Positions 1 through 54,894 of a stretch of 54,894 nucleotides of DNA are shown here, in pieces. The notes below the pieces were generated by a model, which did not search any database, was not told where the DNA came from, and worked only from the letters and a program-made list of their open reading frames with translations. Position 1 is the stretch's first letter. Every line of letters starts with the position of its first letter. The DNA lies in IMG/VR virus record IMGVR_UViG_3300047678_000831, positions 1 through 54,894 of that record; one strand, 5' to 3'. Source of the DNA: a virus. The position numbers were made by a program, and so were the translations under genes.

Positions 1-246
1 ATGAACATGCAGCAACTACGGCGGCGCCAGGCGGGCCGCACGGTGCACCAGGTGGCAAAGGCCAGGGCGCAGCAGGAGTACAGCGAGTACATGCACGCTC
101 AGGCAGCGCTGGACGACGACTGGGACGACGACCGCGAGCGCGACACGACATGCCGCGCCTGCCACGGCACCGGCGGCGACCCGTGGAACGACGGCATCAC
201 GCCGTGCGAGCGCTGCGACGGCGAAGGCTACGAGTGGTGGAACTGA
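1..246 (+). CDS. Small DnaJ-type zinc-ribbon protein
   Basis: This 81-residue protein ends in two CxxCxGxG-type repeats (CRACHGTG and CERCDGEG), the spacing of the zinc-binding cysteine-rich region of DnaJ. The N-terminal half is polar and rich in Arg, Gln and Asp with no recognisable domain. The ATG is the first base of the window, so upstream signals are missing and a longer start cannot be excluded. The stop overlaps the next start (TGATG), so the two genes are translationally coupled. Small zinc-ribbon proteins like this are common in the early regions of high-GC phages, but their role is unknown. Confidence 0.7.
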   Translation: MNMQQLRRRQAGRTVHQVAKARAQQEYSEYMHAQAALDDDWDDDRERDTTCRACHGTGGDPWNDGITPCERCDGEGYEWWN

Positions 247-458
247 TGGCGACGCTGACGACACCTGCAAGGAGGCTGCAGACCGTGGCCGAACTGTGCG
301 ACGCCGTACTGCCTTGGTACCCGCTGGCGTACTCGTGGGAGCGGCGCGATGCCTGGGTGATCTACGACGGCCACGATCCGAGCAAGGTGCTGGGCGAAGG
401 CGCCACCGAGGTTGAAGCCTGGGCGGCAGCGGCGAACAGCATGCCGCCCAACTCGTGA
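246..458 (+). CDS. Small hypothetical protein
   Basis: A 70-residue protein starting at the ATG that overlaps the stop of the preceding zinc-ribbon gene. An in-frame start exists further upstream but would overlap that gene by about 100 bases. The sequence has a Trp/Tyr-rich middle (PWYPLAYSWERRDAWVIYDG) followed by an alanine-rich helix, reminiscent of small phage proteins of the DUF2591 kind, which I cannot confirm. No catalytic motif is visible. Confidence 0.6.
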   Translation: MATLTTPARRLQTVAELCDAVLPWYPLAYSWERRDAWVIYDGHDPSKVLGEGATEVEAWAAAANSMPPNS

Positions 459-464
459 TTACCT

Positions 465-480
465 CAACTTTGAAAAGTTG
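465..480. repeat. Perfect inverted repeat, possible operator
   Basis: CAACTTT and AAAGTTG are 7-base perfect arms with a 2-base centre, lying in an AT-rich patch between two genes and about 30 bases before the next start. There is no T-run after it, so it is more like a protein-binding site than a terminator. The binding protein is unknown. Confidence 0.35.
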
Positions 481-510
481 TGAACGCGATCAGTTCGCAA
501 AGGAACACTG

Positions 511-768
511 ATGGGCGTGTTCAGATGCTCCGTATGCGGAGACCCAACTGCCTTCCAGAGCTTCAACCCCATGGCCACGGTGCACAAGTGCCCAGGCAGA
601 CCTGGGCTGCAGTGGGATGACAGCCTGATCAGTGCTTCCGACCGGCGAGACCGCCAAGTTCAGCGCGACCTCACGCCGGAGAACAGGAGCGACCTCGAAA
701 TCATTGTCCACGCTGGGAACGAAGTTGCCGGTGCTGGCACGCATTGGATCGTCGAGCGCGAGGCGTAG
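511..768 (+). CDS. Small hypothetical protein with a CxxC pair
   Basis: An 85-residue protein preceded by a plausible ribosome-binding site (AAAGGAA, about 6 bases before the ATG). The N-terminus carries a single CSVCG knuckle and one later Cys, so metal binding is possible but not shown. The C-terminal half is charged and contains an IIVHAGNEVAG segment. An antisense frame is open over the same bases but has no ribosome-binding site and lies against the direction of both flanking genes. Function unknown. Confidence 0.55.
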   Translation: MGVFRCSVCGDPTAFQSFNPMATVHKCPGRPGLQWDDSLISASDRRDRQVQRDLTPENRSDLEIIVHAGNEVAGAGTHWIVEREA

Positions 769-794
769 GAGCCGCACGGTCACAATGACCGCCG

Positions 795-1103
795 ATGAAC
801 CACGGACAGAAGCCTGACGCTACTCGAACCCCCCACCTGATCTGGCGCGCGCAGCGGCTGTGGCGCCGCTGGGTACAGCTTACTTACTGGTTCGTGGTCT
901 GCTACTGGCTGAAGGCCTGGGGCAGGCTCTATTGGTTCAAGCGGGCGCCTGACTGGTTCGTGTGGTTCGTGGCTTCCGCTCCGGACGAAGGGAGCGAGGA
1001 AGACGCCGAGTTCTTCGACGCTGCGTTTGATGAGCGCGAGCTGCGGCGCCAGGTGAGGAAGACGGGGCAACCCCAGCAGGTCAGCGAGCGATTTCCGCCT
1101 TGA
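795..1103 (+). CDS. Small Trp/Tyr-rich, probably membrane-associated protein
   Basis: A 102-residue protein whose residues 20-60 are very rich in Trp, Tyr, Phe and Val (for example TYWFVVCYWLKAWGRLYWF), followed by an acidic tail (EGSEEDAEFFDAAFDERE). The aromatic stretch could form one or two membrane-associated segments. Its 3' end overlaps the 3' end of the convergent HTH gene by 23 bases. I do not recognise the family. Confidence 0.5.
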   Translation: MNHGQKPDATRTPHLIWRAQRLWRRWVQLTYWFVVCYWLKAWGRLYWFKRAPDWFVWFVASAPDEGSEEDAEFFDAAFDERELRRQVRKTGQPQQVSERFPP

Positions 1104-1524
1104 GGCGTTCGGCCATGCAGGCAAGGTCTTCTGCGCGCCCCTTGATCAAGCGCAGAAGGTCGGTGTGCAGCCCGGCCGGCACGGGTGAAGATCCGGCAAC
1201 CCACCGTCTTACGGTGCGATCAGCAACTTCCAGATCGCGCGCCATCGGCGTCTGCCACTGGGGCCCGTAGAGGGCTTCTCCGCACGCGACCAGCAACTCC
1301 GTGTTGCTACCAGCGGCGGCGGTTGTCGGCTCCACGCCGGCCAGCGCGTCGCGGTACCCGCGGCCCAGGTCGTCAGCCCGCGCCATGCGGGCGGCGTGCT
1401 CTTGCGGAGTTCCGAAAGTATCGCCGTGATACAGGCGCCGCAGGCCGGCGCTGTAGCCGGTCCCATAGTCTCCCGGCAAGCTGCGCGCAGCCTTGGCCAG
1501 GCGCCGGAAATCAGCCTCGATCAC
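1081..1524 (-). CDS. Helix-turn-helix DNA-binding protein
   Basis: The 147-residue product has a C-terminal helix-turn-helix of the kind seen in phage regulators (PMARDLEVADRTVRRWVAG, about residues 87-105), followed by a helical tail. I placed the start at the GTG whose last two bases begin the TGA of the upstream gene (GTGA overlap); the frame is open for another 126 codons upstream, but that stretch is antisense-like and covers the neighbouring gene. It is the second gene of a two-gene operon under the promoter at 1874-1902, which carries a palindrome, so autoregulation is a reasonable inference. It could be a repressor or Cro-like switch protein. Confidence 0.7.
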   Translation of the reverse strand: MIEADFRRLAKAARSLPGDYGTGYSAGLRRLYHGDTFGTPQEHAARMARADDLGRGYRDALAGVEPTTAAAGSNTELLVACGEALYGPQWQTPMARDLEVADRTVRRWVAGSSPVPAGLHTDLLRLIKGRAEDLACMAERLKAEIAR

Positions 1525-1820
1525 AGCAATGCCCAGCGCTGGCCAGCATCGCGGATCTGCGCGAGCACGGCCGCCTCGCGGGCGGACAGCAGCTCGCCTT
1601 CGGTGGCGATGCCCTGGCTCTCCAGCATCTTGCTGAGATAGACGGCGTCGGTGTGCTTGCGAAGGTGCAGCGCGATCACCTTCTCGCTGCGGAACGCCTG
1701 GACCGAGGTGACGGCATCGGCCGGCATGACCTTGGCCAGGAAGGCGTCCTGCTCGGCGTCGCGGAAGGCGCTTTGATCGACCACAGTCTTGCGGCCGTCG
1801 GAGTGGATCATGGTGCTCAT
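1521..1820 (-). CDS. Small hypothetical protein, first gene of the HTH operon
   Basis: A 99-residue, mostly helical protein with no recognisable domain. It starts at an ATG about 50 bases downstream of a clear sigma70-like promoter, with AAAGG a few bases before the start, and its stop overlaps the GTG start of the HTH gene. Its length, charge pattern and tight coupling to a DNA-binding protein suggest a regulatory partner, but this is inference only. Confidence 0.65.
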   Translation of the reverse strand: MSTMIHSDGRKTVVDQSAFRDAEQDAFLAKVMPADAVTSVQAFRSEKVIALHLRKHTDAVYLSKMLESQGIATEGELLSAREAAVLAQIRDAGQRWALL

Positions 1821-1867
1821 GGTGGTGGCCTTTCTGCCAGCTTGCGCGGACCGGATGCCCTGCGCGT

Positions 1868-1883
1868 GTCCTAAATATAGGAC
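1868..1883. promoter_or_regulatory. Palindromic operator over the -10 box
   Basis: GTCCTA and TAGGAC form a perfect 6-base inverted repeat around AATA and cover the -10 hexamer of the leftward promoter. Binding here would block RNA polymerase. The HTH protein of the same operon is the obvious candidate binder. A second near-palindrome centred on TCACGTGA lies in the -35/-10 spacer at 1887-1894. Confidence 0.5.
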
Positions 1884-1902
1884 TGATCACGTGACCCGTC
1901 AA
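1874..1902 (-). promoter_or_regulatory. Sigma70-type promoter for the HTH operon
   Basis: Read leftward: TTGACG, a 17-base spacer, then TATATT. This is the best consensus-like host promoter in the window. It would drive the 99-residue gene and the HTH gene, with transcription starting near 1867. Confidence 0.7.
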
Positions 1903-1928
1903 GCGTCCAGTGGCTCCAGCATCGGAGC

Positions 1929-2672
1929 CTAGAAGAGTTGCTGCTCTGGCGGCACCTGGCCCGGTAGAAGGTCCGGCATGACCTCAAGCGGCCCATGCCA
2001 CTGTTTGCACAAGGCCGCGGCCTCTTCCACGGAGCATTCGAGCCACCTGGCGTAGTCCTCGGGGTCGAGGATCACCGGCATGCGCTTCTCGTCGCCGGGT
2101 CGATGGAACATCGACATGATCGGGTGGCCATCGGCGTTCACCGTGAGCATGGCCGCGGCGAAGACCAGCTCGCCGGTCTCGGGGTCGGTGACGCGCCTGT
2201 AGATGCCGGCGATGCCAAGCGGCACGCCGCCGACCTGCTGGATGCGCCAGCGGTTGGACTTTCCAGGGTTGGCAACAGTGCCGTAGTAGCGCGGCTCGAA
2301 GAACCGTTCCGTGGGCAGGATGCAGCGCTGGCCGTCTCTCCACGCCTTGGCGAAGGTGGGCTTCTTCAGCAACTCTTCGCTGCGGGCGTTGAAGGTGTTC
2401 TTTGCCCATGGCGGGTCAGCCGGCCCGGCCTTCCCGTCGATGCCCTTCTTCGCGCGACTGAGTGCGGCGATGAAGGGCGGGACAAAGCGCCACACCGCCT
2501 TGTCCAACGTGCGCTCGCCGGAGCGCAGATCACCTTCGCGAGCGATGCGGATGATGGGGATGGTGCCGGCCGGGAAGACCTCGCCCTCGCGCAGCTCATT
2601 TCCAGGGGCGTCGACGCCGAAGAAGGTCAGCAGTCGGTCTTCAGCGGTGACCGGGACGTAGTTCGAACACAC
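1929..2672 (-). CDS. SRAP-domain protein (YedK/HMCES-like)
   Basis: The product matches the SOS-response-associated peptidase family, which covalently shields abasic sites in single-stranded DNA through an N-terminal Cys2 exposed after Met removal. Visible family features are the start followed by CSNYVPV, the WAKNTFNARSE block (asparagine and arginine of the active pocket), RCILPTERFFEP (catalytic Glu region), and AMLTVNADGHPIMSMFHRP (family His). An upstream TTG would put the Cys at position 4; the GTG chosen here puts it at position 2 and has AGGAG six bases upstream. At 247 residues it is a usual length for the family. It follows an unknown gene by 18 bases. In a phage it may protect replicating DNA or favour lesion repair. 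Confidence 0.88.
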   Translation of the reverse strand: MCSNYVPVTAEDRLLTFFGVDAPGNELREGEVFPAGTIPIIRIAREGDLRSGERTLDKAVWRFVPPFIAALSRAKKGIDGKAGPADPPWAKNTFNARSEELLKKPTFAKAWRDGQRCILPTERFFEPRYYGTVANPGKSNRWRIQQVGGVPLGIAGIYRRVTDPETGELVFAAAMLTVNADGHPIMSMFHRPGDEKRMPVILDPEDYARWLECSVEEAAALCKQWHGPLEVMPDLLPGQVPPEQQLF

Positions 2673-2690
2673 GATCAACTCCTGGCCTGA

Positions 2691-3059
2691 TCAGGCGTCA
2701 GCCACCTCGGCGGGCCGCCGGTACATCTCCAGCGTTTGCCCGACGACTTCGCCCAAGGATGGGTCATCAAACCCGCCCGTGCGCAGCCGCCATTCCTGAA
2801 CCACTGCGGCCTCCCCATCGCCCAAACGCGTGCGCTCGATCCCGCGGAGCACCATCTCGTCCCCGACGACCTTGACTACGGCTGCCTGATACAGCTCGGC
2901 CTGGTGCTGGCCAGGCGCGCTCATACCGTGCCTGAGCGCCAGGTGGCCGGAGCGATTGCTGGGTGACTCCAGTACTGCAGCGCTCCACTTGACCTTGGCG
3001 AGCTGCGCCGGCGTCAGCGGAATGCCGGAGCGGCGCAGGAGCTTGAAGAGCACGCGCAT
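2691..3059 (-). CDS. Hypothetical protein upstream of the SRAP gene
   Basis: A 122-residue protein beginning MRVLFKLLRRSGIPLTPAQLAKVKW. The frame stays open upstream of this ATG, but the extra sequence is proline/arginine-rich and overlaps the divergent late promoter at 3121-3161, so I used the internal start; the ribosome-binding site is weak. The middle holds alternating hydrophobic strands (QAAVVKVVGDEMVLRGIE, then EAAVVQEWRL), suggesting a small beta-rich fold. It is co-directional with the SRAP gene and probably in its operon. Function unknown. Confidence 0.5.
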   Translation of the reverse strand: MRVLFKLLRRSGIPLTPAQLAKVKWSAAVLESPSNRSGHLALRHGMSAPGQHQAELYQAAVVKVVGDEMVLRGIERTRLGDGEAAVVQEWRLRTGGFDDPSLGEVVGQTLEMYRRPAEVADA

Positions 3060-3120
3060 CTGTTGTGTCGGGTGATCGTCGGGCGCCGATAGTACGCCGC
3101 CGCGCGCGGCCGAACGGCGC

Positions 3121-3161
3121 CGGTAAGGCCCGGAGCTTGGCCGCGCCTGCCATGGGACAAC
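3121..3161 (+). promoter_or_regulatory. Late-type promoter, copy J (CGGTAAG-N28-GACAAC)
   Basis: CGGTAAG at 3121-3127, then 28 bases, then GACAAC at 3156-3161. The hexamer is the weakest of the set (no T at position 6). It precedes the 90-residue gene at 3226, which has its own AAGGAG site. Confidence 0.5.
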
Positions 3162-3225
3162 TGGCACTCCCCGCCAAGGCAAGGGGTTCAGCGGCCAGCC
3201 ACCGCGTTCAAGGAGTCCCCATCCC

Positions 3226-3498
3226 ATGAAGTCGCGTGCCCTCTCTCTCCTGTCCATGCTGTCGTTCCTGGTGCCGATCCTCTACGCGCTGTGGCATCCC
3301 GTGGTCCACCTGGCCAAGTTGGCCTATGGCACCGTGAAGCGGGTCTTTGTCGGCCCGGCGCCGGCGGCCGAGCGCGCCAACGCGGCCAGCGCCGCCCACC
3401 GATCTCGCTTCGCCGCCGCGGCCAGCTTCGTCCTGCGCATCGTCAAGCGCGACCGCCCGGTGGTGTACCCGCAGTGGTCCATGTGCCCCAGCACCTGA
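3226..3498 (+). CDS. Small protein with an N-terminal membrane segment
   Basis: A 90-residue protein with AAGGAG upstream of the ATG. Residues 5-25 (ALSLLSMLSFLVPILYALWHP) form a hydrophobic segment consistent with a signal anchor, followed by a basic, alanine-rich stretch. It sits alone between the divergent leftward operon and the baseplate operon and is preceded by a late-type promoter. No family recognised. Confidence 0.5.
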   Translation: MKSRALSLLSMLSFLVPILYALWHPVVHLAKLAYGTVKRVFVGPAPAAERANAASAAHRSRFAAAASFVLRIVKRDRPVVYPQWSMCPST

Positions 3499-3546
3499 AC
3501 CCCTGACGGCCTGATAGGCGCGGTGCAACGCCGCGCCCGCGCCCAG

Positions 3547-3587
3547 CGGTAAGAGCCCGCTGGGCGCCCCAAATGCGCCGGGATCAT
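3547..3587 (+). promoter_or_regulatory. Late-type promoter, copy A (CGGTAAG-N28-GATCAT)
   Basis: CGGTAAG at 3547-3553 and GATCAT at 3582-3587. The ATG of the baseplate gene follows after six bases with no Shine-Dalgarno sequence, so the transcript is probably leaderless. The upstream half lies in the loop side of a hairpin (GCCCAGCG and CGCTGGGC). Confidence 0.65.
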
Positions 3588-3593
3588 TTCTGC

Positions 3594-3887
3594 ATGGTCC
3601 TCACCGCGCAGTACGTGCAGCGAATGATTTCGCACTGGCTCAGGTGCCCGCCGAACGGGTATCTCGGCAGTAGCTATGGCTCGGGCGTTCAAGACCTGCT
3701 GCAGATGCCGTTCACGCAGGCCACCGCCGACGCGCTGGTGGCCAAGCTGCGCACCGACGTGCCGCCGCTGAACCTGCTGCCGGCCAGCGCCTTCAACGTG
3801 TGGTCGCGGCCGACCGGCGCAGACGGCGTCAACCTGTTCATCGAAGTCGCCGGCGTCGAGGTCTTCCTCGGCGAAGCCGCGACCTGA
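3594..3887 (+). CDS. Probable gp25-like baseplate wedge protein
   Basis: A 97-residue protein immediately before the J-like baseplate gene, the position held by gp25/gpW-type wedge proteins in contractile-tail phages. Its size fits, and it has a conserved-looking GYLGSSYGSGVQDLL block. Homology to gp25 is not clear from the sequence alone. I chose the ATG six bases after the promoter hexamer; an upstream in-frame ATG at 3573 lies inside the promoter. There is no Shine-Dalgarno sequence, consistent with a leaderless start. It is followed five bases later by the J-like gene. Confidence 0.45.
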   Translation: MVLTAQYVQRMISHWLRCPPNGYLGSSYGSGVQDLLQMPFTQATADALVAKLRTDVPPLNLLPASAFNVWSRPTGADGVNLFIEVAGVEVFLGEAAT

Positions 3888-3892
3888 GCGCG

Positions 3893-5332
3893 ATGTACCT
3901 GAAGTCCGACTTCGAGCGGGCCGTAGTCGCGGCGGCCTCGGCGCAACCGGATGCAGCCGCTCTGATGCGCGCCGGGGATCCGATCCTGCTGGCGCAGATG
4001 AGCGCCCAGGCCGCGATGTTAGCCATGATGAGCGCCCAGGCCGACGTGGCCGAAGTGGAGCCCTTCGTCAAGTCGCGCACCGGGACCGTTCTGGCGGATG
4101 CGACGCTCAAGGGAATCCTGCCGCTGGGCAAGCCCGCGCGGGTCGAGATCACCGTCACCAACCCAGGTGCGGCCCCGGTCGCCATCGCATCCGGCCGCGG
4201 CCTGCTGGACGCCAAGGGGATGCTGTACGCCGTTGAGGGCTCGGCAACCATTCCCGCGACAGGTTCTGGATCAATCACCGCGGTGCAGATCACTACGCGG
4301 CAGTTCACCCACACGGTGGCGGCATCGGTGCCGTTCTACGAGCTGCAGGTGGAGGCCAGCGAAGACGCGGTCTACATCGCCGGCATCGAAGTCACGGATC
4401 AGGTGGCGGCGTTCGCGTACAGCCCAGACTTCTGCAACGTCGGTCCGGGCGACCGCGTGTTTCACGTGGAGACCGATGAGTACCGCCGTCTATTCCTGCG
4501 CTTCGGCGCCAGCACCAGCAGCGCACCGGTAGTCGGCCACCAGCCGGCCAATGGTGACGTGCTCACCATCACCGTGCGCGAGACCGGCGGGCCGATTGCG
4601 CTGGAGGCGGGGTCGGCATTTGCGTTGGCTTACGTGGCCAACGCTGATGAGGCTGAACTCGGGCTGGCGCTGAACGAGATCATCGCGACGGGAGCCGCTC
4701 CGCCGGACACCGAGACTTTGCGCATGCTGGCGCGCTACCCCGCGCTGCACGACGGCAACGCCGTCTTCTTGTCGAACTTCGACTTCCTGCTGCGGCGGCA
4801 GTTGTCCGGCGTGCAGTTCCTCAGCGTTTGGAACGAGCAGGTCGAAGAGCTGGCGCGCGGGCCGAGCCTGGCAAACATCAACAAGCTGTTCGTCAGCTTC
4901 GTGATCCTGGGCCAGTCGAACCTGGCCAGCGAGAACCAGATTCGCCAGATCGTGGGCCGCGCGGACGACAGCTACGGCCTGGTCTTCGTGGCCCCGCGCC
5001 TCGTGCCGGTGCCGGTGACTGTGACAGCAACCGTCGCCGTGGTGCACGACACCGCTGACGTGGAGGCGCAGATCCGCACGGTGCTGATCCAGAACTACGG
5101 CCGCGGCTCGCTCAACGCCTCGCGCGGCCTGCAGAAGGGATTTCGCCAACAGCGCCTGAACAGCGAACTCAAGGCGGCCGTGCCGGCGCTGCAGGACCAG
5201 ATCAGCGACTTCACGCTGGTGCTCGGCGACACGGGCACGTCCCTCCCCGAGGACTTCAGGTTCTTCGACAACGCAAGCATCGCGGTGATCGTCACCCGCA
5301 TCAGCGATGCCACCGGGCTGTGGAGCCTGTGA
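3893..5332 (+). CDS. Baseplate wedge protein, gpJ-like
   Basis: The 479-residue product resembles the baseplate J family, which forms the wedges joining tail tube, sheath and fibres. Supporting segments include an N-terminal helical part, a beta-rich middle (ARVEITVTNPGAAPVAIASG, residues about 80-100), and the C-terminal VPVTVTATVAVVHDTADVEA block typical of this family, where domains repeat before the attachment to the fibre network. It follows the gp25-like gene and precedes a fibre gene, the usual order. The frame is open upstream, but the ATG at 3893 comes directly after the preceding stop. Confidence 0.7.
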   Translation: MYLKSDFERAVVAAASAQPDAAALMRAGDPILLAQMSAQAAMLAMMSAQADVAEVEPFVKSRTGTVLADATLKGILPLGKPARVEITVTNPGAAPVAIASGRGLLDAKGMLYAVEGSATIPATGSGSITAVQITTRQFTHTVAASVPFYELQVEASEDAVYIAGIEVTDQVAAFAYSPDFCNVGPGDRVFHVETDEYRRLFLRFGASTSSAPVVGHQPANGDVLTITVRETGGPIALEAGSAFALAYVANADEAELGLALNEIIATGAAPPDTETLRMLARYPALHDGNAVFLSNFDFLLRRQLSGVQFLSVWNEQVEELARGPSLANINKLFVSFVILGQSNLASENQIRQIVGRADDSYGLVFVAPRLVPVPVTVTATVAVVHDTADVEAQIRTVLIQNYGRGSLNASRGLQKGFRQQRLNSELKAAVPALQDQISDFTLVLGDTGTSLPEDFRFFDNASIAVIVTRISDATGLWSL

Positions 5333-5344
5333 TGGAGCAGTGCA

Positions 5345-8300
5345 ATGGCTGGTGAAAAGGAGCTGGTCGGTGCGGGTGGCGTAGCCCTCGTCAACGACCC
5401 CATCGAGAACAAGGTCCGCGTTGTTGCAGACCCGGCGGTGGTCGCCATGCTGTCCGCGCTGTTCGACTCTTCAGCGCCCGACCTTGGCACCGGCCTACTC
5501 CGGCATGGCCGCAGCGTCAGCTACGTTTCGGGTTCGCTCGGCGCTTACCTGAACGACCTGCTCGACTTCATGGATTCGGGAGGCGGGGGCGGAGGTGCGC
5601 CTGGTGCAGCAGCGTACCTGCACATCCGTTACAGCGACGATGGCGGCGTGACCTTCACGGGCGGCGGTGGCGTGGTTCCGGGTGCGTACATTGGAACCTA
5701 CAGCGACGCCGTACCTACGGCGAGCGCGTCGGTCAGCGCGTACACCTGGGCGCTGATCCGCGGCGCGCCAGGCGCCAGTGGCAACTACACGGACTACGTG
5801 TTCAAGCGTGCGGCCACGCAGCCGACGACGCCCACCGGCAATGGCACTCCTGCTACCTGGTTCGGCGAGCCACCAGCAGCCGACGGGAACCCCTTGTGGA
5901 TGACCCGCGGCGTGAAGACTCCGGCGAATGTGCTGGTTGGCACCTGGGCCACTCCGGTGCGGCTCGACGGCACCAATGGGGCCGCAGGGTCAAGTATCAC
6001 CGTTGAGTACAGCCAGGATGGGGCAACGGCGTGGCATTCCACCTTTGCCACTGGTGACCTCTACATGCGGCAGAAGGTTGGCGCCGGCGCCTTCAGCCAA
6101 GCCATCCGCATCGTCGGCGAGGACGGCGCCGACGGGACGGGCATGGTGACGCTGATTGCCAGGGGCAACTGCGTCGTTTCAGGCCCGGATCGGGCACACA
6201 AGGTCGGCGGCGTGAGTGAGTGGGACAGCGAGGTGCGGTCGCTGGAAAGCTACACCGGCGGCGCCTTCGTCAGTTTCCAGTGCGACCAGAGCAACCTCAA
6301 CTTGATGGTCGGCCTGAACTCGGACCCGACGACCGATCTGAACTTCACGTCTCTGGACTGGGCTTGGTTCTGCGATGGTGGAATCAGCTACCTGTTCCAC
6401 GACGGCGCCTTGCTGCAGACCATCGGATCGTACACATCGAACACGGTCTTTTCGATCATCTACAACAACCAGACCGTTCGGTTCTTTGCTGACGGCGTGT
6501 TGGCCGGCGAGTACGGCGATACGCAGAACAAGCGGTTCTATCTGGACTCCTCGTTCGAGGCGCCGGGGGGGTCGATTCGCAATGTTCGGTTCGGGCCGGT
6601 CGGCGCTGCGGGTGCTGCTGGCACCAGCCCAGTGACGGGCTGGCTGAGCAACGAGGCCTGCACGGTTGCGGCCGACTCCGCCGGTGCGGTGGCCAGCTTC
6701 AGCGGCGCCGGCGGCAACTTCCGTGTCTTCAACGGGAACACCGAGGTGACGACTGGCAACAGCGTTGCCTACAGCGTCCTGAGCAGCAGCGGCGTCACCA
6801 TCGCCATCAACGGCTCCACGGGTGTCTACACCGTGAGCGCGATGAGCGCCGACAGCGGTACCGCCACCCTGCGCGCGATCTTCGGATCCACGGCGGTGGA
6901 CCGCGCATACAGCATCGCCAAGAGCAAAGCGGGTGCCGCCGGCAGTGCCGGTGCAAATGCCCAGGTGCTGACTCTCCTGAGCACCGGCCAGGCGTTCAAG
7001 TACGACACCACCGGCGCGCCTTCGCCAAGCAGCCAGACGCTCAGCTTCACGGCCCAACTGGCGAACCTGAGCGGGACGGCAGCCTTCACGTGCACGCTGT
7101 ACGACGCCAGCGGCACGAGCATCGGAACGCCCACGATGGGCGGCAGCGGGAATACGCGCACCCTCACGAACACGCAGTTCAACAACGCCGACTCGGCGGT
7201 GGTGCAGGCAACGCTTAGCGGGTTCACAGACCGTGTCACCGTCTACCGGCTGCGCGATGGGGCACAAGGCCCGCAAGGCGTCCAGGGCAACCAGGGGATT
7301 CAAGGACCGGCGGGAGCGAACGGCCAGCCCAGTTACTTCCACATGGCGTTCGCAACGTCGTCGGACGGCAGCGCCGGGTTCAATTTCAGCACTGGTCCGT
7401 ACATCGGCATCTACGTTGATTCGACGCTCGCCAACAGCAACGACTACCACGCCTACACCTGGAGGCAGTTCCAGGGCGCCCAAGGACCGCAGGGCCTGCA
7501 GGGCATCCCAGGCCTGAATGGAGCTACCGGTCAGGCGCAGTACATCCACATCAAGTACAGCAACGACGGCGGCACGACCTTCACGAGCAACGCCGGCGAA
7601 GACTCGGGCATCTACATCGGATTGCGCGTCGATCTGGTGTCCTCGGACAGCAACGTCCCCAGCGACTACCAGTGGGCGATGTTCCGAGGCGCGCAAGGGC
7701 CGCAGGGTGTGGCCGGGCCGACGGGCGCCAACGGGCAGCCGAGCTACACGCACTTCAAGTTCTCCAACGACGGCGGGGCCACCTTCACTGGGAACCAAGG
7801 TGAGGATGTTGGCCGCTACCTCGGTATCTGCTCAGACGCGAATCTGGCCGATCCCACCGTGGTCGGGGCCTACACCTGGGTGCTGGTCAAGGGAGCCGAC
7901 GGGACGAACGGAGTGCAGGGCCCGCCTGGAGCCAACGGCGTGTCGCAGTACACGCACTTCAAGTGGAGCGACGACGGCGGAGCTACCTTCACCGGGAACG
8001 CCGGCGAAGACCCCGGCCGCTGGCTTGGCATCGCCGTGGACAACAACGTGGCCGATCCGACAACAGTCGGAGCGTACACGTGGGCCCCGGTCGCCGCGAC
8101 GGCACTGCCTGGGCCTAAGTCGGCGTCCTACGACGTAACGTCATCGACCAGCCCCGGGTCAGGGCCTGGGACCATCCCAGCGCAGACGGCGCAGATTCGA
8201 CTGAATCCAAACGGCACGGCGGAGGTGTCTTTCGGCCCGTCAGGGTCGGCTTGGAGCAGCGCTGGGACGTGGCACTCTGCACCATTCAGCAACGTCGGCG

Positions 8301-8533
8301 CCAACTACAACGTCAAGGCGGTACTGCTGAACGGCTCCGCGCTGAACATCGGTGCGCTGAACACATCCCAGTCGCTGAGTTCGACGCGGGCGTTCGGCAT
8401 CAGCAGCACGGGCACGCGGTTCCAAGTGGTGGAGGTGGACACGCTCTGCCAAGTGCTCATCACGTCGGCGTCTACCGGTGAACTGATGGCCACGCTGGTC
8501 GTGCACTTCAACCTACTGATCGACAGATCATGA
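5345..8533 (+). CDS. Tail fibre with collagen-like and tandem repeat units
   Basis: A 1,062-residue fibre. The N-terminus (residues 1-85) probably attaches to the baseplate. Residues about 90-145 hold the first copy of a unit with the pattern YxHxxxSDDGGxTFT ... AYTW. Residues about 280-430 form a predicted beta-sandwich (WDSEVRSLESYTGG to RNVRFGPVG) resembling a concanavalin/SPRY-type carbohydrate-binding domain. From residue about 640, collagen-like Gly-X-Y segments (GAQGPQGVQGNQGIQGPAG) separate four further units. The C-terminal 150 residues are a beta-rich tip with no Gly-X-Y. It likely binds a cell-surface glycan. Its stop overlaps the next ATG. Confidence 0.85.
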   Translation: MAGEKELVGAGGVALVNDPIENKVRVVADPAVVAMLSALFDSSAPDLGTGLLRHGRSVSYVSGSLGAYLNDLLDFMDSGGGGGGAPGAAAYLHIRYSDDGGVTFTGGGGVVPGAYIGTYSDAVPTASASVSAYTWALIRGAPGASGNYTDYVFKRAATQPTTPTGNGTPATWFGEPPAADGNPLWMTRGVKTPANVLVGTWATPVRLDGTNGAAGSSITVEYSQDGATAWHSTFATGDLYMRQKVGAGAFSQAIRIVGEDGADGTGMVTLIARGNCVVSGPDRAHKVGGVSEWDSEVRSLESYTGGAFVSFQCDQSNLNLMVGLNSDPTTDLNFTSLDWAWFCDGGISYLFHDGALLQTIGSYTSNTVFSIIYNNQTVRFFADGVLAGEYGDTQNKRFYLDSSFEAPGGSIRNVRFGPVGAAGAAGTSPVTGWLSNEACTVAADSAGAVASFSGAGGNFRVFNGNTEVTTGNSVAYSVLSSSGVTIAINGSTGVYTVSAMSADSGTATLRAIFGSTAVDRAYSIAKSKAGAAGSAGANAQVLTLLSTGQAFKYDTTGAPSPSSQTLSFTAQLANLSGTAAFTCTLYDASGTSIGTPTMGGSGNTRTLTNTQFNNADSAVVQATLSGFTDRVTVYRLRDGAQGPQGVQGNQGIQGPAGANGQPSYFHMAFATSSDGSAGFNFSTGPYIGIYVDSTLANSNDYHAYTWRQFQGAQGPQGLQGIPGLNGATGQAQYIHIKYSNDGGTTFTSNAGEDSGIYIGLRVDLVSSDSNVPSDYQWAMFRGAQGPQGVAGPTGANGQPSYTHFKFSNDGGATFTGNQGEDVGRYLGICSDANLADPTVVGAYTWVLVKGADGTNGVQGPPGANGVSQYTHFKWSDDGGATFTGNAGEDPGRWLGIAVDNNVADPTTVGAYTWAPVAATALPGPKSASYDVTSSTSPGSGPGTIPAQTAQIRLNPNGTAEVSFGPSGSAWSSAGTWHSAPFSNVGANYNVKAVLLNGSALNIGALNTSQSLSSTRAFGISSTGTRFQVVEVDTLCQVLITSASTGELMATLVVHFNLLIDRS
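7331..8094 (+). repeat. Four tandem fibre units separated by Gly-X-Y
   Basis: Units of about 65-69 codons begin near 7331, 7538, 7742 and 7948, each with the pattern YxHxK(Y/F/W)S(N/D)DGGxTFT, then GEDxGxxxG, then Y(T/Q)W, and ending in Gly-X-Y triplets except the last. The last two units are nearly identical, suggesting recent duplication. A diverged fifth copy lies near 5614. Confidence 0.8.
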
Positions 8534-8934
8534 CCATCAGCATCAATGGACTGAAGTTCAAGGCCTATGCGCGGGTCGACGCAGCCGCTGGCGATGTCAG
8601 AAAGTCCTACATCACAGACGTGGCCGGACAGCAAGCGGTCTACCTGGAGAAACGGACGGAGGCGGGCCTGTACGTGGCCGCCCATTCCACAGATCCAGGC
8701 GGCGCGGTGGCCGGTCCGCACATTCGAGCCGAGGCTGCGGAGATGGGTGTGTCCGACCTGGTGCTGGCGCAGCGTGTGCTGACCGAGGCCCAGGTCTGGC
8801 TCACCGAGCTGAGTCCCGCCATCGAGGCCAAGCGCATCGGAGGCAAGGAGAAGATTCGGCTGGCATCCACGCCGGAAGACATCGAAGCTGAGTGCCTCTC
8901 CGCGGTGGCCGCCTTGTACGCCCTGCTCGAATGA
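8530..8934 (+). CDS. Small hypothetical tail-region protein
   Basis: A 134-residue protein whose ATG overlaps the fibre stop (ATGA). It has a beta-rich start (TISINGLKFKAYARVDA) and a helical second half. Directly following a fibre gene, it could be a fibre chaperone or a small fibre-bound protein, but no motif proves it. Confidence 0.55.
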   Translation: MTISINGLKFKAYARVDAAAGDVRKSYITDVAGQQAVYLEKRTEAGLYVAAHSTDPGGAVAGPHIRAEAAEMGVSDLVLAQRVLTEAQVWLTELSPAIEAKRIGGKEKIRLASTPEDIEAECLSAVAALYALLE

Positions 8935-9194
8935 ACGCCATCAAGTTCTGGTTCTTCCAGGTGGCGCTGGCATTCGACCAGTTCTGCAACGCCGTCTTTG
9001 GTGGCTGGGCAGACGAGAGCATCAGCTCGCGTGCATGGCGGCTTTCGGCCGGCAGCCACGGTTGGGCCTGCCTGCGCGCATGCATCGACACCATCTTTCG
9101 GGCATTTGGGCAGCGTGACCACTGCTTCGAGGCATGGACCTCGGAGCGCATGCGTACGCAACTGCCGCCCGAGCTGCGCGCGGAGGCGACTTGA
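8931..9194 (+). CDS. Conserved small phage protein, unknown function
   Basis: An 87-residue protein starting at the ATG that overlaps the previous stop (ATGA). Residues 1-20 (NAIKFWFFQVALAFDQF) are amphipathic and aromatic, followed by a GGWADESISSRAWR block and a C-terminal LPPELR. I recall proteins of this type in other Burkholderiales phages near tail and lysis genes, always without a function. It may associate with membranes. Confidence 0.6.
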   Translation: MNAIKFWFFQVALAFDQFCNAVFGGWADESISSRAWRLSAGSHGWACLRACIDTIFRAFGQRDHCFEAWTSERMRTQLPPELRAEAT

Positions 9195-9880
9195 GCGCAT
9201 ACCTAGTCGACAGCGACGGCAACCTGCTGACCGACAGCGACGGCAATCCACTGGTGTTTGGCCCACCGTCGACCGGTGGCGGGCTGGCGCCGCTGGCCGC
9301 CAGCCAGGAGGCCGACCAGGTCGAGGCCGACCTGAAGGCCGCGTTCATGACGGTCTTCGAGAACATGATCCGGCCGCGGCTGTCGCTGATCGAGCTCTAC
9401 GGAATGCCGCACCGCGGCGAGTTCCAGACCATCGAGCGCTTCGTCAAGGAAGACGGCCTGGCCCTTCAGCGGCAGCCGGACGCCGAGCCGTTCATGCGCG
9501 AGCTGTTCCGCGGATGGCGCGCGCGCAACCCGCGCCGCGGCCTGCACTTCCTGCGCTTCTACCTGCAACTTCTGTGGCCTGGCAAATGGACGCTGGTGCA
9601 GCTCTGGCACGACCCGGCGGCACCGTACCCCAGCGGCTCCAGCGAGGTAGAGGGCCCGGGGATGTACCTGACCAGCCGGGTGCGCCTCTACATCGACCTG
9701 GAAGGCGGCGACCCAACCGGCGAGCTGCTGGGCCGCTTGCAGGGCGGTTTCCGGGCCGTCGTGCCCGCCCGCATCGTGCTCGAACCATCGGTGCGCGAGC
9801 TGTACGCCGACAGCATGCGGATGGCGAACATCTGCGAAGAGCATGAGAGTGAGGACTACACCGGATCGATGGCGCCGTAA
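9191..9880 (+). CDS. Probable baseplate/tail protein (gpI-like position)
   Basis: The 229-residue version given here starts at a TTG that overlaps the preceding stop (TTGA); an ATG 57 bases upstream is the alternative. The N-terminus repeats DSDGNLLTDSDGNPL. The body contains LHFLRFYLQLLWPGKW and a LTSRVRLYIDLEG strand block followed by VPARIVLEPSVREL, a pattern seen in baseplate proteins that connect wedge and fibres. The position after a J-like protein and fibre fits this, but the family assignment is tentative. Confidence 0.45.
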   Translation: MSAYLVDSDGNLLTDSDGNPLVFGPPSTGGGLAPLAASQEADQVEADLKAAFMTVFENMIRPRLSLIELYGMPHRGEFQTIERFVKEDGLALQRQPDAEPFMRELFRGWRARNPRRGLHFLRFYLQLLWPGKWTLVQLWHDPAAPYPSGSSEVEGPGMYLTSRVRLYIDLEGGDPTGELLGRLQGGFRAVVPARIVLEPSVRELYADSMRMANICEEHESEDYTGSMAP

Positions 9881-9881
9881 G

Positions 9882-9922
9882 CGGTAAGCACGGCCGTCAG
9901 GCCTGGGATGGCCCCGAACAAT
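9882..9922 (+). promoter_or_regulatory. Late-type promoter, copy B (CGGTAAG-N28-AACAAT)
   Basis: CGGTAAG at 9882-9888 and AACAAT at 9917-9922. The fibre ATG follows seven bases later without a Shine-Dalgarno sequence. Confidence 0.65.
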
Positions 9923-9929
9923 TCCGGCC

Positions 9930-10814
9930 ATGCCCATTCGCAACCCGAAGATCACCGCCGCAGGCGTGGCGGCAGCCATTGCCGCTGATGGCCTGGGCGT
10001 CAGCCTGAAGATCACGCACATCACCGCCGGCGCGGGCGCCTACACCCCGACAGGCAGCGAGACGGCAATGGTCGACCTGCGCGAGGTGGCGCCGGTCCTG
10101 GTTGGTGCGCGTGTCGGCTCGCAGTTGACCCTCACGGCGACGCTGCTGTCTGCGCTGTACGCAGGTGCAGCCTACGACGTTGGAGAGATCGGCTTTTGGG
10201 CAGGCGATCCCAACGCAGGCGGCGTGCTGTTCGCGGTGGATTCCGCTCCGGGTCGCGCGTATCCGAAGCGAGGCGGCACCTACAGCTCGAACTTCACGGC
10301 CAACTACTCCCTGGCGCTCAGCGGCGTGCCGTCGGGCAGCGTTGACGTGATCTACGACCCGGATGCGGCCGTTGCCTTGATCGCGCTGGCAACGCACGTC
10401 GCGGCTGCCAATCCACATCCGCAGTACCTGCTCAAGGCAGGCGGCACGCTGACGGGGCCGCTGGTGCTGGCCGCGGCTGGATCGGCGCCGTTGCACCCGG
10501 CCACTGTGCAGCAACTGACAGACGCGCTGGCCGCGTTCGTGTCCATCGATTCCCAGACAATCAAGGTGGGGCCCAAGTACATCAAGTACGGGACCACGGG
10601 ATCGCTCGCCGCCGATACCGGCGCCCAGGCGGTGACTTTCACGAACCCGTTCCCGACCGCTTGCGCCGTCGTTCTTCTGACCGGCTCCACCAACAACGGG
10701 GTGGGCAGCAATGAGAACTACTCGGCTGGCATCTACGACAAGACCGCGGCCGGTTTCAAGATCAACAACGATTCGATGGCGGGCACCTTCGACTGGATCG
10801 CCATTGGGAGCTGA
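9930..10814 (+). CDS. Tail fibre/collar protein
   Basis: A 294-residue fibre. Residues 1-140 match the general pattern of the phage tail-collar fibre N-terminus (ITHITAGAGAYTPTGSETAM, then AAYDVGEIGFWAGDPN). A short HVAAANPHPQYLLKAGGTLTG segment, common to many fibres, follows at about 155. The C-terminal 80 residues (FTNPFPTACAVVLLTG ... GTFDWIAIGS) resemble the gp53-like fibre tip. It starts right after a late promoter hexamer and has no ribosome-binding site. Probably a second receptor-binding or side fibre. Confidence 0.75.
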   Translation: MPIRNPKITAAGVAAAIAADGLGVSLKITHITAGAGAYTPTGSETAMVDLREVAPVLVGARVGSQLTLTATLLSALYAGAAYDVGEIGFWAGDPNAGGVLFAVDSAPGRAYPKRGGTYSSNFTANYSLALSGVPSGSVDVIYDPDAAVALIALATHVAAANPHPQYLLKAGGTLTGPLVLAAAGSAPLHPATVQQLTDALAAFVSIDSQTIKVGPKYIKYGTTGSLAADTGAQAVTFTNPFPTACAVVLLTGSTNNGVGSNENYSAGIYDKTAAGFKINNDSMAGTFDWIAIGS

Positions 10815-10816
10815 CC

Positions 10817-11716
10817 ATGAAGACGGGAATCATCAGCTTCAACGTCAAGGACCGCGGCCGGCAGTACCGCGGGCAGGATCGCAACTTCGATTGCGTCGCG
10901 CTGGCGCGTGTCATCAACGGCCCCGAGGTTCAGGAGCGCGTCCGCAACCGCGACCTGCACGGCTACTACGGTCACCTGCCACGGCGGCTGTTCGGCATGA
11001 ACCCCGGCGAAGGCGGCATCTACCGCGGCCAGCATGTCCGCATCGAGCCGGCGTTGGTCACGACCACGCTGCGCGCCTTGGACGACGGCACCATCGAGCA
11101 CGAGGAAGAGTTCCTTGATACCCCGCCTGGCCGCAGTGCCAAGCGGCTGTTCAGCAGTCGGGCAGGGGGTTGGAGTTCGGCCATCACCTGCGATGAGACG
11201 GCCACGCGCCTGGCCGGCCGAGACATCGCCAGTGGGTTCTTCGGCTTCGACTACGTCGCCGAACCGAACTACGCCACCAACCGCGGCTTCGCGCTGGATG
11301 GGGTGTCCGAGGAAGACGGCGTGGTGCTGGACGCCGTCACCGACAGCCAGTCGGCCATCGTGATGCTGGACGGGCTTTACAACGCCCTGCAGGCCGAGTT
11401 CGACGCGCAGGCGTTGGCGCTGGCGCGCGCGCAGGCCGAGTGCGCCGAGCTGGTGGCCCTGCTGGCGCGGCGGCCGGCCGAGTTCCAGGCACATGCCAGA
11501 GGCCAACTTGCGCGCCTGGACTCGGCCGAGTTCGAGCGCAAGCCGAACCGGGTGATGTTTGACGACGCCAGGCTGTCACGCATGGCCCGCGAGTTCGACA
11601 GCATGGAGGACTTGCCGACCTTCGTGGAGCCTGAGCCCGAAGGCGGCAAGGGCAACACCGGCTTGGTCGAGCGCTTGAGTCGCGCCGTTAGCACGGTTTT
11701 CGGCGCGGGGCGCTGA
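10817..11716 (+). CDS. Probable prohead protease (head processing protein)
   Basis: A 299-residue protein. The N-terminal 160 residues show the order expected of capsid maturation proteases: a His within GYYGHLPRR (about residue 53), a beta-strand run ending in EEEFLDTPPGRSAKRLF, then GGWSSAI (about residues 117-123), where the Ser would pair with the His. FGFDYVAEPNYATNRG follows. The C-terminal third is helical and charged, like a scaffold segment. The assignment rests on these motifs and on memory of head processing proteins in related phages. It is coupled to the next gene by a TGATG overlap. Confidence 0.55.
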   Translation: MKTGIISFNVKDRGRQYRGQDRNFDCVALARVINGPEVQERVRNRDLHGYYGHLPRRLFGMNPGEGGIYRGQHVRIEPALVTTTLRALDDGTIEHEEEFLDTPPGRSAKRLFSSRAGGWSSAITCDETATRLAGRDIASGFFGFDYVAEPNYATNRGFALDGVSEEDGVVLDAVTDSQSAIVMLDGLYNALQAEFDAQALALARAQAECAELVALLARRPAEFQAHARGQLARLDSAEFERKPNRVMFDDARLSRMAREFDSMEDLPTFVEPEPEGGKGNTGLVERLSRAVSTVFGAGR

Positions 11717-12537
11717 TGGCGCTGGTCGCGCTCCTGACGCCTGTCAAGGCCGCCTTCGCGGTCTGGATGAAGTCGTTCTATGACCAGTTCCAGCCGGATA
11801 CGCAGCAGAACCAGGAGTGGGCTGCCCGCGGTTTCGCGACGGCTTGCGTGTGGGCGCCCGGCCGCATGGTGGACCAGGTGGAGAAGATGCTGTCTACCTG
11901 GGCACGGAACGACAACAGCACGGCCGGGAACAGCCAGACCGGGTTCCTGCCGGTGTTGTTCATGGCTGCCGCACACGAATGGATCGAGACGCCAGGGGAG
12001 GGCGGCCGGCCTGTCGTGGACCCGATGGCGTTCAGCTTCGACGACGATGGCGAGCGGCGCAGCTTCCGCCTGCGGCTGATGAGTGTAGATCTGCGCGTAC
12101 AGGTGGCAGTCGTGTCGCACGAGCCGAACTCGCCCATGTCGATGATCGGGCAGCTCGCGCTCTACCTGAACCGGAACGAGACATTGAAGGCGGCCTACTC
12201 GTTCGGCGGCTTCACGTCCCATTGGCCGGCCAAGATCATCATGATCGACCGCATGGCGATCCCGGTGCCGACGGGCGAGCAGCGCACCATCCTCACGCTG
12301 GACCTCACGCTGCGGGCAACGATCCCATTGTTCGAAGGTCCGAGACAGGGCGAACCGACGGACGGCCGTACGCCGCCCGGCTTCCCCGTCGTCACGGAAG
12401 TGACCAGCGGACACAACATGACCATGGGGCCGCCCAGCCACGTCACCGAGGAAGAGTGGCGTCACTACGCCGCCCTCATGCAGTGGAGCAAGAACATTCC
12501 CCCCACCGCGGTCCTGTCCCCCATCGCGGAGCGCTGA
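11716..12537 (+). CDS. Structural or tail-completion protein, unknown
   Basis: A 273-residue protein translated through a stop-start overlap with the preceding gene. Residues 105-215 alternate beta strands (SFRLRLMSVDLRVQVAVVSHE, about 112-132; TILTLDLTLRATIPLFEG), which suggests a tail-tube-like or terminator-like beta fold. No family is recognised. It is the first of a run of coupled genes up to 14996 that probably encode virion or assembly proteins. Confidence 0.5.
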   Translation: MALVALLTPVKAAFAVWMKSFYDQFQPDTQQNQEWAARGFATACVWAPGRMVDQVEKMLSTWARNDNSTAGNSQTGFLPVLFMAAAHEWIETPGEGGRPVVDPMAFSFDDDGERRSFRLRLMSVDLRVQVAVVSHEPNSPMSMIGQLALYLNRNETLKAAYSFGGFTSHWPAKIIMIDRMAIPVPTGEQRTILTLDLTLRATIPLFEGPRQGEPTDGRTPPGFPVVTEVTSGHNMTMGPPSHVTEEEWRHYAALMQWSKNIPPTAVLSPIAER

Positions 12538-12539
12538 CC

Positions 12540-13109
12540 ATGCAACCGGTGATCCCACTGCAGGCCACGATCAGCGGCCTGGCGGCGAACTCAAAGAACG
12601 GCGGAGATACCGTCTTCGCGGCCTTCGACGTGGCAAGCGGCCTGGTTGTGGTCGATGCCGTGCGGACGCTGCCGGCCGGCGGCACGGAGACGCGGCGGGA
12701 CCACGCGGCCGTTGTGACGAACAACTCCGCGTGTGAGGACTTCGACCTGCTGTTCACCGAGGCCGACCTGCGGGACGCCATCAACGACTACTACGCCTTG
12801 TCTGGCCGCGGGCTCCTGCACATCGAGTCGGGGGTTGCCCGGCTGGACCCCGCGACGATGCTCGAACCCGATGGCGTCGATGAAAAGGGGCGGAAGTACC
12901 GGATCGCACCTGGCATCGGCAACGGGCATCTGGCCGTCATCGTGCTGTGCTGGTTCGCCGCGCGGCAGGGCAACTTCTCGCGGCAGATCGCAGCGTTTGA
13001 CGAGTACTCCGACCTGAACGTGTCCAGTGTTGGCCTGCCAGATCGCGAGGTCTTCGGCTACGCGATGGGCGGCATGCTGCCACTCGGGCGTGATGGGTGG
13101 CCGCTGTGA
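12540..13109 (+). CDS. Hypothetical protein, virion/assembly operon
   Basis: A 189-residue protein starting two bases after the previous stop. The frame is open far upstream, but that region lies antiparallel in content over the preceding gene, so the ATG at 12540 is used. The product has an N-terminal beta-rich part (VIPLQATISGL, then FDVASGLVVVDAV) and a central FDLLFTEADLRDAINDYY segment. No known motif. Its last bases overlap the next GTG start. Confidence 0.5.
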   Translation: MQPVIPLQATISGLAANSKNGGDTVFAAFDVASGLVVVDAVRTLPAGGTETRRDHAAVVTNNSACEDFDLLFTEADLRDAINDYYALSGRGLLHIESGVARLDPATMLEPDGVDEKGRKYRIAPGIGNGHLAVIVLCWFAARQGNFSRQIAAFDEYSDLNVSSVGLPDREVFGYAMGGMLPLGRDGWPL

Positions 13110-13441
13110 CCAGCACAACCTCGGCGGCGGCGTTGATTCGTCTGGTGAGCAACTTCGCCCAGCGTCAGCCGATCTGGGGCGAGTGCATCATCTACGAGAC
13201 CTTGCCGGACGAGCGCCTGGACCTGACGCTGGTCAGCGAGCGCGTCTACGGAAACCGCGACGAGTTCCTGACCATCCTGGCCGCCGCCGGCCTGGATTCG
13301 GTTGAGCAGGAGATGTCCGAGCGGACACTGGTTTTGCCCACCGCGCGCCAGCTCGCGACGCTGAAGAACCTGGCCGGCCTGAAGGTCAACGCCTTCGAGC
13401 GAACCGCTGAAGAAGCCGCCGATCCCATCGGGAGCCGCTGA
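13106..13441 (+). CDS. Hypothetical protein, virion/assembly operon
   Basis: A 111-residue protein. The GTG at 13106 overlaps the previous TGA (GTGA) and has GGGTGG a few bases upstream; another GTG nine bases earlier is possible. The protein is mixed alpha/beta with VYGNRDEFLTILAAAGLDSVEQEM in the middle. It overlaps the next ATG by one base. No family recognised. Confidence 0.5.
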   Translation: MTSTTSAAALIRLVSNFAQRQPIWGECIIYETLPDERLDLTLVSERVYGNRDEFLTILAAAGLDSVEQEMSERTLVLPTARQLATLKNLAGLKVNAFERTAEEAADPIGSR

Positions 13442-14496
13442 TGCGCGTCACCAAGCCCATCAGGACCGGGAGCGTCGATCTTGCGAACGTCCTGGCCCGC
13501 CGCGGCTATGTCGGCGAGGCCAAGCAGATCCAGAAGGCCGATGCGGAGCGGCGGGCCAACGCGAAGAACATCCTCGATCCGAACGACCTGCAGGGCGGGT
13601 ACGACGCGGCGAGGCTTCTGTACACGACCCTGGGCGGCCAGATCAGGCCGATCACGGCCGAAGACCTGCGCGCGTTCACGGCCAACGCCGTCAAGCTGGG
13701 CAAGCGCTTCAAGGGTGGGATCACTGCCCAAGGCGTGATCGACCACTCGCTGCAGGAAGACCGCGACCGAGCGAACTTCCAGATTCGGTCCGCGGTGCTC
13801 GCGCGCGCTCAGGCTGGGAAGCTGCACTTCATCACCAATGCCGGCCTCGACAGCGACGTGAACCGCCACCACGTGTTCGTGGAGTTCCCGGCGTACAAGT
13901 CCTATGCCGCGTTCCCTGGCGACTCCAAGAAGCTGGCCAAGGCCATGCTGGACTCGCCGCTGAAGTTCGAGTGCGACTGCGGGAGATTCACCTTCTGGTA
14001 TCGGTATCTGGCCACCAAGGGCGGCTTCGTGCACGGTCGGCCGGAGACCGGCTTCCCGAAGATCAGGAACCCCAAGCTGGTGGGCGTGGCCTGCAAGCAC
14101 AGCCTGCGGGTGATGCTGGCGGTGCGCAACGACATGATCGTGCGCATCAAGGTGGCCGAGATGATCGCGGCGGCCCAGCGCAACGACCACAAGGCGCTGG
14201 TGACGACGAAGGCCGAAGCCCAGCAGCACGCCGAGAAGCAGCTTGCTCAGGAGCACCACCTCAAGAACCGGCTGGAGACCAGCGTACAGGCAGCGGCGCG
14301 AAAAGGCGCGCCCCCGGCGGTTCGCAAGCGCGTGATGGTGCAGGTGACGAAGGACTTGCGACGCAAGGACCAAGAGCAGCCGGCCAAGGATCGAGACATT
14401 CAGACCGCGATCAGGAAGATCGCCACCACCGCGCTCACCAGAGCCGAGCGCGACGACTTGATCGCGCTCCTGAAGGCCAAAAAGACCACGGACTGA
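13441..14496 (+). CDS. Protein with a SWIM-like zinc motif
   Basis: A 351-residue protein. Residues about 177-225 contain FECDCGRFTFWYRY followed about 35 residues later by GVACKHSLRV, i.e. CxC...CxH, the ligand pattern of SWIM zinc fingers. The N-terminal half is helical, and the C-terminal third is a long charged helix likely to form a coiled coil (QQHAEKQLAQEHHLKNRL). It sits in a string of coupled genes with probable assembly roles. Whether it binds DNA, RNA or protein is not shown. Confidence 0.55.
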   Translation: MRVTKPIRTGSVDLANVLARRGYVGEAKQIQKADAERRANAKNILDPNDLQGGYDAARLLYTTLGGQIRPITAEDLRAFTANAVKLGKRFKGGITAQGVIDHSLQEDRDRANFQIRSAVLARAQAGKLHFITNAGLDSDVNRHHVFVEFPAYKSYAAFPGDSKKLAKAMLDSPLKFECDCGRFTFWYRYLATKGGFVHGRPETGFPKIRNPKLVGVACKHSLRVMLAVRNDMIVRIKVAEMIAAAQRNDHKALVTTKAEAQQHAEKQLAQEHHLKNRLETSVQAAARKGAPPAVRKRVMVQVTKDLRRKDQEQPAKDRDIQTAIRKIATTALTRAERDDLIALLKAKKTTD

Positions 14497-14498
14497 CC

Positions 14499-14996
14499 AT
14501 GCTGAACGCTGTAGCTGTCGCCATGCGCACCGCCAACCGGGCGACGGTGCTGCGACACCCCAACTCCATCGATGCCCAGGTCTGGCGCCGCCAGGTCGTG
14601 CGCACCGCTGGCGCTGAAGCCGGCTCCATCGGCGGCCTGCCGACGCTGGGCGGCGCCATGGTGATGGACAGTGAAGACGAAGACGACGTGGAGTTCGAGA
14701 AGATCGGCGACGCGAAGGTGTTGTTCACCGAGAACTACCAAGGCACCACACTGGCCGACAACCGGGCCAGCGCGGAGGCAACGGAAGTGCGGCTGGCGCT
14801 GATCGAGCCGGTGGAGAAAGATGCCTTCGAGCCGAAGGACGGCGACCTGGTCTACCTGCTGCCAGGCGCGGACGTGGTGATCCCGATGGAAGTCACCAAG
14901 GTGCTGAGCATGGTGGAGATCCCGCCCTACGTCGTGAAGTACGAGCTGAGCGCCCAGGGCGATCTGCTGTTCGAGCCGGGGTTGGCAGTGCCGTGA
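14499..14996 (+). CDS. Hypothetical protein, end of the virion operon
   Basis: A 165-residue protein starting two bases after the preceding stop. It has an N-terminal RTANRATVLRHPNSIDAQVWRR segment, an acidic linker (DSEDEDDVEFE), and a beta-rich C-terminus (DLVYLLPGADVVIPMEVTKV). This layout is like small head-completion or neck proteins, but that is only an analogy. It is the last gene before the tRNA cluster. Confidence 0.5.
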   Translation: MLNAVAVAMRTANRATVLRHPNSIDAQVWRRQVVRTAGAEAGSIGGLPTLGGAMVMDSEDEDDVEFEKIGDAKVLFTENYQGTTLADNRASAEATEVRLALIEPVEKDAFEPKDGDLVYLLPGADVVIPMEVTKVLSMVEIPPYVVKYELSAQGDLLFEPGLAVP

Positions 14997-15071
14997 TGGG
15001 CCAGCTCAGACCGGAGCGGCTATGTCGGAAAGCAGATGGCGGTGCACCGGCCCGTCGGTCTACAGTCCTTC

Positions 15072-15147
15072 TGTGACGTAGCGCAGTTGGTAGCGCACCG
15101 GGCTCATAACCCGGGGGTCGCCAGTTCGAGTCTGGCCGTCGCAACCA
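15072..15147 (+). tRNA. tRNA-Met (CAT), initiator-like
   Basis: The anticodon arm carries GGG:CCC at 29-31/39-41 with loop CTCATAA, the hallmark of initiator tRNAs, and the CCA is encoded. Position 1:72 is T:A, a weak pair rather than the classical C.A mismatch. The D-loop is elongator-like (AGTTGGTA). Confidence 0.85.
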
Positions 15148-15272
15148 AACACCACCACCATGAACGCCCTCCTGCTGCCCCGCCTCGACCTGGGATGTCC
15201 CAGGCGAGAGCGTGCGTGCGCACGAGGGCGGCGAAATCCGCTGCACACCACACGAACGGCGTAAGCCCTCAG
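15148..15272. other. Spacer between tRNA-Met and tRNA-Thr
   Basis: 125 bases with no convincing gene. The first 25 bases repeat the sequence found after the second Met tRNA at 16056. A hairpin CCTGGGA/TCCCAGG lies near 15188. Confidence 0.4.
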
Positions 15273-15349
15273 GCTGCCGTAGCTCAGTTGGTAGAGCGCT
15301 CCCCCTGTAAGGGAGATGTCGCGGGTTCGAGTCCATGCCGGTAGCACCA
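15273..15349 (+). tRNA. tRNA-Thr (TGT), atypical
   Basis: Acceptor GCTGCCG pairs with CGGTAGC, anticodon stem CTCCC/GGGAG is perfect, and the CCA is encoded. The loop CCTGTAA puts C instead of T at position 33, and the T-loop has one extra base with one stem mismatch. Identity is read from the stem-defined anticodon. Confidence 0.65.
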
Positions 15350-15358
15350 GATTTCCAC

Positions 15359-15434
15359 AGCCTTGTAGCTCAGTCGGTAGAGCAGCGCACTGTTAATGCG
15401 CCCGTCGCGGGTTCGATCCCTGCCTTGGCTGCCA
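15359..15434 (+). tRNA. tRNA-Asn (GTT)
   Basis: Loop CTGTTAA gives anticodon GTT, discriminator G, encoded CCA. The acceptor stem has two T-T mismatches (5:68 and 6:67). Confidence 0.8.
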
Positions 15435-15440
15435 CTTCAT

Positions 15441-15515
15441 GCCCCGTTGAACTTCGGGTGAGGTTCTCGGCCCTTCAAGCCGAAGAGGCGGGTTCGACTC
15501 CCGCACGGGGCACCA
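15441..15515 (+). tRNA. tRNA-Glu (TTC), atypical
   Basis: Acceptor GCCCCGT/ACGGGGC and anticodon stem TCGGC/GCCGA are perfect and CCA is encoded. Loop CCTTCAA has C at position 33, and the discriminator is A rather than G. Confidence 0.65.
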
Positions 15516-15523
15516 GCATCAGA

Positions 15524-15599
15524 GCGGGCGTAGCTCAACTGGCAGAGCGCCGTCCTTCCAAGTCGGAGGTTTCGGGTTCGAGCCCCGGGGCCCGCTCCA
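15524..15599 (+). tRNA. tRNA-Gly (TCC)
   Basis: Loop CTTCCAA gives anticodon TCC, discriminator T as expected for Gly, encoded CCA. One mismatch in the acceptor and one in the anticodon stem. Confidence 0.8.
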
Positions 15600-15605
15600 G
15601 ATCGC

Positions 15606-15682
15606 GCGTCTGTAGCTCAGTGGACCAGAGCGGCGCCCTCCGAAGGCGCAGGCCGTAGGTTCGATTCCTGCCAGACGCACCA
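15606..15682 (+). tRNA. tRNA-Arg (CCG)
   Basis: Anticodon stem GCGCC/GGCGC with loop CTCCGAA, acceptor GCGTCTG/CAGACGC, encoded CCA. Reads CGG. Confidence 0.85.
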
Positions 15683-15683
15683 G

Positions 15684-15759
15684 GCGTCGCTAGCTCAACG
15701 GACAGAGCGCCGGACTACGAATCCGGAGGTTGCAGGTTCGATCCCTGCGCGACGCGCCA
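15684..15759 (+). tRNA. tRNA-Arg (ACG)
   Basis: Anticodon stem CCGGA/TCCGG with loop CTACGAA, acceptor GCGTCGC/GCGACGC, encoded CCA. It starts one base after the preceding tRNA. Confidence 0.88.
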
Positions 15760-15763
15760 TCTT

Positions 15764-15840
15764 CACGGCGTGGCCGAGTGGTCCAAGGCCGCGGTTTGCA
15801 AGTCCGCTGTTCGCCGGTTCGAATCCGGCCGCCGTGTCCA
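15764..15840 (+). tRNA. tRNA-Cys (GCA)
   Basis: Acceptor CACGGCG/CGCCGTG, loop TTTGCAA-like with anticodon GCA, discriminator T as in Cys tRNAs, encoded CCA. Confidence 0.78.
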
Positions 15841-15847
15841 TCCTCCT

Positions 15848-15923
15848 GCCTCGTTAGCTCAGCGGACAGAGCAGCGGTCTTCTAAGCCGTGCGTCGGCGG
15901 TTCGAATCCGTCACGAGGCGCCA
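15848..15923 (+). tRNA. tRNA-Arg (TCT)
   Basis: Loop CTTCTAA gives anticodon TCT for the AGA/AGG codons that high-GC hosts use rarely. Acceptor GCCTCGT/ACGAGGC, encoded CCA. Confidence 0.85.
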
Positions 15924-15943
15924 GCCAAGCGTCAAGGAAGTCC

Positions 15944-15972
15944 TTGCGTTCGGTGTAAATAGTGTTTACATT
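15944..15972 (+). promoter_or_regulatory. Sigma70-type promoter inside the tRNA cluster
   Basis: TTGCGT, 17 bases, TACATT. Transcription would start at about 15979, the first base of the second Met tRNA. TGTAAA-N5-TTTACA (15954-15970) overlaps the -10 box, and CAAGGA-AG-TCCTTG (15933-15946) overlaps the -35, so the promoter may be regulated. Confidence 0.55.
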
Positions 15973-15978
15973 CACGTC

Positions 15979-16055
15979 CGTGACGTAGCGCAGCCTGGTA
16001 GCGCGCTGGGCTCATAACCCAGAGGTCGCCGGTTCGAAGCCGGCCGTCGCAACCA
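15979..16055 (+). tRNA. Initiator tRNA-fMet (CAT)
   Basis: Has the defining initiator features: a C1.A72 mismatch, three G:C pairs GGG/CCC in the anticodon stem around CTCATAA, a D-loop AGCCTGGTA, and the 3' end CGCAACCA as in Escherichia coli fMet tRNA. The 11:24 pair is C:G rather than the A:T of E. coli. It follows a dedicated promoter. Confidence 0.88.
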
Positions 16056-16097
16056 AACACCAAGCCATGAACGCCTCCCTGCCACGACCTTCTATCT

Positions 16098-16175
16098 CTG
16101 GGTGTAATGTCAGCCCGGTAGACGGCCGCCCTCGGAAGGCGGAGGCCGCTGGTTCAAATCCAGCCACCCAGACCA
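16098..16175 (+). tRNA. tRNA-Pro (CGG)
   Basis: Anticodon stem CCGCC/GGCGG with loop CTCGGAA, acceptor CTGGGTG/CACCCAG, encoded CCA. Confidence 0.85.
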
Positions 16176-16213
16176 GCCTATCGCGATTGAGTCGATCCCG
16201 ACTCTCGTATTGA

Positions 16214-16229
16214 CGCTCCGTTCGGAGCG
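16214..16229. repeat. Hairpin overlapping the 5' end of a tRNA
   Basis: CGCTCCG-TT-CGGAGCG is a perfect 7-base hairpin that includes the first six bases of the next tRNA. It could compete with the acceptor stem or mark a processing site. Confidence 0.4.
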
Positions 16230-16310
16230 GACGCCCATTTGGTAGGGCACGCGGCCGTAACCAGCAGGTCGGCTAGTTCCGTCGAGGTTCGACTCCTCGT
16301 CGCTCCACCA
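16224..16310 (+). tRNA. Possible tRNA-Tyr (GTA), degenerate
   Basis: Acceptor GGAGCGG with TCGCTCC, D-stem GCCC/GGGC and T-stem CGAGG/CCTCG are good, and a long variable region fits a class II tRNA such as Tyr. The anticodon arm is poor: three of five stem pairs, loop CCGTAAC with C at 33. The identity is uncertain and it may not be functional. Confidence 0.45.
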
Positions 16311-16317
16311 AGTGCAC

Positions 16318-16394
16318 GAGCCGTTGGCGAAATCGGCAAACGCGCCTTCCTCAAGAGAAGTCAACTCCAGGTTCGAGTCCTGGACGGCTCACCA
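16318..16394 (+). tRNA. tRNA-Leu (CAA)
   Basis: Acceptor GAGCCGT/ACGGCTC, loop CTCAAGA with anticodon CAA, Leu-type D-arm (TGGCG...ACGC), encoded CCA. The variable arm is unusually short for Leu. Confidence 0.75.
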
Positions 16395-16402
16395 AAATCA
16401 CA

Positions 16403-16479
16403 GCCCCGCTGGCGGAATTGGCATACGCGCAGGTCTCAGAAACCTGATTCTCCCGGTTCGAGTCCGGGGTGGGGCACCA
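16403..16479 (+). tRNA. tRNA-Leu (CAG)
   Basis: Anticodon stem CAGGT/ACCTG with loop CTCAGAA, acceptor GCCCCGC/GTGGGGC, encoded CCA. The variable arm is short here too. It reads CTG, usually the main Leu codon of high-GC genomes. Confidence 0.82.
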
Positions 16480-16485
16480 GACACT

Positions 16486-16577
16486 GGACGGTTGGCAGAG
16501 CGGTAATGCACCGGTCTTGAAAACCGAGATGGTCAGCGAACCTGGCCGCGTGGGTTCGATCCCTACACCGTCCGCCA
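16486..16577 (+). tRNA. tRNA-Ser (TGA)
   Basis: Class II tRNA of 92 bases. Acceptor GGACGGT/ACCGTCC, loop CTTGAAA with anticodon TGA, discriminator G, encoded CCA. Confidence 0.85.
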
Positions 16578-16583
16578 ACACAT

Positions 16584-16673
16584 GGGAAGTTGCCCGAGTG
16601 GCAAGGGGCCGGCTTGCTAAGCCGAGGCCGGTGCGCAAGCGCCGCGGAGGTTCGAACCCTCCACTTTCCGCCA
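16584..16673 (+). tRNA. tRNA-Ser (GCT)
   Basis: Class II tRNA. Acceptor GGGAAGT/ACTTTCC, anticodon stem CCGGC/GCCGA with loop TTGCTAA, discriminator G, encoded CCA. It ends 9 bases before a late promoter. Confidence 0.82.
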
Positions 16674-16682
16674 ATCGCTGAC

Positions 16683-16723
16683 CGGTAAGCCGCGTCGAAC
16701 AGCAGGCGGCGCGTGGCGACACT
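16683..16723 (+). promoter_or_regulatory. Late-type promoter, copy C (CGGTAAG-N28-GACACT)
   Basis: CGGTAAG at 16683-16689 and GACACT at 16718-16723. The ATG follows after five bases with no Shine-Dalgarno sequence. It separates the tRNA genes from the large polyvalent genes. Confidence 0.7.
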
Positions 16724-16728
16724 GCCGC

Positions 16729-19116
16729 ATGCCCGACGCCAAGCGCTTTGCTTCCGGTGTGCGCGCCCAGCTCGACGGCTGCGACAAGTTCGCTGCCGCG
16801 ATGACGGGCGCGCACTGCGCTGCCACGAGCACGTGGAACAGGCGCCGGCAGCCCACGCTGGCCCAGCAGATGGCCGGCAACTACGCCAAGGGCACCATCG
16901 GCTGGCACGGCCTGACGCTGCGCATCGAGAACCCGGCGCACACCGTGCGCGAGGGAACCGATCCCGACGGCAGGTCGTGGCGCAACGTCATGGCTGCGCA
17001 CTACGGCGAGATCCTTGGCACCGTCGGAGCGGACGGGGACGCGGTAGACATCTTCATCGGTCCGTTCCCTGAGTCGCCCCAGGCCTGGGTGCTCAACCAA
17101 CGCGACCACCTCGGCGGCTTCGACGAGCACAAGGTGCTGGTCGGGTTCCCCGATGCCGAGGCCGCGGTTAGTGCCTACCGCGCCAGCTACAGCCCCGGCT
17201 GGGATCGCTACGGCGAGCCCATCCCCATGACCGCGACGCAGCTCAAGCGCTGGCTGAAGAGCGGTGACACCACCATCGAACTGACCCCTGACGCTGTCCC
17301 TGCGGAGAACGACATGCCCAACTCAACCAACCTCGGCCGCGTCTTCTGGGATTCGGCCGCGATGCCGGCCTCCGGTCGCACGCTCGCGTCGGTGCTGTAC
17401 GAAATCCGTCTGGACGACGCCGCGGACGGCCTCACGCTCGACGCCATGACCATGGCCGACGTGGTCGAGGGCCAGGAACTGGTCGTGCTCGACGCGCTGG
17501 TCACGATTGCCGGCCGGCTCCAGCCCAAGATGCTGTCGCTGCAGCGAATCATGGAGGCAGCCGCGGGCGAGGTGAAGCCTGTCGCCATGCAGATCAGCGA
17601 GCCCATGCGCCGCTTCGGTGGCGCGCACGTGGCGGTGATCTACGAGCTGAGCGACGGGCAAACCATCACGGTGTGGTTCCACAACCCGGACAGCACGCCC
17701 AACATGCTCAGCCCAGCCGATGAGCTTGTGAGCTGGAAGTGGCAGCTCAACAAGAAGGACATCACCATCGTGGTGGCGCCGGAGTCGGGATCCGACCTGA
17801 ACCTGCGCGAGGTCGCGCGCCGGATCATGCGCCTGGCCGAGAAGAACTCGGCAGCCTTCGCGAAGGCCAACGCAAAGCGCGCCGAGACCATGGCCGAGCT
17901 GACGGCCCTCAAAGGCAAGCTGGCCGAGCGCCAGGAGGTGCTGCGCGGCCTGCTGGTGCAGGTGGAGGCCGAGCGCGCGGCAGTGGCCGACCGGGCGGCG
18001 CTGGCGGCCAATCCGCTCTGGAAGCGAGGCAACTTCGATCCGACGACCGCGGCGAACTACGCGCTGATCCATGCGGCCGGCGAGGAAGCGCTGCTGTACT
18101 GGCAGGACGAACTGGACGACATGTTCAGCCGCCGGATCGTCGCGGTGCGCAACGCACTGCGCGCGCTCGGCTGGGAGGCCGAGGTCGGCGCGCCTATGGG
18201 AAAGGGCAACTACTTCGCAGTCACCAGCATGACGCACATCGGCTCGGGCCGCAACGTGGTGGCCGTGTCGTGGGAGATCATGGGGGTGACCGGGTTCTTC
18301 ATGAGCGACGACCTGTCGCGCACTCCTGAGGAACTGGCCGCCGGCATCGACTTGGGGCTGATCAGCTTCCTGGCCCAGAAGAGCGCGCAGGAAGCGGCGG
18401 CAGCAGCCGTCCAGCCGGACCCGCAGCCGGCCGCGCAACCGGAGCCCCAAGTGGTGCCCGCGCCGGTGGTGGACGAGCCCATCGTCGAACCGGCGCCGGC
18501 GGCAGCCGCGGCCAACGTGCCGGAGCCTGATGGCTTCGCCGACTGGATTGCCGAGGTCAAGCACGTCCTCGTCGACCTCGGCAAGACCGAAGACGAGGCC
18601 ACCGCGATGATCGCCGCGGCCGATGCCAACGACCTCAAGAACAAGGCTGCGTCAAGCTACGAGCCGACTACCGCGGTGTATGTGCTCTGGGGCCTGGACG
18701 TGCCGGGCTACCTGCTGGCCAAGCAGCAGGCCGAAGAAGCAGCGGCTGCCGCGGCAGTGGAGTCGGCGAAACAGGCCGCGGAGGCGGAAGCGGCGCGTGT
18801 GCAGGCGGAGGCCGATGCGGCTGCCGCGGCTCAGGCTGCCGCTGCGCTCGAAGCGCCCACGGTCGTCGAAGTGCCGGCTGTGGCGGAGCCTGAGCCTTCA
18901 GTGGTCCCGCCGGTGGCGGTGGAATCGGCCGAGACGCAGTTCCTGCGCGAGGTCAGCGCCGGCGCGCACGACGCATTGGAGGCCGCTGACCTGCTGGACA
19001 AGATCGAGGCCACGGTGGCGAAGCTGCAAGCCGACGGCCTGCTGGCTGGCGACATTGACACGCTGGCCGGCCAGGCCATCGACCACTGGGCCGAATTGGA
19101 GGCCGCGGAGGCCTGA
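16729..19116 (+). CDS. Polyvalent anti-restriction protein, InPase plus DarA-like
   Basis: A 795-residue multidomain protein. Residues about 50-150 match the phage inorganic-pyrophosphatase-like polyvalent domain (GLTLRIENPAHTVREGTD, then AHYGEILGTVGADGDAVDIF). Residues about 285-420 match the C-terminal domain of P1 DarA (VIYELSDGQTITVWFHN, then WKWQLNKKDITIVVAPESG). A further domain at about 425-545 is unknown. Residues 550-640 are Pro/Ala-rich, followed by an alanine-rich coiled coil (about 660-710) and a short helical domain. In P1, DarA is packaged and injected to block type I restriction. The gene is likely leaderless and first in its unit. Confidence 0.75.
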   Translation: MPDAKRFASGVRAQLDGCDKFAAAMTGAHCAATSTWNRRRQPTLAQQMAGNYAKGTIGWHGLTLRIENPAHTVREGTDPDGRSWRNVMAAHYGEILGTVGADGDAVDIFIGPFPESPQAWVLNQRDHLGGFDEHKVLVGFPDAEAAVSAYRASYSPGWDRYGEPIPMTATQLKRWLKSGDTTIELTPDAVPAENDMPNSTNLGRVFWDSAAMPASGRTLASVLYEIRLDDAADGLTLDAMTMADVVEGQELVVLDALVTIAGRLQPKMLSLQRIMEAAAGEVKPVAMQISEPMRRFGGAHVAVIYELSDGQTITVWFHNPDSTPNMLSPADELVSWKWQLNKKDITIVVAPESGSDLNLREVARRIMRLAEKNSAAFAKANAKRAETMAELTALKGKLAERQEVLRGLLVQVEAERAAVADRAALAANPLWKRGNFDPTTAANYALIHAAGEEALLYWQDELDDMFSRRIVAVRNALRALGWEAEVGAPMGKGNYFAVTSMTHIGSGRNVVAVSWEIMGVTGFFMSDDLSRTPEELAAGIDLGLISFLAQKSAQEAAAAAVQPDPQPAAQPEPQVVPAPVVDEPIVEPAPAAAAANVPEPDGFADWIAEVKHVLVDLGKTEDEATAMIAAADANDLKNKAASSYEPTTAVYVLWGLDVPGYLLAKQQAEEAAAAAAVESAKQAAEAEAARVQAEADAAAAAQAAAALEAPTVVEVPAVAEPEPSVVPPVAVESAETQFLREVSAGAHDALEAADLLDKIEATVAKLQADGLLAGDIDTLAGQAIDHWAELEAAEA

Positions 19117-19123
19117 CCGACCA

Positions 19124-21214
19124 ATGGACGAAGACCTGAAGTCCCTGCTCGCGGGCGCGCCCAGCGCCACCGTCAAGCTCAAACTCGCGCGTGCCATCCT
19201 CGCTGAGCGCGAAGCCGCGGGTCTGCCTACCGATCCGGCTGCGACATGGGCGCGCCTGGTGGAAGCCGCCAGCGGCGACCAGCGGCTGGCCGGCAAGGCT
19301 TACCTGAAGCTGCTGCAGGGTCGGTCAGTGGAAACGGTGATCGGCCCCGTGCTGATCACAGGCAAGACCTCCGAGAAGATGCGCGCCGGGTTCTCGAAGG
19401 AGGGCCTCAAGCCTCGGCTTGTCCCCTACGTTCCCCACATCCTGCGGGGTACCTACCTGGGTGGACAACAGAGCACGAAGCAACGGTCGGATGGCATCAC
19501 CGCCTTCTACTACTTCGCGGCGGCCGTCAACCTCGGCGACATGACGGTGACGGCCGGCGTCTCCGTTGGCGAGTCGATGCGGGGCCAGAAGGTGCTCACC
19601 GCTTACGAGCTGGCCGACGAGATGCACGGCCTGTGGGCTGAAAGAACAAAAGGCACCTCGGTTTACCCGGGTCCAGAACCCGGGGGCGAGGTGCCTTCGG
19701 CCGTCGAGCCGAAGCTCGACGACGTTGGCAGTATGCCGAGCGCCGACGGCGGGGTCAACTTCGCCGAGATCGAGGGGCTGGACTTCGAGATCCTGCAGGT
19801 GCTGGACGCGGCAGGGGCCCACATGCCAGAGCTGGAAGATCGGCCGAGCGTGAGCGCCGCGGTCGTCGCGCTCGAGGTGGCGCTCGACACCCTGACCACG
19901 AACGAGCCCATCAACCGTGCCGATGGCAAGAGCGCCCAGGCCGAGTTGGAAGCCAGGAGCGCTGCCGAGATGAAGACCGCCCTCGAACTGCTGCGTTTCG
20001 ACGCGGTGGAGTTGACACCAGAACAGGAGGCTCTGTGCCGCCAGAAGTACGAGGACTACTTCCACAAGATCGCAGCTACCGTCAGCTACTCCCAGTGGCG
20101 CAGCATCTGGCGGTACGCGCTGAGGTCCACCGCTTCGGGCGCGGTTCTGGACGCAGTGCCCGACCTGGCGGCCCTTCGCGCGGCCATTGCATCAGCGGCG
20201 AGCGCGGCCGACAAGCTGGCGGCGGCCCGGGCGCTTCAGCAGGCGCGTGCGGCCCGGGAGGCGGTGCCCGTTCCGGCCACGCGCGCGGACGGGATCAAGG
20301 CCCTGACCTCGATCAAGCCCTTCCTCAGCAGCGCGCAGTTCAGCACGATGCGCGGCCTGATGGAGGGGGAGGAGGGGCAGTACTTCGTCGACAAGGCCAT
20401 CGAGATGGCCAAGTTGATCGACGCCATGCCGGCCACATACAAACAGGACGGGATGGGCGATGCCGCAGTGGTGTGGCTCCACTACTTCAAGGGCAGCGGC
20501 GACTGGTGGATCACCGAGAAGGACGTGGACGGCGGCGTCGATCAGGCCTTCGGCCTGGCCGATCTGTACGGCGACGGCGGGGAGATGGGCTACATCAGCA
20601 TCCGCGAGCTGGTGCAACACGGGGTGGAACTGGATCTGCACTTCCAGCCGCGTCCGCTCAGCGTGGTGAGGGCCAAGGATCAAGCCCAGCAGCAGGAAGC
20701 TCCTCTGCCGTCCGAGCCGTCCGTGGCCACGGTCGCCGTTCAACACTCGGACCTGCCCGCGCTTGCCGATAGGGTTGCTGAAGCCATGCGCGGCCAGGCA
20801 TCTGACCTTCTGGCCCAGTCCGAGACGGACTGGCAGGGCTACAGCGCAGCCGTGGCCCAGACCGTCCAAGCCATCGACAGCGGCACGATCTTCGTCCTCG
20901 GCGAGCCGGAGCACTTCGCCGGCATGGTGCGCGACCGGCTGCGTGTCTTTGTCCAAACGCAGCCGATCACCACCGCGGCCGAGTTCCACACCCGCCTGAA
21001 GGACGCGCTCGGCCAGGGCGCAGGGTCTCGCAACGCCGACCTCGCCATGCTCGCGCAGATCACCGCCGGCACGCACCCGCGCATGCTGGAGCCCGAGCTG
21101 TCCGACGAGATCGAAGGCGCGCTTGCGCGCTGGCCCGGTGACAGCGAGATCGAGCGCGCCGTGGAGGCCGCGATCCTGACCTACAGCAGCGGCGCCATCA
21201 GCGCGACGGCATGA
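19124..21214 (+). CDS. Polyvalent protein with BECR-like and DUF2958-like domains
   Basis: A 696-residue protein starting 7 bases after the previous stop. Residues about 65-165 (GPVLITGKTSEKMRAGF to AGVSVGESMRGQK) resemble a large-polyvalent-protein nuclease-fold domain of the BECR/LPD type. Residues about 433-520 (ATYKQDGMGDAAVVWLHYF, ITEKD, GEMGYISIRELVQHGVELDL) match DUF2958, a domain found in plasmid and phage anti-defence proteins. The parts between and after are helical. A strong hairpin lies in the linker at 19650-19697. Proteins of this type are often injected with the DNA. Confidence 0.65.
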   Translation: MDEDLKSLLAGAPSATVKLKLARAILAEREAAGLPTDPAATWARLVEAASGDQRLAGKAYLKLLQGRSVETVIGPVLITGKTSEKMRAGFSKEGLKPRLVPYVPHILRGTYLGGQQSTKQRSDGITAFYYFAAAVNLGDMTVTAGVSVGESMRGQKVLTAYELADEMHGLWAERTKGTSVYPGPEPGGEVPSAVEPKLDDVGSMPSADGGVNFAEIEGLDFEILQVLDAAGAHMPELEDRPSVSAAVVALEVALDTLTTNEPINRADGKSAQAELEARSAAEMKTALELLRFDAVELTPEQEALCRQKYEDYFHKIAATVSYSQWRSIWRYALRSTASGAVLDAVPDLAALRAAIASAASAADKLAAARALQQARAAREAVPVPATRADGIKALTSIKPFLSSAQFSTMRGLMEGEEGQYFVDKAIEMAKLIDAMPATYKQDGMGDAAVVWLHYFKGSGDWWITEKDVDGGVDQAFGLADLYGDGGEMGYISIRELVQHGVELDLHFQPRPLSVVRAKDQAQQQEAPLPSEPSVATVAVQHSDLPALADRVAEAMRGQASDLLAQSETDWQGYSAAVAQTVQAIDSGTIFVLGEPEHFAGMVRDRLRVFVQTQPITTAAEFHTRLKDALGQGAGSRNADLAMLAQITAGTHPRMLEPELSDEIEGALARWPGDSEIERAVEAAILTYSSGAISATA
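19650..19697. repeat. Strong nested hairpin inside a coding region
   Basis: Outer arms AAGGCACCTCG and CGAGGTGCCTT are perfect over 11 bases; inside them ACCCGGGT and AACCCGGG pair again. It looks like a terminator stem but lies in frame in the linker after the first domain of the polyvalent gene, preceded by a short A-rich run. Confidence 0.7.
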
Positions 21215-21264
21215 AGCTGCTGACCTTCGACGGTCGCGTCGTGGCCGTGGACTACGGGAACTGA
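21211..21264 (+). CDS. Possible 17-residue leader or tiny gene
   Basis: An ATG overlapping the previous stop (ATGA) opens a short frame encoding MKLLTFDGRVVAVDYGN. The overlap suggests translation by coupling. It has no known homologue and ends five bases before a late promoter, so it may be only a remnant. Confidence 0.25.
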   Translation: MKLLTFDGRVVAVDYGN

Positions 21265-21268
21265 CGTT

Positions 21269-21309
21269 CGGTAACGCCGGCGGATCGCGGCATCCGCTGT
21301 CAGGACACT
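21269..21309 (+). promoter_or_regulatory. Late-type promoter, copy H (CGGTAAC-N28-GACACT)
   Basis: CGGTAAC at 21269-21275 and GACACT at 21304-21309. The methyltransferase-helicase gene follows 64 bases later with AGAGGAAA before its ATG, so this transcript has a leader. Confidence 0.6.
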
Positions 21310-21373
21310 CAAGCCCATAGCGCCTGCGCTCGCGCGCAAAGAGCAGCGAGGCGACCCCCACCAGAGGAAATCC

Positions 21374-24300
21374 ATGTCCGCACTGAAGAGCGAGGCCGGC
21401 GGCCCGCGTGTCTCCACCAACACGCTGGTCGCACTCGATGCGGTCGCCATCGCGCCCACCGAGTTGTCCCCGCTGCAGCGACTGAAGCTGACGCGCGACC
21501 TGTTGGAGGTACGCCTGGCGCTGAGCAAGTCGCCGCCCCTCATGGAGCGCCTGAAACTCGCACGTCGACTGTTGGAACTGCGCGTGGCGCTGGGCCAGGC
21601 CGTACCGAACCAGGTGGCGGCCAACGACATAGAGCCGCGGCCGGAGGTGTCGGCTGAGCGGACCAGCACCGCGCAGTTCTTCGACTTCGACGACGACCGC
21701 AAACCGGCCCAGCGCAAGCGCGACAACGCAGCGGCCATGGCCTTGATCAAGGCGGTCGATGCCGGCGAGATCGGCGAGCTGACCGACGATCAGAAGGCGG
21801 TGCTGGCCAAGTACAGCGGTACCGGCGGCAACCTGGTGGGCGCCGACGGCAAGAAGGGCAGCGCCTACGAGTACTACACCCCGAAGCCGATAGCCGAGGG
21901 TGCTTGGGCTCTGCTGCGCGATATGGGCTTCGAGGGCGGCAACGTGCTCGACCCGTGCAGCGCGACAGGCGTCTTCGGCGCCACCGCTCCGGTGAACGCC
22001 GCCGTCGATGCGGTCGAGCTGAATGAGACCTCCGGCCGGGTCAACCAACTGGTGAACGACGGTCCTGGATACAAGACCACCATCGCGCCATTCGAGCAGG
22101 TGGCCGCGGCGACCCCGGACGAGACCTACGACGCGGTCATCTCGAACGTGCCTTTCGGCGAGGTGTCTGACCGCGGCGGCAACCAGTTCAAGGACACGCG
22201 CTACCGCGACGAGCCGATCCAGAACTACTTCATCCTGCGCGGCCTGGAGAAGCTCCGCCCGGGCGGCCTCGCGGCCTTCATCACGCCGCCGCGGTGCATG
22301 TCCGGCAAGGGCGGCAAGGAAGAGTCCCTGCGCCAGCGCACCAGCTACCTTGCCGAGTTCATGGGCGCCTACAGGCTGCCCAACAAGGTCTTCGGGACCG
22401 CTGCCGCGGACACGATGACGGACCTGATCGTCTTCCGCAAGTTCAAGCGGCCGGTGCTGGACAAGATCGCTGAGTTGCGGGAGCAGAACCCCCAGGCGCT
22501 GATCGACGCGAAGGTCATCTGGCAGAAGTTCATCGGCGGCACTTACTTCGCCGGCGAGGGCCTGCGCTTCGTTCTGGGTACGCCGGCGCGAGCGAAAGGC
22601 CGCTTCGGCGAGCGTGATGTACTGAACTCCGAGCTCAGCGTCGCGGAGATCGCCAAGCTGCTGCATCGGTTCCCCGAATCGCGGATCGACTGGGCGGCGC
22701 TCGATGCAGCGGAGACCGTGCCCACGATCTACCGCGACGGCGACACCATCGCGCACGCTGGCCAGACGCTTCAGATGGTCGGTGGCCGCTGGCGCGTGCT
22801 GCAGTCCAGTGCCGACGACGACTCAGCGGCCAGGCTGTCCGAGACCATCGCCAAGCTCAGCACACCGCTGGGCGCGGTCAATGCGGGCATCCTGTACCGC
22901 GAGGCCCAGCAGGCCCACCAAGCCATGGTGGACAGCGCGCAGGCGCTGGACGTGCCCGACTGGCTGCGCGGCCTCCTGGCCCAGCTTCAGCGGGTGCAGG
23001 CCGGCGCGCGCGAGTCGGCGTGGATGACCTCGATTGTTGGCCTGGCCATCGACCAAGCCCGCGACGAGCGGCAGGCCGAGGAGTCGGGCTTCAACTACTT
23101 GGAGGGCTACCCGGCCCTGTCCGAGGCCATGATGCGTGTGGCCGCGGACGCCAAGAAGCCGCTCGCAGGGCTGCCGGCGTCGGTCAAGTCGGCGATCCGA
23201 AACATCGGCGTCCACTACAGCCACGCAGGCGGCTATTCGGCGGTGTGGCGCGGCGATGTGGCAGTGGCCGCGGACACCCGCACGGAGGCGCAGAAGTTCG
23301 AGGCCGAGCGCTATCAGTCCGGCGGCGGGGCGTTCATTCCGCTGGCCAGCGCCAAGGCGGTGTACGGCGCGGACTTCGATTCGCTGGCGGGCGATGACTG
23401 GTGCGTCAGCGCGGACGGCCAGAGCGTGGCCAAGGCGGACGACTACTACGTCGGCAACTACGCGGACTTCCTGGAGCGCATCAACGCCGACATCGCCGGC
23501 GCCACCGACGACATGGTGCGGTCCAAGCTGCTGCGCCAGAAGCAGGCGGCCGAGTCGCGCCTGTTGCGCGGCGATCCGTCGGCGATGCACTTCACGCTGT
23601 TTACCCCGTTCGTGACGATGGAAGAGCGCGCGGAGTTCCTGCGCCGCTTCGTCGATCCCCGGTTCGCGGTGGCGTTCGACGAGAAGACCGGCGCCCCGAT
23701 CATCACCATCGAGTTCGTCGGCGGCCCGAAGACGGAGCGCGAGAAGTTGCTCCGCCGGTTCGCGCTTTACCTCAGCGGCAACCGGCTCACCCTCGGTGGC
23801 ATCGACGTTCGCAACGAACAGGAGGCCATCAAGTCGCTGCGCGCCATCGCCTCGACCGCGGCGGCGCAGTTCAACTCCTGGGCGAAGGCGAACCCGATCA
23901 TCATGGGGCGCCTGTCCGACCTGGCCAACGATCCGCGGCGCATCTACTTCCGCCAGGTCGATGACGACTCGCCGCTGGACATCCCGGGTCTCAACCCGGC
24001 GTGGAAGACCCACGGCTACCAAGCGGCCTGGGTTCGCAAGATGGGCCGCGAATTCGGCGGCATCAACGGCGACGATGTCGGCTTGGGCAAGACCTCGCAG
24101 GGCCTGATCGCTGCCCAGCATGCGCACGCCATCGGCACCAAGCAGAAGACGATGATCGTGGTCCCGAACTCCGTGCTGTCGAACTGGCGCAAGGAGGCGG
24201 CCCGGGTCTACAGCAGTACCGACGACTGCCTCTACGTCGGCTTGAAAGCCGACAAGGCCGGGGAACTCAAGACCGATCCGTCTTCCTACGATGCGGACCT

Positions 24301-27300
24301 GAACCGGATCCTGGAGAACCGCCATCGCAAGGTCTTCGTCACCTTCGAAGCGTTCTTCCGGCTCCGCCTGCGCGACAGTACGGCCGAGGCCTATGACGCC
24401 TACCTCGCCGAGGTTGACGCGACCTATGCCAGCAGCGACTCCAAGAAGGAGGACGAGAAGACTAAGAGCCTACGTGCGCAGGTGATCGAGCAACTCACCA
24501 GCAATCCCGGAAAGAGCGTTGCCGCACCGTTCTTCGAAGACCTGGGGGTCGACAGTCTGCTGATCGACGAGGGCCACATGCTGAAGAACAGCCGCGGCAC
24601 CGTGGACTTCAAGGGCGGCAAGTTCCTCAGCCTGGCCGAGCCTTCTGGTCGCGGCCTGGACGCCCAGGCAAAGGCCTGGTGGGTTCGCCGCAGTTCGAAG
24701 CGCAACGACGGTGTGATCCTGCTGACGGCCACGCCGATCACCAACTCGCCGCTGGAGATCTACTCCATGCTGTCGCTGGCCATCGGCGACGCCAAGCTCA
24801 ACAACCTGATGATGGGGGTGCGCGGGGCCGACGACTTCATGGAAGTCATGTGCCAACTGGAGAACCGCGACGAAGAGACCTTGGACGGCCAGGTCAAGCC
24901 CTACGACGTTTTCGTGGGGCTCAACAACGTGGACGTGCTGCGCGTGGCGTTGCAGTCCGCCGTGACGGCACGGACCGCGGAGCAGGTGGGTGAGCAGATC
25001 GTCATGCCGGGTGGCGACAGCACACCCACCAAGGTGACGCTGCCTGCTGAAACCACCGAGCGCCTGGTCGAGTACAAGCAGGCCTTCCGCTTTGCCATCG
25101 ACACGCTCAGCGGCAAGGCGGACCGAGGCGGGAGCGAGGAAGCCTACGACCGCGTCGTCGAGCGCTTCGGCGAGCCGATGGCACTGATCGGCCACCCCTT
25201 CAACCTGATCAGCAAGATGGCCCTTCTGATCGCGGACCCGGAACTTGACGAGCGCGCCAGCTTCTACACGTTCAGCCCAGCCCAGGCCGACAAGGTGGCG
25301 GACCTCGTCAAGGCTTGGAACGCCAAGGCTCCGACCGAGGATCGACCACGCGCCGGCCCGCACACCAGCGGCGAGGCCATCGTCGGCAAGAAGACGCGCA
25401 AGGACGGCGACGAGAAAATCGAACTTCTCCGCGTCAAGGCGCTGGCCAAGGTGGACGGTAGCCGTGTGGTGCTGGACACCATGCAGGCCGATGTTCAGGC
25501 CGCCTTCGATGCCATGGCCGACAAGGCCGGGATCGACTTCGACGTGAGCGTGCCGCCGAAGCTGGCCGCGTTGATCGCCAACTTCCAGTTTGAGGAAGCG
25601 AACCCCCGTGGCCGCGTCAACGGCCTGCCCAGTGGCCGCGTGCGGCAACTGATCTTCTGCGATGCGCTGCCACTGCACTCGAAGATCAAGCGGCTGCTGG
25701 TCAAGCGCTGCGGCGTGTCGTCCAGTTCCATCGCCATCATCACCGGCAAGGTCAACGGCAAGCCCGAGGAAATCCTGGAGGTGCAGGACGGCTTCAACGC
25801 GGAGGGCGAGTCCAACAAGTACCGCGTCGTCATCATGAACGAGAAGGGTGAGGTTGGCATCAACCTGCAGAAGGGCACGCAGGCCATCCATCACCTGACG
25901 CTGGGCTGGACGCCGGACAGCCTCACCCAGCGCGATGGCCGCGGCCGGCGGCAGGGCAACGAAACGGACCTCGTCCGCAGCTACCACTACGACGGAGACG
26001 GCACTTTCGACTGCTACAAGCGCACGCTGGTCGGCAAGAAGTCCGACTGGATTGAGTCGGTGATGGACCCCGACGGCGACAACAACGTGACTGTTGCTGG
26101 AGGCCTGACGCGCGAGCAACTCGAAGCCTTGATCGACAGCGTTGGCGACAGCGACGCCATGGGCCGGATCCAGGCGCGCGCCGAAGCGGCGGAGCGTCTG
26201 CAGCGCGCCACGTCGACGCAGGGCAAGCAGGCCGTTAATCTGGCGACGGTCAAGGCTCAGCGCCAGTTCCTCGCGAAGTACCCCACGGCCAAGGCCTGGG
26301 CCGCGGACAAACTGGCCGCGCTGGTGGCCATCAAGGCGCAGATCAGCAACGTCGAGGATCGCCTGGCCAACCCCAAGGCCACAGCCAGCGCGCTGGTGAA
26401 GAACCAGAACCTTCTGGCCGAGCTGCAGGCCCGCCGCGATGCGCTGGCCAGGCTGATCAACGAGTCCGTCACCATCACGGGCAAGCCGTACACGAACAAC
26501 TATGGTCGAGTGACCCCAGGCCAACCAATGGACCTGGACACCTTCATCCGCAAGTCCACCGCCTACGTCAAGCGCGGGGAGACAGTCGCCAGCACCGTCG
26601 CGGCGGCCTTCCGGGATGGCCACGTCGCAGACATCAAGGTGTCTGATGCCGATGGCATCGGCAACGAGTGGAGGTCCGAAGTGGACTTGGCCAACTCCAT
26701 GATCGAAGCCAGCCGCAAGGACTTCGCCGCGCTGTCTGGTCAGGAAGGCGGCTACAGCACCGCCGTGCTGGCGCGAGCTGATGCAGGCGAGGCAGCGATC
26801 ATCGACGGCAAGGTGATCTGTGTCGGCGCCTTCGTGGAGCGCGCCGGCTTCCTGGGTGTGGTGCGCACCAGCACCAGCGGGATGGTGGTGCAGTACCTCA
26901 GCGAGGACGGCAAGATCAAGCAGGTGGCTGTGGCCGACGAGCTGCGCAAGGCGACGCCAGTGCTGCCTGGTTCGGCAGGCTACGACGAGATGATCACCCG
27001 CGCGGCAAAGATCGAAGACGCCATCGGTGAGGTCGGTGATTTCCCGTCGTCGAGCGCCGTGTTCCTGTTCTCCACCGTGGTCCCCGAGGTGGCCCAGCGG
27101 CGCACCAAGCCGCTGCTGATCAGCTACAGCGCTGCGCGCTACTTCCTGCCGGCTCCGTACTTCAGCGTGGTCCTGCCGAACGATGTTCCCGAGGGCGCCC
27201 GCGTCGTGGCGATGATCGTCAAACAGCAGGCCGCGGTGGTGGTATCCACAAGCGGTGCTGGGGGCCGGTCGCTGACATTCCAGTGCGACAGCACAGTAGC

Positions 27301-27994
27301 AGTTGAAGAGGACCACGCGCACGCAACGGATCGGCTCTGGAAAGAGGTCGTCGCCTTCGCGCTCGCGAACAAGGTCAAGATCACGCCGACCGACTTCGAG
27401 GTGCTCAATGTCGGCCTCTACTCGAAGCCTCAGTACGCTCTGATGAACGGAAAGCGGGCCGACTTCAATGAGGCCGTGATAGCCGGCGCGACGAGCGAAG
27501 CCGATCTGATGGACCGTGCGCGGGCATGGCTGCAGAACGAAGCCTTCCCGGCCTACGACCTGTCACTGGTGCCCGAATACACCGCGAACGCGCTGCTGTA
27601 CCTCCGGTCAATCGACTACAACAGTGGCCACGCCCTGGGCGTTGCTATCGAGGCCATTCGGCGCGCCGAGCAAGCCGCGAAAGCGCCCGAGTCTGGAGGA
27701 GAGAATCCACCTGCGCCCGAGCCTGCTGCGGTGCCAGCCGAAGACCCGAACCGCCTGGTCGGCATCACCGGCAACACGCGCGAGTGGAAGGACCACATCA
27801 AGTCAATCGCTCAACGGGAGGGTGGCAGAGCCATCTGGGACGGCCGCGGCGGGCCTATCGTCAACGGCGAGCCGGCAGGCTGCTGGAACGTGACCTTCAA
27901 GGCCTGGCTTGCCCTTGTCGAAGCTTTCCCGAGGGCAGGGCAAGAACTGCACATCGTCAAGTCCACAGGCAAGACCGAGTACGGCCGCCGCTGA
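21374..27994 (+). CDS. DarB-like methyltransferase-helicase
   Basis: A 2,206-residue protein, close to the size of P1 DarB. Residues 30-75 hold two copies of a (Q/E)RLKLxRxLLExRxAL helix. The N6-adenine methyltransferase part has motif I DPCSATGVFG (about 193) and the catalytic motif NVPFG (about 258, a variant of NPPF/Y). The SF2 helicase part has Walker A GDDVGLGKTSQGL (about 897), LIDEGH (about 1063), LLTATPITNSPLE (about 1115) and QRDGRGRRQGN (about 1518). The C-terminal 650 residues are unknown. It is preceded by AGAGGAAA and its own late promoter. DarB-type proteins are injected and protect phage DNA from restriction; the role here is inferred. Confidence 0.85.
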   Translation: MSALKSEAGGPRVSTNTLVALDAVAIAPTELSPLQRLKLTRDLLEVRLALSKSPPLMERLKLARRLLELRVALGQAVPNQVAANDIEPRPEVSAERTSTAQFFDFDDDRKPAQRKRDNAAAMALIKAVDAGEIGELTDDQKAVLAKYSGTGGNLVGADGKKGSAYEYYTPKPIAEGAWALLRDMGFEGGNVLDPCSATGVFGATAPVNAAVDAVELNETSGRVNQLVNDGPGYKTTIAPFEQVAAATPDETYDAVISNVPFGEVSDRGGNQFKDTRYRDEPIQNYFILRGLEKLRPGGLAAFITPPRCMSGKGGKEESLRQRTSYLAEFMGAYRLPNKVFGTAAADTMTDLIVFRKFKRPVLDKIAELREQNPQALIDAKVIWQKFIGGTYFAGEGLRFVLGTPARAKGRFGERDVLNSELSVAEIAKLLHRFPESRIDWAALDAAETVPTIYRDGDTIAHAGQTLQMVGGRWRVLQSSADDDSAARLSETIAKLSTPLGAVNAGILYREAQQAHQAMVDSAQALDVPDWLRGLLAQLQRVQAGARESAWMTSIVGLAIDQARDERQAEESGFNYLEGYPALSEAMMRVAADAKKPLAGLPASVKSAIRNIGVHYSHAGGYSAVWRGDVAVAADTRTEAQKFEAERYQSGGGAFIPLASAKAVYGADFDSLAGDDWCVSADGQSVAKADDYYVGNYADFLERINADIAGATDDMVRSKLLRQKQAAESRLLRGDPSAMHFTLFTPFVTMEERAEFLRRFVDPRFAVAFDEKTGAPIITIEFVGGPKTEREKLLRRFALYLSGNRLTLGGIDVRNEQEAIKSLRAIASTAAAQFNSWAKANPIIMGRLSDLANDPRRIYFRQVDDDSPLDIPGLNPAWKTHGYQAAWVRKMGREFGGINGDDVGLGKTSQGLIAAQHAHAIGTKQKTMIVVPNSVLSNWRKEAARVYSSTDDCLYVGLKADKAGELKTDPSSYDADLNRILENRHRKVFVTFEAFFRLRLRDSTAEAYDAYLAEVDATYASSDSKKEDEKTKSLRAQVIEQLTSNPGKSVAAPFFEDLGVDSLLIDEGHMLKNSRGTVDFKGGKFLSLAEPSGRGLDAQAKAWWVRRSSKRNDGVILLTATPITNSPLEIYSMLSLAIGDAKLNNLMMGVRGADDFMEVMCQLENRDEETLDGQVKPYDVFVGLNNVDVLRVALQSAVTARTAEQVGEQIVMPGGDSTPTKVTLPAETTERLVEYKQAFRFAIDTLSGKADRGGSEEAYDRVVERFGEPMALIGHPFNLISKMALLIADPELDERASFYTFSPAQADKVADLVKAWNAKAPTEDRPRAGPHTSGEAIVGKKTRKDGDEKIELLRVKALAKVDGSRVVLDTMQADVQAAFDAMADKAGIDFDVSVPPKLAALIANFQFEEANPRGRVNGLPSGRVRQLIFCDALPLHSKIKRLLVKRCGVSSSSIAIITGKVNGKPEEILEVQDGFNAEGESNKYRVVIMNEKGEVGINLQKGTQAIHHLTLGWTPDSLTQRDGRGRRQGNETDLVRSYHYDGDGTFDCYKRTLVGKKSDWIESVMDPDGDNNVTVAGGLTREQLEALIDSVGDSDAMGRIQARAEAAERLQRATSTQGKQAVNLATVKAQRQFLAKYPTAKAWAADKLAALVAIKAQISNVEDRLANPKATASALVKNQNLLAELQARRDALARLINESVTITGKPYTNNYGRVTPGQPMDLDTFIRKSTAYVKRGETVASTVAAAFRDGHVADIKVSDADGIGNEWRSEVDLANSMIEASRKDFAALSGQEGGYSTAVLARADAGEAAIIDGKVICVGAFVERAGFLGVVRTSTSGMVVQYLSEDGKIKQVAVADELRKATPVLPGSAGYDEMITRAAKIEDAIGEVGDFPSSSAVFLFSTVVPEVAQRRTKPLLISYSAARYFLPAPYFSVVLPNDVPEGARVVAMIVKQQAAVVVSTSGAGGRSLTFQCDSTVAVEEDHAHATDRLWKEVVAFALANKVKITPTDFEVLNVGLYSKPQYALMNGKRADFNEAVIAGATSEADLMDRARAWLQNEAFPAYDLSLVPEYTANALLYLRSIDYNSGHALGVAIEAIRRAEQAAKAPESGGENPPAPEPAAVPAEDPNRLVGITGNTREWKDHIKSIAQREGGRAIWDGRGGPIVNGEPAGCWNVTFKAWLALVEAFPRAGQELHIVKSTGKTEYGRR

Positions 27995-28005
27995 GCGAGG
28001 GAACC

Positions 28006-28410
28006 ATGTTCGAGAACTTCAAGATCGAGGACGCCGCCGACCGCCTGGCCGCGATGGAGACCGCCTTTTCGGCGAGCGGCAAGCCTGGCACGTTCCTGGC
28101 GAACGCACTGCGGGTGATCGGCGAGCGGATGCTGTCCTACCCGGAGCGCCACGTCGAGTTCGGGCCCTACTGGTGGGCAGTGAAGGAGGCGCTGGCGGGC
28201 GCCGGCTACGAGTTCGGATCGAGCGGGATGCCGGCGGTGGCCGCGGCCTATCGCGGCGAGTCGGTGGCGGAAACGCTGGTGATGGCCGAGGCGTTCAAGG
28301 ACATGTACCGAGGGACGTACATCGTCGGCACAAGCGGGTTCGACCTGGAAGGGGACGGGGTGCTGCAGGACATGGCGGACAGCGACATGCTGGGGCGCAC
28401 GGCTGTTTGA
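28006..28410 (+). CDS. Small hypothetical protein after the DarB-like gene
   Basis: A 134-residue acidic protein with GCGAGGGAACC before the ATG. It has a helical N-terminus (FENFKIEDAADRLAAMETAF) and a YPERHVEFGPYWWAVKEAL block. It is in line with the DarB-like gene 11 bases upstream and is followed by a terminator 100 bases later, so it is the last gene of that unit. Possibly another injected partner; no family recognised. Confidence 0.55.
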   Translation: MFENFKIEDAADRLAAMETAFSASGKPGTFLANALRVIGERMLSYPERHVEFGPYWWAVKEALAGAGYEFGSSGMPAVAAAYRGESVAETLVMAEAFKDMYRGTYIVGTSGFDLEGDGVLQDMADSDMLGRTAV

Positions 28411-28510
28411 CTGATTAATCCAGCCTATTGGATCTAGTGAATCCATTCCCCCCATACCAATGGGTTGCCAAACTAGAAAACCCACCTTAGCGTGCTGGAC
28501 ACGCAAGCGA

Positions 28511-28542
28511 AAAGGCCCTGGGGGTAGGAGCCCAGGGCCTTT
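28511..28542. terminator. Strong, probably bidirectional terminator
   Basis: AAAGGCCCTGGG and CCCAGGGCCTTT form a perfect 12-base stem with an 8-base loop. A-rich on the left and T-rich on the right, it can end the rightward polyvalent unit and any leftward transcript from the block at 28981. The 100 bases before it (28411-28510) are unusually AT-rich and hold no gene. Confidence 0.8.
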
Positions 28543-28703
28543 CCAGGCTAGTCGGCCGCCGCGATGGGACTAGCCGCCTGCCTACTCAGGAGAACCGAGT
28601 AGTGACCATGGTAATGCCTCAACGAGCAAGCGGTAACCGCCTGCTCATGGGGGGCCAAGTTGCAGGTCTTTCGCACCGCGGTGTCTGCCGTAAGGAGAAC
28701 ACC

Positions 28704-28928
28704 ATGACGATGATGTTTCGACTAGTCGCTGCCGCAGCACTGGCCGTTTCCATGGTTGAAGAGTGGCATCGAGCCCAAGCTCCGCCTGGGCCTAGCGGCC
28801 ATCTGAATCAAGTCGGTCTCGCCTTTGTCTCGGCTTTCATCATCCTGGAGTTCAGAGCTGGATGGATGATCTTGTGGCGCAAACTGCGACGACGATCAGT
28901 TGATCGGCCAAAGGCCTCAATCAACTAG
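28704..28928 (+). CDS. Small membrane protein
   Basis: A 74-residue protein starting at an ATG with GTAAGGAG seven bases upstream; the frame is open upstream but without a site. It has two hydrophobic segments (about 4-15 and 32-49, AFVSAFIILEFRAGWMIL) and a basic C-terminus, so it is probably an inner-membrane protein. CGGTAAC at 28631 is followed at the right distance by GTCTTT, a poor match to the late promoter hexamer. It is convergent with the leftward block. Confidence 0.5.
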   Translation: MTMMFRLVAAAALAVSMVEEWHRAQAPPGPSGHLNQVGLAFVSAFIILEFRAGWMILWRKLRRRSVDRPKASIN

Positions 28929-28980
28929 GTGATGCACCTGCGGGGCCCCGGGTAATTCGAGGCCCTGTGCTTTTCCGGGC

Positions 28981-29223
28981 TTACTGGCCAGCCTTCCGCT
29001 TCTCGGCGGCCTTCAGCTTGGCTGCGAATCCATCGACGGCCGCGCACACAGCTTCCGTCTTGTTGCTGGTGCCCAGCTCACCCATGATGTACAGCAGGTT
29101 GCCGAAGGTCTCACCAGGCATATAGACCGGGAACTTGTCCCCGCCGCCATCGCGGAGGGTTTGCAGGCGCTTGGCGGTGCGGTCCTTGGCGGGTACGGCC
29201 TTGCCGGTGACGGGTCTGATCAT
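28981..29223 (-). CDS. Small basic protein, leftward block
   Basis: An 80-residue protein rich in Lys and Arg, with VYMPGETFGNLLYIMGELGTS in the middle and a helical, charged C-terminus. Its size and strand-then-helices layout could fit a ribbon-helix-helix protein, but there is no clear motif. Its ATG overlaps the stop of the gene upstream in the operon (ATGA). Confidence 0.6.
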   Translation of the reverse strand: MIRPVTGKAVPAKDRTAKRLQTLRDGGGDKFPVYMPGETFGNLLYIMGELGTSNKTEAVCAAVDGFAAKLKAAEKRKAGQ

Positions 29224-29564
29224 GCTCGAACTGACTCTGGAATCCAGGATTGGTACTCGGCTTGTGCCGCCTCGACGCGACGGATGGCCGCCAGTCTGTC
29301 GACCAAGAACAGTTCCCTCAGATCATCTGTTGATCGTTGCGCCCACATTTCGGGCTGGTCCTTGTGGGCGGCCCTCCTGTAGCGATCAAGTTCTTGGCGG
29401 TCAGCGAATCGCCAGCCTTCAGTCTGATGCTTTGGAACATCAACGACTGGAACCTCTCTGATGGAACCACCAAGCCGCCACATTGTCACCGTCGTCGCCG
29501 AATGGCCGATGGCAGCGAGCCTGGGCATGGTCCCGTCCTGCCGCAACGGAAGCCATTCGTTCAC
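29220..29564 (-). CDS. Hypothetical protein, leftward block
   Basis: A 114-residue charged protein. Its ATG overlaps the stop of the preceding gene and its own stop overlaps the next ATG, so three genes are translated as a coupled unit. It has a FADRQELDRYRRAAHKDQPE stretch and helices rich in Arg. Function unknown. Confidence 0.6.
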   Translation of the reverse strand: MNEWLPLRQDGTMPRLAAIGHSATTVTMWRLGGSIREVPVVDVPKHQTEGWRFADRQELDRYRRAAHKDQPEMWAQRSTDDLRELFLVDRLAAIRRVEAAQAEYQSWIPESVRA

Positions 29565-29998
29565 TTTGAGGTCTCCATCGCCAGCTCCAGGGCCGACAAC
29601 TTCTGTTCGAGACCGGCTGACGCCTCCAGCAGCGGCAGCAGCACCTGCGCTGCAACGGGATCGGCCACGGCGCGAGCTGCAGCAAGGCGCGTGCGCAACT
29701 CGACGGCGGCCTGTCGGGCGAAGGTCACGGACTCGTGCGCGGTAGCTGGCCGGCGAGGATGCCGCACGGGCGGGCGGCGCTCGCCTTCGATGATCTCCAG
29801 CGAGTTGCCGCGGCGGTCCTTCTCCATCGTCTTCTCGATGTCTCGGAGTTCCCGGACGGTCGCATCGCCTATGCCTACCAAGCCCATGAGGTCGGCGTCC
29901 GACATGGCAAAGGCCTGTTCAAGGGTCTCGACGCCGGCGCGAGTCAGCTTTCCCTGGGCGCTGATGGTCAGGATGGAGTCTTTGATCTTGGTGGGCAT
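29561..29998 (-). CDS. Protein with a helix-hairpin-helix-like segment
   Basis: A 145-residue protein. Residues about 38-50 (LMGLVGIGDATVREL) resemble a helix-hairpin-helix, the non-specific DNA-binding motif with a central GxG. The C-terminal half is a long helix rich in Ala, Leu and Glu. I chose the ATG at 29998; a GTG six bases upstream is the alternative. It is the first gene after the promoter at 30031-30059. Confidence 0.55.
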   Translation of the reverse strand: MPTKIKDSILTISAQGKLTRAGVETLEQAFAMSDADLMGLVGIGDATVRELRDIEKTMEKDRRGNSLEIIEGERRPPVRHPRRPATAHESVTFARQAAVELRTRLAAARAVADPVAAQVLLPLLEASAGLEQKLSALELAMETSK

Positions 29999-30030
29999 GA
30001 GCACTCAGGCAATGGGCTGCTGGAAGGAGA

Positions 30031-30059
30031 ATGGTTAGCGCTCACGGCTCTGGCGTCAA
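30031..30059 (-). promoter_or_regulatory. Leftward promoter with a shared operator
   Basis: TTGACG, 17 bases, AACCAT. Serves the three coupled genes below. An operator half-palindrome sits in the spacer at the same place as in the promoter at 31568. Confidence 0.5.
30034..30045. promoter_or_regulatory. Imperfect copy of the GTGAGCGCTCAC operator
   Basis: GTTAGCGCTCAC matches the perfect palindrome at 31571 at 10 of 12 bases, counting both strands, and lies the same 8 bases from its -35 box. Confidence 0.5.
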
Positions 30060-30079
30060 GCGGTTTGCTCAGGACCTCA

Positions 30080-30592
30080 TCAGATCTTGGCAAGCGCCGA
30101 AGCTACTACTTCCTCGTCTAGGCTGCACAGGGTGTCCCATCCGCCGTCGCTCAGCGTGAATCTGCTTGCTATCTCAGCATGGAGAGATATGCAAGCCCTC
30201 GCGGCGGCGAAAAGCAGAACGCCGGCTTTTGAATGAGGAACGACATCAACACCCGTCAGCTCTCTGAAGAGAGCGGAGAAGGCGATCAGAATTCGATCGT
30301 CGCTGGACGGACCATATCCGGCACGTGTGCCATTCCGACTGCGCCATGCTTGACGGCTGCTTTTGTAGCTGGCCTCAATGGCCAGCACAGCCAACAGAAA
30401 CAGTTCCGCAGGCTTGGAGTCATCTTCGGCATGGTCAGCGATGCCACTGAGCACGTCGCCGGCTGCTTCGAGAGCGGCAAGCGACGCGGCCTCTTCTTCC
30501 TCGTCCGTTGTCCGGACGTGTTCGGACATGTAGATTCTCAGAAGGGGCGTCGTCAAGTCCCACGACATGAATTCGAGATCAGCGGCATCCAT
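30080..30592 (-). CDS. Hypothetical protein, leftward block
   Basis: A 170-residue acidic protein. I chose the internal ATG at 30592 because GAGGA lies about 10 bases before it; an in-frame ATG further upstream would give 193 residues. It begins DAADLEFMSWDLTTPLLRI, has an acidic DEEEEAAS patch and two helical, mildly hydrophobic segments. Its base composition is visibly less GC-rich than the neighbours, which suggests a later acquisition. No family recognised. Confidence 0.5.
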   Translation of the reverse strand: MDAADLEFMSWDLTTPLLRIYMSEHVRTTDEEEEAASLAALEAAGDVLSGIADHAEDDSKPAELFLLAVLAIEASYKSSRQAWRSRNGTRAGYGPSSDDRILIAFSALFRELTGVDVVPHSKAGVLLFAAARACISLHAEIASRFTLSDGGWDTLCSLDEEVVASALAKI

Positions 30593-30691
30593 TCTTTGGG
30601 TTTCCTCTGGTTGGGTTGCTGATTCTGGGCTAGTCAGCATCAGGCCGTAGATAGCGCACACGCCGGTTTCGGCGTCGCTGGAGAAGGGTCA

Positions 30692-30841
30692 TCAGTACGG
30701 CCACGGCACCTTGACCGCTGGCCCGCCCGGGCGCTTGCGCGCGGGTGCATGAGGAGGTTCGGCCGGCGCCGGCTCGGGCCGCTTGATCGGCTTGCCCTTC
30801 CACGTCGGGAAAGGCCAGTTCGGTGGCGGCTTGTCGCTCAT
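30692..30841 (-). CDS. 49-residue proline-rich protein
   Basis: A short gene whose ATG overlaps the stop of the protease-like gene (ATGA). The product is rich in Pro, Lys and Arg (KRPEPAPAEPPHAPARKRPGG), with WPFPTWKGKP near the start, and is probably disordered. The coupling to the preceding gene supports translation. It could bind a host target through the basic Pro-rich part; this is speculation. Confidence 0.5.
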   Translation of the reverse strand: MSDKPPPNWPFPTWKGKPIKRPEPAPAEPPHAPARKRPGGPAVKVPWPY

Positions 30842-31548
30842 GCTGCGCGCTGCTGTTCGAACAGAACGGGGTTGACCTCTTCGAGGTAGCCGTTCGTCAG
30901 ATGGTGCACGTAGCTTTCCACCTTGGCCAGCACCTCCTGGCGGGAGTCGCAGTCGTTACGACCCTCGTGGGGATCGTCGTCGACGAGGTAGGGGCACCAC
31001 ACCTGCCAGTGGCCTGGGATGATCAGTTCGATCACGATGTCGTGCTTCGCGGCCAGCCGGCGCGCCTTGGTCATGGCGTTGAGGCCGTCGCGGTCTATCA
31101 CGTCGCGGTCGGGCGGGATGTCCGGCTCCGCGACCTGGTGGAATGTCCATCCGCGCTCCACGTCGCCAGAAACCACCCTGGGCCCAATCGGGACGCCCAA
31201 GCGCGCACCGTTGTCCACGAAGCGGTCTTGGAACAGCACGAAGTAGTGATCGGCCGTGGCCGCGATCATCGGCCGGTCTTGAAACTCGGCGCGGTTGAAC
31301 TGCGCGAAGTGCTCGATACGTGAGCAGCCGATGACGCAGGTGTGGACCTCGTAGCCCAGCCGCCGCATCACCCGATGCAGTTCCCCGTGGAACATCCCGC
31401 GAACCGCCTTGGTGTTGCCTCGGTCGATCTTGACCAGGCGATGGATCACGGAGGTCGGCTGTCCGGTGATGGCCGCGATGGCTGCCGGTCCGCACCACAG
31501 CATGGCGCCTTCGATGTCGTGGACGATGGGGTGCAGGGTGGCAGTCAC
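30838..31548 (-). CDS. Papain-like (C39-type) cysteine protease-like protein
   Basis: A 236-residue protein. Residues about 13-22 (WCGPAAIAAITG) match the catalytic Cys motif of C39-like/papain-fold phage proteins, and a DHYFVLFQDRFVDN block at about 105 provides the His-containing strand. I moved the start from the ATG at 31566 to a GTG at 31548 because the promoter's -10 box lies on the ATG, while AGGAG sits six bases before the GTG. First gene of its operon, under a palindromic operator. It could cleave a host protein or a tag; the target is unknown. Confidence 0.6.
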   Translation of the reverse strand: MTATLHPIVHDIEGAMLWCGPAAIAAITGQPTSVIHRLVKIDRGNTKAVRGMFHGELHRVMRRLGYEVHTCVIGCSRIEHFAQFNRAEFQDRPMIAATADHYFVLFQDRFVDNGARLGVPIGPRVVSGDVERGWTFHQVAEPDIPPDRDVIDRDGLNAMTKARRLAAKHDIVIELIIPGHWQVWCPYLVDDDPHEGRNDCDSRQEVLAKVESYVHHLTNGYLEEVNPVLFEQQRAA

Positions 31549-31567
31549 AACAGGCTCCTGAGCCATA

Positions 31568-31596
31568 ATTGTGAGCGCTCACGCTAAAGCCGTCAA
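31568..31596 (-). promoter_or_regulatory. Leftward promoter of the protease operon
   Basis: TTGACG, 17 bases, CACAAT. It carries the perfect palindrome GTGAGCGCTCAC over the end of the -10 box and the spacer. Divergent from the portal late promoter. Confidence 0.55.
31571..31582. promoter_or_regulatory. Perfect 12-base palindromic operator
   Basis: GTGAGCGCTCAC, with AATT before it, is the same core as the idealised symmetric lac operator. A diverged copy is at 30034. A repressor of this block, or a host LacI-family regulator, is the natural candidate. Confidence 0.6.
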
Positions 31597-31611
31597 GCCG
31601 GTGCGTCGCGG

Positions 31612-31652
31612 CGGAAAGTGCCCCCGCCTGGTGTCAGATCGGCCCCGACACT
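31612..31652 (+). promoter_or_regulatory. Late-type promoter, copy I (CGGAAAG-N28-GACACT)
   Basis: CGGAAAG at 31612-31618 and GACACT at 31647-31652. The upstream box has one change, but the hexamer is the best form. The portal ATG follows six bases later without a Shine-Dalgarno sequence. Confidence 0.6.
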
Positions 31653-31658
31653 GCTTGC

Positions 31659-33425
31659 ATGGCAACCGAGCCCAAGGGCGACCCCACGCCCAGCGCGCCC
31701 CTGAAGCGCCTGGGCTCCGTAGTGACACGCTGGTTCGAAGGCAAGGGCGCCCCCGAGCATGTCGGGCGGCGCGAGCCGGCGCTGGTGGATCGCCGCCCGG
31801 CATCGCCGATGCAGGACGGCTGGGACGACTGGCTGGCCGATCCGGTCTCGCTCCAGGCCCTGGCCGGCACTCAGCACCGCCAGCTCCGCAGCCGCCAGCA
31901 GATCTACGAGAAGTGGCAGGACATGATGGCCGACACGGTGATCATGTCCGGGCTCAGCCTGCATGCGACCGCGGCCCTGGGCGGGCACGAGTCCATGGGC
32001 AAGATGATCTTCATCGAAGCCACGCCCGAGGCCAAGAAGGACAAGAAGCTCGCGGCTTTCGTGGAGTCGCTGGCCAAAGACCTGGAGCCGATCTTCAACC
32101 TGATCGCGCCCACCGTCACGATCAATGCCATCGGCTACGGCGATGCCTACGGCCGCCTGTACTCAACGCCGGGGGAAGGACTGCGCGACATCTACGTCGA
32201 CGAGCTGGTGCTTCCGTCACTGGTGCAGGCCTACGAACGCGGCAACACCACCATCGGGTTCACCGTCGCCACCGGCGAGAGGTACTTCGAGAAGCTGACC
32301 GTGTTGCAGATGGCGCGCGTGAAGATGCCGCGCAAGATGTACGTGCCCCAGAGCCGCGTGATGGAGAAGTCCGTCCGCGTCAGCCTTCGAGAGGACGACG
32401 TTCGACGGCTGCCGGCCGTGCCTGCGGTGGCTGGCGGCTCATTCCTTGACGGCGTAGAAGGCGCCTACGACAAGTTCGCTGCCTCGTGGGCAGGCCTCAC
32501 GGGCCAGCGCGTGCAGGACTCCATCGCCGAAGTGATGGTCGGCGTGCAGCAGACGGGCATGTCCCCGGAGCAGCGCAAGACCTTCAAGAAGAGCCTGGTG
32601 GAGATGTTCGAGCGGACGAACGCCTACATCAACGCCGTGGTGAAGCGCGGCAAACCGGTCTTCGGGAAGATCTTCCACTTCATCCCGACTTCGGGAGAGA
32701 AGCAGGTCGCGGAGATTCGCGCGGAGTCGCCAGGCCAGCGGCCCGCGAGCCTCACCATCGAGGACGTGATGATGAACGCCCGTTTCCTGGCCGGCGGCAT
32801 GGGGCTGGACCTGTCCGCGCTGGGCTTCAGCGACCAGTTGGCCGGTGGCTTCGGCGGGGAGGGGTTCTTCCGCGTCAGCGCCCAGTCCGCAGAGCGCTCG
32901 CGCGCCGTCCGTGCGGCGCTGACGCCATTCTTCGACCACTGCACCTCAGTGCACGCGCTGATGAAACACGGCCTGGAGTTCAGCTCCGCCGATCAGCCCT
33001 GGCAGATCAACTTCGCAGGGAACATCAGCGCGCTGGCGGCCGAGAACGAGCGCACCTCGCGCGACAAGCGGGATGCCGGCACCTTGTTGGCCACGGCCAT
33101 GGCGCAGGTCAAAGACCTGGGCCTGGACGAGCCAGCCATCGCCAATTTCCTGGAGAAGGAAATGGCCCTGGACGCCAAGGACGCGCAGATGTACGCGAAG
33201 GCCATGGCCAAGGCGATCAAGGAGGCTGCTGCGCGCGAGGCCGCGGGCGGTTTCGGGGGTGGCGGCTTCGGAGGCGGATTCCCGGGAGATGAACCGGCCA
33301 GTCCGGACGGGTCAGCGCCAGGTGAGGGCGGAGAGGGTGGTGACGGCGCGGCCGACGGCCCGACCGGTGAGCAAGGGGCACCGGGCAAGGCCAAGGTGAA
33401 GCGCACACCCAAGGTGGCCGCGTGA
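31659..33425 (+). CDS. Portal protein
   Basis: A 588-residue protein with the composition and layout of a portal: a helical N-terminal region, a conserved-looking INAIGYGDAYGRLYST segment (about 160), a stem region at about 320-345 (RTNAYINAVVKRGKPVFG) and a helical crown. It ends in a glycine-rich and acidic disordered tail (from about 525) with a basic last segment. Portals form the dodecameric ring that admits DNA. The gene starts right after the promoter hexamer, and its stop overlaps the next start (GTGA). Confidence 0.75.
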   Translation: MATEPKGDPTPSAPLKRLGSVVTRWFEGKGAPEHVGRREPALVDRRPASPMQDGWDDWLADPVSLQALAGTQHRQLRSRQQIYEKWQDMMADTVIMSGLSLHATAALGGHESMGKMIFIEATPEAKKDKKLAAFVESLAKDLEPIFNLIAPTVTINAIGYGDAYGRLYSTPGEGLRDIYVDELVLPSLVQAYERGNTTIGFTVATGERYFEKLTVLQMARVKMPRKMYVPQSRVMEKSVRVSLREDDVRRLPAVPAVAGGSFLDGVEGAYDKFAASWAGLTGQRVQDSIAEVMVGVQQTGMSPEQRKTFKKSLVEMFERTNAYINAVVKRGKPVFGKIFHFIPTSGEKQVAEIRAESPGQRPASLTIEDVMMNARFLAGGMGLDLSALGFSDQLAGGFGGEGFFRVSAQSAERSRAVRAALTPFFDHCTSVHALMKHGLEFSSADQPWQINFAGNISALAAENERTSRDKRDAGTLLATAMAQVKDLGLDEPAIANFLEKEMALDAKDAQMYAKAMAKAIKEAAAREAAGGFGGGGFGGGFPGDEPASPDGSAPGEGGEGGDGAADGPTGEQGAPGKAKVKRTPKVAA

Positions 33426-34321
33426 GCGTCATCGACCGCACCCGCTCCGTGATCGCGGACCGCGCCGGTTCCTCGATTCAGTCCGCCACCGGCATCGGCT
33501 CGGGCCTGCTGGGCGGCACGGCGCTGGGCGCGCTCACCAAGGGAATCGCGCAGGGCCCGAAGGCTGCGCTCGCGGTGCTGCCCAGCCTGAAGAAGGACGG
33601 GCTCAACCTGGCGCTGGGCCAACTGTCGAGCCGGCAGTCGGCCGCGGAAAGCGCACGCAAGGCCGTTGGCAAGGTGAACGGCAAGGTCGCACCCAAGGTG
33701 ATTGCGCCGGCCCCGCTGGTCACCAAGCGGAAGCCTTTCGATCCGCCGCCGGCCACCTGGGGTGAGGCCCCTGTCTTTGGTGGCCTGTCCAGCATGGCGG
33801 ACTACCGCGAACTTGCCATGCGCGCGGCCCTTGCGGGCAAGTCATGGAAGAACCTCTTCTATGTGCACCTGACCGAGTTCACCGCCAGCAAGTCGTCCAT
33901 CGGCGGGCCTGACGGCTTCAACCTCTTCGCTGTCGACGCTGGTTTCAGCCCCTACAGCATCACCGGCGAGGCGGTGCCGCTGGGCGCGATGAACATGGAC
34001 CGCCTTGGCGGCACGGAACAGGTCGAACTGCGCATCACGACGTTCGACGACAAGCTGGGCTCGGTGAAGAGGTGGTTCGAGGGGAAGTGCGACCAGGTCG
34101 CGCACGTCGACGGGACTTTCGGGCTGCCGATGGACTACCTCGTTTCCATCGAGCTGTCGCACATGATCGCCGAGCGGCCAGAGCAGTCCGACCCCCGTCT
34201 GCAGCATCGCTGGCTGATGCGCCCGGGCACCATCAACACGGAACTGAGCCGCCGTGGGGCGGAGCTTGAAGAGCTGTCGCTGACCTTCGTTCAGTTCGAC
34301 CCGTTCATGAAGCCATCATGA
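33422..34321 (+). CDS. Tail/baseplate protein, tube-fold candidate
   Basis: A 299-residue protein starting at the GTG overlapping the portal stop. The N-terminal 100 residues are Ala/Gly-rich and helical. The C-terminal 180 residues include long strands (QVELRITTFDDKLGSVKRWFEG, about 200-221; YLVSIELSHMIAE), which resembles tail-tube-like domains found in tube initiator proteins. The neighbour downstream is a tail lytic transglycosylase, so a role at the tube-baseplate junction is plausible. Coupled to the next gene by ATGA. Confidence 0.4.
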   Translation: MSVIDRTRSVIADRAGSSIQSATGIGSGLLGGTALGALTKGIAQGPKAALAVLPSLKKDGLNLALGQLSSRQSAAESARKAVGKVNGKVAPKVIAPAPLVTKRKPFDPPPATWGEAPVFGGLSSMADYRELAMRAALAGKSWKNLFYVHLTEFTASKSSIGGPDGFNLFAVDAGFSPYSITGEAVPLGAMNMDRLGGTEQVELRITTFDDKLGSVKRWFEGKCDQVAHVDGTFGLPMDYLVSIELSHMIAERPEQSDPRLQHRWLMRPGTINTELSRRGAELEELSLTFVQFDPFMKPS

Positions 34322-36285
34322 AGCTCAAGAGCGACCGCAGCGGGTTCCTGGTGGGCGAGTCGCTGGGCAGCGACAAGGCCGAGAAGCTGCTCACCGGTAT
34401 TCGCGGGGACACGCGCAACATCCTCGCCCTCATGCGTTCGACCGCCGGCGAGGCGAGGGCGCCCACCGCAGCGGCTCGGCCGTACAGCACGGGAGCAGCA
34501 GCGGCGCGGACCTCACCTCTGCTGGCCGCGGTGGCCCCAGCCGGCCGCGGCGGGCGCGTGCTGACCCGAGGCGAGGGGGGACTCGTTTCCGCGGAACCCG
34601 CGGCAGTACCGAACAAGCGGCTGGCCGACCTGGCCGAAGCCACCAAGTCGATGGCCAAGACTTCGGCCGCCGAACGGCGAGACCGCAAGCTCGACAAGAA
34701 CAAGCCTGATGGTGGACCGAAGGGCAATGGCCGCGGCGGGGCGCTGCTGCGCAAGAGCGGCAGTGCAGCTCTGGATGCCGCGGTGGCCAGCCAGCAGGTG
34801 GACCCGCTGTTGGAAAGCGTCGGCGAGGCGGCCAATGTCGTCAAACGGCTTGGCTCCGTCGCGGTCCCGCTCGGGCGCGCCGCGGGCGGCCTCCGTGGCC
34901 TGGCCAGTCGGCTGCAGCGCATGCGCCTGCCGCCGGGCGTGAAGCCCGACAAGAATGGCCGGCTGCGCGACGCGAAAGGGCGCTACCTCAAGGACGGCGA
35001 CCTGGCGCGGTTGCGAGCGGCGCAGAGCCCGGTGATTGCTCCACCTGCCGGCGAAGGCGGCGGCCTCCTGCCTGGCCTGATCGGCGGCGCCGGAGGTGCT
35101 GCAGGCCTGGGCATTGCGCGCTGGCTGACGGGTCGCCTCGGCGTGGGGATGGCATCGCTCGGCGTCGGCGCGAAGGCGCTGTTGAAGCGTGCCCCCGTGG
35201 TCGGCAGCCTGATCGAAGCCATCACCGGCGTGATCAACGATCAGCGGATCGCCAACGACAAGAGCCTGACCGACCAGCAGCGCGACAACCTCCGGGTGGA
35301 GAACGCGCTGGGCACCGGTGGCGGCATCGGCGGGGCGGCCCTGGGCGGCGCCATCGGCACGGCCATCGGCACCGCGATCCTGCCAGGGCTCGGCTCGGCC
35401 ATCGGCGGAGCGCTGGGCGCTATCGTCGGCGCGCTGTTCGGCCGCGAAACCGGCCAGCGCTTGGCCACCAACGTAAACGATCCGGCCAAGCGCTGGGATG
35501 CAGTACGAGACAAGATCGTCAGTGCCTCGAAGAGCGCGGGCGTGGACCCTGGGCTGGTGGCGCAGATTTCCACAGCCGAGTCGGGAAATGACCCGAACGC
35601 ACGGCCTCTTGATCGCAACGGCGTTCCCATGTCTTCAGCCCACGGCCTTGGCCAGTTGCTGGACGGGACGTGGGCGAACATGGTCCGGGCGCATGGCGAA
35701 AAGTACGGCATCCCGGGCGCGTCCCAGATGACCGACGCGCAAGCCGCGGCCTTCCGATCCGATCCGGCGATGCAGGCCAACATGCTCGCCGAGCTGACCG
35801 CGGAGAACGTGAAGCTGGGCCGCGGCCTGGGCGGGACTGACGACGCCGCCAACGTGTACGCCTTGCACAACCTGGGCGCTGGCAGCGGTTCCAACTTCCT
35901 GAAGGCCTTGCGGGCCAACCCCGGGGGGTCGGTGACGTCGGTGCTTAGCCCGACGGAGATCGCCAACAACCCATCGCTCTACAAGAGCGGAACGGTCACG
36001 CTGGCGCAGGCCTACGAAAACATGTCTGCAGCAATGACGGTGGGCACCAGGAACGCCACCGATGCGCGCCGTCTTGGCAGCATGCCCACAGTCAACCCAC
36101 CGCCAGTCCTGTCTGCCCCGGGTCCGATGCCGACGGTGGATGTCGATATGCCGACCAAACTCAACAGCCCTGCGCCCATTGTCGTAGTTGTTCCGACACC
36201 TCCGGCTACGCAGGATGTGGCCGACCGCGGCGTCGCCCATATCGTCACGGGCGGCATTGGTCGCGGATCGGCGTATCGCTGGTAA
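34318..36285 (+). CDS. Tail-associated lytic transglycosylase
   Basis: A 655-residue protein. Residues about 400-560 form an SLT-type lytic transglycosylase: AQISTAESGNDPNARP with the catalytic Glu in TAES, then AHGLGQLLDGTW, and YALHNLGAGSG further on. The first 210 residues are charged and Ala-rich; residues about 245-375 are Gly/Ala-rich and hydrophobic, perhaps able to enter a membrane. The C-terminal 100 residues are Pro/Thr-rich. Such proteins open peptidoglycan during DNA injection. Its length could also let it act as a short tape measure. A late promoter follows directly. Confidence 0.75.
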   Translation: MKLKSDRSGFLVGESLGSDKAEKLLTGIRGDTRNILALMRSTAGEARAPTAAARPYSTGAAAARTSPLLAAVAPAGRGGRVLTRGEGGLVSAEPAAVPNKRLADLAEATKSMAKTSAAERRDRKLDKNKPDGGPKGNGRGGALLRKSGSAALDAAVASQQVDPLLESVGEAANVVKRLGSVAVPLGRAAGGLRGLASRLQRMRLPPGVKPDKNGRLRDAKGRYLKDGDLARLRAAQSPVIAPPAGEGGGLLPGLIGGAGGAAGLGIARWLTGRLGVGMASLGVGAKALLKRAPVVGSLIEAITGVINDQRIANDKSLTDQQRDNLRVENALGTGGGIGGAALGGAIGTAIGTAILPGLGSAIGGALGAIVGALFGRETGQRLATNVNDPAKRWDAVRDKIVSASKSAGVDPGLVAQISTAESGNDPNARPLDRNGVPMSSAHGLGQLLDGTWANMVRAHGEKYGIPGASQMTDAQAAAFRSDPAMQANMLAELTAENVKLGRGLGGTDDAANVYALHNLGAGSGSNFLKALRANPGGSVTSVLSPTEIANNPSLYKSGTVTLAQAYENMSAAMTVGTRNATDARRLGSMPTVNPPPVLSAPGPMPTVDVDMPTKLNSPAPIVVVVPTPPATQDVADRGVAHIVTGGIGRGSAYRW

Positions 36286-36295
36286 GTGGCACCGT

Positions 36296-36336
36296 CGGTA
36301 AGGCGGTCCTGATCCCCAAAAACCGGCTCTGACACT
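36296..36336 (+). promoter_or_regulatory. Late-type promoter, copy D (CGGTAAG-N28-GACACT)
   Basis: CGGTAAG at 36296-36302 and GACACT at 36331-36336. Followed by a leader with the hairpin at 36338 and an AGGAG site before the ATG at 36386. Confidence 0.7.
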
Positions 36337-36337
36337 T

Positions 36338-36367
36338 CTTCGAGTCGCGCGGTCTTCGCGCTCGAAG
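36338..36367 (+). repeat. Hairpin in the 5' leader
   Basis: CTTCGAG and CTCGAAG are outer arms of a stem with GCGCG/CGCGC inside. It directly follows the promoter hexamer, so it would lie at the very 5' end of the mRNA and could stabilise it. Confidence 0.5.
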
Positions 36368-36385
36368 ACGATCTAGGAGCCACGC

Positions 36386-36877
36386 ATGGGTGTCGTCAAC
36401 ACCGCTGCATATCACGAGTCGAACTACCGCCTCGTCCAGGCATTGGGCGCAAAGCTCACTGCCGGGAACTTCACGTTCGAGCCGGTTGGATTCGGCGGGA
36501 TGTACCTGCTGATCAAGCAGTTCCCGCTTCCATTCCTGAGCGGTGGCGACGCCATCGAGAGTCCCGAGCCTGGCGGCGGGTTCGGGTATGTGCAGGGACC
36601 GATCCGCACCGCCTTTGAAGGTCAAGTTGGGCTACAGGAAACCGAGTCGGGAATCGCCCGGCAGTTCCTGGTCGATGTCATTCGAGGCGGCGGCTATTTC
36701 GATGCCCGCATCTACGAAGGCACGCCGGGCAAGAACACCGGTTCCTACAGCATCGAACAGGCCTTCATGAAGATCGAGCCGCCCGATATCGACTGGGAGA
36801 ACCGAACCCAGCTTCTGCTCCTGACCGGGAGCATCAATTACCGGTTCTTCGGCAAAACCTACCCCGGCAACTCCTGA
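36386..36877 (+). CDS. Probable major tail tube protein
   Basis: A 163-residue beta-rich protein with strong expression signals (late promoter, AGGAG site). It lacks long helices and ends in RTQLLLLTGSINYRFFG, a pattern of paired strands common to tube proteins; GGGYFDARIYEG and YSIEQAFMKIEPPDI add more strands. Its size is right for a tube subunit. It does not lie beside the sheath gene as tube genes usually do, so the call is tentative. Confidence 0.45.
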   Translation: MGVVNTAAYHESNYRLVQALGAKLTAGNFTFEPVGFGGMYLLIKQFPLPFLSGGDAIESPEPGGGFGYVQGPIRTAFEGQVGLQETESGIARQFLVDVIRGGGYFDARIYEGTPGKNTGSYSIEQAFMKIEPPDIDWENRTQLLLLTGSINYRFFGKTYPGNS

Positions 36878-36888
36878 TCGAGGCACGC

Positions 36889-37503
36889 ATGACCGTCACC
36901 AACAGCTTCGCCGTCGCCGACGCCAAGAACAACGCGCTGGAGGCCGCAGTCGGCACCTCGCCGATCATCCGTGCCTATACCGGCGTGATGCCGACGAACG
37001 CGCGCACGGCCTTGTCGGGCAACACCGTGATCGCGGAAGGCACGCTGCCTTCGGACTGGATGGCCAACAGCTCGAACGGCGTGAAGGCCAAGGCGGGCAC
37101 CTGGACGCTGACCGGCCTGTCGGCCGCCGGTGCCGGGACCGCGGCCACCTTCTACCGCATCTACGAATCGACCGGGACAACCTGCCACGAGCAAGGAACC
37201 TGGGGCGCCGCGACGGCGCTGAGCACGAGTGCGGCGACGGCGGCCAACAGCAACGTGCTGACCTTCGCCTCGGCGCCGTCCGTCGCGCAAGGCCAGAAGA
37301 TCACCGGCACGGGCATCCTGGAGGACACCGTCGCGCTGGCCGTGTCCGGCAACACCGTGCTCATGAGCCGCGCTTCGACCGCTGGCGTGGCCTCGGGTGC
37401 GTCGATCACGTTCGGCTCGGACATCACGGTGGACACCAACTCCATCGCCAACGGCCAGAGCGTGACCATCGGCACCTACCAGAAGACGGCCGGCAACCTG
37501 TAG
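36889..37503 (+). CDS. Structural protein, unknown
   Basis: A 204-residue Thr/Ala/Ser-rich protein with almost no charged residues in its second half, consistent with a secreted-like beta structure in the virion. The N-terminal 50 residues (SFAVADAKNNALEAAVGTSPI) form a helix plus strand. It follows the tube candidate by 11 bases and precedes similar Thr/Ala-rich genes. It may decorate the tail or connect a receptor-binding protein. Confidence 0.5.
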   Translation: MTVTNSFAVADAKNNALEAAVGTSPIIRAYTGVMPTNARTALSGNTVIAEGTLPSDWMANSSNGVKAKAGTWTLTGLSAAGAGTAATFYRIYESTGTTCHEQGTWGAATALSTSAATAANSNVLTFASAPSVAQGQKITGTGILEDTVALAVSGNTVLMSRASTAGVASGASITFGSDITVDTNSIANGQSVTIGTYQKTAGNL

Positions 37504-37512
37504 GGCGCAGCG

Positions 37513-37815
37513 ATGGCCACAAAGCTCACCCACAGCACCACTACGTCGACGACTGGTCCGGTCCCCATCGCGTTCGCGGCGTCGCCCCTCGGCGGCTTCA
37601 ACGCAGCGGCAGCGCTCGGAACGGCCACGGCCGCCACCGTCGAGCTGCAGGTGCGCGTCGGTGCGACCTGGCAGGTGGCAGACACGCTGGTGCTGGGCGG
37701 CGGCACGAACGTCCTCAACGTTCCGGTGTACCCGCCCTACGAAGCCGCGCGCTGGAACATCACGTCGATCACCGGCGGCTCCGTGCTGCTCGACGCGCTC
37801 GGCGTCGGCGCCTGA
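37513..37815 (+). CDS. Small structural protein
   Basis: A 100-residue Thr/Ala/Val-rich protein with a beta pattern (TVELQVRVGATWQVADTLVL). No Cys, few charges, like a small virion or fibre-bound domain. It lies between a structural gene and the large receptor-binding protein. Confidence 0.5.
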   Translation: MATKLTHSTTTSTTGPVPIAFAASPLGGFNAAAALGTATAATVELQVRVGATWQVADTLVLGGGTNVLNVPVYPPYEAARWNITSITGGSVLLDALGVGA

Positions 37816-37827
37816 CGGGCGGGCGCC

Positions 37828-40800
37828 ATGCCGCGCAACAACCGCCCGCGTGTCACGGGCGACCTCGTCGGTTTGGCGCCGGGGTCGCGCCGGACCGGCC
37901 TGTTCGGCGGCGAGACAGGCGCCGTCAAGGGATTCGTCGGCAGCCGCGTGCTGGGTGCTCCCGGTGAGGTGGCGGCTCCGCCCCCGCCGCCCCCGCCACC
38001 CCCGCCGCCGTCTCTGACCGTCACGGCCGGCGCCAGCAGCGGCACCACCGGCAACACCATCGCGGGGCCGACCATCAGCGCGCCCTCGGGCAACGCCTCG
38101 AACGTGGACTGGATGCTGGGCGCGTCGCAGAACGGGCTGACCGCGGTGCCTTCCTCGGGCACGTTGGCCCCTGGCGCGAGCGTTACCCCGACGCTGAGCT
38201 CGCTGAGCGCACTGATCTACACGCTGACGGTCACGAACGGCAGTGGCGGACCGGTCAGCGGCAGTGCGGGTGTCGTGCAGTTCTATGCACCGACGCCGCC
38301 CCCGCCACCACCTGCGCCGACCGGCACTCTCGCCACGCTCACGCTGATCGGTAGCGGGTCGGCTACGGTGACTTTCTGCGCCGGCCAGGCGTTCCGCCAG
38401 GGTGACGTTCCTTCCGGGTCGGGCGTGACGATCAGCGGCGCCAGCGCCCAGGCCCAGGCCAAGGTCAAATCGACCTGGCCGGACGGCTCAGTCAAAGTGG
38501 CGATCATCGCCGGCACCGCTGCGCTGAGTGCTGGCACCGCGACACTGAACGTGGCGGCCGGCACGGCCAGCACCGGCGCCGACTTGACCACGGCTGACCT
38601 GAAGGCCGCGTTGACGCAAGCCGTCAGCATCGGCTGCGGGGCTTTCGGCACGGCATCGTGGTCGGGCACCGACTGGGATGCCCCGTTCCAGACCTGGGTG
38701 ATCGGCCATCGCATGTCGTCGTGGCTGTTCCGCAAAGCCGTGGGCAGCGATGCCCATCTAGTGGCCTGGCTGGAGGTGCGGCTCTACGCCGGGGGGGCGG
38801 TAGAGATCCTGCCATGGCTGGAAAACGGTTACCTGTTGGTGACCGGCCCCACGAGCAAGAGCGCTACCTACACGTTCACGATGGGCGGATCGCAGCGCTT
38901 CAGCGCCACCATCGACCTGCCGCACCACTGCCGCGCGCCGCTGGTGAGCGGCTCCGCGCTGTCGCACTGGCTGGGCGCCGACCCTGGCGTGACGGTGCTG
39001 CATGACGTGGACTATCTGCAGGGCACCGGATTGCTGCCGGCCTACTTCGCCAAGACACCCAGCAATGCCGCCGCCGTGACGGCGCTGCCGGCCACGTACA
39101 CGCCGCTGCAACTGGGGTCTTTCCCGTCCGGCATGGGGTCGGTCGGCGGCAACACCTATGTGGGCCTGCTGCCCGAGTGGGACGTGCTGCACCTGACGTG
39201 CGGCACTACTGCCACCGCGGCGGCGGTGCAGCGCAACGCCTACAGCGCGGGCCGCTATCCGCTGCACTACCGCGATGAGGCGGACTCGCATCGGTGGGCT
39301 CGACTCTCGCAACACGCGACGCTGACCATCAAGCCGCCTGAGGCGGGCTGGGAAACAACGCCGGCCACCAGCGGCACGGCCCCGGCTACGTGGTCACTCG
39401 ACCACCAGCCCAGCGTGGGCTACATGGCCTATCTGCTGACTGGTCGGCGCTACCACCTGGACACGGTGCAGGCGCTGGCCTCGTTCAACGCGCTGTCGAT
39501 GAGCTACGCGCAGCGTGAGAACGCCAGCGGCATCTTCAAGAGCCAGTTCGCCGGCAGCGTGCGGCTGGCCGCCTGGACCTGGCGAGCGCTGGCGCATGCG
39601 GTGGCGATCACACCCGACGCAGACACCACGGCGCGCGGCGAGTTCGTTGCGCAACTGCAGGCCAACATCGCCTACTACTGGACGCGCTATGTCGGGCCTG
39701 GCGGCGCCGCAGCGCCGGTCGGCAATGCGTTCGGCTTCATCCAGCCTGCGGCCAGCTACAGCGCCAACCTGAACGGGTCGGTCGCCGCGGGCGCTACGAC
39801 CACGCAGATTCCTGTCACCCAGCCAGGCCTGGGCTACAGCGGCAACGCAGGCGATGGTCAGTTCGTGGGATTCTCGATCACCATCGGCGCCGAGACGCGC
39901 ACGTGCACGGGCTACGTGTCGGCCACCAACACGCTCACCGTGTCGCCAGGATTCAGCGCCGCGCCGAGCGCTGGCGCGCTGGTGATTGCCGATGACGGAC
40001 AGTGGTGGGATGCGCCGTGGATGCAGGACTACTTCACGGCCGTGGTGGGGTGGCTGAAAGACCTCGGCACCGCCATCGACGGCACGGCCACCACGCGGCT
40101 TGATGCGCTGTGGACCTGGAAGGCAAAGAGCATCGTCGGCCGGTGCAGCATCCCAAGCGCGGGCTTCATCTACAGGGACTTCGCACCCTACGAGTTGCCG
40201 ATCTCTCCCAGCAGCGTGGCCAACTGGGACACTGGGGCGGGGCCGTGGTTTGGCTCCTGGGCCGCCATCCACGCCGCGCTGTACGCGGGCAACGCGCCCG
40301 ACAACGGCCAGCCAGCGCCGTACGCACCGAACGCGGGTGGCGAGGTGGATGGTGACCTGCGCAACAACACCATCAGCGACCCGGTGGGCCCGGTGGGCGC
40401 TGCGGTCACGGCGCTGGCCTACGCGGCCAAGCACCGCGCCGAGGGCGCTCTGGTGGCTTGGGGCCTGATCACTGGGGCGGGCAACTGGGACACGCTGGCT
40501 GCGGCGATGGACGGCAGCCCGGTGTGGGCGGTGGCCCCGAACGCCATGCCCGGTGCGCTGCGCGGCCAGCCGGCGCTGACCTGGGCGTCAATGCCTGGCA
40601 CGGCTATGTACGGCAGCGATGGCGTGGCGGCGTTCGTGCCGACGGCAGTGGCCCGCACGACGGACGGGGTTTCAGCAGCCGGGTCGCCCTGGCTCGACGC
40701 CTACTGCGGCGTGGCTGCTGATCCAGTCACCAGCACCGTATGGCAAAACGGCAACGGCGGACACGGCGACTACTTCGGCAGCGAGGTGCTACGCCTTGAC

Positions 40801-41763
40801 GCCTTGGCTGCTACGCCCCGATGGCAGGAATGGCTGGCCGGCAGCAACGGCGCCGTTGTGCAGTCCAACGACTACGCGACCGCGAACTACCCGCTTGGCA
40901 TTTTCGACACCGAGCGCGGGTGGTACCTGACGGACGGATCTGGCCGCAAGCCCGCCAGCGGGCACAGCTACTGGTGCCACCAGCCTGTGCCGCGACTGCG
41001 CCGCGTGCTGCGGTTCCCGGGCTGGTCGATCTCGCCCTCCGGCACCGGCTGGAAGGATGTGGACGGCTACAAGATCGACAGCGCACAAGGGGTCAATGGG
41101 TGGGACGCTGCGCGCACTTTCCCGGGTAGTCCGGTGGGCGGGTACACCCCGGGCGGCCAAGGCGGCACCGGCATCATCCGCCCGACGACGTGCCGCGATC
41201 CGCGCTCAGACCGCGTCTACATGATTTCGCAGGCTGGCGGGCGCTACTGGACGCCGCCCAGCACCGAGCCCAGCGGCGAGGGTACTGGAGGCACTTGGGC
41301 CGCCTTCAGCAGCGGGTCGGCCCACAGCCAGGGCGCGTCCGCGGTGGACACCAAGCGAGGGCGGCTGCTGGTGGTCAATGGAGGGAGCGCCAGCGCTACC
41401 TACATCCCCGTATCGCCATCTGCTGCGCCAGGCGCACCAGTTGACATCACGCTGACCGGCTCGGCAGCCGCGGCCATTGCCTCGAGTCCCGCTGATGACG
41501 GATGGGGCATGGTCTACGTGCCACGTCTGGACGCCTACTTGCTCAAGCGCGGCACCACTGACGGCAGCGAGATTTTCAGGATCGATGCGGCCACGTATGC
41601 GGTGGCGCTGCTGACTGTGACTGGCGCGGTGCCGCCGACCGCCTCCCCTATCAGCAGCAACAACGCCAACGTCTACGGCCGCTTCTTCCTGCTGCCTGGA
41701 GCGCGGGCGGTCGGCTACGCGCCGAAGAACGCGGCCAACTCTTATCTATTGAGGGTCTATTGA
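37828..41763 (+). CDS. Large receptor-binding/tailspike protein, putative polysaccharide-active
   Basis: A 1,311-residue protein. The N-terminal 50 residues are basic and probably bind the tail. A run of 11 prolines (about 51-61) and a second Pro-rich linker near 155 separate an Ig-like domain. Residues about 205-235 contain STWPDGSVKVAIIAG, resembling the first domain of PcRGLX/YetA-type polysaccharide-active proteins. Residues about 500-620 (DHQPSVGYMAYLLTGRRYHLD) are helical, like an alpha/alpha toroid. The C-terminal 300 residues contain propeller-like repeats (RGRLLVVNGG, MVYVPRLDAYLL). It could be a depolymerase; catalytic residues cannot be named. Confidence 0.5.
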   Translation: MPRNNRPRVTGDLVGLAPGSRRTGLFGGETGAVKGFVGSRVLGAPGEVAAPPPPPPPPPPPSLTVTAGASSGTTGNTIAGPTISAPSGNASNVDWMLGASQNGLTAVPSSGTLAPGASVTPTLSSLSALIYTLTVTNGSGGPVSGSAGVVQFYAPTPPPPPPAPTGTLATLTLIGSGSATVTFCAGQAFRQGDVPSGSGVTISGASAQAQAKVKSTWPDGSVKVAIIAGTAALSAGTATLNVAAGTASTGADLTTADLKAALTQAVSIGCGAFGTASWSGTDWDAPFQTWVIGHRMSSWLFRKAVGSDAHLVAWLEVRLYAGGAVEILPWLENGYLLVTGPTSKSATYTFTMGGSQRFSATIDLPHHCRAPLVSGSALSHWLGADPGVTVLHDVDYLQGTGLLPAYFAKTPSNAAAVTALPATYTPLQLGSFPSGMGSVGGNTYVGLLPEWDVLHLTCGTTATAAAVQRNAYSAGRYPLHYRDEADSHRWARLSQHATLTIKPPEAGWETTPATSGTAPATWSLDHQPSVGYMAYLLTGRRYHLDTVQALASFNALSMSYAQRENASGIFKSQFAGSVRLAAWTWRALAHAVAITPDADTTARGEFVAQLQANIAYYWTRYVGPGGAAAPVGNAFGFIQPAASYSANLNGSVAAGATTTQIPVTQPGLGYSGNAGDGQFVGFSITIGAETRTCTGYVSATNTLTVSPGFSAAPSAGALVIADDGQWWDAPWMQDYFTAVVGWLKDLGTAIDGTATTRLDALWTWKAKSIVGRCSIPSAGFIYRDFAPYELPISPSSVANWDTGAGPWFGSWAAIHAALYAGNAPDNGQPAPYAPNAGGEVDGDLRNNTISDPVGPVGAAVTALAYAAKHRAEGALVAWGLITGAGNWDTLAAAMDGSPVWAVAPNAMPGALRGQPALTWASMPGTAMYGSDGVAAFVPTAVARTTDGVSAAGSPWLDAYCGVAADPVTSTVWQNGNGGHGDYFGSEVLRLDALAATPRWQEWLAGSNGAVVQSNDYATANYPLGIFDTERGWYLTDGSGRKPASGHSYWCHQPVPRLRRVLRFPGWSISPSGTGWKDVDGYKIDSAQGVNGWDAARTFPGSPVGGYTPGGQGGTGIIRPTTCRDPRSDRVYMISQAGGRYWTPPSTEPSGEGTGGTWAAFSSGSAHSQGASAVDTKRGRLLVVNGGSASATYIPVSPSAAPGAPVDITLTGSAAAAIASSPADDGWGMVYVPRLDAYLLKRGTTDGSEIFRIDAATYAVALLTVTGAVPPTASPISSNNANVYGRFFLLPGARAVGYAPKNAANSYLLRVY

Positions 41764-41764
41764 C

Positions 41765-43087
41765 ATGACCTGGAACATCCTCGCAAGCGCGCGCTCGACC
41801 GAATACACCGGTACGACCAGCGGCCACACCATTGATTCGACAAGCGCCAAGCTGTTGGTTGCCGAGATCATGCTCGGCGTCAGCGACGGTTTGCTGGTCG
41901 ATAGCAGGGGCAACACCGGCTGGATAAAGCTGCCGCAGTACGCGCTGGACAACGGGCGCGTGCAGTGGGCGTACTGCATCGCTCCAAGTAGTGTTGGCGC
42001 TGGCCACTACCTGACCGAGCGCGATGCAGCCAACACCGCCAACACCAACGCGATCATCCACATTTATGCCGTGACGTGCACGGGCACTCCGGTCTACACC
42101 AGCGGGTCGGTCAGCGGGGCGACTGACGGAACCTTCTCGGCGACGAGTTGCCAGCCAGGGGCACTCACACCCGTTGCCAACGGCGCGCTGCTGTTTGCTG
42201 GCGCTCAATTGCCGACGGGCAGCACCAGCGCCCATGCGATCAACAGCGGATTCACCGTCGCGCTGACCAACACGGAGAGCGTAAGCGGCTACCTGATGCA
42301 GGCCACGGCCGCCGCCGTCAACCCGACCATCTCTTGGACCGGCTCCTCGCGGTGGGCTACCTCGATGGTGTGTTTCACCGAGGCGGCTGGCGACACAACC
42401 GCTCCCACCATCACCGGCCCTGGCGGCGCCACCACGGGCCCCGGCAACCCCAGCGGGGCCGGCTCCATCAACGTGGTCGAGGGCGCATCGGCCGTCTTCA
42501 CCTTCACCGCCGATGAGGCCGTCACCTGGGACAAGAATGGCGGCGCGAACGCCGGCCTGTTCGCCATCAACTCCTCCACCGGTGTGTGCACCATCACGCC
42601 GCAGGCCTACGACAACGTCACCCCTGCCAATAACGTCCGCACCGTGGGCATCCGTGCCACTGATGGTTCGAGCAACGCCACCACGCAGATGCTGACGGTG
42701 TACATCCGGCGGGCGACCGATTCCTGGCCGACTGGTGATGTCACGACTGCGGGCTGGACTGCGACACCAGCGGGCTCTTTCGCTGCGACCCTGTCCGAAG
42801 GCGTGGCCAACGACGCCACCTACATCACGAGCCCCAATCTCAGTGGCACGCCGGAAGTGATCGACATGGCGCTGCCGGCTTCTCTGCCGGCCGGAAGCTA
42901 TGTCGTCAAGGCCCGGGCCAACGTCACGAGCGGAACCGGTGTGCTGCAGGTGGCCCTGCTCAACAACAGCGGGGTACAGCAGGGCGTGTCCGCCGATCAG
43001 GCGCTGTCCACCGTGTTGACCACCTACGACGTGCCAATCACCACGACCGGAGCGGCCACGCGAATCAGGGTCGCCGTCCACAACTGA
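41765..43087 (+). CDS. Structural protein with a cadherin-like domain
   Basis: A 440-residue Thr/Ala-rich protein. Residues 1-205 form an unknown beta domain with no long helices. Residues about 212-320 (TAPTITGPGG, VVEGASAVFTFTADEAVTWDKN, FAINSSTGVCTITPQAYDN) match the pattern of cadherin-like/Ig domains of surface proteins. The C-terminal 110 residues are another beta sandwich. It starts one base after the receptor-binding gene and likely belongs to the same adhesion complex. Confidence 0.55.
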   Translation: MTWNILASARSTEYTGTTSGHTIDSTSAKLLVAEIMLGVSDGLLVDSRGNTGWIKLPQYALDNGRVQWAYCIAPSSVGAGHYLTERDAANTANTNAIIHIYAVTCTGTPVYTSGSVSGATDGTFSATSCQPGALTPVANGALLFAGAQLPTGSTSAHAINSGFTVALTNTESVSGYLMQATAAAVNPTISWTGSSRWATSMVCFTEAAGDTTAPTITGPGGATTGPGNPSGAGSINVVEGASAVFTFTADEAVTWDKNGGANAGLFAINSSTGVCTITPQAYDNVTPANNVRTVGIRATDGSSNATTQMLTVYIRRATDSWPTGDVTTAGWTATPAGSFAATLSEGVANDATYITSPNLSGTPEVIDMALPASLPAGSYVVKARANVTSGTGVLQVALLNNSGVQQGVSADQALSTVLTTYDVPITTTGAATRIRVAVHN

Positions 43088-43096
43088 GGGTCCGCT

Positions 43097-44104
43097 GTGG
43101 CAACAGCAGCCATCTATTGGCTCGAAATCGGCGCGGTTGGCATGGCCAACCTCACCGTCACGGAGTCGTCAGATCGTCTGGAAGCGTCGGCGTCGGTATC
43201 TCCGGCCGCGCCCGCGGCCCAGGCACGCCTGACGTGGCTGGAAGTCGGTGCCGCACCTTCGCCGCCTGGATCTGTCGCACTGATCAAGGAACAGGACGAC
43301 TCACTGATCGCAACCGCGACAGTGGGAGGCATCACTCCGGTGGCGCGTCTGACGTGGCTGCAGATCAGCCCAGACGGACGCATCGGTCAGGTCATCGCCA
43401 AAGACAGCGACGACTCCCTGACCGCGCGAGCCTACGCGGCCGATCCTCGCGTGGCTGGTGTGTGGACGCCGGCGCTGCTCGAGCGCTGGTGGCTGCTGGA
43501 CGCTCCAGCCCTCAATCCGACTGGAGACGCGCTGATCGCGGAGCAGAACGACCGGCTTGTGGCCACCGCCATGGTGAGCCGCATGGCTGCCGCTCTGGTC
43601 GCGGAAAGTGACGACCGTCTGGTGGCGACCGCCACGGTGTCGGCCCCCGTCGTGCGCCATGGAATCCTGCGTGACCTGGTGGAAGAGTTCTACGCCCAGC
43701 GCGCGGAATCCGGACTGCCCCTGAGCCCGGTCGTCGTTCTGACCGCGGGTATCCAGGCGACGCGCTTCTATGCCGGCTGGGCCACATTGACGGACACCAC
43801 GGCCCAGGCGGGGGTCTTCTCCATCACCGGGGACACGGCCATCACGCCCGGGGAGTGGGCCATCATCGATCCGCTGTTCCGCCTGTACGTGGAGCGCGAG
43901 CAAGCCCTCGTCACGGAGGCCTCTCGCGTGGCCGGCGTTGAGATGTACGGCCGCAGCTCTGCTGAGGTGGCCGCGGACATCAAGATCATGCAGGACGAGA
44001 TGCCGCAGAAGGCCTACGTCGAAGAGGCCTGGACGGTCGGCGGCTTCGGATCATGCCCGGCTACGCCGGAGCCGCCCTGCAGCGTGTTTCCCGCGGTCTT
44101 CTAA
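43097..44104 (+). CDS. Structural protein with five short repeats
   Basis: A 335-residue protein starting at GTG. The first 190 residues contain five copies of an acidic repeat of the form (L/V)xxExxDxLxAxAxV (for example LIKEQDDSLIATATV and LVAESDDRLVATATV), joined by WLE/WLQ segments. The C-terminal 130 residues are different: FYAGWATLTDTTAQAG and LYVEREQALVTEASRVAGVE, a helical domain like those seen in head-tail joining proteins. This is unusual as a combination. The stop overlaps the next ATG. Confidence 0.5.
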   Translation: MATAAIYWLEIGAVGMANLTVTESSDRLEASASVSPAAPAAQARLTWLEVGAAPSPPGSVALIKEQDDSLIATATVGGITPVARLTWLQISPDGRIGQVIAKDSDDSLTARAYAADPRVAGVWTPALLERWWLLDAPALNPTGDALIAEQNDRLVATAMVSRMAAALVAESDDRLVATATVSAPVVRHGILRDLVEEFYAQRAESGLPLSPVVVLTAGIQATRFYAGWATLTDTTAQAGVFSITGDTAITPGEWAIIDPLFRLYVEREQALVTEASRVAGVEMYGRSSAEVAADIKIMQDEMPQKAYVEEAWTVGGFGSCPATPEPPCSVFPAVF

Positions 44105-45000
44105 TGATCCTGGCGTTCGAAGACCAGTCCGTCATCCGCGGCGACTTCGTGTTGCGGGCCGTGCAGCGCTTCGACCTGACGCCCATCCCGTCGACGCTGG
44201 AAGTGACCTTGCGCGCTGACTCGACCGTCTCTGCGCGCGTCGGGTACGGCGCAGTGCTGATCGCTGGATCCAGTCAGGACCGCTACAGCATCGTCAAGCG
44301 CCGCAAGGCCACGAGCGAGTGGCCGCGAAGTGAAGACGGGCCAGCCGAGGTGGTCGAGATCACCGCGGTGCTGGAAAGCCTGGTGAAGCTCTGCAAGCCG
44401 CTGTCCAGGGCGGTGATCCGGGAGGGCAGCTCGCTTGCCGACATCTACCGCGCGTGCGGCGCGATGGCGCGCGTCAGCGCCGATGTTCCGGTGCCGCTGT
44501 TTGCATGCCTCGCCGGCGACTACCCAACTCCGGGGATTGGCCAGGTGCTTCAGGAAGAGGGCGCCGTGGTGGTGTGGAAGGCGAATCGGTCGCTGGCCTT
44601 CACGCGCCTGGCAGACCTGTTCAAAGGCGACCCGATCCTGAACCTGGCCGTGGACACGTCCATCCAGGTGGACAGCCCGTTCCTGGAAGGACACGAGATC
44701 CCTGGCGCAGTGTCGACGGCCAAGGATGGCTCGATCATCCGTGGTCGCTCGGACGAGGTCAGGGGCTTCGTCTACCTGCCCAGGAGCAGCCCGCGCGTGC
44801 TGGACAACATGACAAGGTGCCTGGTGGTGCGTCGAATCCTGCCGGGTAACTTCGACGGCACCATCCGCGCCGGCGACGGTGTGGACATCGCCGGCAAGCG
44901 GCATGTGGTTGTGACTGCTGCGCACACCTGGGACACCGGCTCCAGCGGCGGCGGCGCGGAACAGACCAGCCGGCTCTGGCTTGGCCAGCTTGCGACCTGA
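44104..45000 (+). CDS. Probable baseplate hub protein (gpD/gp27-like)
   Basis: A 298-residue protein directly before the spike gene, the usual position of the hub. It is rich in strands (STLEVTLRADSTVSARVGYGAVLIAG, about 29-54) and contains a middle helical part (SSLADIYRACGAMARVSADV) and a late IRAGDGVDIAGKRHVVV segment, all common in hub proteins that thread the tube to the spike. It starts at the ATG overlapping the previous stop. The family call relies on context and fold pattern. Confidence 0.5.
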   Translation: MILAFEDQSVIRGDFVLRAVQRFDLTPIPSTLEVTLRADSTVSARVGYGAVLIAGSSQDRYSIVKRRKATSEWPRSEDGPAEVVEITAVLESLVKLCKPLSRAVIREGSSLADIYRACGAMARVSADVPVPLFACLAGDYPTPGIGQVLQEEGAVVVWKANRSLAFTRLADLFKGDPILNLAVDTSIQVDSPFLEGHEIPGAVSTAKDGSIIRGRSDEVRGFVYLPRSSPRVLDNMTRCLVVRRILPGNFDGTIRAGDGVDIAGKRHVVVTAAHTWDTGSSGGGAEQTSRLWLGQLAT

Positions 45001-45002
45001 CC

Positions 45003-45533
45003 ATGCAACTGCCCAACCTGGTCCCCGGTTTCGTTCACTCCTACGACGGAGCCTCGCGCGTGTGCCGCGTGCGCTTCCCCGGGACGGATGGTTCCAGCGT
45101 GTTCCCGGTGGCGGAGTTCTGCTACCCGGTCGGCTTCAACAGCGAGCAAACCGAGATCAAGGTGGTGGCCGGCGACCGCGTGTGGCTGGCCTTCCGCAAT
45201 GGCGACCCGCGGTTTCCCATCGTCATGGGCTACCGGCCGAAGGAAACGGACAACGCCACCGAGGTGCTGCGCCTGCAGCAGCAGCACGTCGAGATCACCG
45301 CCGACGCCGCCATGAAGTTGAAGGCGCTGGCGAACAGTCTGGAGATCGAGGCCGGCGGAGTCGTCAGGATCAAGGGCACGTCTATCGAGTTCGAGGGCCC
45401 GGTCAAGTGCAACAACACGCTGACCGCCCAAGGCCTGATCAAAGGCTCCGAAGTGCAGGCCGGGAACATCACGCTTACCGGCCACCACCACGGTTTCGCT
45501 GGTTCTGGAACGGTGCTGGCCCCAACCCCGTAG
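45003..45533 (+). CDS. Tail spike/baseplate assembly protein (gpV-like)
   Basis: A 176-residue spike. Residues 10-80 form an OB-fold region of the P2 gpV type (VRFPGTDGSSVFPVAE, VVAGDRVWLAFRNGDPRFPI). Residues 90-150 are the repeating short strands of a triple beta-helix (AMKLKALANSLEIEAGGVV, IKGTSIEFEGPV). The tip carries ITLTGHHHGFAG, the HxH pattern that binds iron in membrane-piercing apices. It pierces the outer membrane during injection. Confidence 0.8.
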   Translation: MQLPNLVPGFVHSYDGASRVCRVRFPGTDGSSVFPVAEFCYPVGFNSEQTEIKVVAGDRVWLAFRNGDPRFPIVMGYRPKETDNATEVLRLQQQHVEITADAAMKLKALANSLEIEAGGVVRIKGTSIEFEGPVKCNNTLTAQGLIKGSEVQAGNITLTGHHHGFAGSGTVLAPTP

Positions 45534-45539
45534 CGCGTC

Positions 45540-45580
45540 GGTAAGCCTGCCGATAGGCCCGCAAACCGGGCCAGAAACTG
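45540..45580 (+). promoter_or_regulatory. Late-type promoter, copy E (CGGTAAG-N28-GAAACT)
   Basis: CGGTAAG at 45540-45546 and GAAACT at 45575-45580. The leader contains a CCGTC/GACGG hairpin (45582-45601) directly before the ATG at 45604. Confidence 0.6.
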
Positions 45581-45603
45581 CCGTCACTCCATAGCGACGG
45601 CTC

Positions 45604-46080
45604 ATGAAACTCCTGATCGACTACGACGGCCTTGCCGGCAACGCCGCGAGTGCCATGCGCCAGGCAACGCAGCTCTTCGAGCGCGCTGGTCTCCATGTGA
45701 TCGACGTTTCCAGCGGTGGCCGAACCATGCGGTTGGCTGGCATGGCCTACCGCGAAGCGACGCTGGTGTTTGCGGACAGCCAGCGCGTCACGCTGCGCAT
45801 CAAGTCCACCGGCGACGTGTACGAGGCACGCATCAACGGCAAGGTGGTCCCCATCAAGGACCAGGACGACCCGGCCAAGGCCGTGGCCGAGCTGGTGGCC
45901 CTGCTGGACGCCGGCCGCACCAAGTTCCAACGCCGCATTGCGGCCCTGCGGATGCAGCCCCCCGCTGGCATCAAGACCGCGGCCCCACGAGTGCTGGAGG
46001 CCGTGAAGGCACAGCTCGAACAGGTGGAGACGGAGATCACCGCGGCCACCGAAGAACTGGCCTCGCTACAGGCCGCGTGA
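45604..46080 (+). CDS. Small protein upstream of capsid, distantly DarA-like
   Basis: A 158-residue protein. Residues about 50-105 (AYREATLVFADSQRVTLRIK, then INGKVVPIKDQDDPAKAVAE, then KFQRRIAALR) have the strand-turn-helix layout of the DarA C-terminal domain seen at 17630-17900, though identity is low. The C-terminal 50 residues form a coiled coil. Encoded between the spike and capsid genes under its own late promoter. It could be an internal head protein or a scaffold. If the DarA resemblance holds, an injected anti-restriction protein is possible. Confidence 0.45.
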   Translation: MKLLIDYDGLAGNAASAMRQATQLFERAGLHVIDVSSGGRTMRLAGMAYREATLVFADSQRVTLRIKSTGDVYEARINGKVVPIKDQDDPAKAVAELVALLDAGRTKFQRRIAALRMQPPAGIKTAAPRVLEAVKAQLEQVETEITAATEELASLQAA

Positions 46081-46085
46081 ACGGT

Positions 46086-46126
46086 CGGTAAGTCCGTTCA
46101 GACCCCCGAAAACACACTCCAAAGAT
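46086..46126 (+). promoter_or_regulatory. Late-type promoter, copy F (CGGTAAG-N28-AAAGAT)
   Basis: CGGTAAG at 46086-46092 and AAAGAT at 46121-46126. Drives the major capsid gene with a 68-base leader and an AAGGAAA site. Confidence 0.6.
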
Positions 46127-46194
46127 TCAGTCTGTTCTCAATTCAACGCGGGCCCACGGGCCGCAAGCCATTTCTTCATTTCAAGGAAATCATC

Positions 46195-47853
46195 ATGGCG
46201 GACGCCCAACAGATCATCACGCAGCCGATTGCCACGAAGGTGTTCTTCGATGCCGTCGGCGACGCAGCCGGCGGTGTCGGCAAGCAAGTCACCGCTGAGG
46301 TGGCCCAGGCCGTGCTGAAGGACAACAAGACGCCGGTGCCCGCTGTCGTCGAGAGCCTCCTGAGCAAGTTCAAGCCGGAGCATCACGGCCTGCTGCTGGA
46401 CGCCGTGCGCGACGGCAGTTCCGAGTTCGAGCGCCTGCACGGCCGCGCGCCCGACCCGTCGCTGGTCGAGTTCGCGGTGTTTCAAGCGGACCGCGGCGTC
46501 ACCAAGCTGTCCGACCTGGGCCTGGCGCGCCTCGACAGCGCGACGAACAACCACCACGACCAATTGAGCCTGGTGCCTGCGACGCCGATCACGGCGATCA
46601 TGGCCCAGTTCAGCGAGGCCATCCCGTTCGCAGCGTACCTGCCGGCCGACCTGAAGAACAACGAGGCCCGCCTGGCCATCATGGACAACAAGGCGGACTC
46701 GGACTACGGCGACTACGCGAAGGGCGACAGCCTGAGCGGCATCGCCGGCGGCCAGAACTACCTGGACGCCGAGCGCCTGATCACGGTTGCCACGACGGCC
46801 AACTCCGGCGCCGGCCCGTTCCCGTTCGCCATCACCGTCAAGAACGATGGCAGCGGCGGCACGGTCCCGGTGCTGCGCGGGCGCACGGTGGTGATCGTGA
46901 ACGGCATCGCCCGCGCATTCGAGTCGCGCGTGACGGCCTACGGCAGTGGTTCGAGCACCTTCTCGGGCTCCGTGAAGATCGGCGCGACGACCTACACCCT
47001 GGGCGGCTCGATCAACACCGACACCGGCGTGGGTTCGATCACGACCAGCGCCGCGTGGCCCGGTGGCGCGACGCTGCAGGTTTCCGCCTGTATCGATTTC
47101 GAGAAGGCGCCCCAGCTCATCCCCTACATCGGCACCGAGGTGACGCCCTACTCGCTGTTCGCTCACCCGAACCGCGGTGCGCTGAAGTCGACCATCGACG
47201 CGATGACGCAGATGCAGAACGAGCTGGCGCTGGATCCGCGCGGCCAGGCGATGTTGTCGCTGCGCGCGCAGTACAACCAGGAGCGCCACTACCGCGTGCT
47301 GGGCAAGATGAAGGCCATCGGGGCTGGCATCACCGGCACCTGGGACTACGACTACGCCAACCAGATCGAGCAGAAGGACTTCGGCCAACTCTGGCTGAAC
47401 CTGATGCCGGTGCTGGCAAACGCCTCGCAGCGCATGGCCGAGTCCACCATCGACCACGGCATCGACACGCTGTACGTCGGCAAGAAGCTGATGTCCCGCG
47501 TTCGCGGCCTGCCCAGCTCGATCTGGCAGCCCTCCGGCCTGACCGACCGCCCCGGCGTCTATCGCCTGGGTCGCCTGTTCAACCTGTTCGACGTGTACTA
47601 CACGCCGAAGGGCATCACCGAGACCAGCACGGCCTCCGAAATCATCGCCATCGGCCGCGGCACCCAGGTGGCGCGCAGCCCCATCGTGCTGGGCGACGCT
47701 GTGCCACCGATCTTCCTGCCGCTGGCCATGGACCACGCGCTGGAAACCAAGGACGGCTGGTACACGCGCAACTTCACCGAGGTGAACCCGCACGAGCCGA
47801 GCGCGATGGGTGCCGCGCTGATCAGCGTGACCAACATCGACGCGAACAACTGA
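46195..47853 (+). CDS. Major capsid protein
   Basis: A 552-residue protein with its own late promoter and a strong ribosome-binding site. The N-terminal 125 residues are helical and may be removed by the protease. From about 130 there is a typical HK97-like pattern: TPITAIMAQFSEAIPFAAYLP, acidic DNKADSDYGDYAKGDS, and a C-terminal PNRGALKSTIDAMTQMQNEL spine-like helix followed by AQYNQERHYRVLGKMKAIG. A beta-rich insertion (about 215-310, with VPVLRGRTVVIVNGIARAF) looks like an added surface domain. Function assigned from size, context and fold pattern. Confidence 0.72.
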   Translation: MADAQQIITQPIATKVFFDAVGDAAGGVGKQVTAEVAQAVLKDNKTPVPAVVESLLSKFKPEHHGLLLDAVRDGSSEFERLHGRAPDPSLVEFAVFQADRGVTKLSDLGLARLDSATNNHHDQLSLVPATPITAIMAQFSEAIPFAAYLPADLKNNEARLAIMDNKADSDYGDYAKGDSLSGIAGGQNYLDAERLITVATTANSGAGPFPFAITVKNDGSGGTVPVLRGRTVVIVNGIARAFESRVTAYGSGSSTFSGSVKIGATTYTLGGSINTDTGVGSITTSAAWPGGATLQVSACIDFEKAPQLIPYIGTEVTPYSLFAHPNRGALKSTIDAMTQMQNELALDPRGQAMLSLRAQYNQERHYRVLGKMKAIGAGITGTWDYDYANQIEQKDFGQLWLNLMPVLANASQRMAESTIDHGIDTLYVGKKLMSRVRGLPSSIWQPSGLTDRPGVYRLGRLFNLFDVYYTPKGITETSTASEIIAIGRGTQVARSPIVLGDAVPPIFLPLAMDHALETKDGWYTRNFTEVNPHEPSAMGAALISVTNIDANN

Positions 47854-47884
47854 TCGGTCATTCGCGACGGCCAGAGGGAATCCC

Positions 47885-48451
47885 ATGAGCAGGATCACCA
47901 GTCTGGTGGCGATGGCCGCGGCGATGGCCGCGGCATCTGCCGCCTACCCGGTCAGCGTCGAGCTGCACAACAACACCTGGCGCTCCAGCGTCGAGCCGGA
48001 GACCGGAACGGACCTGGCGCCCTATGCGGGCGTCGGCGACGTTCCGGCCGCGGTCGCAGTGGTGCGCAACGAGGGCCAACTTCAGCGCGTGCTGTGCAAC
48101 ATCGAGTCGCTCAACGAACTCGCCGGCTACGTGCCGGACGACGACCTCGTTGGCATTTCGATGTACTACACGCCGCTGCCGTCGCCCGAGGCGGAAGCCG
48201 AGCGTCAGCGCCTCGAAGCGGAACGCCTTGCGACCGAACAGGCCGAGCGCGAAGAAGCCGAACGCCTGCGCGTGCAGGCCGAAGAGCGCCAGCGCGCCGA
48301 AGAAGCCGAACGCGAAGCCGAAGCCAAGCGTCAGGCCGCGGCGAACACCCCTCCGGCGACGCCGGCCGCACCGGACACGCCCAGCACGCCCACCGTCGCC
48401 ACGCCCCCGGCGGCGCCCGCTCCGGCGCCGGCCGGCGGCAAGAAGAAGTAA
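47885..48451 (+). CDS. Structural protein with a charged coiled-coil tail
   Basis: A 188-residue protein between capsid and sheath. Residues 1-105 include an alanine-rich helix and strands (VSVELHNNTWRSSVEPETG). Residues about 103-150 form a highly charged helix (ERLRVQAEERQRAEEAEREA), followed by a Pro/Ala/Thr-rich tail ending in GGKKK. It may join head and tail or act as a small adaptor. The family is not recognised. Confidence 0.5.
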   Translation: MSRITSLVAMAAAMAAASAAYPVSVELHNNTWRSSVEPETGTDLAPYAGVGDVPAAVAVVRNEGQLQRVLCNIESLNELAGYVPDDDLVGISMYYTPLPSPEAEAERQRLEAERLATEQAEREEAERLRVQAEERQRAEEAEREAEAKRQAAANTPPATPAAPDTPSTPTVATPPAAPAPAPAGGKKK

Positions 48452-48469
48452 CCCACCGGAAGGCCTGTC

Positions 48470-50089
48470 ATGCGCCAGTTTGTGCGTCAGCTCCAGAACC
48501 AGCCCGGCGTCCAGCTCAACCCCATCAAGGACCGCACTGACAGCGGCGTGCTGGGTGACTTCGACCGCACCGCTGCGCTGGTCGGCCGATTCACGCGCGG
48601 GCGCATCGACAAGCCGTTCCGCGTGAACCTCAACACCATGCCGACGCTGCTGGGCAAGCCGGCCAGCATCGCGCTGTCGGCGCTCAACGAGGCCTACGCC
48701 CAGGGCAACGAAGCGCTGCAGAACGGTGCTCGCGAGCTGGTCGTGGCGCGCCTGAGCGTCGCTGCGGCGGCTGTCTCCTGGGTCACGTTCCTGAGCGGAA
48801 CGACATCCACCTTTGCAGTGTCGTCGTCGGCACCGACCACGGGCACTTTCGGGGTCAAGCACCTGGGCTGCCACAACGACGGCATCATCGTGAAGGTGCA
48901 TGCCGAGGCCAAGACCGTGTCCGGCTCCGCGGTGGCAAGCGACATGGTGACCGTGCAGATCACCGATGCGGATGGCCTGCTGTTGCACAGCATCACCGGT
49001 TCGCTGACCGCCGGCAGCACCGACGAGTTCGGCAACTCGAACTACCTTCCCGAGGTGTCGGCGCGCCAAACCGACATGCTGGAGTGGGTGGTGATCGCTG
49101 GCGCGACCATCGGCACGACCCATGACGGGTATGGCAAGGCCGCGAACAGCCTGGACAAGTACGCCACCAGTTCGGTGCAGGTGGCGTTCTCCGAAGGTGG
49201 CACTGGCTACCTCTCGACTGACTACGACAACGTCGTCGCCTCCCTGCGCAACTGCCAGGAGGACTTCGGCTACATCATGGGCGGCGGCACGCGGGCCGTG
49301 TCCCTGATCACCAAGCTGGCCGACCTGGGCTACGACACCAACCGGCAGTTCGTCTTCGACGTGCCGGGCGAGTTGTCGGTGTTGGGTGCCATCGCGTTCA
49401 TGCAGTCGCTGGGCTTCGGAACCCTGGGCAAGGATCACTACCCGCAGGCCTACTGGGCACCGCTGAAGAGCACCGACCCGGCCACGAAGACCAACGTGGT
49501 GTTCGGCACCAGCGGTGCGCAGGTGGGCTTCCGCTGCGCGCGCAACGCCAACACCAACGGCTATGGCCTGGCGCCGAAGCACACCCCCATCGCCGGCCTC
49601 AACGGTCCGCTGGGGCGCACTGGTGTTCAGCAGATCCTGGCGCTGACCGACCAAGACCTGTCGGACCTGGCCGCGGCCAAGATCAACCCGGTCATCTTCC
49701 AGACCTTCACCACGACCGCCGGCTTCTTCTACAGCGACGCGCTGACCTGCGCGGCCACAAAGCTCAGCCACCGCAAGCTCATCTCCGTGGCGGAGATGTC
49801 CTCCTTCGTCGACGAGATGGTGGTGCGCAAGGCGCGTGAGTGCGCGCTGCTACCGATGACGAAGGCGATCCGTGACATGGAGGACTTCCTCGAAGCCTTC
49901 TTCAACGGCTGCAAGGCCTCCGAATGGCTGGTGGAGCCCGCCGATGCTGACAAGCCACCCTACGCCTTCTCCGTGGCGCAGGTGACGGAGGCTGGCGGCA
50001 CCGAGTCTCCCGACCGTATGGCCGTCGAGTACCGCCTGCACTACAACGGCCTCAACCGCCAGACCGTCATCCAGCAGATCCTCGTCTGA
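48470..50089 (+). CDS. Tail sheath protein
   Basis: A 539-residue protein with the domain order expected of a contractile sheath subunit: an N-terminal FTRGRIDKPFRVNLNTMPTLLG block, an Ig-like middle (VKVHAEAKTVSGSAVASDMV, about 143-162), a central Rossmann-like part (NVVASLRNCQEDFGYIMGG and YDTNRQFVFDVPGEL), and the C-terminal KARECALLPMTKAIRDMEDF helices with VEYRLHYNGLNRQTVIQQI strands that interlock subunits. An adjacent tube gene was expected but is not clear. The length is usual for a sheath. Confidence 0.7.
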   Translation: MRQFVRQLQNQPGVQLNPIKDRTDSGVLGDFDRTAALVGRFTRGRIDKPFRVNLNTMPTLLGKPASIALSALNEAYAQGNEALQNGARELVVARLSVAAAAVSWVTFLSGTTSTFAVSSSAPTTGTFGVKHLGCHNDGIIVKVHAEAKTVSGSAVASDMVTVQITDADGLLLHSITGSLTAGSTDEFGNSNYLPEVSARQTDMLEWVVIAGATIGTTHDGYGKAANSLDKYATSSVQVAFSEGGTGYLSTDYDNVVASLRNCQEDFGYIMGGGTRAVSLITKLADLGYDTNRQFVFDVPGELSVLGAIAFMQSLGFGTLGKDHYPQAYWAPLKSTDPATKTNVVFGTSGAQVGFRCARNANTNGYGLAPKHTPIAGLNGPLGRTGVQQILALTDQDLSDLAAAKINPVIFQTFTTTAGFFYSDALTCAATKLSHRKLISVAEMSSFVDEMVVRKARECALLPMTKAIRDMEDFLEAFFNGCKASEWLVEPADADKPPYAFSVAQVTEAGGTESPDRMAVEYRLHYNGLNRQTVIQQILV

Positions 50090-50099
50090 TCGGGACACC

Positions 50100-50813
50100 A
50101 TGGACCACAACAGCATCTTCGCCCGTCCGTCCGTCATGGCGCTGCTGCAGCGCGCCAGCACCGTGCCGGAAGGTCATCGTCTGGACGACGCCAGCACTGC
50201 CATGGTGGAAAACACCGGCTCGGCTTACGCCATGCAGGACATCAGCCTGCGCGCCGCCGCGGCCGTCCAGGAATGGGCGGAAACCAAGGAATCCGACCTC
50301 GGCGAAGGCGAGGGCATGGGAGACCGCCTGCTGGCCATGCTGGTGGGCATCGCCGACGAAGACCAGGATGGCGAGCTGGACGAAGACGAACAGGCCGTGG
50401 CAGAAGTCGCCATGAACGAGGCCTGGGCCTACATGGAAAGCCTCGGAGCTGCAGAGGCCGACCTGGAATCGCTGTTCAACAGCGAGGTTGCGGCCGAGTC
50501 GAATACCGCCGCCGGCCGCCTGGCCGAGTTCCTGGCCGACGCGCTGCCCAGCGACGAGGACGCCAGCTTGGACGAACTGGACGCCTTCGCCTTCGGCGCC
50601 GACCAGTCCGGGATCTTCGATGCGGTCTACAAGAAGAAGCTGGTGGTCCGTGGCGCGAAGAAGGTCCGCGTCATGAAGCGCGTTTCCGGCGTGGTTCGTC
50701 TGTCGGGGCCCCAGAAGGTTGCGCTGCGCAAGGCGCGCAACAAGTCGCACAGCGCCAAGGCCACCATGCGTCGCGCCAAGTCCATGCGCGTGCGCGAGGC
50801 GGCCAACCTCTAA
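50100..50813 (+). CDS. Virion or assembly protein with an EF-hand and basic tail
   Basis: A 237-residue protein. Residues about 86-97 (DEDQDGELDEDE) are a textbook EF-hand loop: Asp at 1, 3, 5, Gly at 6, Leu at 8, Asp at 9, Glu at 12. Helices flank it on both sides (GDRLLAMLVGIA and QAVAEVAMNEAW). The middle is acidic. The C-terminal 60 residues are strongly basic (KKKLVVRGAKKVRVMKRVSG), perhaps binding DNA or the acidic sheath. Directly after the sheath gene. Bacteriophage EF-hands are uncommon; calcium binding is a prediction. Confidence 0.6.
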   Translation: MDHNSIFARPSVMALLQRASTVPEGHRLDDASTAMVENTGSAYAMQDISLRAAAAVQEWAETKESDLGEGEGMGDRLLAMLVGIADEDQDGELDEDEQAVAEVAMNEAWAYMESLGAAEADLESLFNSEVAAESNTAAGRLAEFLADALPSDEDASLDELDAFAFGADQSGIFDAVYKKKLVVRGAKKVRVMKRVSGVVRLSGPQKVALRKARNKSHSAKATMRRAKSMRVREAANL

Positions 50814-50832
50814 ACCGCTGGAGTAGCTGCAG

Positions 50833-51723
50833 GTGCCAGGGCCCGGCGGAGGCCAACTCACGCCCAACCGCACCGGCTTGACCCTCGGCGCGGCCAAGCC
50901 GAAGCAGAAGGCGCCGGTGCAGCGACCGGCCCTGTCGTCCAAGTGGACGGGGCTGTCCAAGCACCTGCTGGCAGAGATCTACCCCGTCAAGCCGGATGGC
51001 AGCCCCGACCCTGACGGCGGCCCTTCCGTCATCGCGCCGCCCACCGACGGCATGCTGGAAGCGACGGCCAACTGGAGCTCGCCCTTCGAGAACAGCGGGA
51101 CCGAGACGAAGGCCCCGGCCATCATGGCCATGCTGCAGAGCGGCGTGCTGCAGTCCTACTCGCAGTCTCTCGCAAAGGTGCAGGGCGCCGGTCCGGTCAC
51201 CAATGCGCTGGCCGAACTGGCGCGAAGCGCCGCGATTTCGGTCACAGATGCCAGCCGGGCAGCGCAGTCTCGGACGGGCATGACCAAGCTGAACAGCACG
51301 CAGATTTTCTCCGGCGCGCCGCCGGTGCGCATGCCGATGACGCTGCACTTCCGCGCCTTCCGCGACCCGGGACGTGAGGTGCGCGCGCCGGTCGACCAGC
51401 TCTGGGCCTGGTTCCTGGCGAAGATGCTTGCCACCGATGGGGCACTGGTGAGCGCGGCCAAGTCCGTGTCCTCCGGGCAGTTCCTGACAGCATTGCTCCC
51501 GTCCGAGGCGCCCCAAATGGTCGGGCTGCGGTTCGGCGGCTTCACGTTCGCGCCGCTGGTGATCGAGTCGATCAGCCAGCCCATCACCGTGCCCCGCACC
51601 AGCAAGGGCGGCGAGATCTACACGGCCGTCAACATCGTCTTGGCCACGCTCACGGCGCTGGACGCCGGCGACTGGCGCCGGGCCCGGCAGGGCAAACCCA
51701 TCGCGTTGTTCAACAACCAATGA
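50833..51723 (+). CDS. Tail/baseplate structural protein
   Basis: A 296-residue protein starting at GTG. The N-terminal 40 residues are polar and Pro-rich. Residues about 80-150 are helical (APAIMAMLQSGVLQSYSQSL). The C-terminal 60 residues (FGGFTFAPLVIESISQPIT, EIYTAVNIVLATLTAL) form strands like those of tail proteins that end tubes or initiate the baseplate. Coupled to the next gene by ATGA. No firm family. Confidence 0.5.
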   Translation: MPGPGGGQLTPNRTGLTLGAAKPKQKAPVQRPALSSKWTGLSKHLLAEIYPVKPDGSPDPDGGPSVIAPPTDGMLEATANWSSPFENSGTETKAPAIMAMLQSGVLQSYSQSLAKVQGAGPVTNALAELARSAAISVTDASRAAQSRTGMTKLNSTQIFSGAPPVRMPMTLHFRAFRDPGREVRAPVDQLWAWFLAKMLATDGALVSAAKSVSSGQFLTALLPSEAPQMVGLRFGGFTFAPLVIESISQPITVPRTSKGGEIYTAVNIVLATLTALDAGDWRRARQGKPIALFNNQ

Positions 51724-52514
51724 TCCACTTCCCGCTTCTTCGAACGGCGCGCCTGGACGTGGCCATGCGCGAGCTCACGCTGAAGGAAGGCATCGCGCTC
51801 GCGGCCATCCCGCCCCACCAGCACGAGGCCGGAGTCACGGCGCTGCTGGCCCAGGTCGTCAAGGCCTCCGGGGCCAATGCCGACCCCGAACTGTGGACGG
51901 TGCAGGAGCGCTACTTCGCGGTCGCGCACTACATCGCCTGCACCTCGGAAGAGGGCGGAAACTTCGAAGTGGCCAATGGCCGCTTCCTGGACTACCTTTG
52001 CGCGGACATCGACTCGGCGCCCGTGGTGGTAGATGCCGGCCAGGCCTGCGGCGACACGTGGACGGCCAAGCAACTGCTGGGCTGCGAAGCCGGCGCCATG
52101 GAAGGGTTCTGCAGGAGCCGGCTGGACTGGTTGACCGCGGACATCGCCGCGCGCATGTCGGTGGTCGGCCAGGACGAGGGCCGGCCCGATCCGCGGGCGC
52201 GGCCGGGCGACTACGCCACCTGGCTGCAGGATCGCTCGGCCGTGATCCAGCAGATGGCCGAGAGTGAGTTCGAGGCCCTGTTCATGGCGTACCGGCGCGG
52301 GCTGGACGGCCTGCATCATCTGTTCGCGCTCGAACAGGACGACGCGGGGTTTGTGGTCATGCCGACCAAGGAGGGCGGGGCCGCATTGGCACCCGCCCGA
52401 TTTCCTGTTGATGCCTGCCTTGGCGTCTTCTCGCGCCTCCTGGGCTCGGGAGGTGATGGAGCAGGTGTCCTACCTGGCCCTGCACTGCAACACCCCGCTG
52501 CCGGCGGCGCTTGA
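51720..52514 (+). CDS. Putative tail assembly protein
   Basis: A 264-residue protein whose ATG overlaps the previous stop. Residues about 15-35 (MRELTLKEGIALAAIPPHQHE) and TVQERYFAVAHYIACTSEEGG resemble a conserved phage tail-region family of unknown function. The last 40 residues are low in complexity (GSGGDGAGVLPGPALQHPAAGG) and look out of frame, while the overlapping +1 frame at 52411 looks more natural. A frameshift product could join the two. Confidence 0.5.
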   Translation: MIHFPLLRTARLDVAMRELTLKEGIALAAIPPHQHEAGVTALLAQVVKASGANADPELWTVQERYFAVAHYIACTSEEGGNFEVANGRFLDYLCADIDSAPVVVDAGQACGDTWTAKQLLGCEAGAMEGFCRSRLDWLTADIAARMSVVGQDEGRPDPRARPGDYATWLQDRSAVIQQMAESEFEALFMAYRRGLDGLHHLFALEQDDAGFVVMPTKEGGAALAPARFPVDACLGVFSRLLGSGGDGAGVLPGPALQHPAAGGA

Positions 52515-52689
52515 TCTGCCGATCAGCATTGCGCGCGCGTTCTTCGACTCGAAGATGCACACGCAGCATGTGAAGAACATGGAGGGCCGGCAGCAACTCA
52601 CCATGGCTGTGATCAACCGCATCGACGGCGTCATCAAGGCCATCGGAGGGCTGGGCAAGGTGCTGGCGTCCATCGTCAACCGCCGGTAA
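52411..52689 (+). CDS. Overlapping tail-region protein, +1 frame
   Basis: A 92-residue protein starting at an ATG inside the 3' end of the preceding gene, in the +1 frame, with 104 bases of overlap. It has a natural helical composition (REVMEQVSYLALHC, then NRIDGVIKAIGGLGKVLASI). The frame stays open upstream of the ATG, so it could be expressed as a fusion by programmed frameshift, as in many tail assembly chaperone pairs, or it may be a separate gene. It ends just before the lysis promoter. Confidence 0.5.
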   Translation: MPALASSRASWAREVMEQVSYLALHCNTPLPAALDLPISIARAFFDSKMHTQHVKNMEGRQQLTMAVINRIDGVIKAIGGLGKVLASIVNRR

Positions 52690-52724
52690 GCCAGGCGGAG
52701 ACCGCGAGTAGCGGCCCGAACAAT
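52684..52724 (+). promoter_or_regulatory. Late-type promoter, copy G (CGGTAAG-N28-AACAAT)
   Basis: CGGTAAG at 52684-52690 overlaps the stop of the preceding gene; AACAAT at 52719-52724. Drives the lysis genes. Confidence 0.65.
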
Positions 52725-52753
52725 GCGCAGCACACCCACCGCGCAGGACCGCC

Positions 52754-53170
52754 ATGACCGAACCCACTTCAACCGCCGGTGCCGCCGGCCTCGCCGGCTG
52801 GAAAGCCATCGGCGGAGCGGCGGGTGTCGCGGCCGGTGGCGCGGGCCTCGCGGCCATCGTGGTGATGTGCATGACGCCGCCTCGCAGCAAGCGGGAGTGG
52901 GCAGTCGGTCTGATCAGCACCGTGCTGGGCAGCATCTGCGGCGGGGCCATGGTGATCGAACGCTTCGGACTGCAGGCCTGGATGCACAGCATCACGGGTC
53001 TGGTCTCCGTGCTGGGCCTGGTCTTCGCCTGCGGGCTGCCAGCCTGGGCCATCGTCCGATGGTGCTTCACGTGGATGGAGCGCCGCCGCTCCCAAGACAT
53101 CGCCGAGGTGGTCGGCGAGCTGCGGCGTGAACTCGGTGGATCGGCCAAGCGCCGCGGGAGCAAGGCGTGA
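52754..53170 (+). CDS. Holin-like membrane protein
   Basis: A 138-residue protein with probable transmembrane segments at about 17-40 (AIGGAAGVAAGGAGLAAIVV), 50-66 (GLISTVLGSICGGAMV) and 80-104 (GLVSVLGLVFACGLPAWAI), and a charged, basic C-terminal tail. This fits a three-segment class I-like holin that times lysis. It lies directly before the lysozyme gene; their overlap (TGATG) couples them. Confidence 0.75.
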   Translation: MTEPTSTAGAAGLAGWKAIGGAAGVAAGGAGLAAIVVMCMTPPRSKREWAVGLISTVLGSICGGAMVIERFGLQAWMHSITGLVSVLGLVFACGLPAWAIVRWCFTWMERRRSQDIAEVVGELRRELGGSAKRRGSKA

Positions 53171-54024
53171 TGGACTACGAAAGGCCCGACCCCTCGCTGC
53201 CCTGGCCCATCGCCTACGAGGGCGTACTCCTGATCGCGTCGTTCGAACAAGGCCCGGACGGCGGCTGCGCCCTGAAGGCCTACCGCTGCGATGCCGGCGT
53301 GTGGACCATCGGCTGGGGCGAGACCGACGGCGTGCACCCGGGCGACGTGTGCACCCAAGACCAAGCGGACCGCTGGCTGTGCGAAGACCTGGAGGGCCGC
53401 GCCCAGGCCGTGCGCCAGCTCTGCAAGGTCGAGCCGGGCCCGCACGAGCTGGCCGCCATGGTCAGCCTGACCTACAACATCGGCCTCGCGAACTTCAAGA
53501 CCTCGTCCGTCCTGAAGGCGCACAACCGCGGCGACGTGCTGGCAGCCGCCAGGGCCTACAGCCTGTGGAACAAGTACAAGAACCCGCGCACCGGCAAACT
53601 GGAGGTGGCCGCCGGCCTCACGCGTCGGCGCGCGGCCGAAAGCGCGCTGCACCTGAAGGACGCGCCAGCCGCGCGCGCTATGCCCCAGGCCGTCGCTGCC
53701 GAGTCGGGGTTGAGCGCCAGCCCCCTCATCAAGATCGGCGCAGCCGTGGCCAGCACCGGCGGCGGTGTTGTCACCCTGGCCCCGCCCGCGACAGTGACGC
53801 CGCCGGCCGGCAACGCGCTTGACCAGGCCACGGCCGCTGCGGCCCAAGCGGCCGAGCTGGCCAACCAGGCCACCACCGTGGGCGGCACGCTCAACGCCGC
53901 GCTGCAGGCCGTGGCCGGCGCGTTCGGTCTCGCGCCAGTTCATCTGCTGGCCGCGGTTCTGGTGGTCGCCGGCGCCGGCGTCGTTTACTGGCGCCTGAAG
54001 CAGCGGCGCGACGGCTGGGCCTGA
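53170..54024 (+). CDS. Lysozyme-type endolysin (GH24) with C-terminal membrane segment
   Basis: A 284-residue endolysin. The GH24 core (about residues 15-165) contains the catalytic Glu in SFEQGPDGG, then AYRCDAGVWTIGWGET with the usual Thr; the T4 Asp position is occupied by a Cys-Asp pair, as in other E/C/T-type lysozymes. MVSLTYNIGLANF and GLTRRRAAE are family blocks. Residues 180-255 are Ala-rich, and residues about 258-276 (VHLLAAVLVVAGAGVVYW) form a membrane segment followed by KQRR. The ATG at 53170 overlaps the holin stop; a GTG one codon earlier is possible. Confidence 0.8.
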   Translation: MDYERPDPSLPWPIAYEGVLLIASFEQGPDGGCALKAYRCDAGVWTIGWGETDGVHPGDVCTQDQADRWLCEDLEGRAQAVRQLCKVEPGPHELAAMVSLTYNIGLANFKTSSVLKAHNRGDVLAAARAYSLWNKYKNPRTGKLEVAAGLTRRRAAESALHLKDAPAARAMPQAVAAESGLSASPLIKIGAAVASTGGGVVTLAPPATVTPPAGNALDQATAAAAQAAELANQATTVGGTLNAALQAVAGAFGLAPVHLLAAVLVVAGAGVVYWRLKQRRDGWA

Positions 54025-54052
54025 CCCTCTCTCTAAACCCCAAGGAGCAATC

Positions 54053-54280
54053 ATGGCCGTCCGTGCCAAGTTCAAGGTCCGCAGCATCGTCGAGTACGAA
54101 GGCGGGATGAAGGAAGCCAAGCTGGAGGCGGTCGTCAGCGGCAGCCCCGAGAACGCCGAGTTCTTCAAGTGGACCCCCAGCGCTTCCATCAACCTGTCCA
54201 CGCTGAATCCTGCCGAGGCCGATCAGTTCACGCCGGGGCGCGAGTTCTTCGTCGACTTCACGCCGGCGGACAAGGGCTGA
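54053..54280 (+). CDS. Conserved small phage protein
   Basis: A 75-residue protein with a clear AAGGAG site seven bases before the ATG. It is beta-rich (RAKFKVRSIVEYEGG) with a polar middle. I recall similar small proteins next to lysis genes in other phages of high-GC hosts; function unknown. It lies between the lysozyme and the spanin genes. Confidence 0.65.
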   Translation: MAVRAKFKVRSIVEYEGGMKEAKLEAVVSGSPENAEFFKWTPSASINLSTLNPAEADQFTPGREFFVDFTPADKG

Positions 54281-54283
54281 GCC

Positions 54284-54391
54284 GTGGTGAGCGGGCCAGC
54301 CGTCATGTGGCGCAGCCGGCGCTTCTTCCAGCGGGCTGGCCTGTTTGTCCGTCTGGGTGGACGTTGGTACCGCCTGATCCCGGCGCCATGA
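54284..54391 (+). CDS. Tiny protein before the spanin gene
   Basis: A 35-residue protein starting at GTG three bases after the preceding stop (an internal ATG at 54305 would give 28 residues). The product is basic and aromatic (MWRSRRFFQRAGLFVRLGG). Its stop overlaps the Rz ATG (ATGA), which supports translation. It may be a membrane-associated helper of lysis. Confidence 0.45.
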   Translation: MVSGPAVMWRSRRFFQRAGLFVRLGGRWYRLIPAP

Positions 54392-54894
54392 CCTGGGCCG
54401 CAGCTCGGACCGTGCTCGGCTGGATCCCTTGGTGGGTCTGGATTGCGCTGGCCGGGCTGGGCGTGCTGGGATGGACCCAGCACAAGGCAAAGGCGGCCAC
54501 GGCGGCGCTTCAGGTGGCGCGCAACGACTTGGCCACCCAGGTGCAGCAGACGAGGGACATCGAAGCCCTGCGGCGCGCCGAGACCGTCCTCAACCAGAGA
54601 GTCACCTATGCCCAGAAGCAACGTGAGACCGAACTTCAGGCCGCGCGTCGGGCTCTTGACGCTCTGCGCGCTGACCGCGACCGGCTGCGCGACGACGCCG
54701 CTGCCTTCGCGGCCGGTGGCGCTGACGATTCCGCCGCCACCCTCCGTGAGCGAGCCGGAACCCTCGGGCGCCTACTTGGCGAGGCACTGCAGGATGCTGG
54801 AGCATGTGCAGCGGACGCTGAACAGCTCGCAGCCGATGTCAGGGCCCTGCGCGCAGCCTGGCCCGTGAACCCAGCGGCGTCAGCCGCACAGTAG
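54388..54894 (+). CDS. i-spanin (Rz-like)
   Basis: A 168-residue protein with one N-terminal transmembrane segment (about 12-29, WIPWWVWIALAGLGVLGW) and a long helix rich in Ala, Arg and Glu (residues about 35-110), then a disordered Ala-rich tail. This is the layout of the inner-membrane spanin that acts with an outer-membrane lipoprotein to fuse the membranes at lysis. The o-spanin is embedded in it. The stop is the last base of the window. Confidence 0.75.
   Translation: MTWAAARTVLGWIPWWVWIALAGLGVLGWTQHKAKAATAALQVARNDLATQVQQTRDIEALRRAETVLNQRVTYAQKQRETELQAARRALDALRADRDRLRDDAAAFAAGGADDSAATLRERAGTLGRLLGEALQDAGACAADAEQLAADVRALRAAWPVNPAASAAQ
54608..54868 (+). CDS. o-spanin lipoprotein (Rz1-like), embedded
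   Basis: An 86-residue protein wholly inside the Rz gene in the +1 frame. A basic N-terminus and hydrophobic stretch (GLLTLCALTATGC) end in a lipobox with Cys27 as the lipidated residue. It is followed by a Pro-rich segment (PPPPSVSEPEPSG), common in Rz1. The lipobox -3 residue is Ala rather than Leu. Its location and lipobox make the spanin pair convincing. Confidence 0.75.
   Translation: MPRSNVRPNFRPRVGLLTLCALTATGCATTPLPSRPVALTIPPPPSVSEPEPSGAYLARHCRMLEHVQRTLNSSQPMSGPCAQPGP

Follow-up and report, generated by a model that had tools for sequence, protein, structure and literature searches.

Predicted sigma70 late promoters with an activator box near −44 in a P1-like phage and its relatives

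The window analysed here is the whole of a 54,894 nt stretch of viral DNA (IMG/VR record IMGVR_UViG_3300047678_000831, positions 1 to 54,894), in which a two-part sequence is repeated ahead of transcription units for virion, polyvalent and lysis proteins. What are these repeats, and which protein reads them? The window represents part of the genome of a P1-like myophage. It carries P1-type homologues, including the sheath (phrog_1036), portal (phrog_1497) and Hdf (phrog_1620) proteins, phrog_1014, PmgG and DarA_N, and tblastn searches with its proteins gave matches to P1-group records. Megablast of positions 1–25000 against phage records gave no match, and a scan of viral contigs with a single capsid-protein sequence found no relative. 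Relatives were found only with sheath and capsid alignments that had been built from plasmid and phage relatives. One of the relatives is plasmid pKF715C of Pseudomonas putida KF715.

A preliminary description had reported ten sites, each consisting of CGGTAAG (or one change from it), exactly 28 bases and a hexamer close to GACACT. A position check found all ten pairs, with the 28 nt gap in each, and moved a single box start, from 45540 to 45539. They are listed below as predicted late promoters, together with one weaker candidate.

3121–3161, + strand, predicted late promoter 1: box CGGTAAG 3121–3127, hexamer GACAAC 3156–3161 (T6 absent); ORF 3226–3498 downstream
3547–3587, + strand, predicted late promoter 2: box 3547–3553, −10 GATCAT 3582–3587; ATG 3594, 6 nt past the hexamer, predicted leaderless
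9882–9922, + strand, predicted late promoter 3: box 9882–9888, −10 AACAAT 9917–9922; ATG 9930 (7 nt, predicted leaderless), tail fibre gene
16683–16723, + strand, predicted late promoter 4: box 16683–16689, −10 GACACT 16718–16723; ATG 16729 (5 nt, predicted leaderless), InPase/DarA_N polyvalent protein
21269–21309, + strand, predicted late promoter 5: box CGGTAAC 21269–21275, −10 GACACT 21304–21309; DarB-like (SNF2 + N6-methylase) gene at 21374
31612–31652, + strand, predicted late promoter 6: box CGGAAAG 31612–31618, −10 GACACT 31647–31652; ATG 31659 (6 nt, predicted leaderless), portal gene
36296–36336, + strand, predicted late promoter 7: box 36296–36302, −10 GACACT 36331–36336; tail tube gene at 36386
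45539–45579, + strand, predicted late promoter 8: box 45539–45545, −10 GAAACT 45574–45579; Hdf-like gene at 45604; conserved in the nearest three relatives
46086–46126, + strand, predicted late promoter 9: box 46086–46092, −10 AAAGAT 46121–46126; phrog_1014 protein (major capsid homologue) at 46195; conserved in the nearest three relatives
52684–52724, + strand, predicted late promoter 10: box 52684–52690, −10 AACAAT 52719–52724; ORF 52754, then endolysin gene 53167
15026–15066, + strand, weak extra candidate: CGGAAAG 15026–15032, 28 nt gap, TACAGT 15061–15066

As had been described, C precedes GG at all ten sites, A is invariant at hexamer position 2, and T occupies position 6 in nine, the exception being the site at 3121, whose −10 is a poor match within the window. 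All ten face rightward and precede late genes, with none on the opposite strand. The position-matrix scan of both strands that had been proposed as a check separated the sites completely: with matrices built from nine sites, the tenth always outranked all of the ~110,000 other positions, and the weakest site scored 18.5 bits compared with 9.7 bits for the best non-site. Seven exact matches were observed, against 0.017 in first-order Markov shuffles. Of the sense copies of the box CGG[TA]AA, 10 of 22 have both A at +36 and T at +40, against 0 of 9 antisense copies, and an unbiased search of all 6-mers at spacings of 28–45 nt ranked CGGTAA at d = 36 above every other pair in the window (8/11, p = 1.6e-13). 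The extra site at 15026 was considered as an eleventh promoter but scores 9.3 bits, near chance level, and is retained as a candidate only. It lies 5 nt ahead of a tRNA-Met gene (15072), just before an array of 15 tRNA genes; no comparable array was found in the relatives checked.

The same layout is found across the relatives. A seedless scan, which also recovers the box in the window itself, located a box in the same place in 24 of 27 relatives (two weakly), on the late strand only. The box of G021 comes from few sites only and that of G038 is weak, and a clear box was not found in two of the 27 (G028 and G019). The letters of the box are specific to lineages (CGGTAAG, CGGAAAA, TAGGAAAA, TCGGAAAG or YGCAAACC), while its position is fixed and the −10 is constant: in all lineages with a box, it lies 36–38 nt ahead of the A of a TANAAT-like −10 that carries both A2 and T6. 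Among the large relatives, only G014 has the CGGTAAG form. Clade-wide, the spacing peaks at d = 37, with 209 unique sites compared with about 56 expected, on the sense strand only, and at these sites TANAAT emerges at positions left out of the selection. The box is single, asymmetric and 7–8 bp long, and group-wise logos show no dyad or second half-site within it. In the nearest three relatives (L127, L020 and L099), the Hdf and capsid orthologues again have the box at its usual spacing. Among orthologues of genes that have a predicted promoter in the window, 101 of 168 show the box in the form proper to their phage, against 9 of 239 for operon-internal genes. The number of predicted late promoters per phage ranges from several to about 17.

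The preliminary description had interpreted the sites as late promoters with a −10, no −35 and an upstream box near −44 that pointed to an activator. This reading is strengthened by conservation at orthologous genes, by the distances from −10 to start codon (below) and by the clade-wide fixed spacing. Judged from sequence, it is quite likely as a whole that the ten sites serve a temperate P1-like myophage as its late promoters, under a phage-encoded activator. The host's RNA polymerase, carrying its main sigma factor, would read the TANAAT-like −10, with no −35; the activator would bind the asymmetric 7–8 bp box at about −47 to −41 and recruit the polymerase to the promoter; and the virion, anti-restriction (polyvalent) and lysis operons would then all be switched on together, late in infection. 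We infer that host sigma70 is used at these promoters and that transcription starts there. On the best reading, these are sigma70 late promoters of a class not yet reported, which an XRE-type protein probably activates from about −44.

This XRE-type helix-turn-helix protein is the probable activator. It is present in all 26 terminase-bearing records and in 46 of 50 records overall, and is missing only from P1 and three small fragments. Apart from packaging genes and conserved late-region genes, its gene is the only one found in all 26 terminase-holding records. In most records it lies upstream of the terminase gene on the same strand, the place of lpa in P1; in the lineage of W03, G025 and G026 it does not adjoin the terminase gene, which counts against its role. 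The protein has a Pfam match to HTH_31, its AlphaFold model shows an N-terminal five-helix domain, and a PDB profile search with it returned only an ICEBs1 XRE regulator. The terminase locus is missing from the window, which is a fragment, so that the phage's own activator gene is not seen. Dyads are the usual targets of XRE proteins, and the lack of a second half-site in the box is a point against the assignment. Covariation between box type and the recognition helix was considered as proof of the activator and set aside: the raw correlation was r = 0.62, sheath phylogeny gave a higher value (0.69), and once that phylogeny was controlled the correlation was nil (partial Mantel r = 0.02, p = 0.38), so that shared ancestry explains it.

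The lack of covariation above phylogeny would also suit promoters of the same kind whose box is bound by a host factor or by another phage protein, such as one of the late region's conserved proteins of unknown function, the XRE protein being a repressor or packaging regulator, as would the presence of several small proteins of unknown function in 24–26 of the 26 relatives. Such an arrangement is unlikely, though worth keeping in view. Seven of the universal proteins of this kind were scanned and none has a Pfam DNA-binding domain, whereas the XRE protein does; a host factor would leave unexplained why the box letters vary by phage lineage; and the XRE protein occurs in every terminase-holding relative, mostly at the position of lpa in P1, and excludes Lpa. 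Of the two readers first suggested, an activator or a phage sigma factor, the former gained support and the latter is disfavoured. In sigma70-family promoters the −35 and −10 lie 16–19 nt apart. A phage-encoded sigma factor reading box and hexamer jointly is superficially compatible with a two-part element of fixed spacing and no −35, but box and −10 are 28–29 nt apart, more than a sigma70-family −35/−10 pair allows, the −10 is a constant, host-like TANAAT in every lineage, and no sigma-factor family match was found among the proteins scanned (a subset of the relatives' ORFs), making this very improbable. A short motif repeated over a genome could also be a protein-binding or packaging/segregation site (parS-like, uptake-like or an RNA element) and not a promoter; this is even harder to credit, given the fixed orientation, the placement upstream of operon heads and the −10-like hexamer at constant distance, with start codons 5–7 nt beyond. 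Chance or compositional artefact, to which only the low copy number in one window lends itself, is refuted for practical purposes by the strand asymmetry and recurrence across phages, and the spacing peak, unbiased 6-mer scan, seedless scan and matrix scores are all contrary to it.

With the activator-driven reading preferred, comparison can be made with known systems. The −44 form had been thought undescribed, and no description of it was found in the literature searched (open-licence papers); the phage is nevertheless P1-like, and P1 has 11 known late promoters, although their box and activator differ (PMC10695390). The P1 late box, AAGTGACTT, is described as a 9-bp inverted repeat and the site of Lpa (PMC10695390). 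Alignment of the 11 annotated P1 promoters places it 4 nt before most −10s, centred at −22; set beside them, the sites described here do not have a AAGTGACTT-like box directly ahead of the −10. P1 late promoters are also dependent on host SspA. In both systems, homologues of the same late genes (portal, capsid, sheath, dar, hdf and lysis) are spread over many operons, and every operon has a late promoter of its own (predicted here), with a sigma70-type −10 and without a −35. Promoter numbers are similar (11 and ten), and the phage activator gene, a candidate one here, lies just before the packaging genes. The systems differ in that the Lpa-activated P1 box lies at −22, whereas CGGTAAG or a variant lies at about −44 here, and in that the relatives lack Lpa while P1 lacks the XRE protein. 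The pattern AAGTGACTT-N5-ANNNT, with one mismatch allowed, occurs 9 times in P1 and not at all in Rb1 and Ideonella. Lpa (phrog_1704) was detected in 0 of 49 relatives and, as a positive control, in 6 of 6 enterobacterial P1-like records, the window being a fragment; none of those six Lpa-bearing records has the XRE protein.

One viral gene programme thus seems to be under two different controls, the −44 layout replacing the P1 switch in dozens of relatives. We lean narrowly towards a joint reading in which this late regulon is under one or other of two switches that are unrelated and exclude each other. Enterobacterial phages would use Lpa at −22, and those of Xanthomonas, Burkholderiales and Pseudomonas the XRE protein, at a −44 box that is single and asymmetric. 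About ten promoters would have been rewired in concert at least once, the box then re-lettered several times in place, while the DarA-like, portal and p3594 mRNAs stayed leaderless.

Francisella PigR, acting with RNAP-bound MglA-SspA, is a proposed analogue of P1 Lpa as a DNA-bound activator contacting SspA (PMC2763202). Phages P2, P4 and 186 (Ogr/Delta) likewise have several late operons and a phage protein acting from an upstream site. The P2 site is located near −55. Its sequence, TGT-N12-ACA, is a dyad recognised by a zinc-finger protein (PMC3931495), in contrast to the one asymmetric 7–8 bp box seen here, and this dyad is absent from the group-wise logos. In activation of the lambda CII/CI type, a helix-turn-helix protein binds near −35/−42, at a site that overlaps the −35 region or lies just ahead of it. 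The candidate activator has a similar XRE/lambda-repressor-like fold, but CII and CI use repeats or dyads at one or few promoters, whereas a half-site-like single box is found here at several to about 17.

To our knowledge, the late switch of P1, a textbook phage, is known only via Lpa and SspA. If this regulon has a second architecture, about ten promoters would have been rewired in concert, and there is a candidate activator that is testable. Late transcription units could also be read from sequence in many uncultured P1-like phage-plasmids of environmental bacteria.

Another feature that was not expected is the predicted leaderless state of some late mRNAs, which is conserved gene by gene. 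Among 229 sites, the start codon lies 5–7 nt past the −10 at 48, 8–14 nt at 5 and 24–36 nt at 105; several late mRNAs, with that of the DarA-like protein as the typical case, are inferred to lack a leader. Start codons so close to the −10 would imply that transcription begins 6–8 nt beyond it. The 5–7 nt distance is found before the DarA-like gene at 14 of 17 sites, before the capsid gene at 0 of 19, and before the phrog_4683 gene at 10 of 15. In the window, the phrog_4683 match is ORF 3594–3887, and its alternative longer start (3573) falls within predicted late promoter 2.

The window is a virus contig of 54,894 bp with a G+C content of 66.6%, and its rightward genes have matches in the P1 family. 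Among these are the portal (phrog_1497), the tail sheath (phrog_1036) and a capsid homologue (phrog_1014), along with Hdf, PmgG, PmgB-like proteins, tail tube, baseplate and endolysin. The window's polyvalent protein is of the DarA_N/inorganic-pyrophosphatase type, both domains being fused in a single ORF (16729–19116), and its DarB-like protein (methylase/SNF2) has 2206 aa. The record has no terminase gene and is therefore a fragment (the P1 genome is 94.8 kb). By tblastn, the sheath is 34–45% identical to those of Xanthomonas phage Rb1, B. vietnamiensis plasmid pBVIE05, an Ideonella plasmid and Pseudomonas plasmids, and about 25% identical to P1-group records. A leftward gene of the SRAP (SOS-response-associated peptidase) family lies at 1929–2678 (−).

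The preliminary description had proposed a ten-copy, two-part late promoter, with a CGGTAAG-like box and a −10-like hexamer separated by 28 bases. All ten pairs are present, with one coordinate, 45540, corrected to 45539. The pairing is not random; Markov-shuffled sequence yields 0.017 exact matches, against 7 observed. When every 6-mer was scanned at every spacing, the top pair was CGGTAA/36, and with a position matrix each left-out site outscored all non-site positions. Of the 22 CGG[TA]AA boxes on the + strand, 10 are followed by both the A expected at +36 and the T expected at +40 (a count that takes in 15026 and leaves out 3121); none of the nine on the − strand is. Site 3121 has the weakest hexamer of the ten, without T6.

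Box and hexamer also precede the Hdf and capsid genes of the three nearest relatives, with equal spacing or one extra nt, while the sequence between them differs. Across about 150 viral-contig loci and the named relatives, the offset (d) from the start of CGGWAA boxes to the conserved A of the −10 (36 in the window) peaks sharply at 37, on the sense strand only, and the unselected positions 36, 39 and 40 of these d = 37 sites read T, A and A, which makes the hexamer TANAAT. A seedless scan covered the window together with 27 relatives whose records are large or near-complete. It recovered a box in the window itself and in 24 of the relatives, confined to one strand and with d = 36–38; two relatives, G019 and G028, gave no clear box.

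Box types in the seedless scan (G numbers and DR133 are relatives; KF715C is Pseudomonas putida plasmid pKF715C)
CGGTAAG: window, G001; G014 at d = 37
CGGAAAA: Rb1, Ideonella, G009, G016, G020, G023, G029
TAGGAAAA: G004, G006, G007, G032; pBVIE05 with AGGAAAA at d = 38
TCGGAAAG: P. psychrotolerans, G025, G026, G034
CGCAAACC or TGCAAACC: KF715C, DR133, G039, G041, G043; weakly G038
AGGAAAA: G021, few sites

Genes orthologous to the promoter-bearing ones of the window have the promoter version of their own phage in front of them in 101 of 168 cases; for orthologues of operon-internal genes the figure is 9 of 239. Judged from sequence, the ten window sites are the local case of a clade-wide late-promoter architecture. 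The distant 78-kb relative G014 (L219–L221, L259) has the CGGTAA box of the window, with one extra nt of spacing, and a divergent XRE protein (see below); the common box may reflect either convergence or retention.

The box is asymmetric, 7–8 bp long, and no second half-site was found for it. If the hexamer is the −10 (−12 to −7), the window box would lie at about −47 to −41; in most relatives it is one base further upstream. When ORFs of 60 codons or more are considered, the first start codon follows the hexamer by 5–7 nt at 48 of 229 sites (26 of 418 at boxes without a −10) and by 24–36 nt at 105, with almost none at 8–14 nt. The short class is found at 14 of 17 DarA-like homologues, which show the predicted leaderless arrangement more consistently than any other late gene in the clade, at 10 of 15 homologues of window ORF 3594–3887 and at 6 of 19 portal genes; it is absent at capsid (0/19; leader mostly 51–68 nt) and tail tube (0/18).

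Leaderless candidates in the window
site 3547, ATG 3594
site 9882, ATG 9930
site 16683, ATG 16729
site 31612, ATG 31659

Transcription would start at these points, since the gene-by-gene constancy is otherwise hard to explain. ATG 3573, which opens the longest ORF, falls within the promoter spacer, and the in-frame ATG 3594 is the likely start. Such leaderless starts are probably misplaced by automatic gene callers.

The proposed reading as late promoters with an activator in place of a −35 element is supported, and a phage sigma factor reading box and hexamer, the other suggestion, is unlikely. The window promoters appear to operate as those of P1 do, by an activator plus a −10, but would fall outside the class activated by Lpa, because the P1 box differs and none of 49 relatives encodes Lpa (phrog_1704). 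In P1 itself, the 11 late promoters that are annotated have AAGTGACTT-like boxes, 4 nt ahead of most −10s, and no CGGTAAG-like element at −44. PMC10695390 describes the P1 box as an inverted repeat of 9 bp and as the site for Lpa. Work cited in PMC2763202 gives SspA as their co-activator. Lpa is carried by P1, P7, a Serratia plasmid, two E. fergusonii plasmids and an E. coli plasmid; none of these six records has a certain XRE-type helix-turn-helix protein. Of 50 records examined for this protein, 46 have it, and only P1 and three small fragments lack it.

This XRE protein is the sole Rb1/Ideonella protein present in all 26 terminase-holding relatives outside the packaging and conserved late-region genes (most of the latter also present in the window). 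Its gene lies upstream of terminase on the same strand in most records, mostly within 1–6 kb, but not in the W03/G025/G026 lineage; the position resembles that of lpa, which precedes pacA in P1. AlphaFold predicts an N-terminal five-helix domain (8–84) and two long helices (93–154, 164–197), with a mean pLDDT of 81.6 and a pTM of 0.42. The recognition helix matches box type group by group, but shows no signal beyond sheath phylogeny (partial Mantel, r = 0.02, p = 0.38), and for this reason the XRE protein is put no higher than the likely activator of the −44 box promoters. Early-region genes of Rb1 (L008/L009) are flanked by repeated CAATACCTGCGGGTAAA-like sequences, which look like repressor operators distinct from the late box.

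Activator-dependent phage late promoters are a known class, of which this is a new variant. It is of interest chiefly because the P1 switch appears to have been replaced inside one conserved late regulon; the conserved, predicted leaderless late mRNAs are a second point.

An array of 15 tRNA genes (15072–16673) lies between late operons of the window, and a weak late-promoter copy at 15026 ends 5 nt ahead of its first tRNA. Ten loci of relatives held no similar array; Rb1 has one tRNA-Phe, near which ARAGORN predicts two overlapping tmRNA-like genes (L008, 16020–16696).
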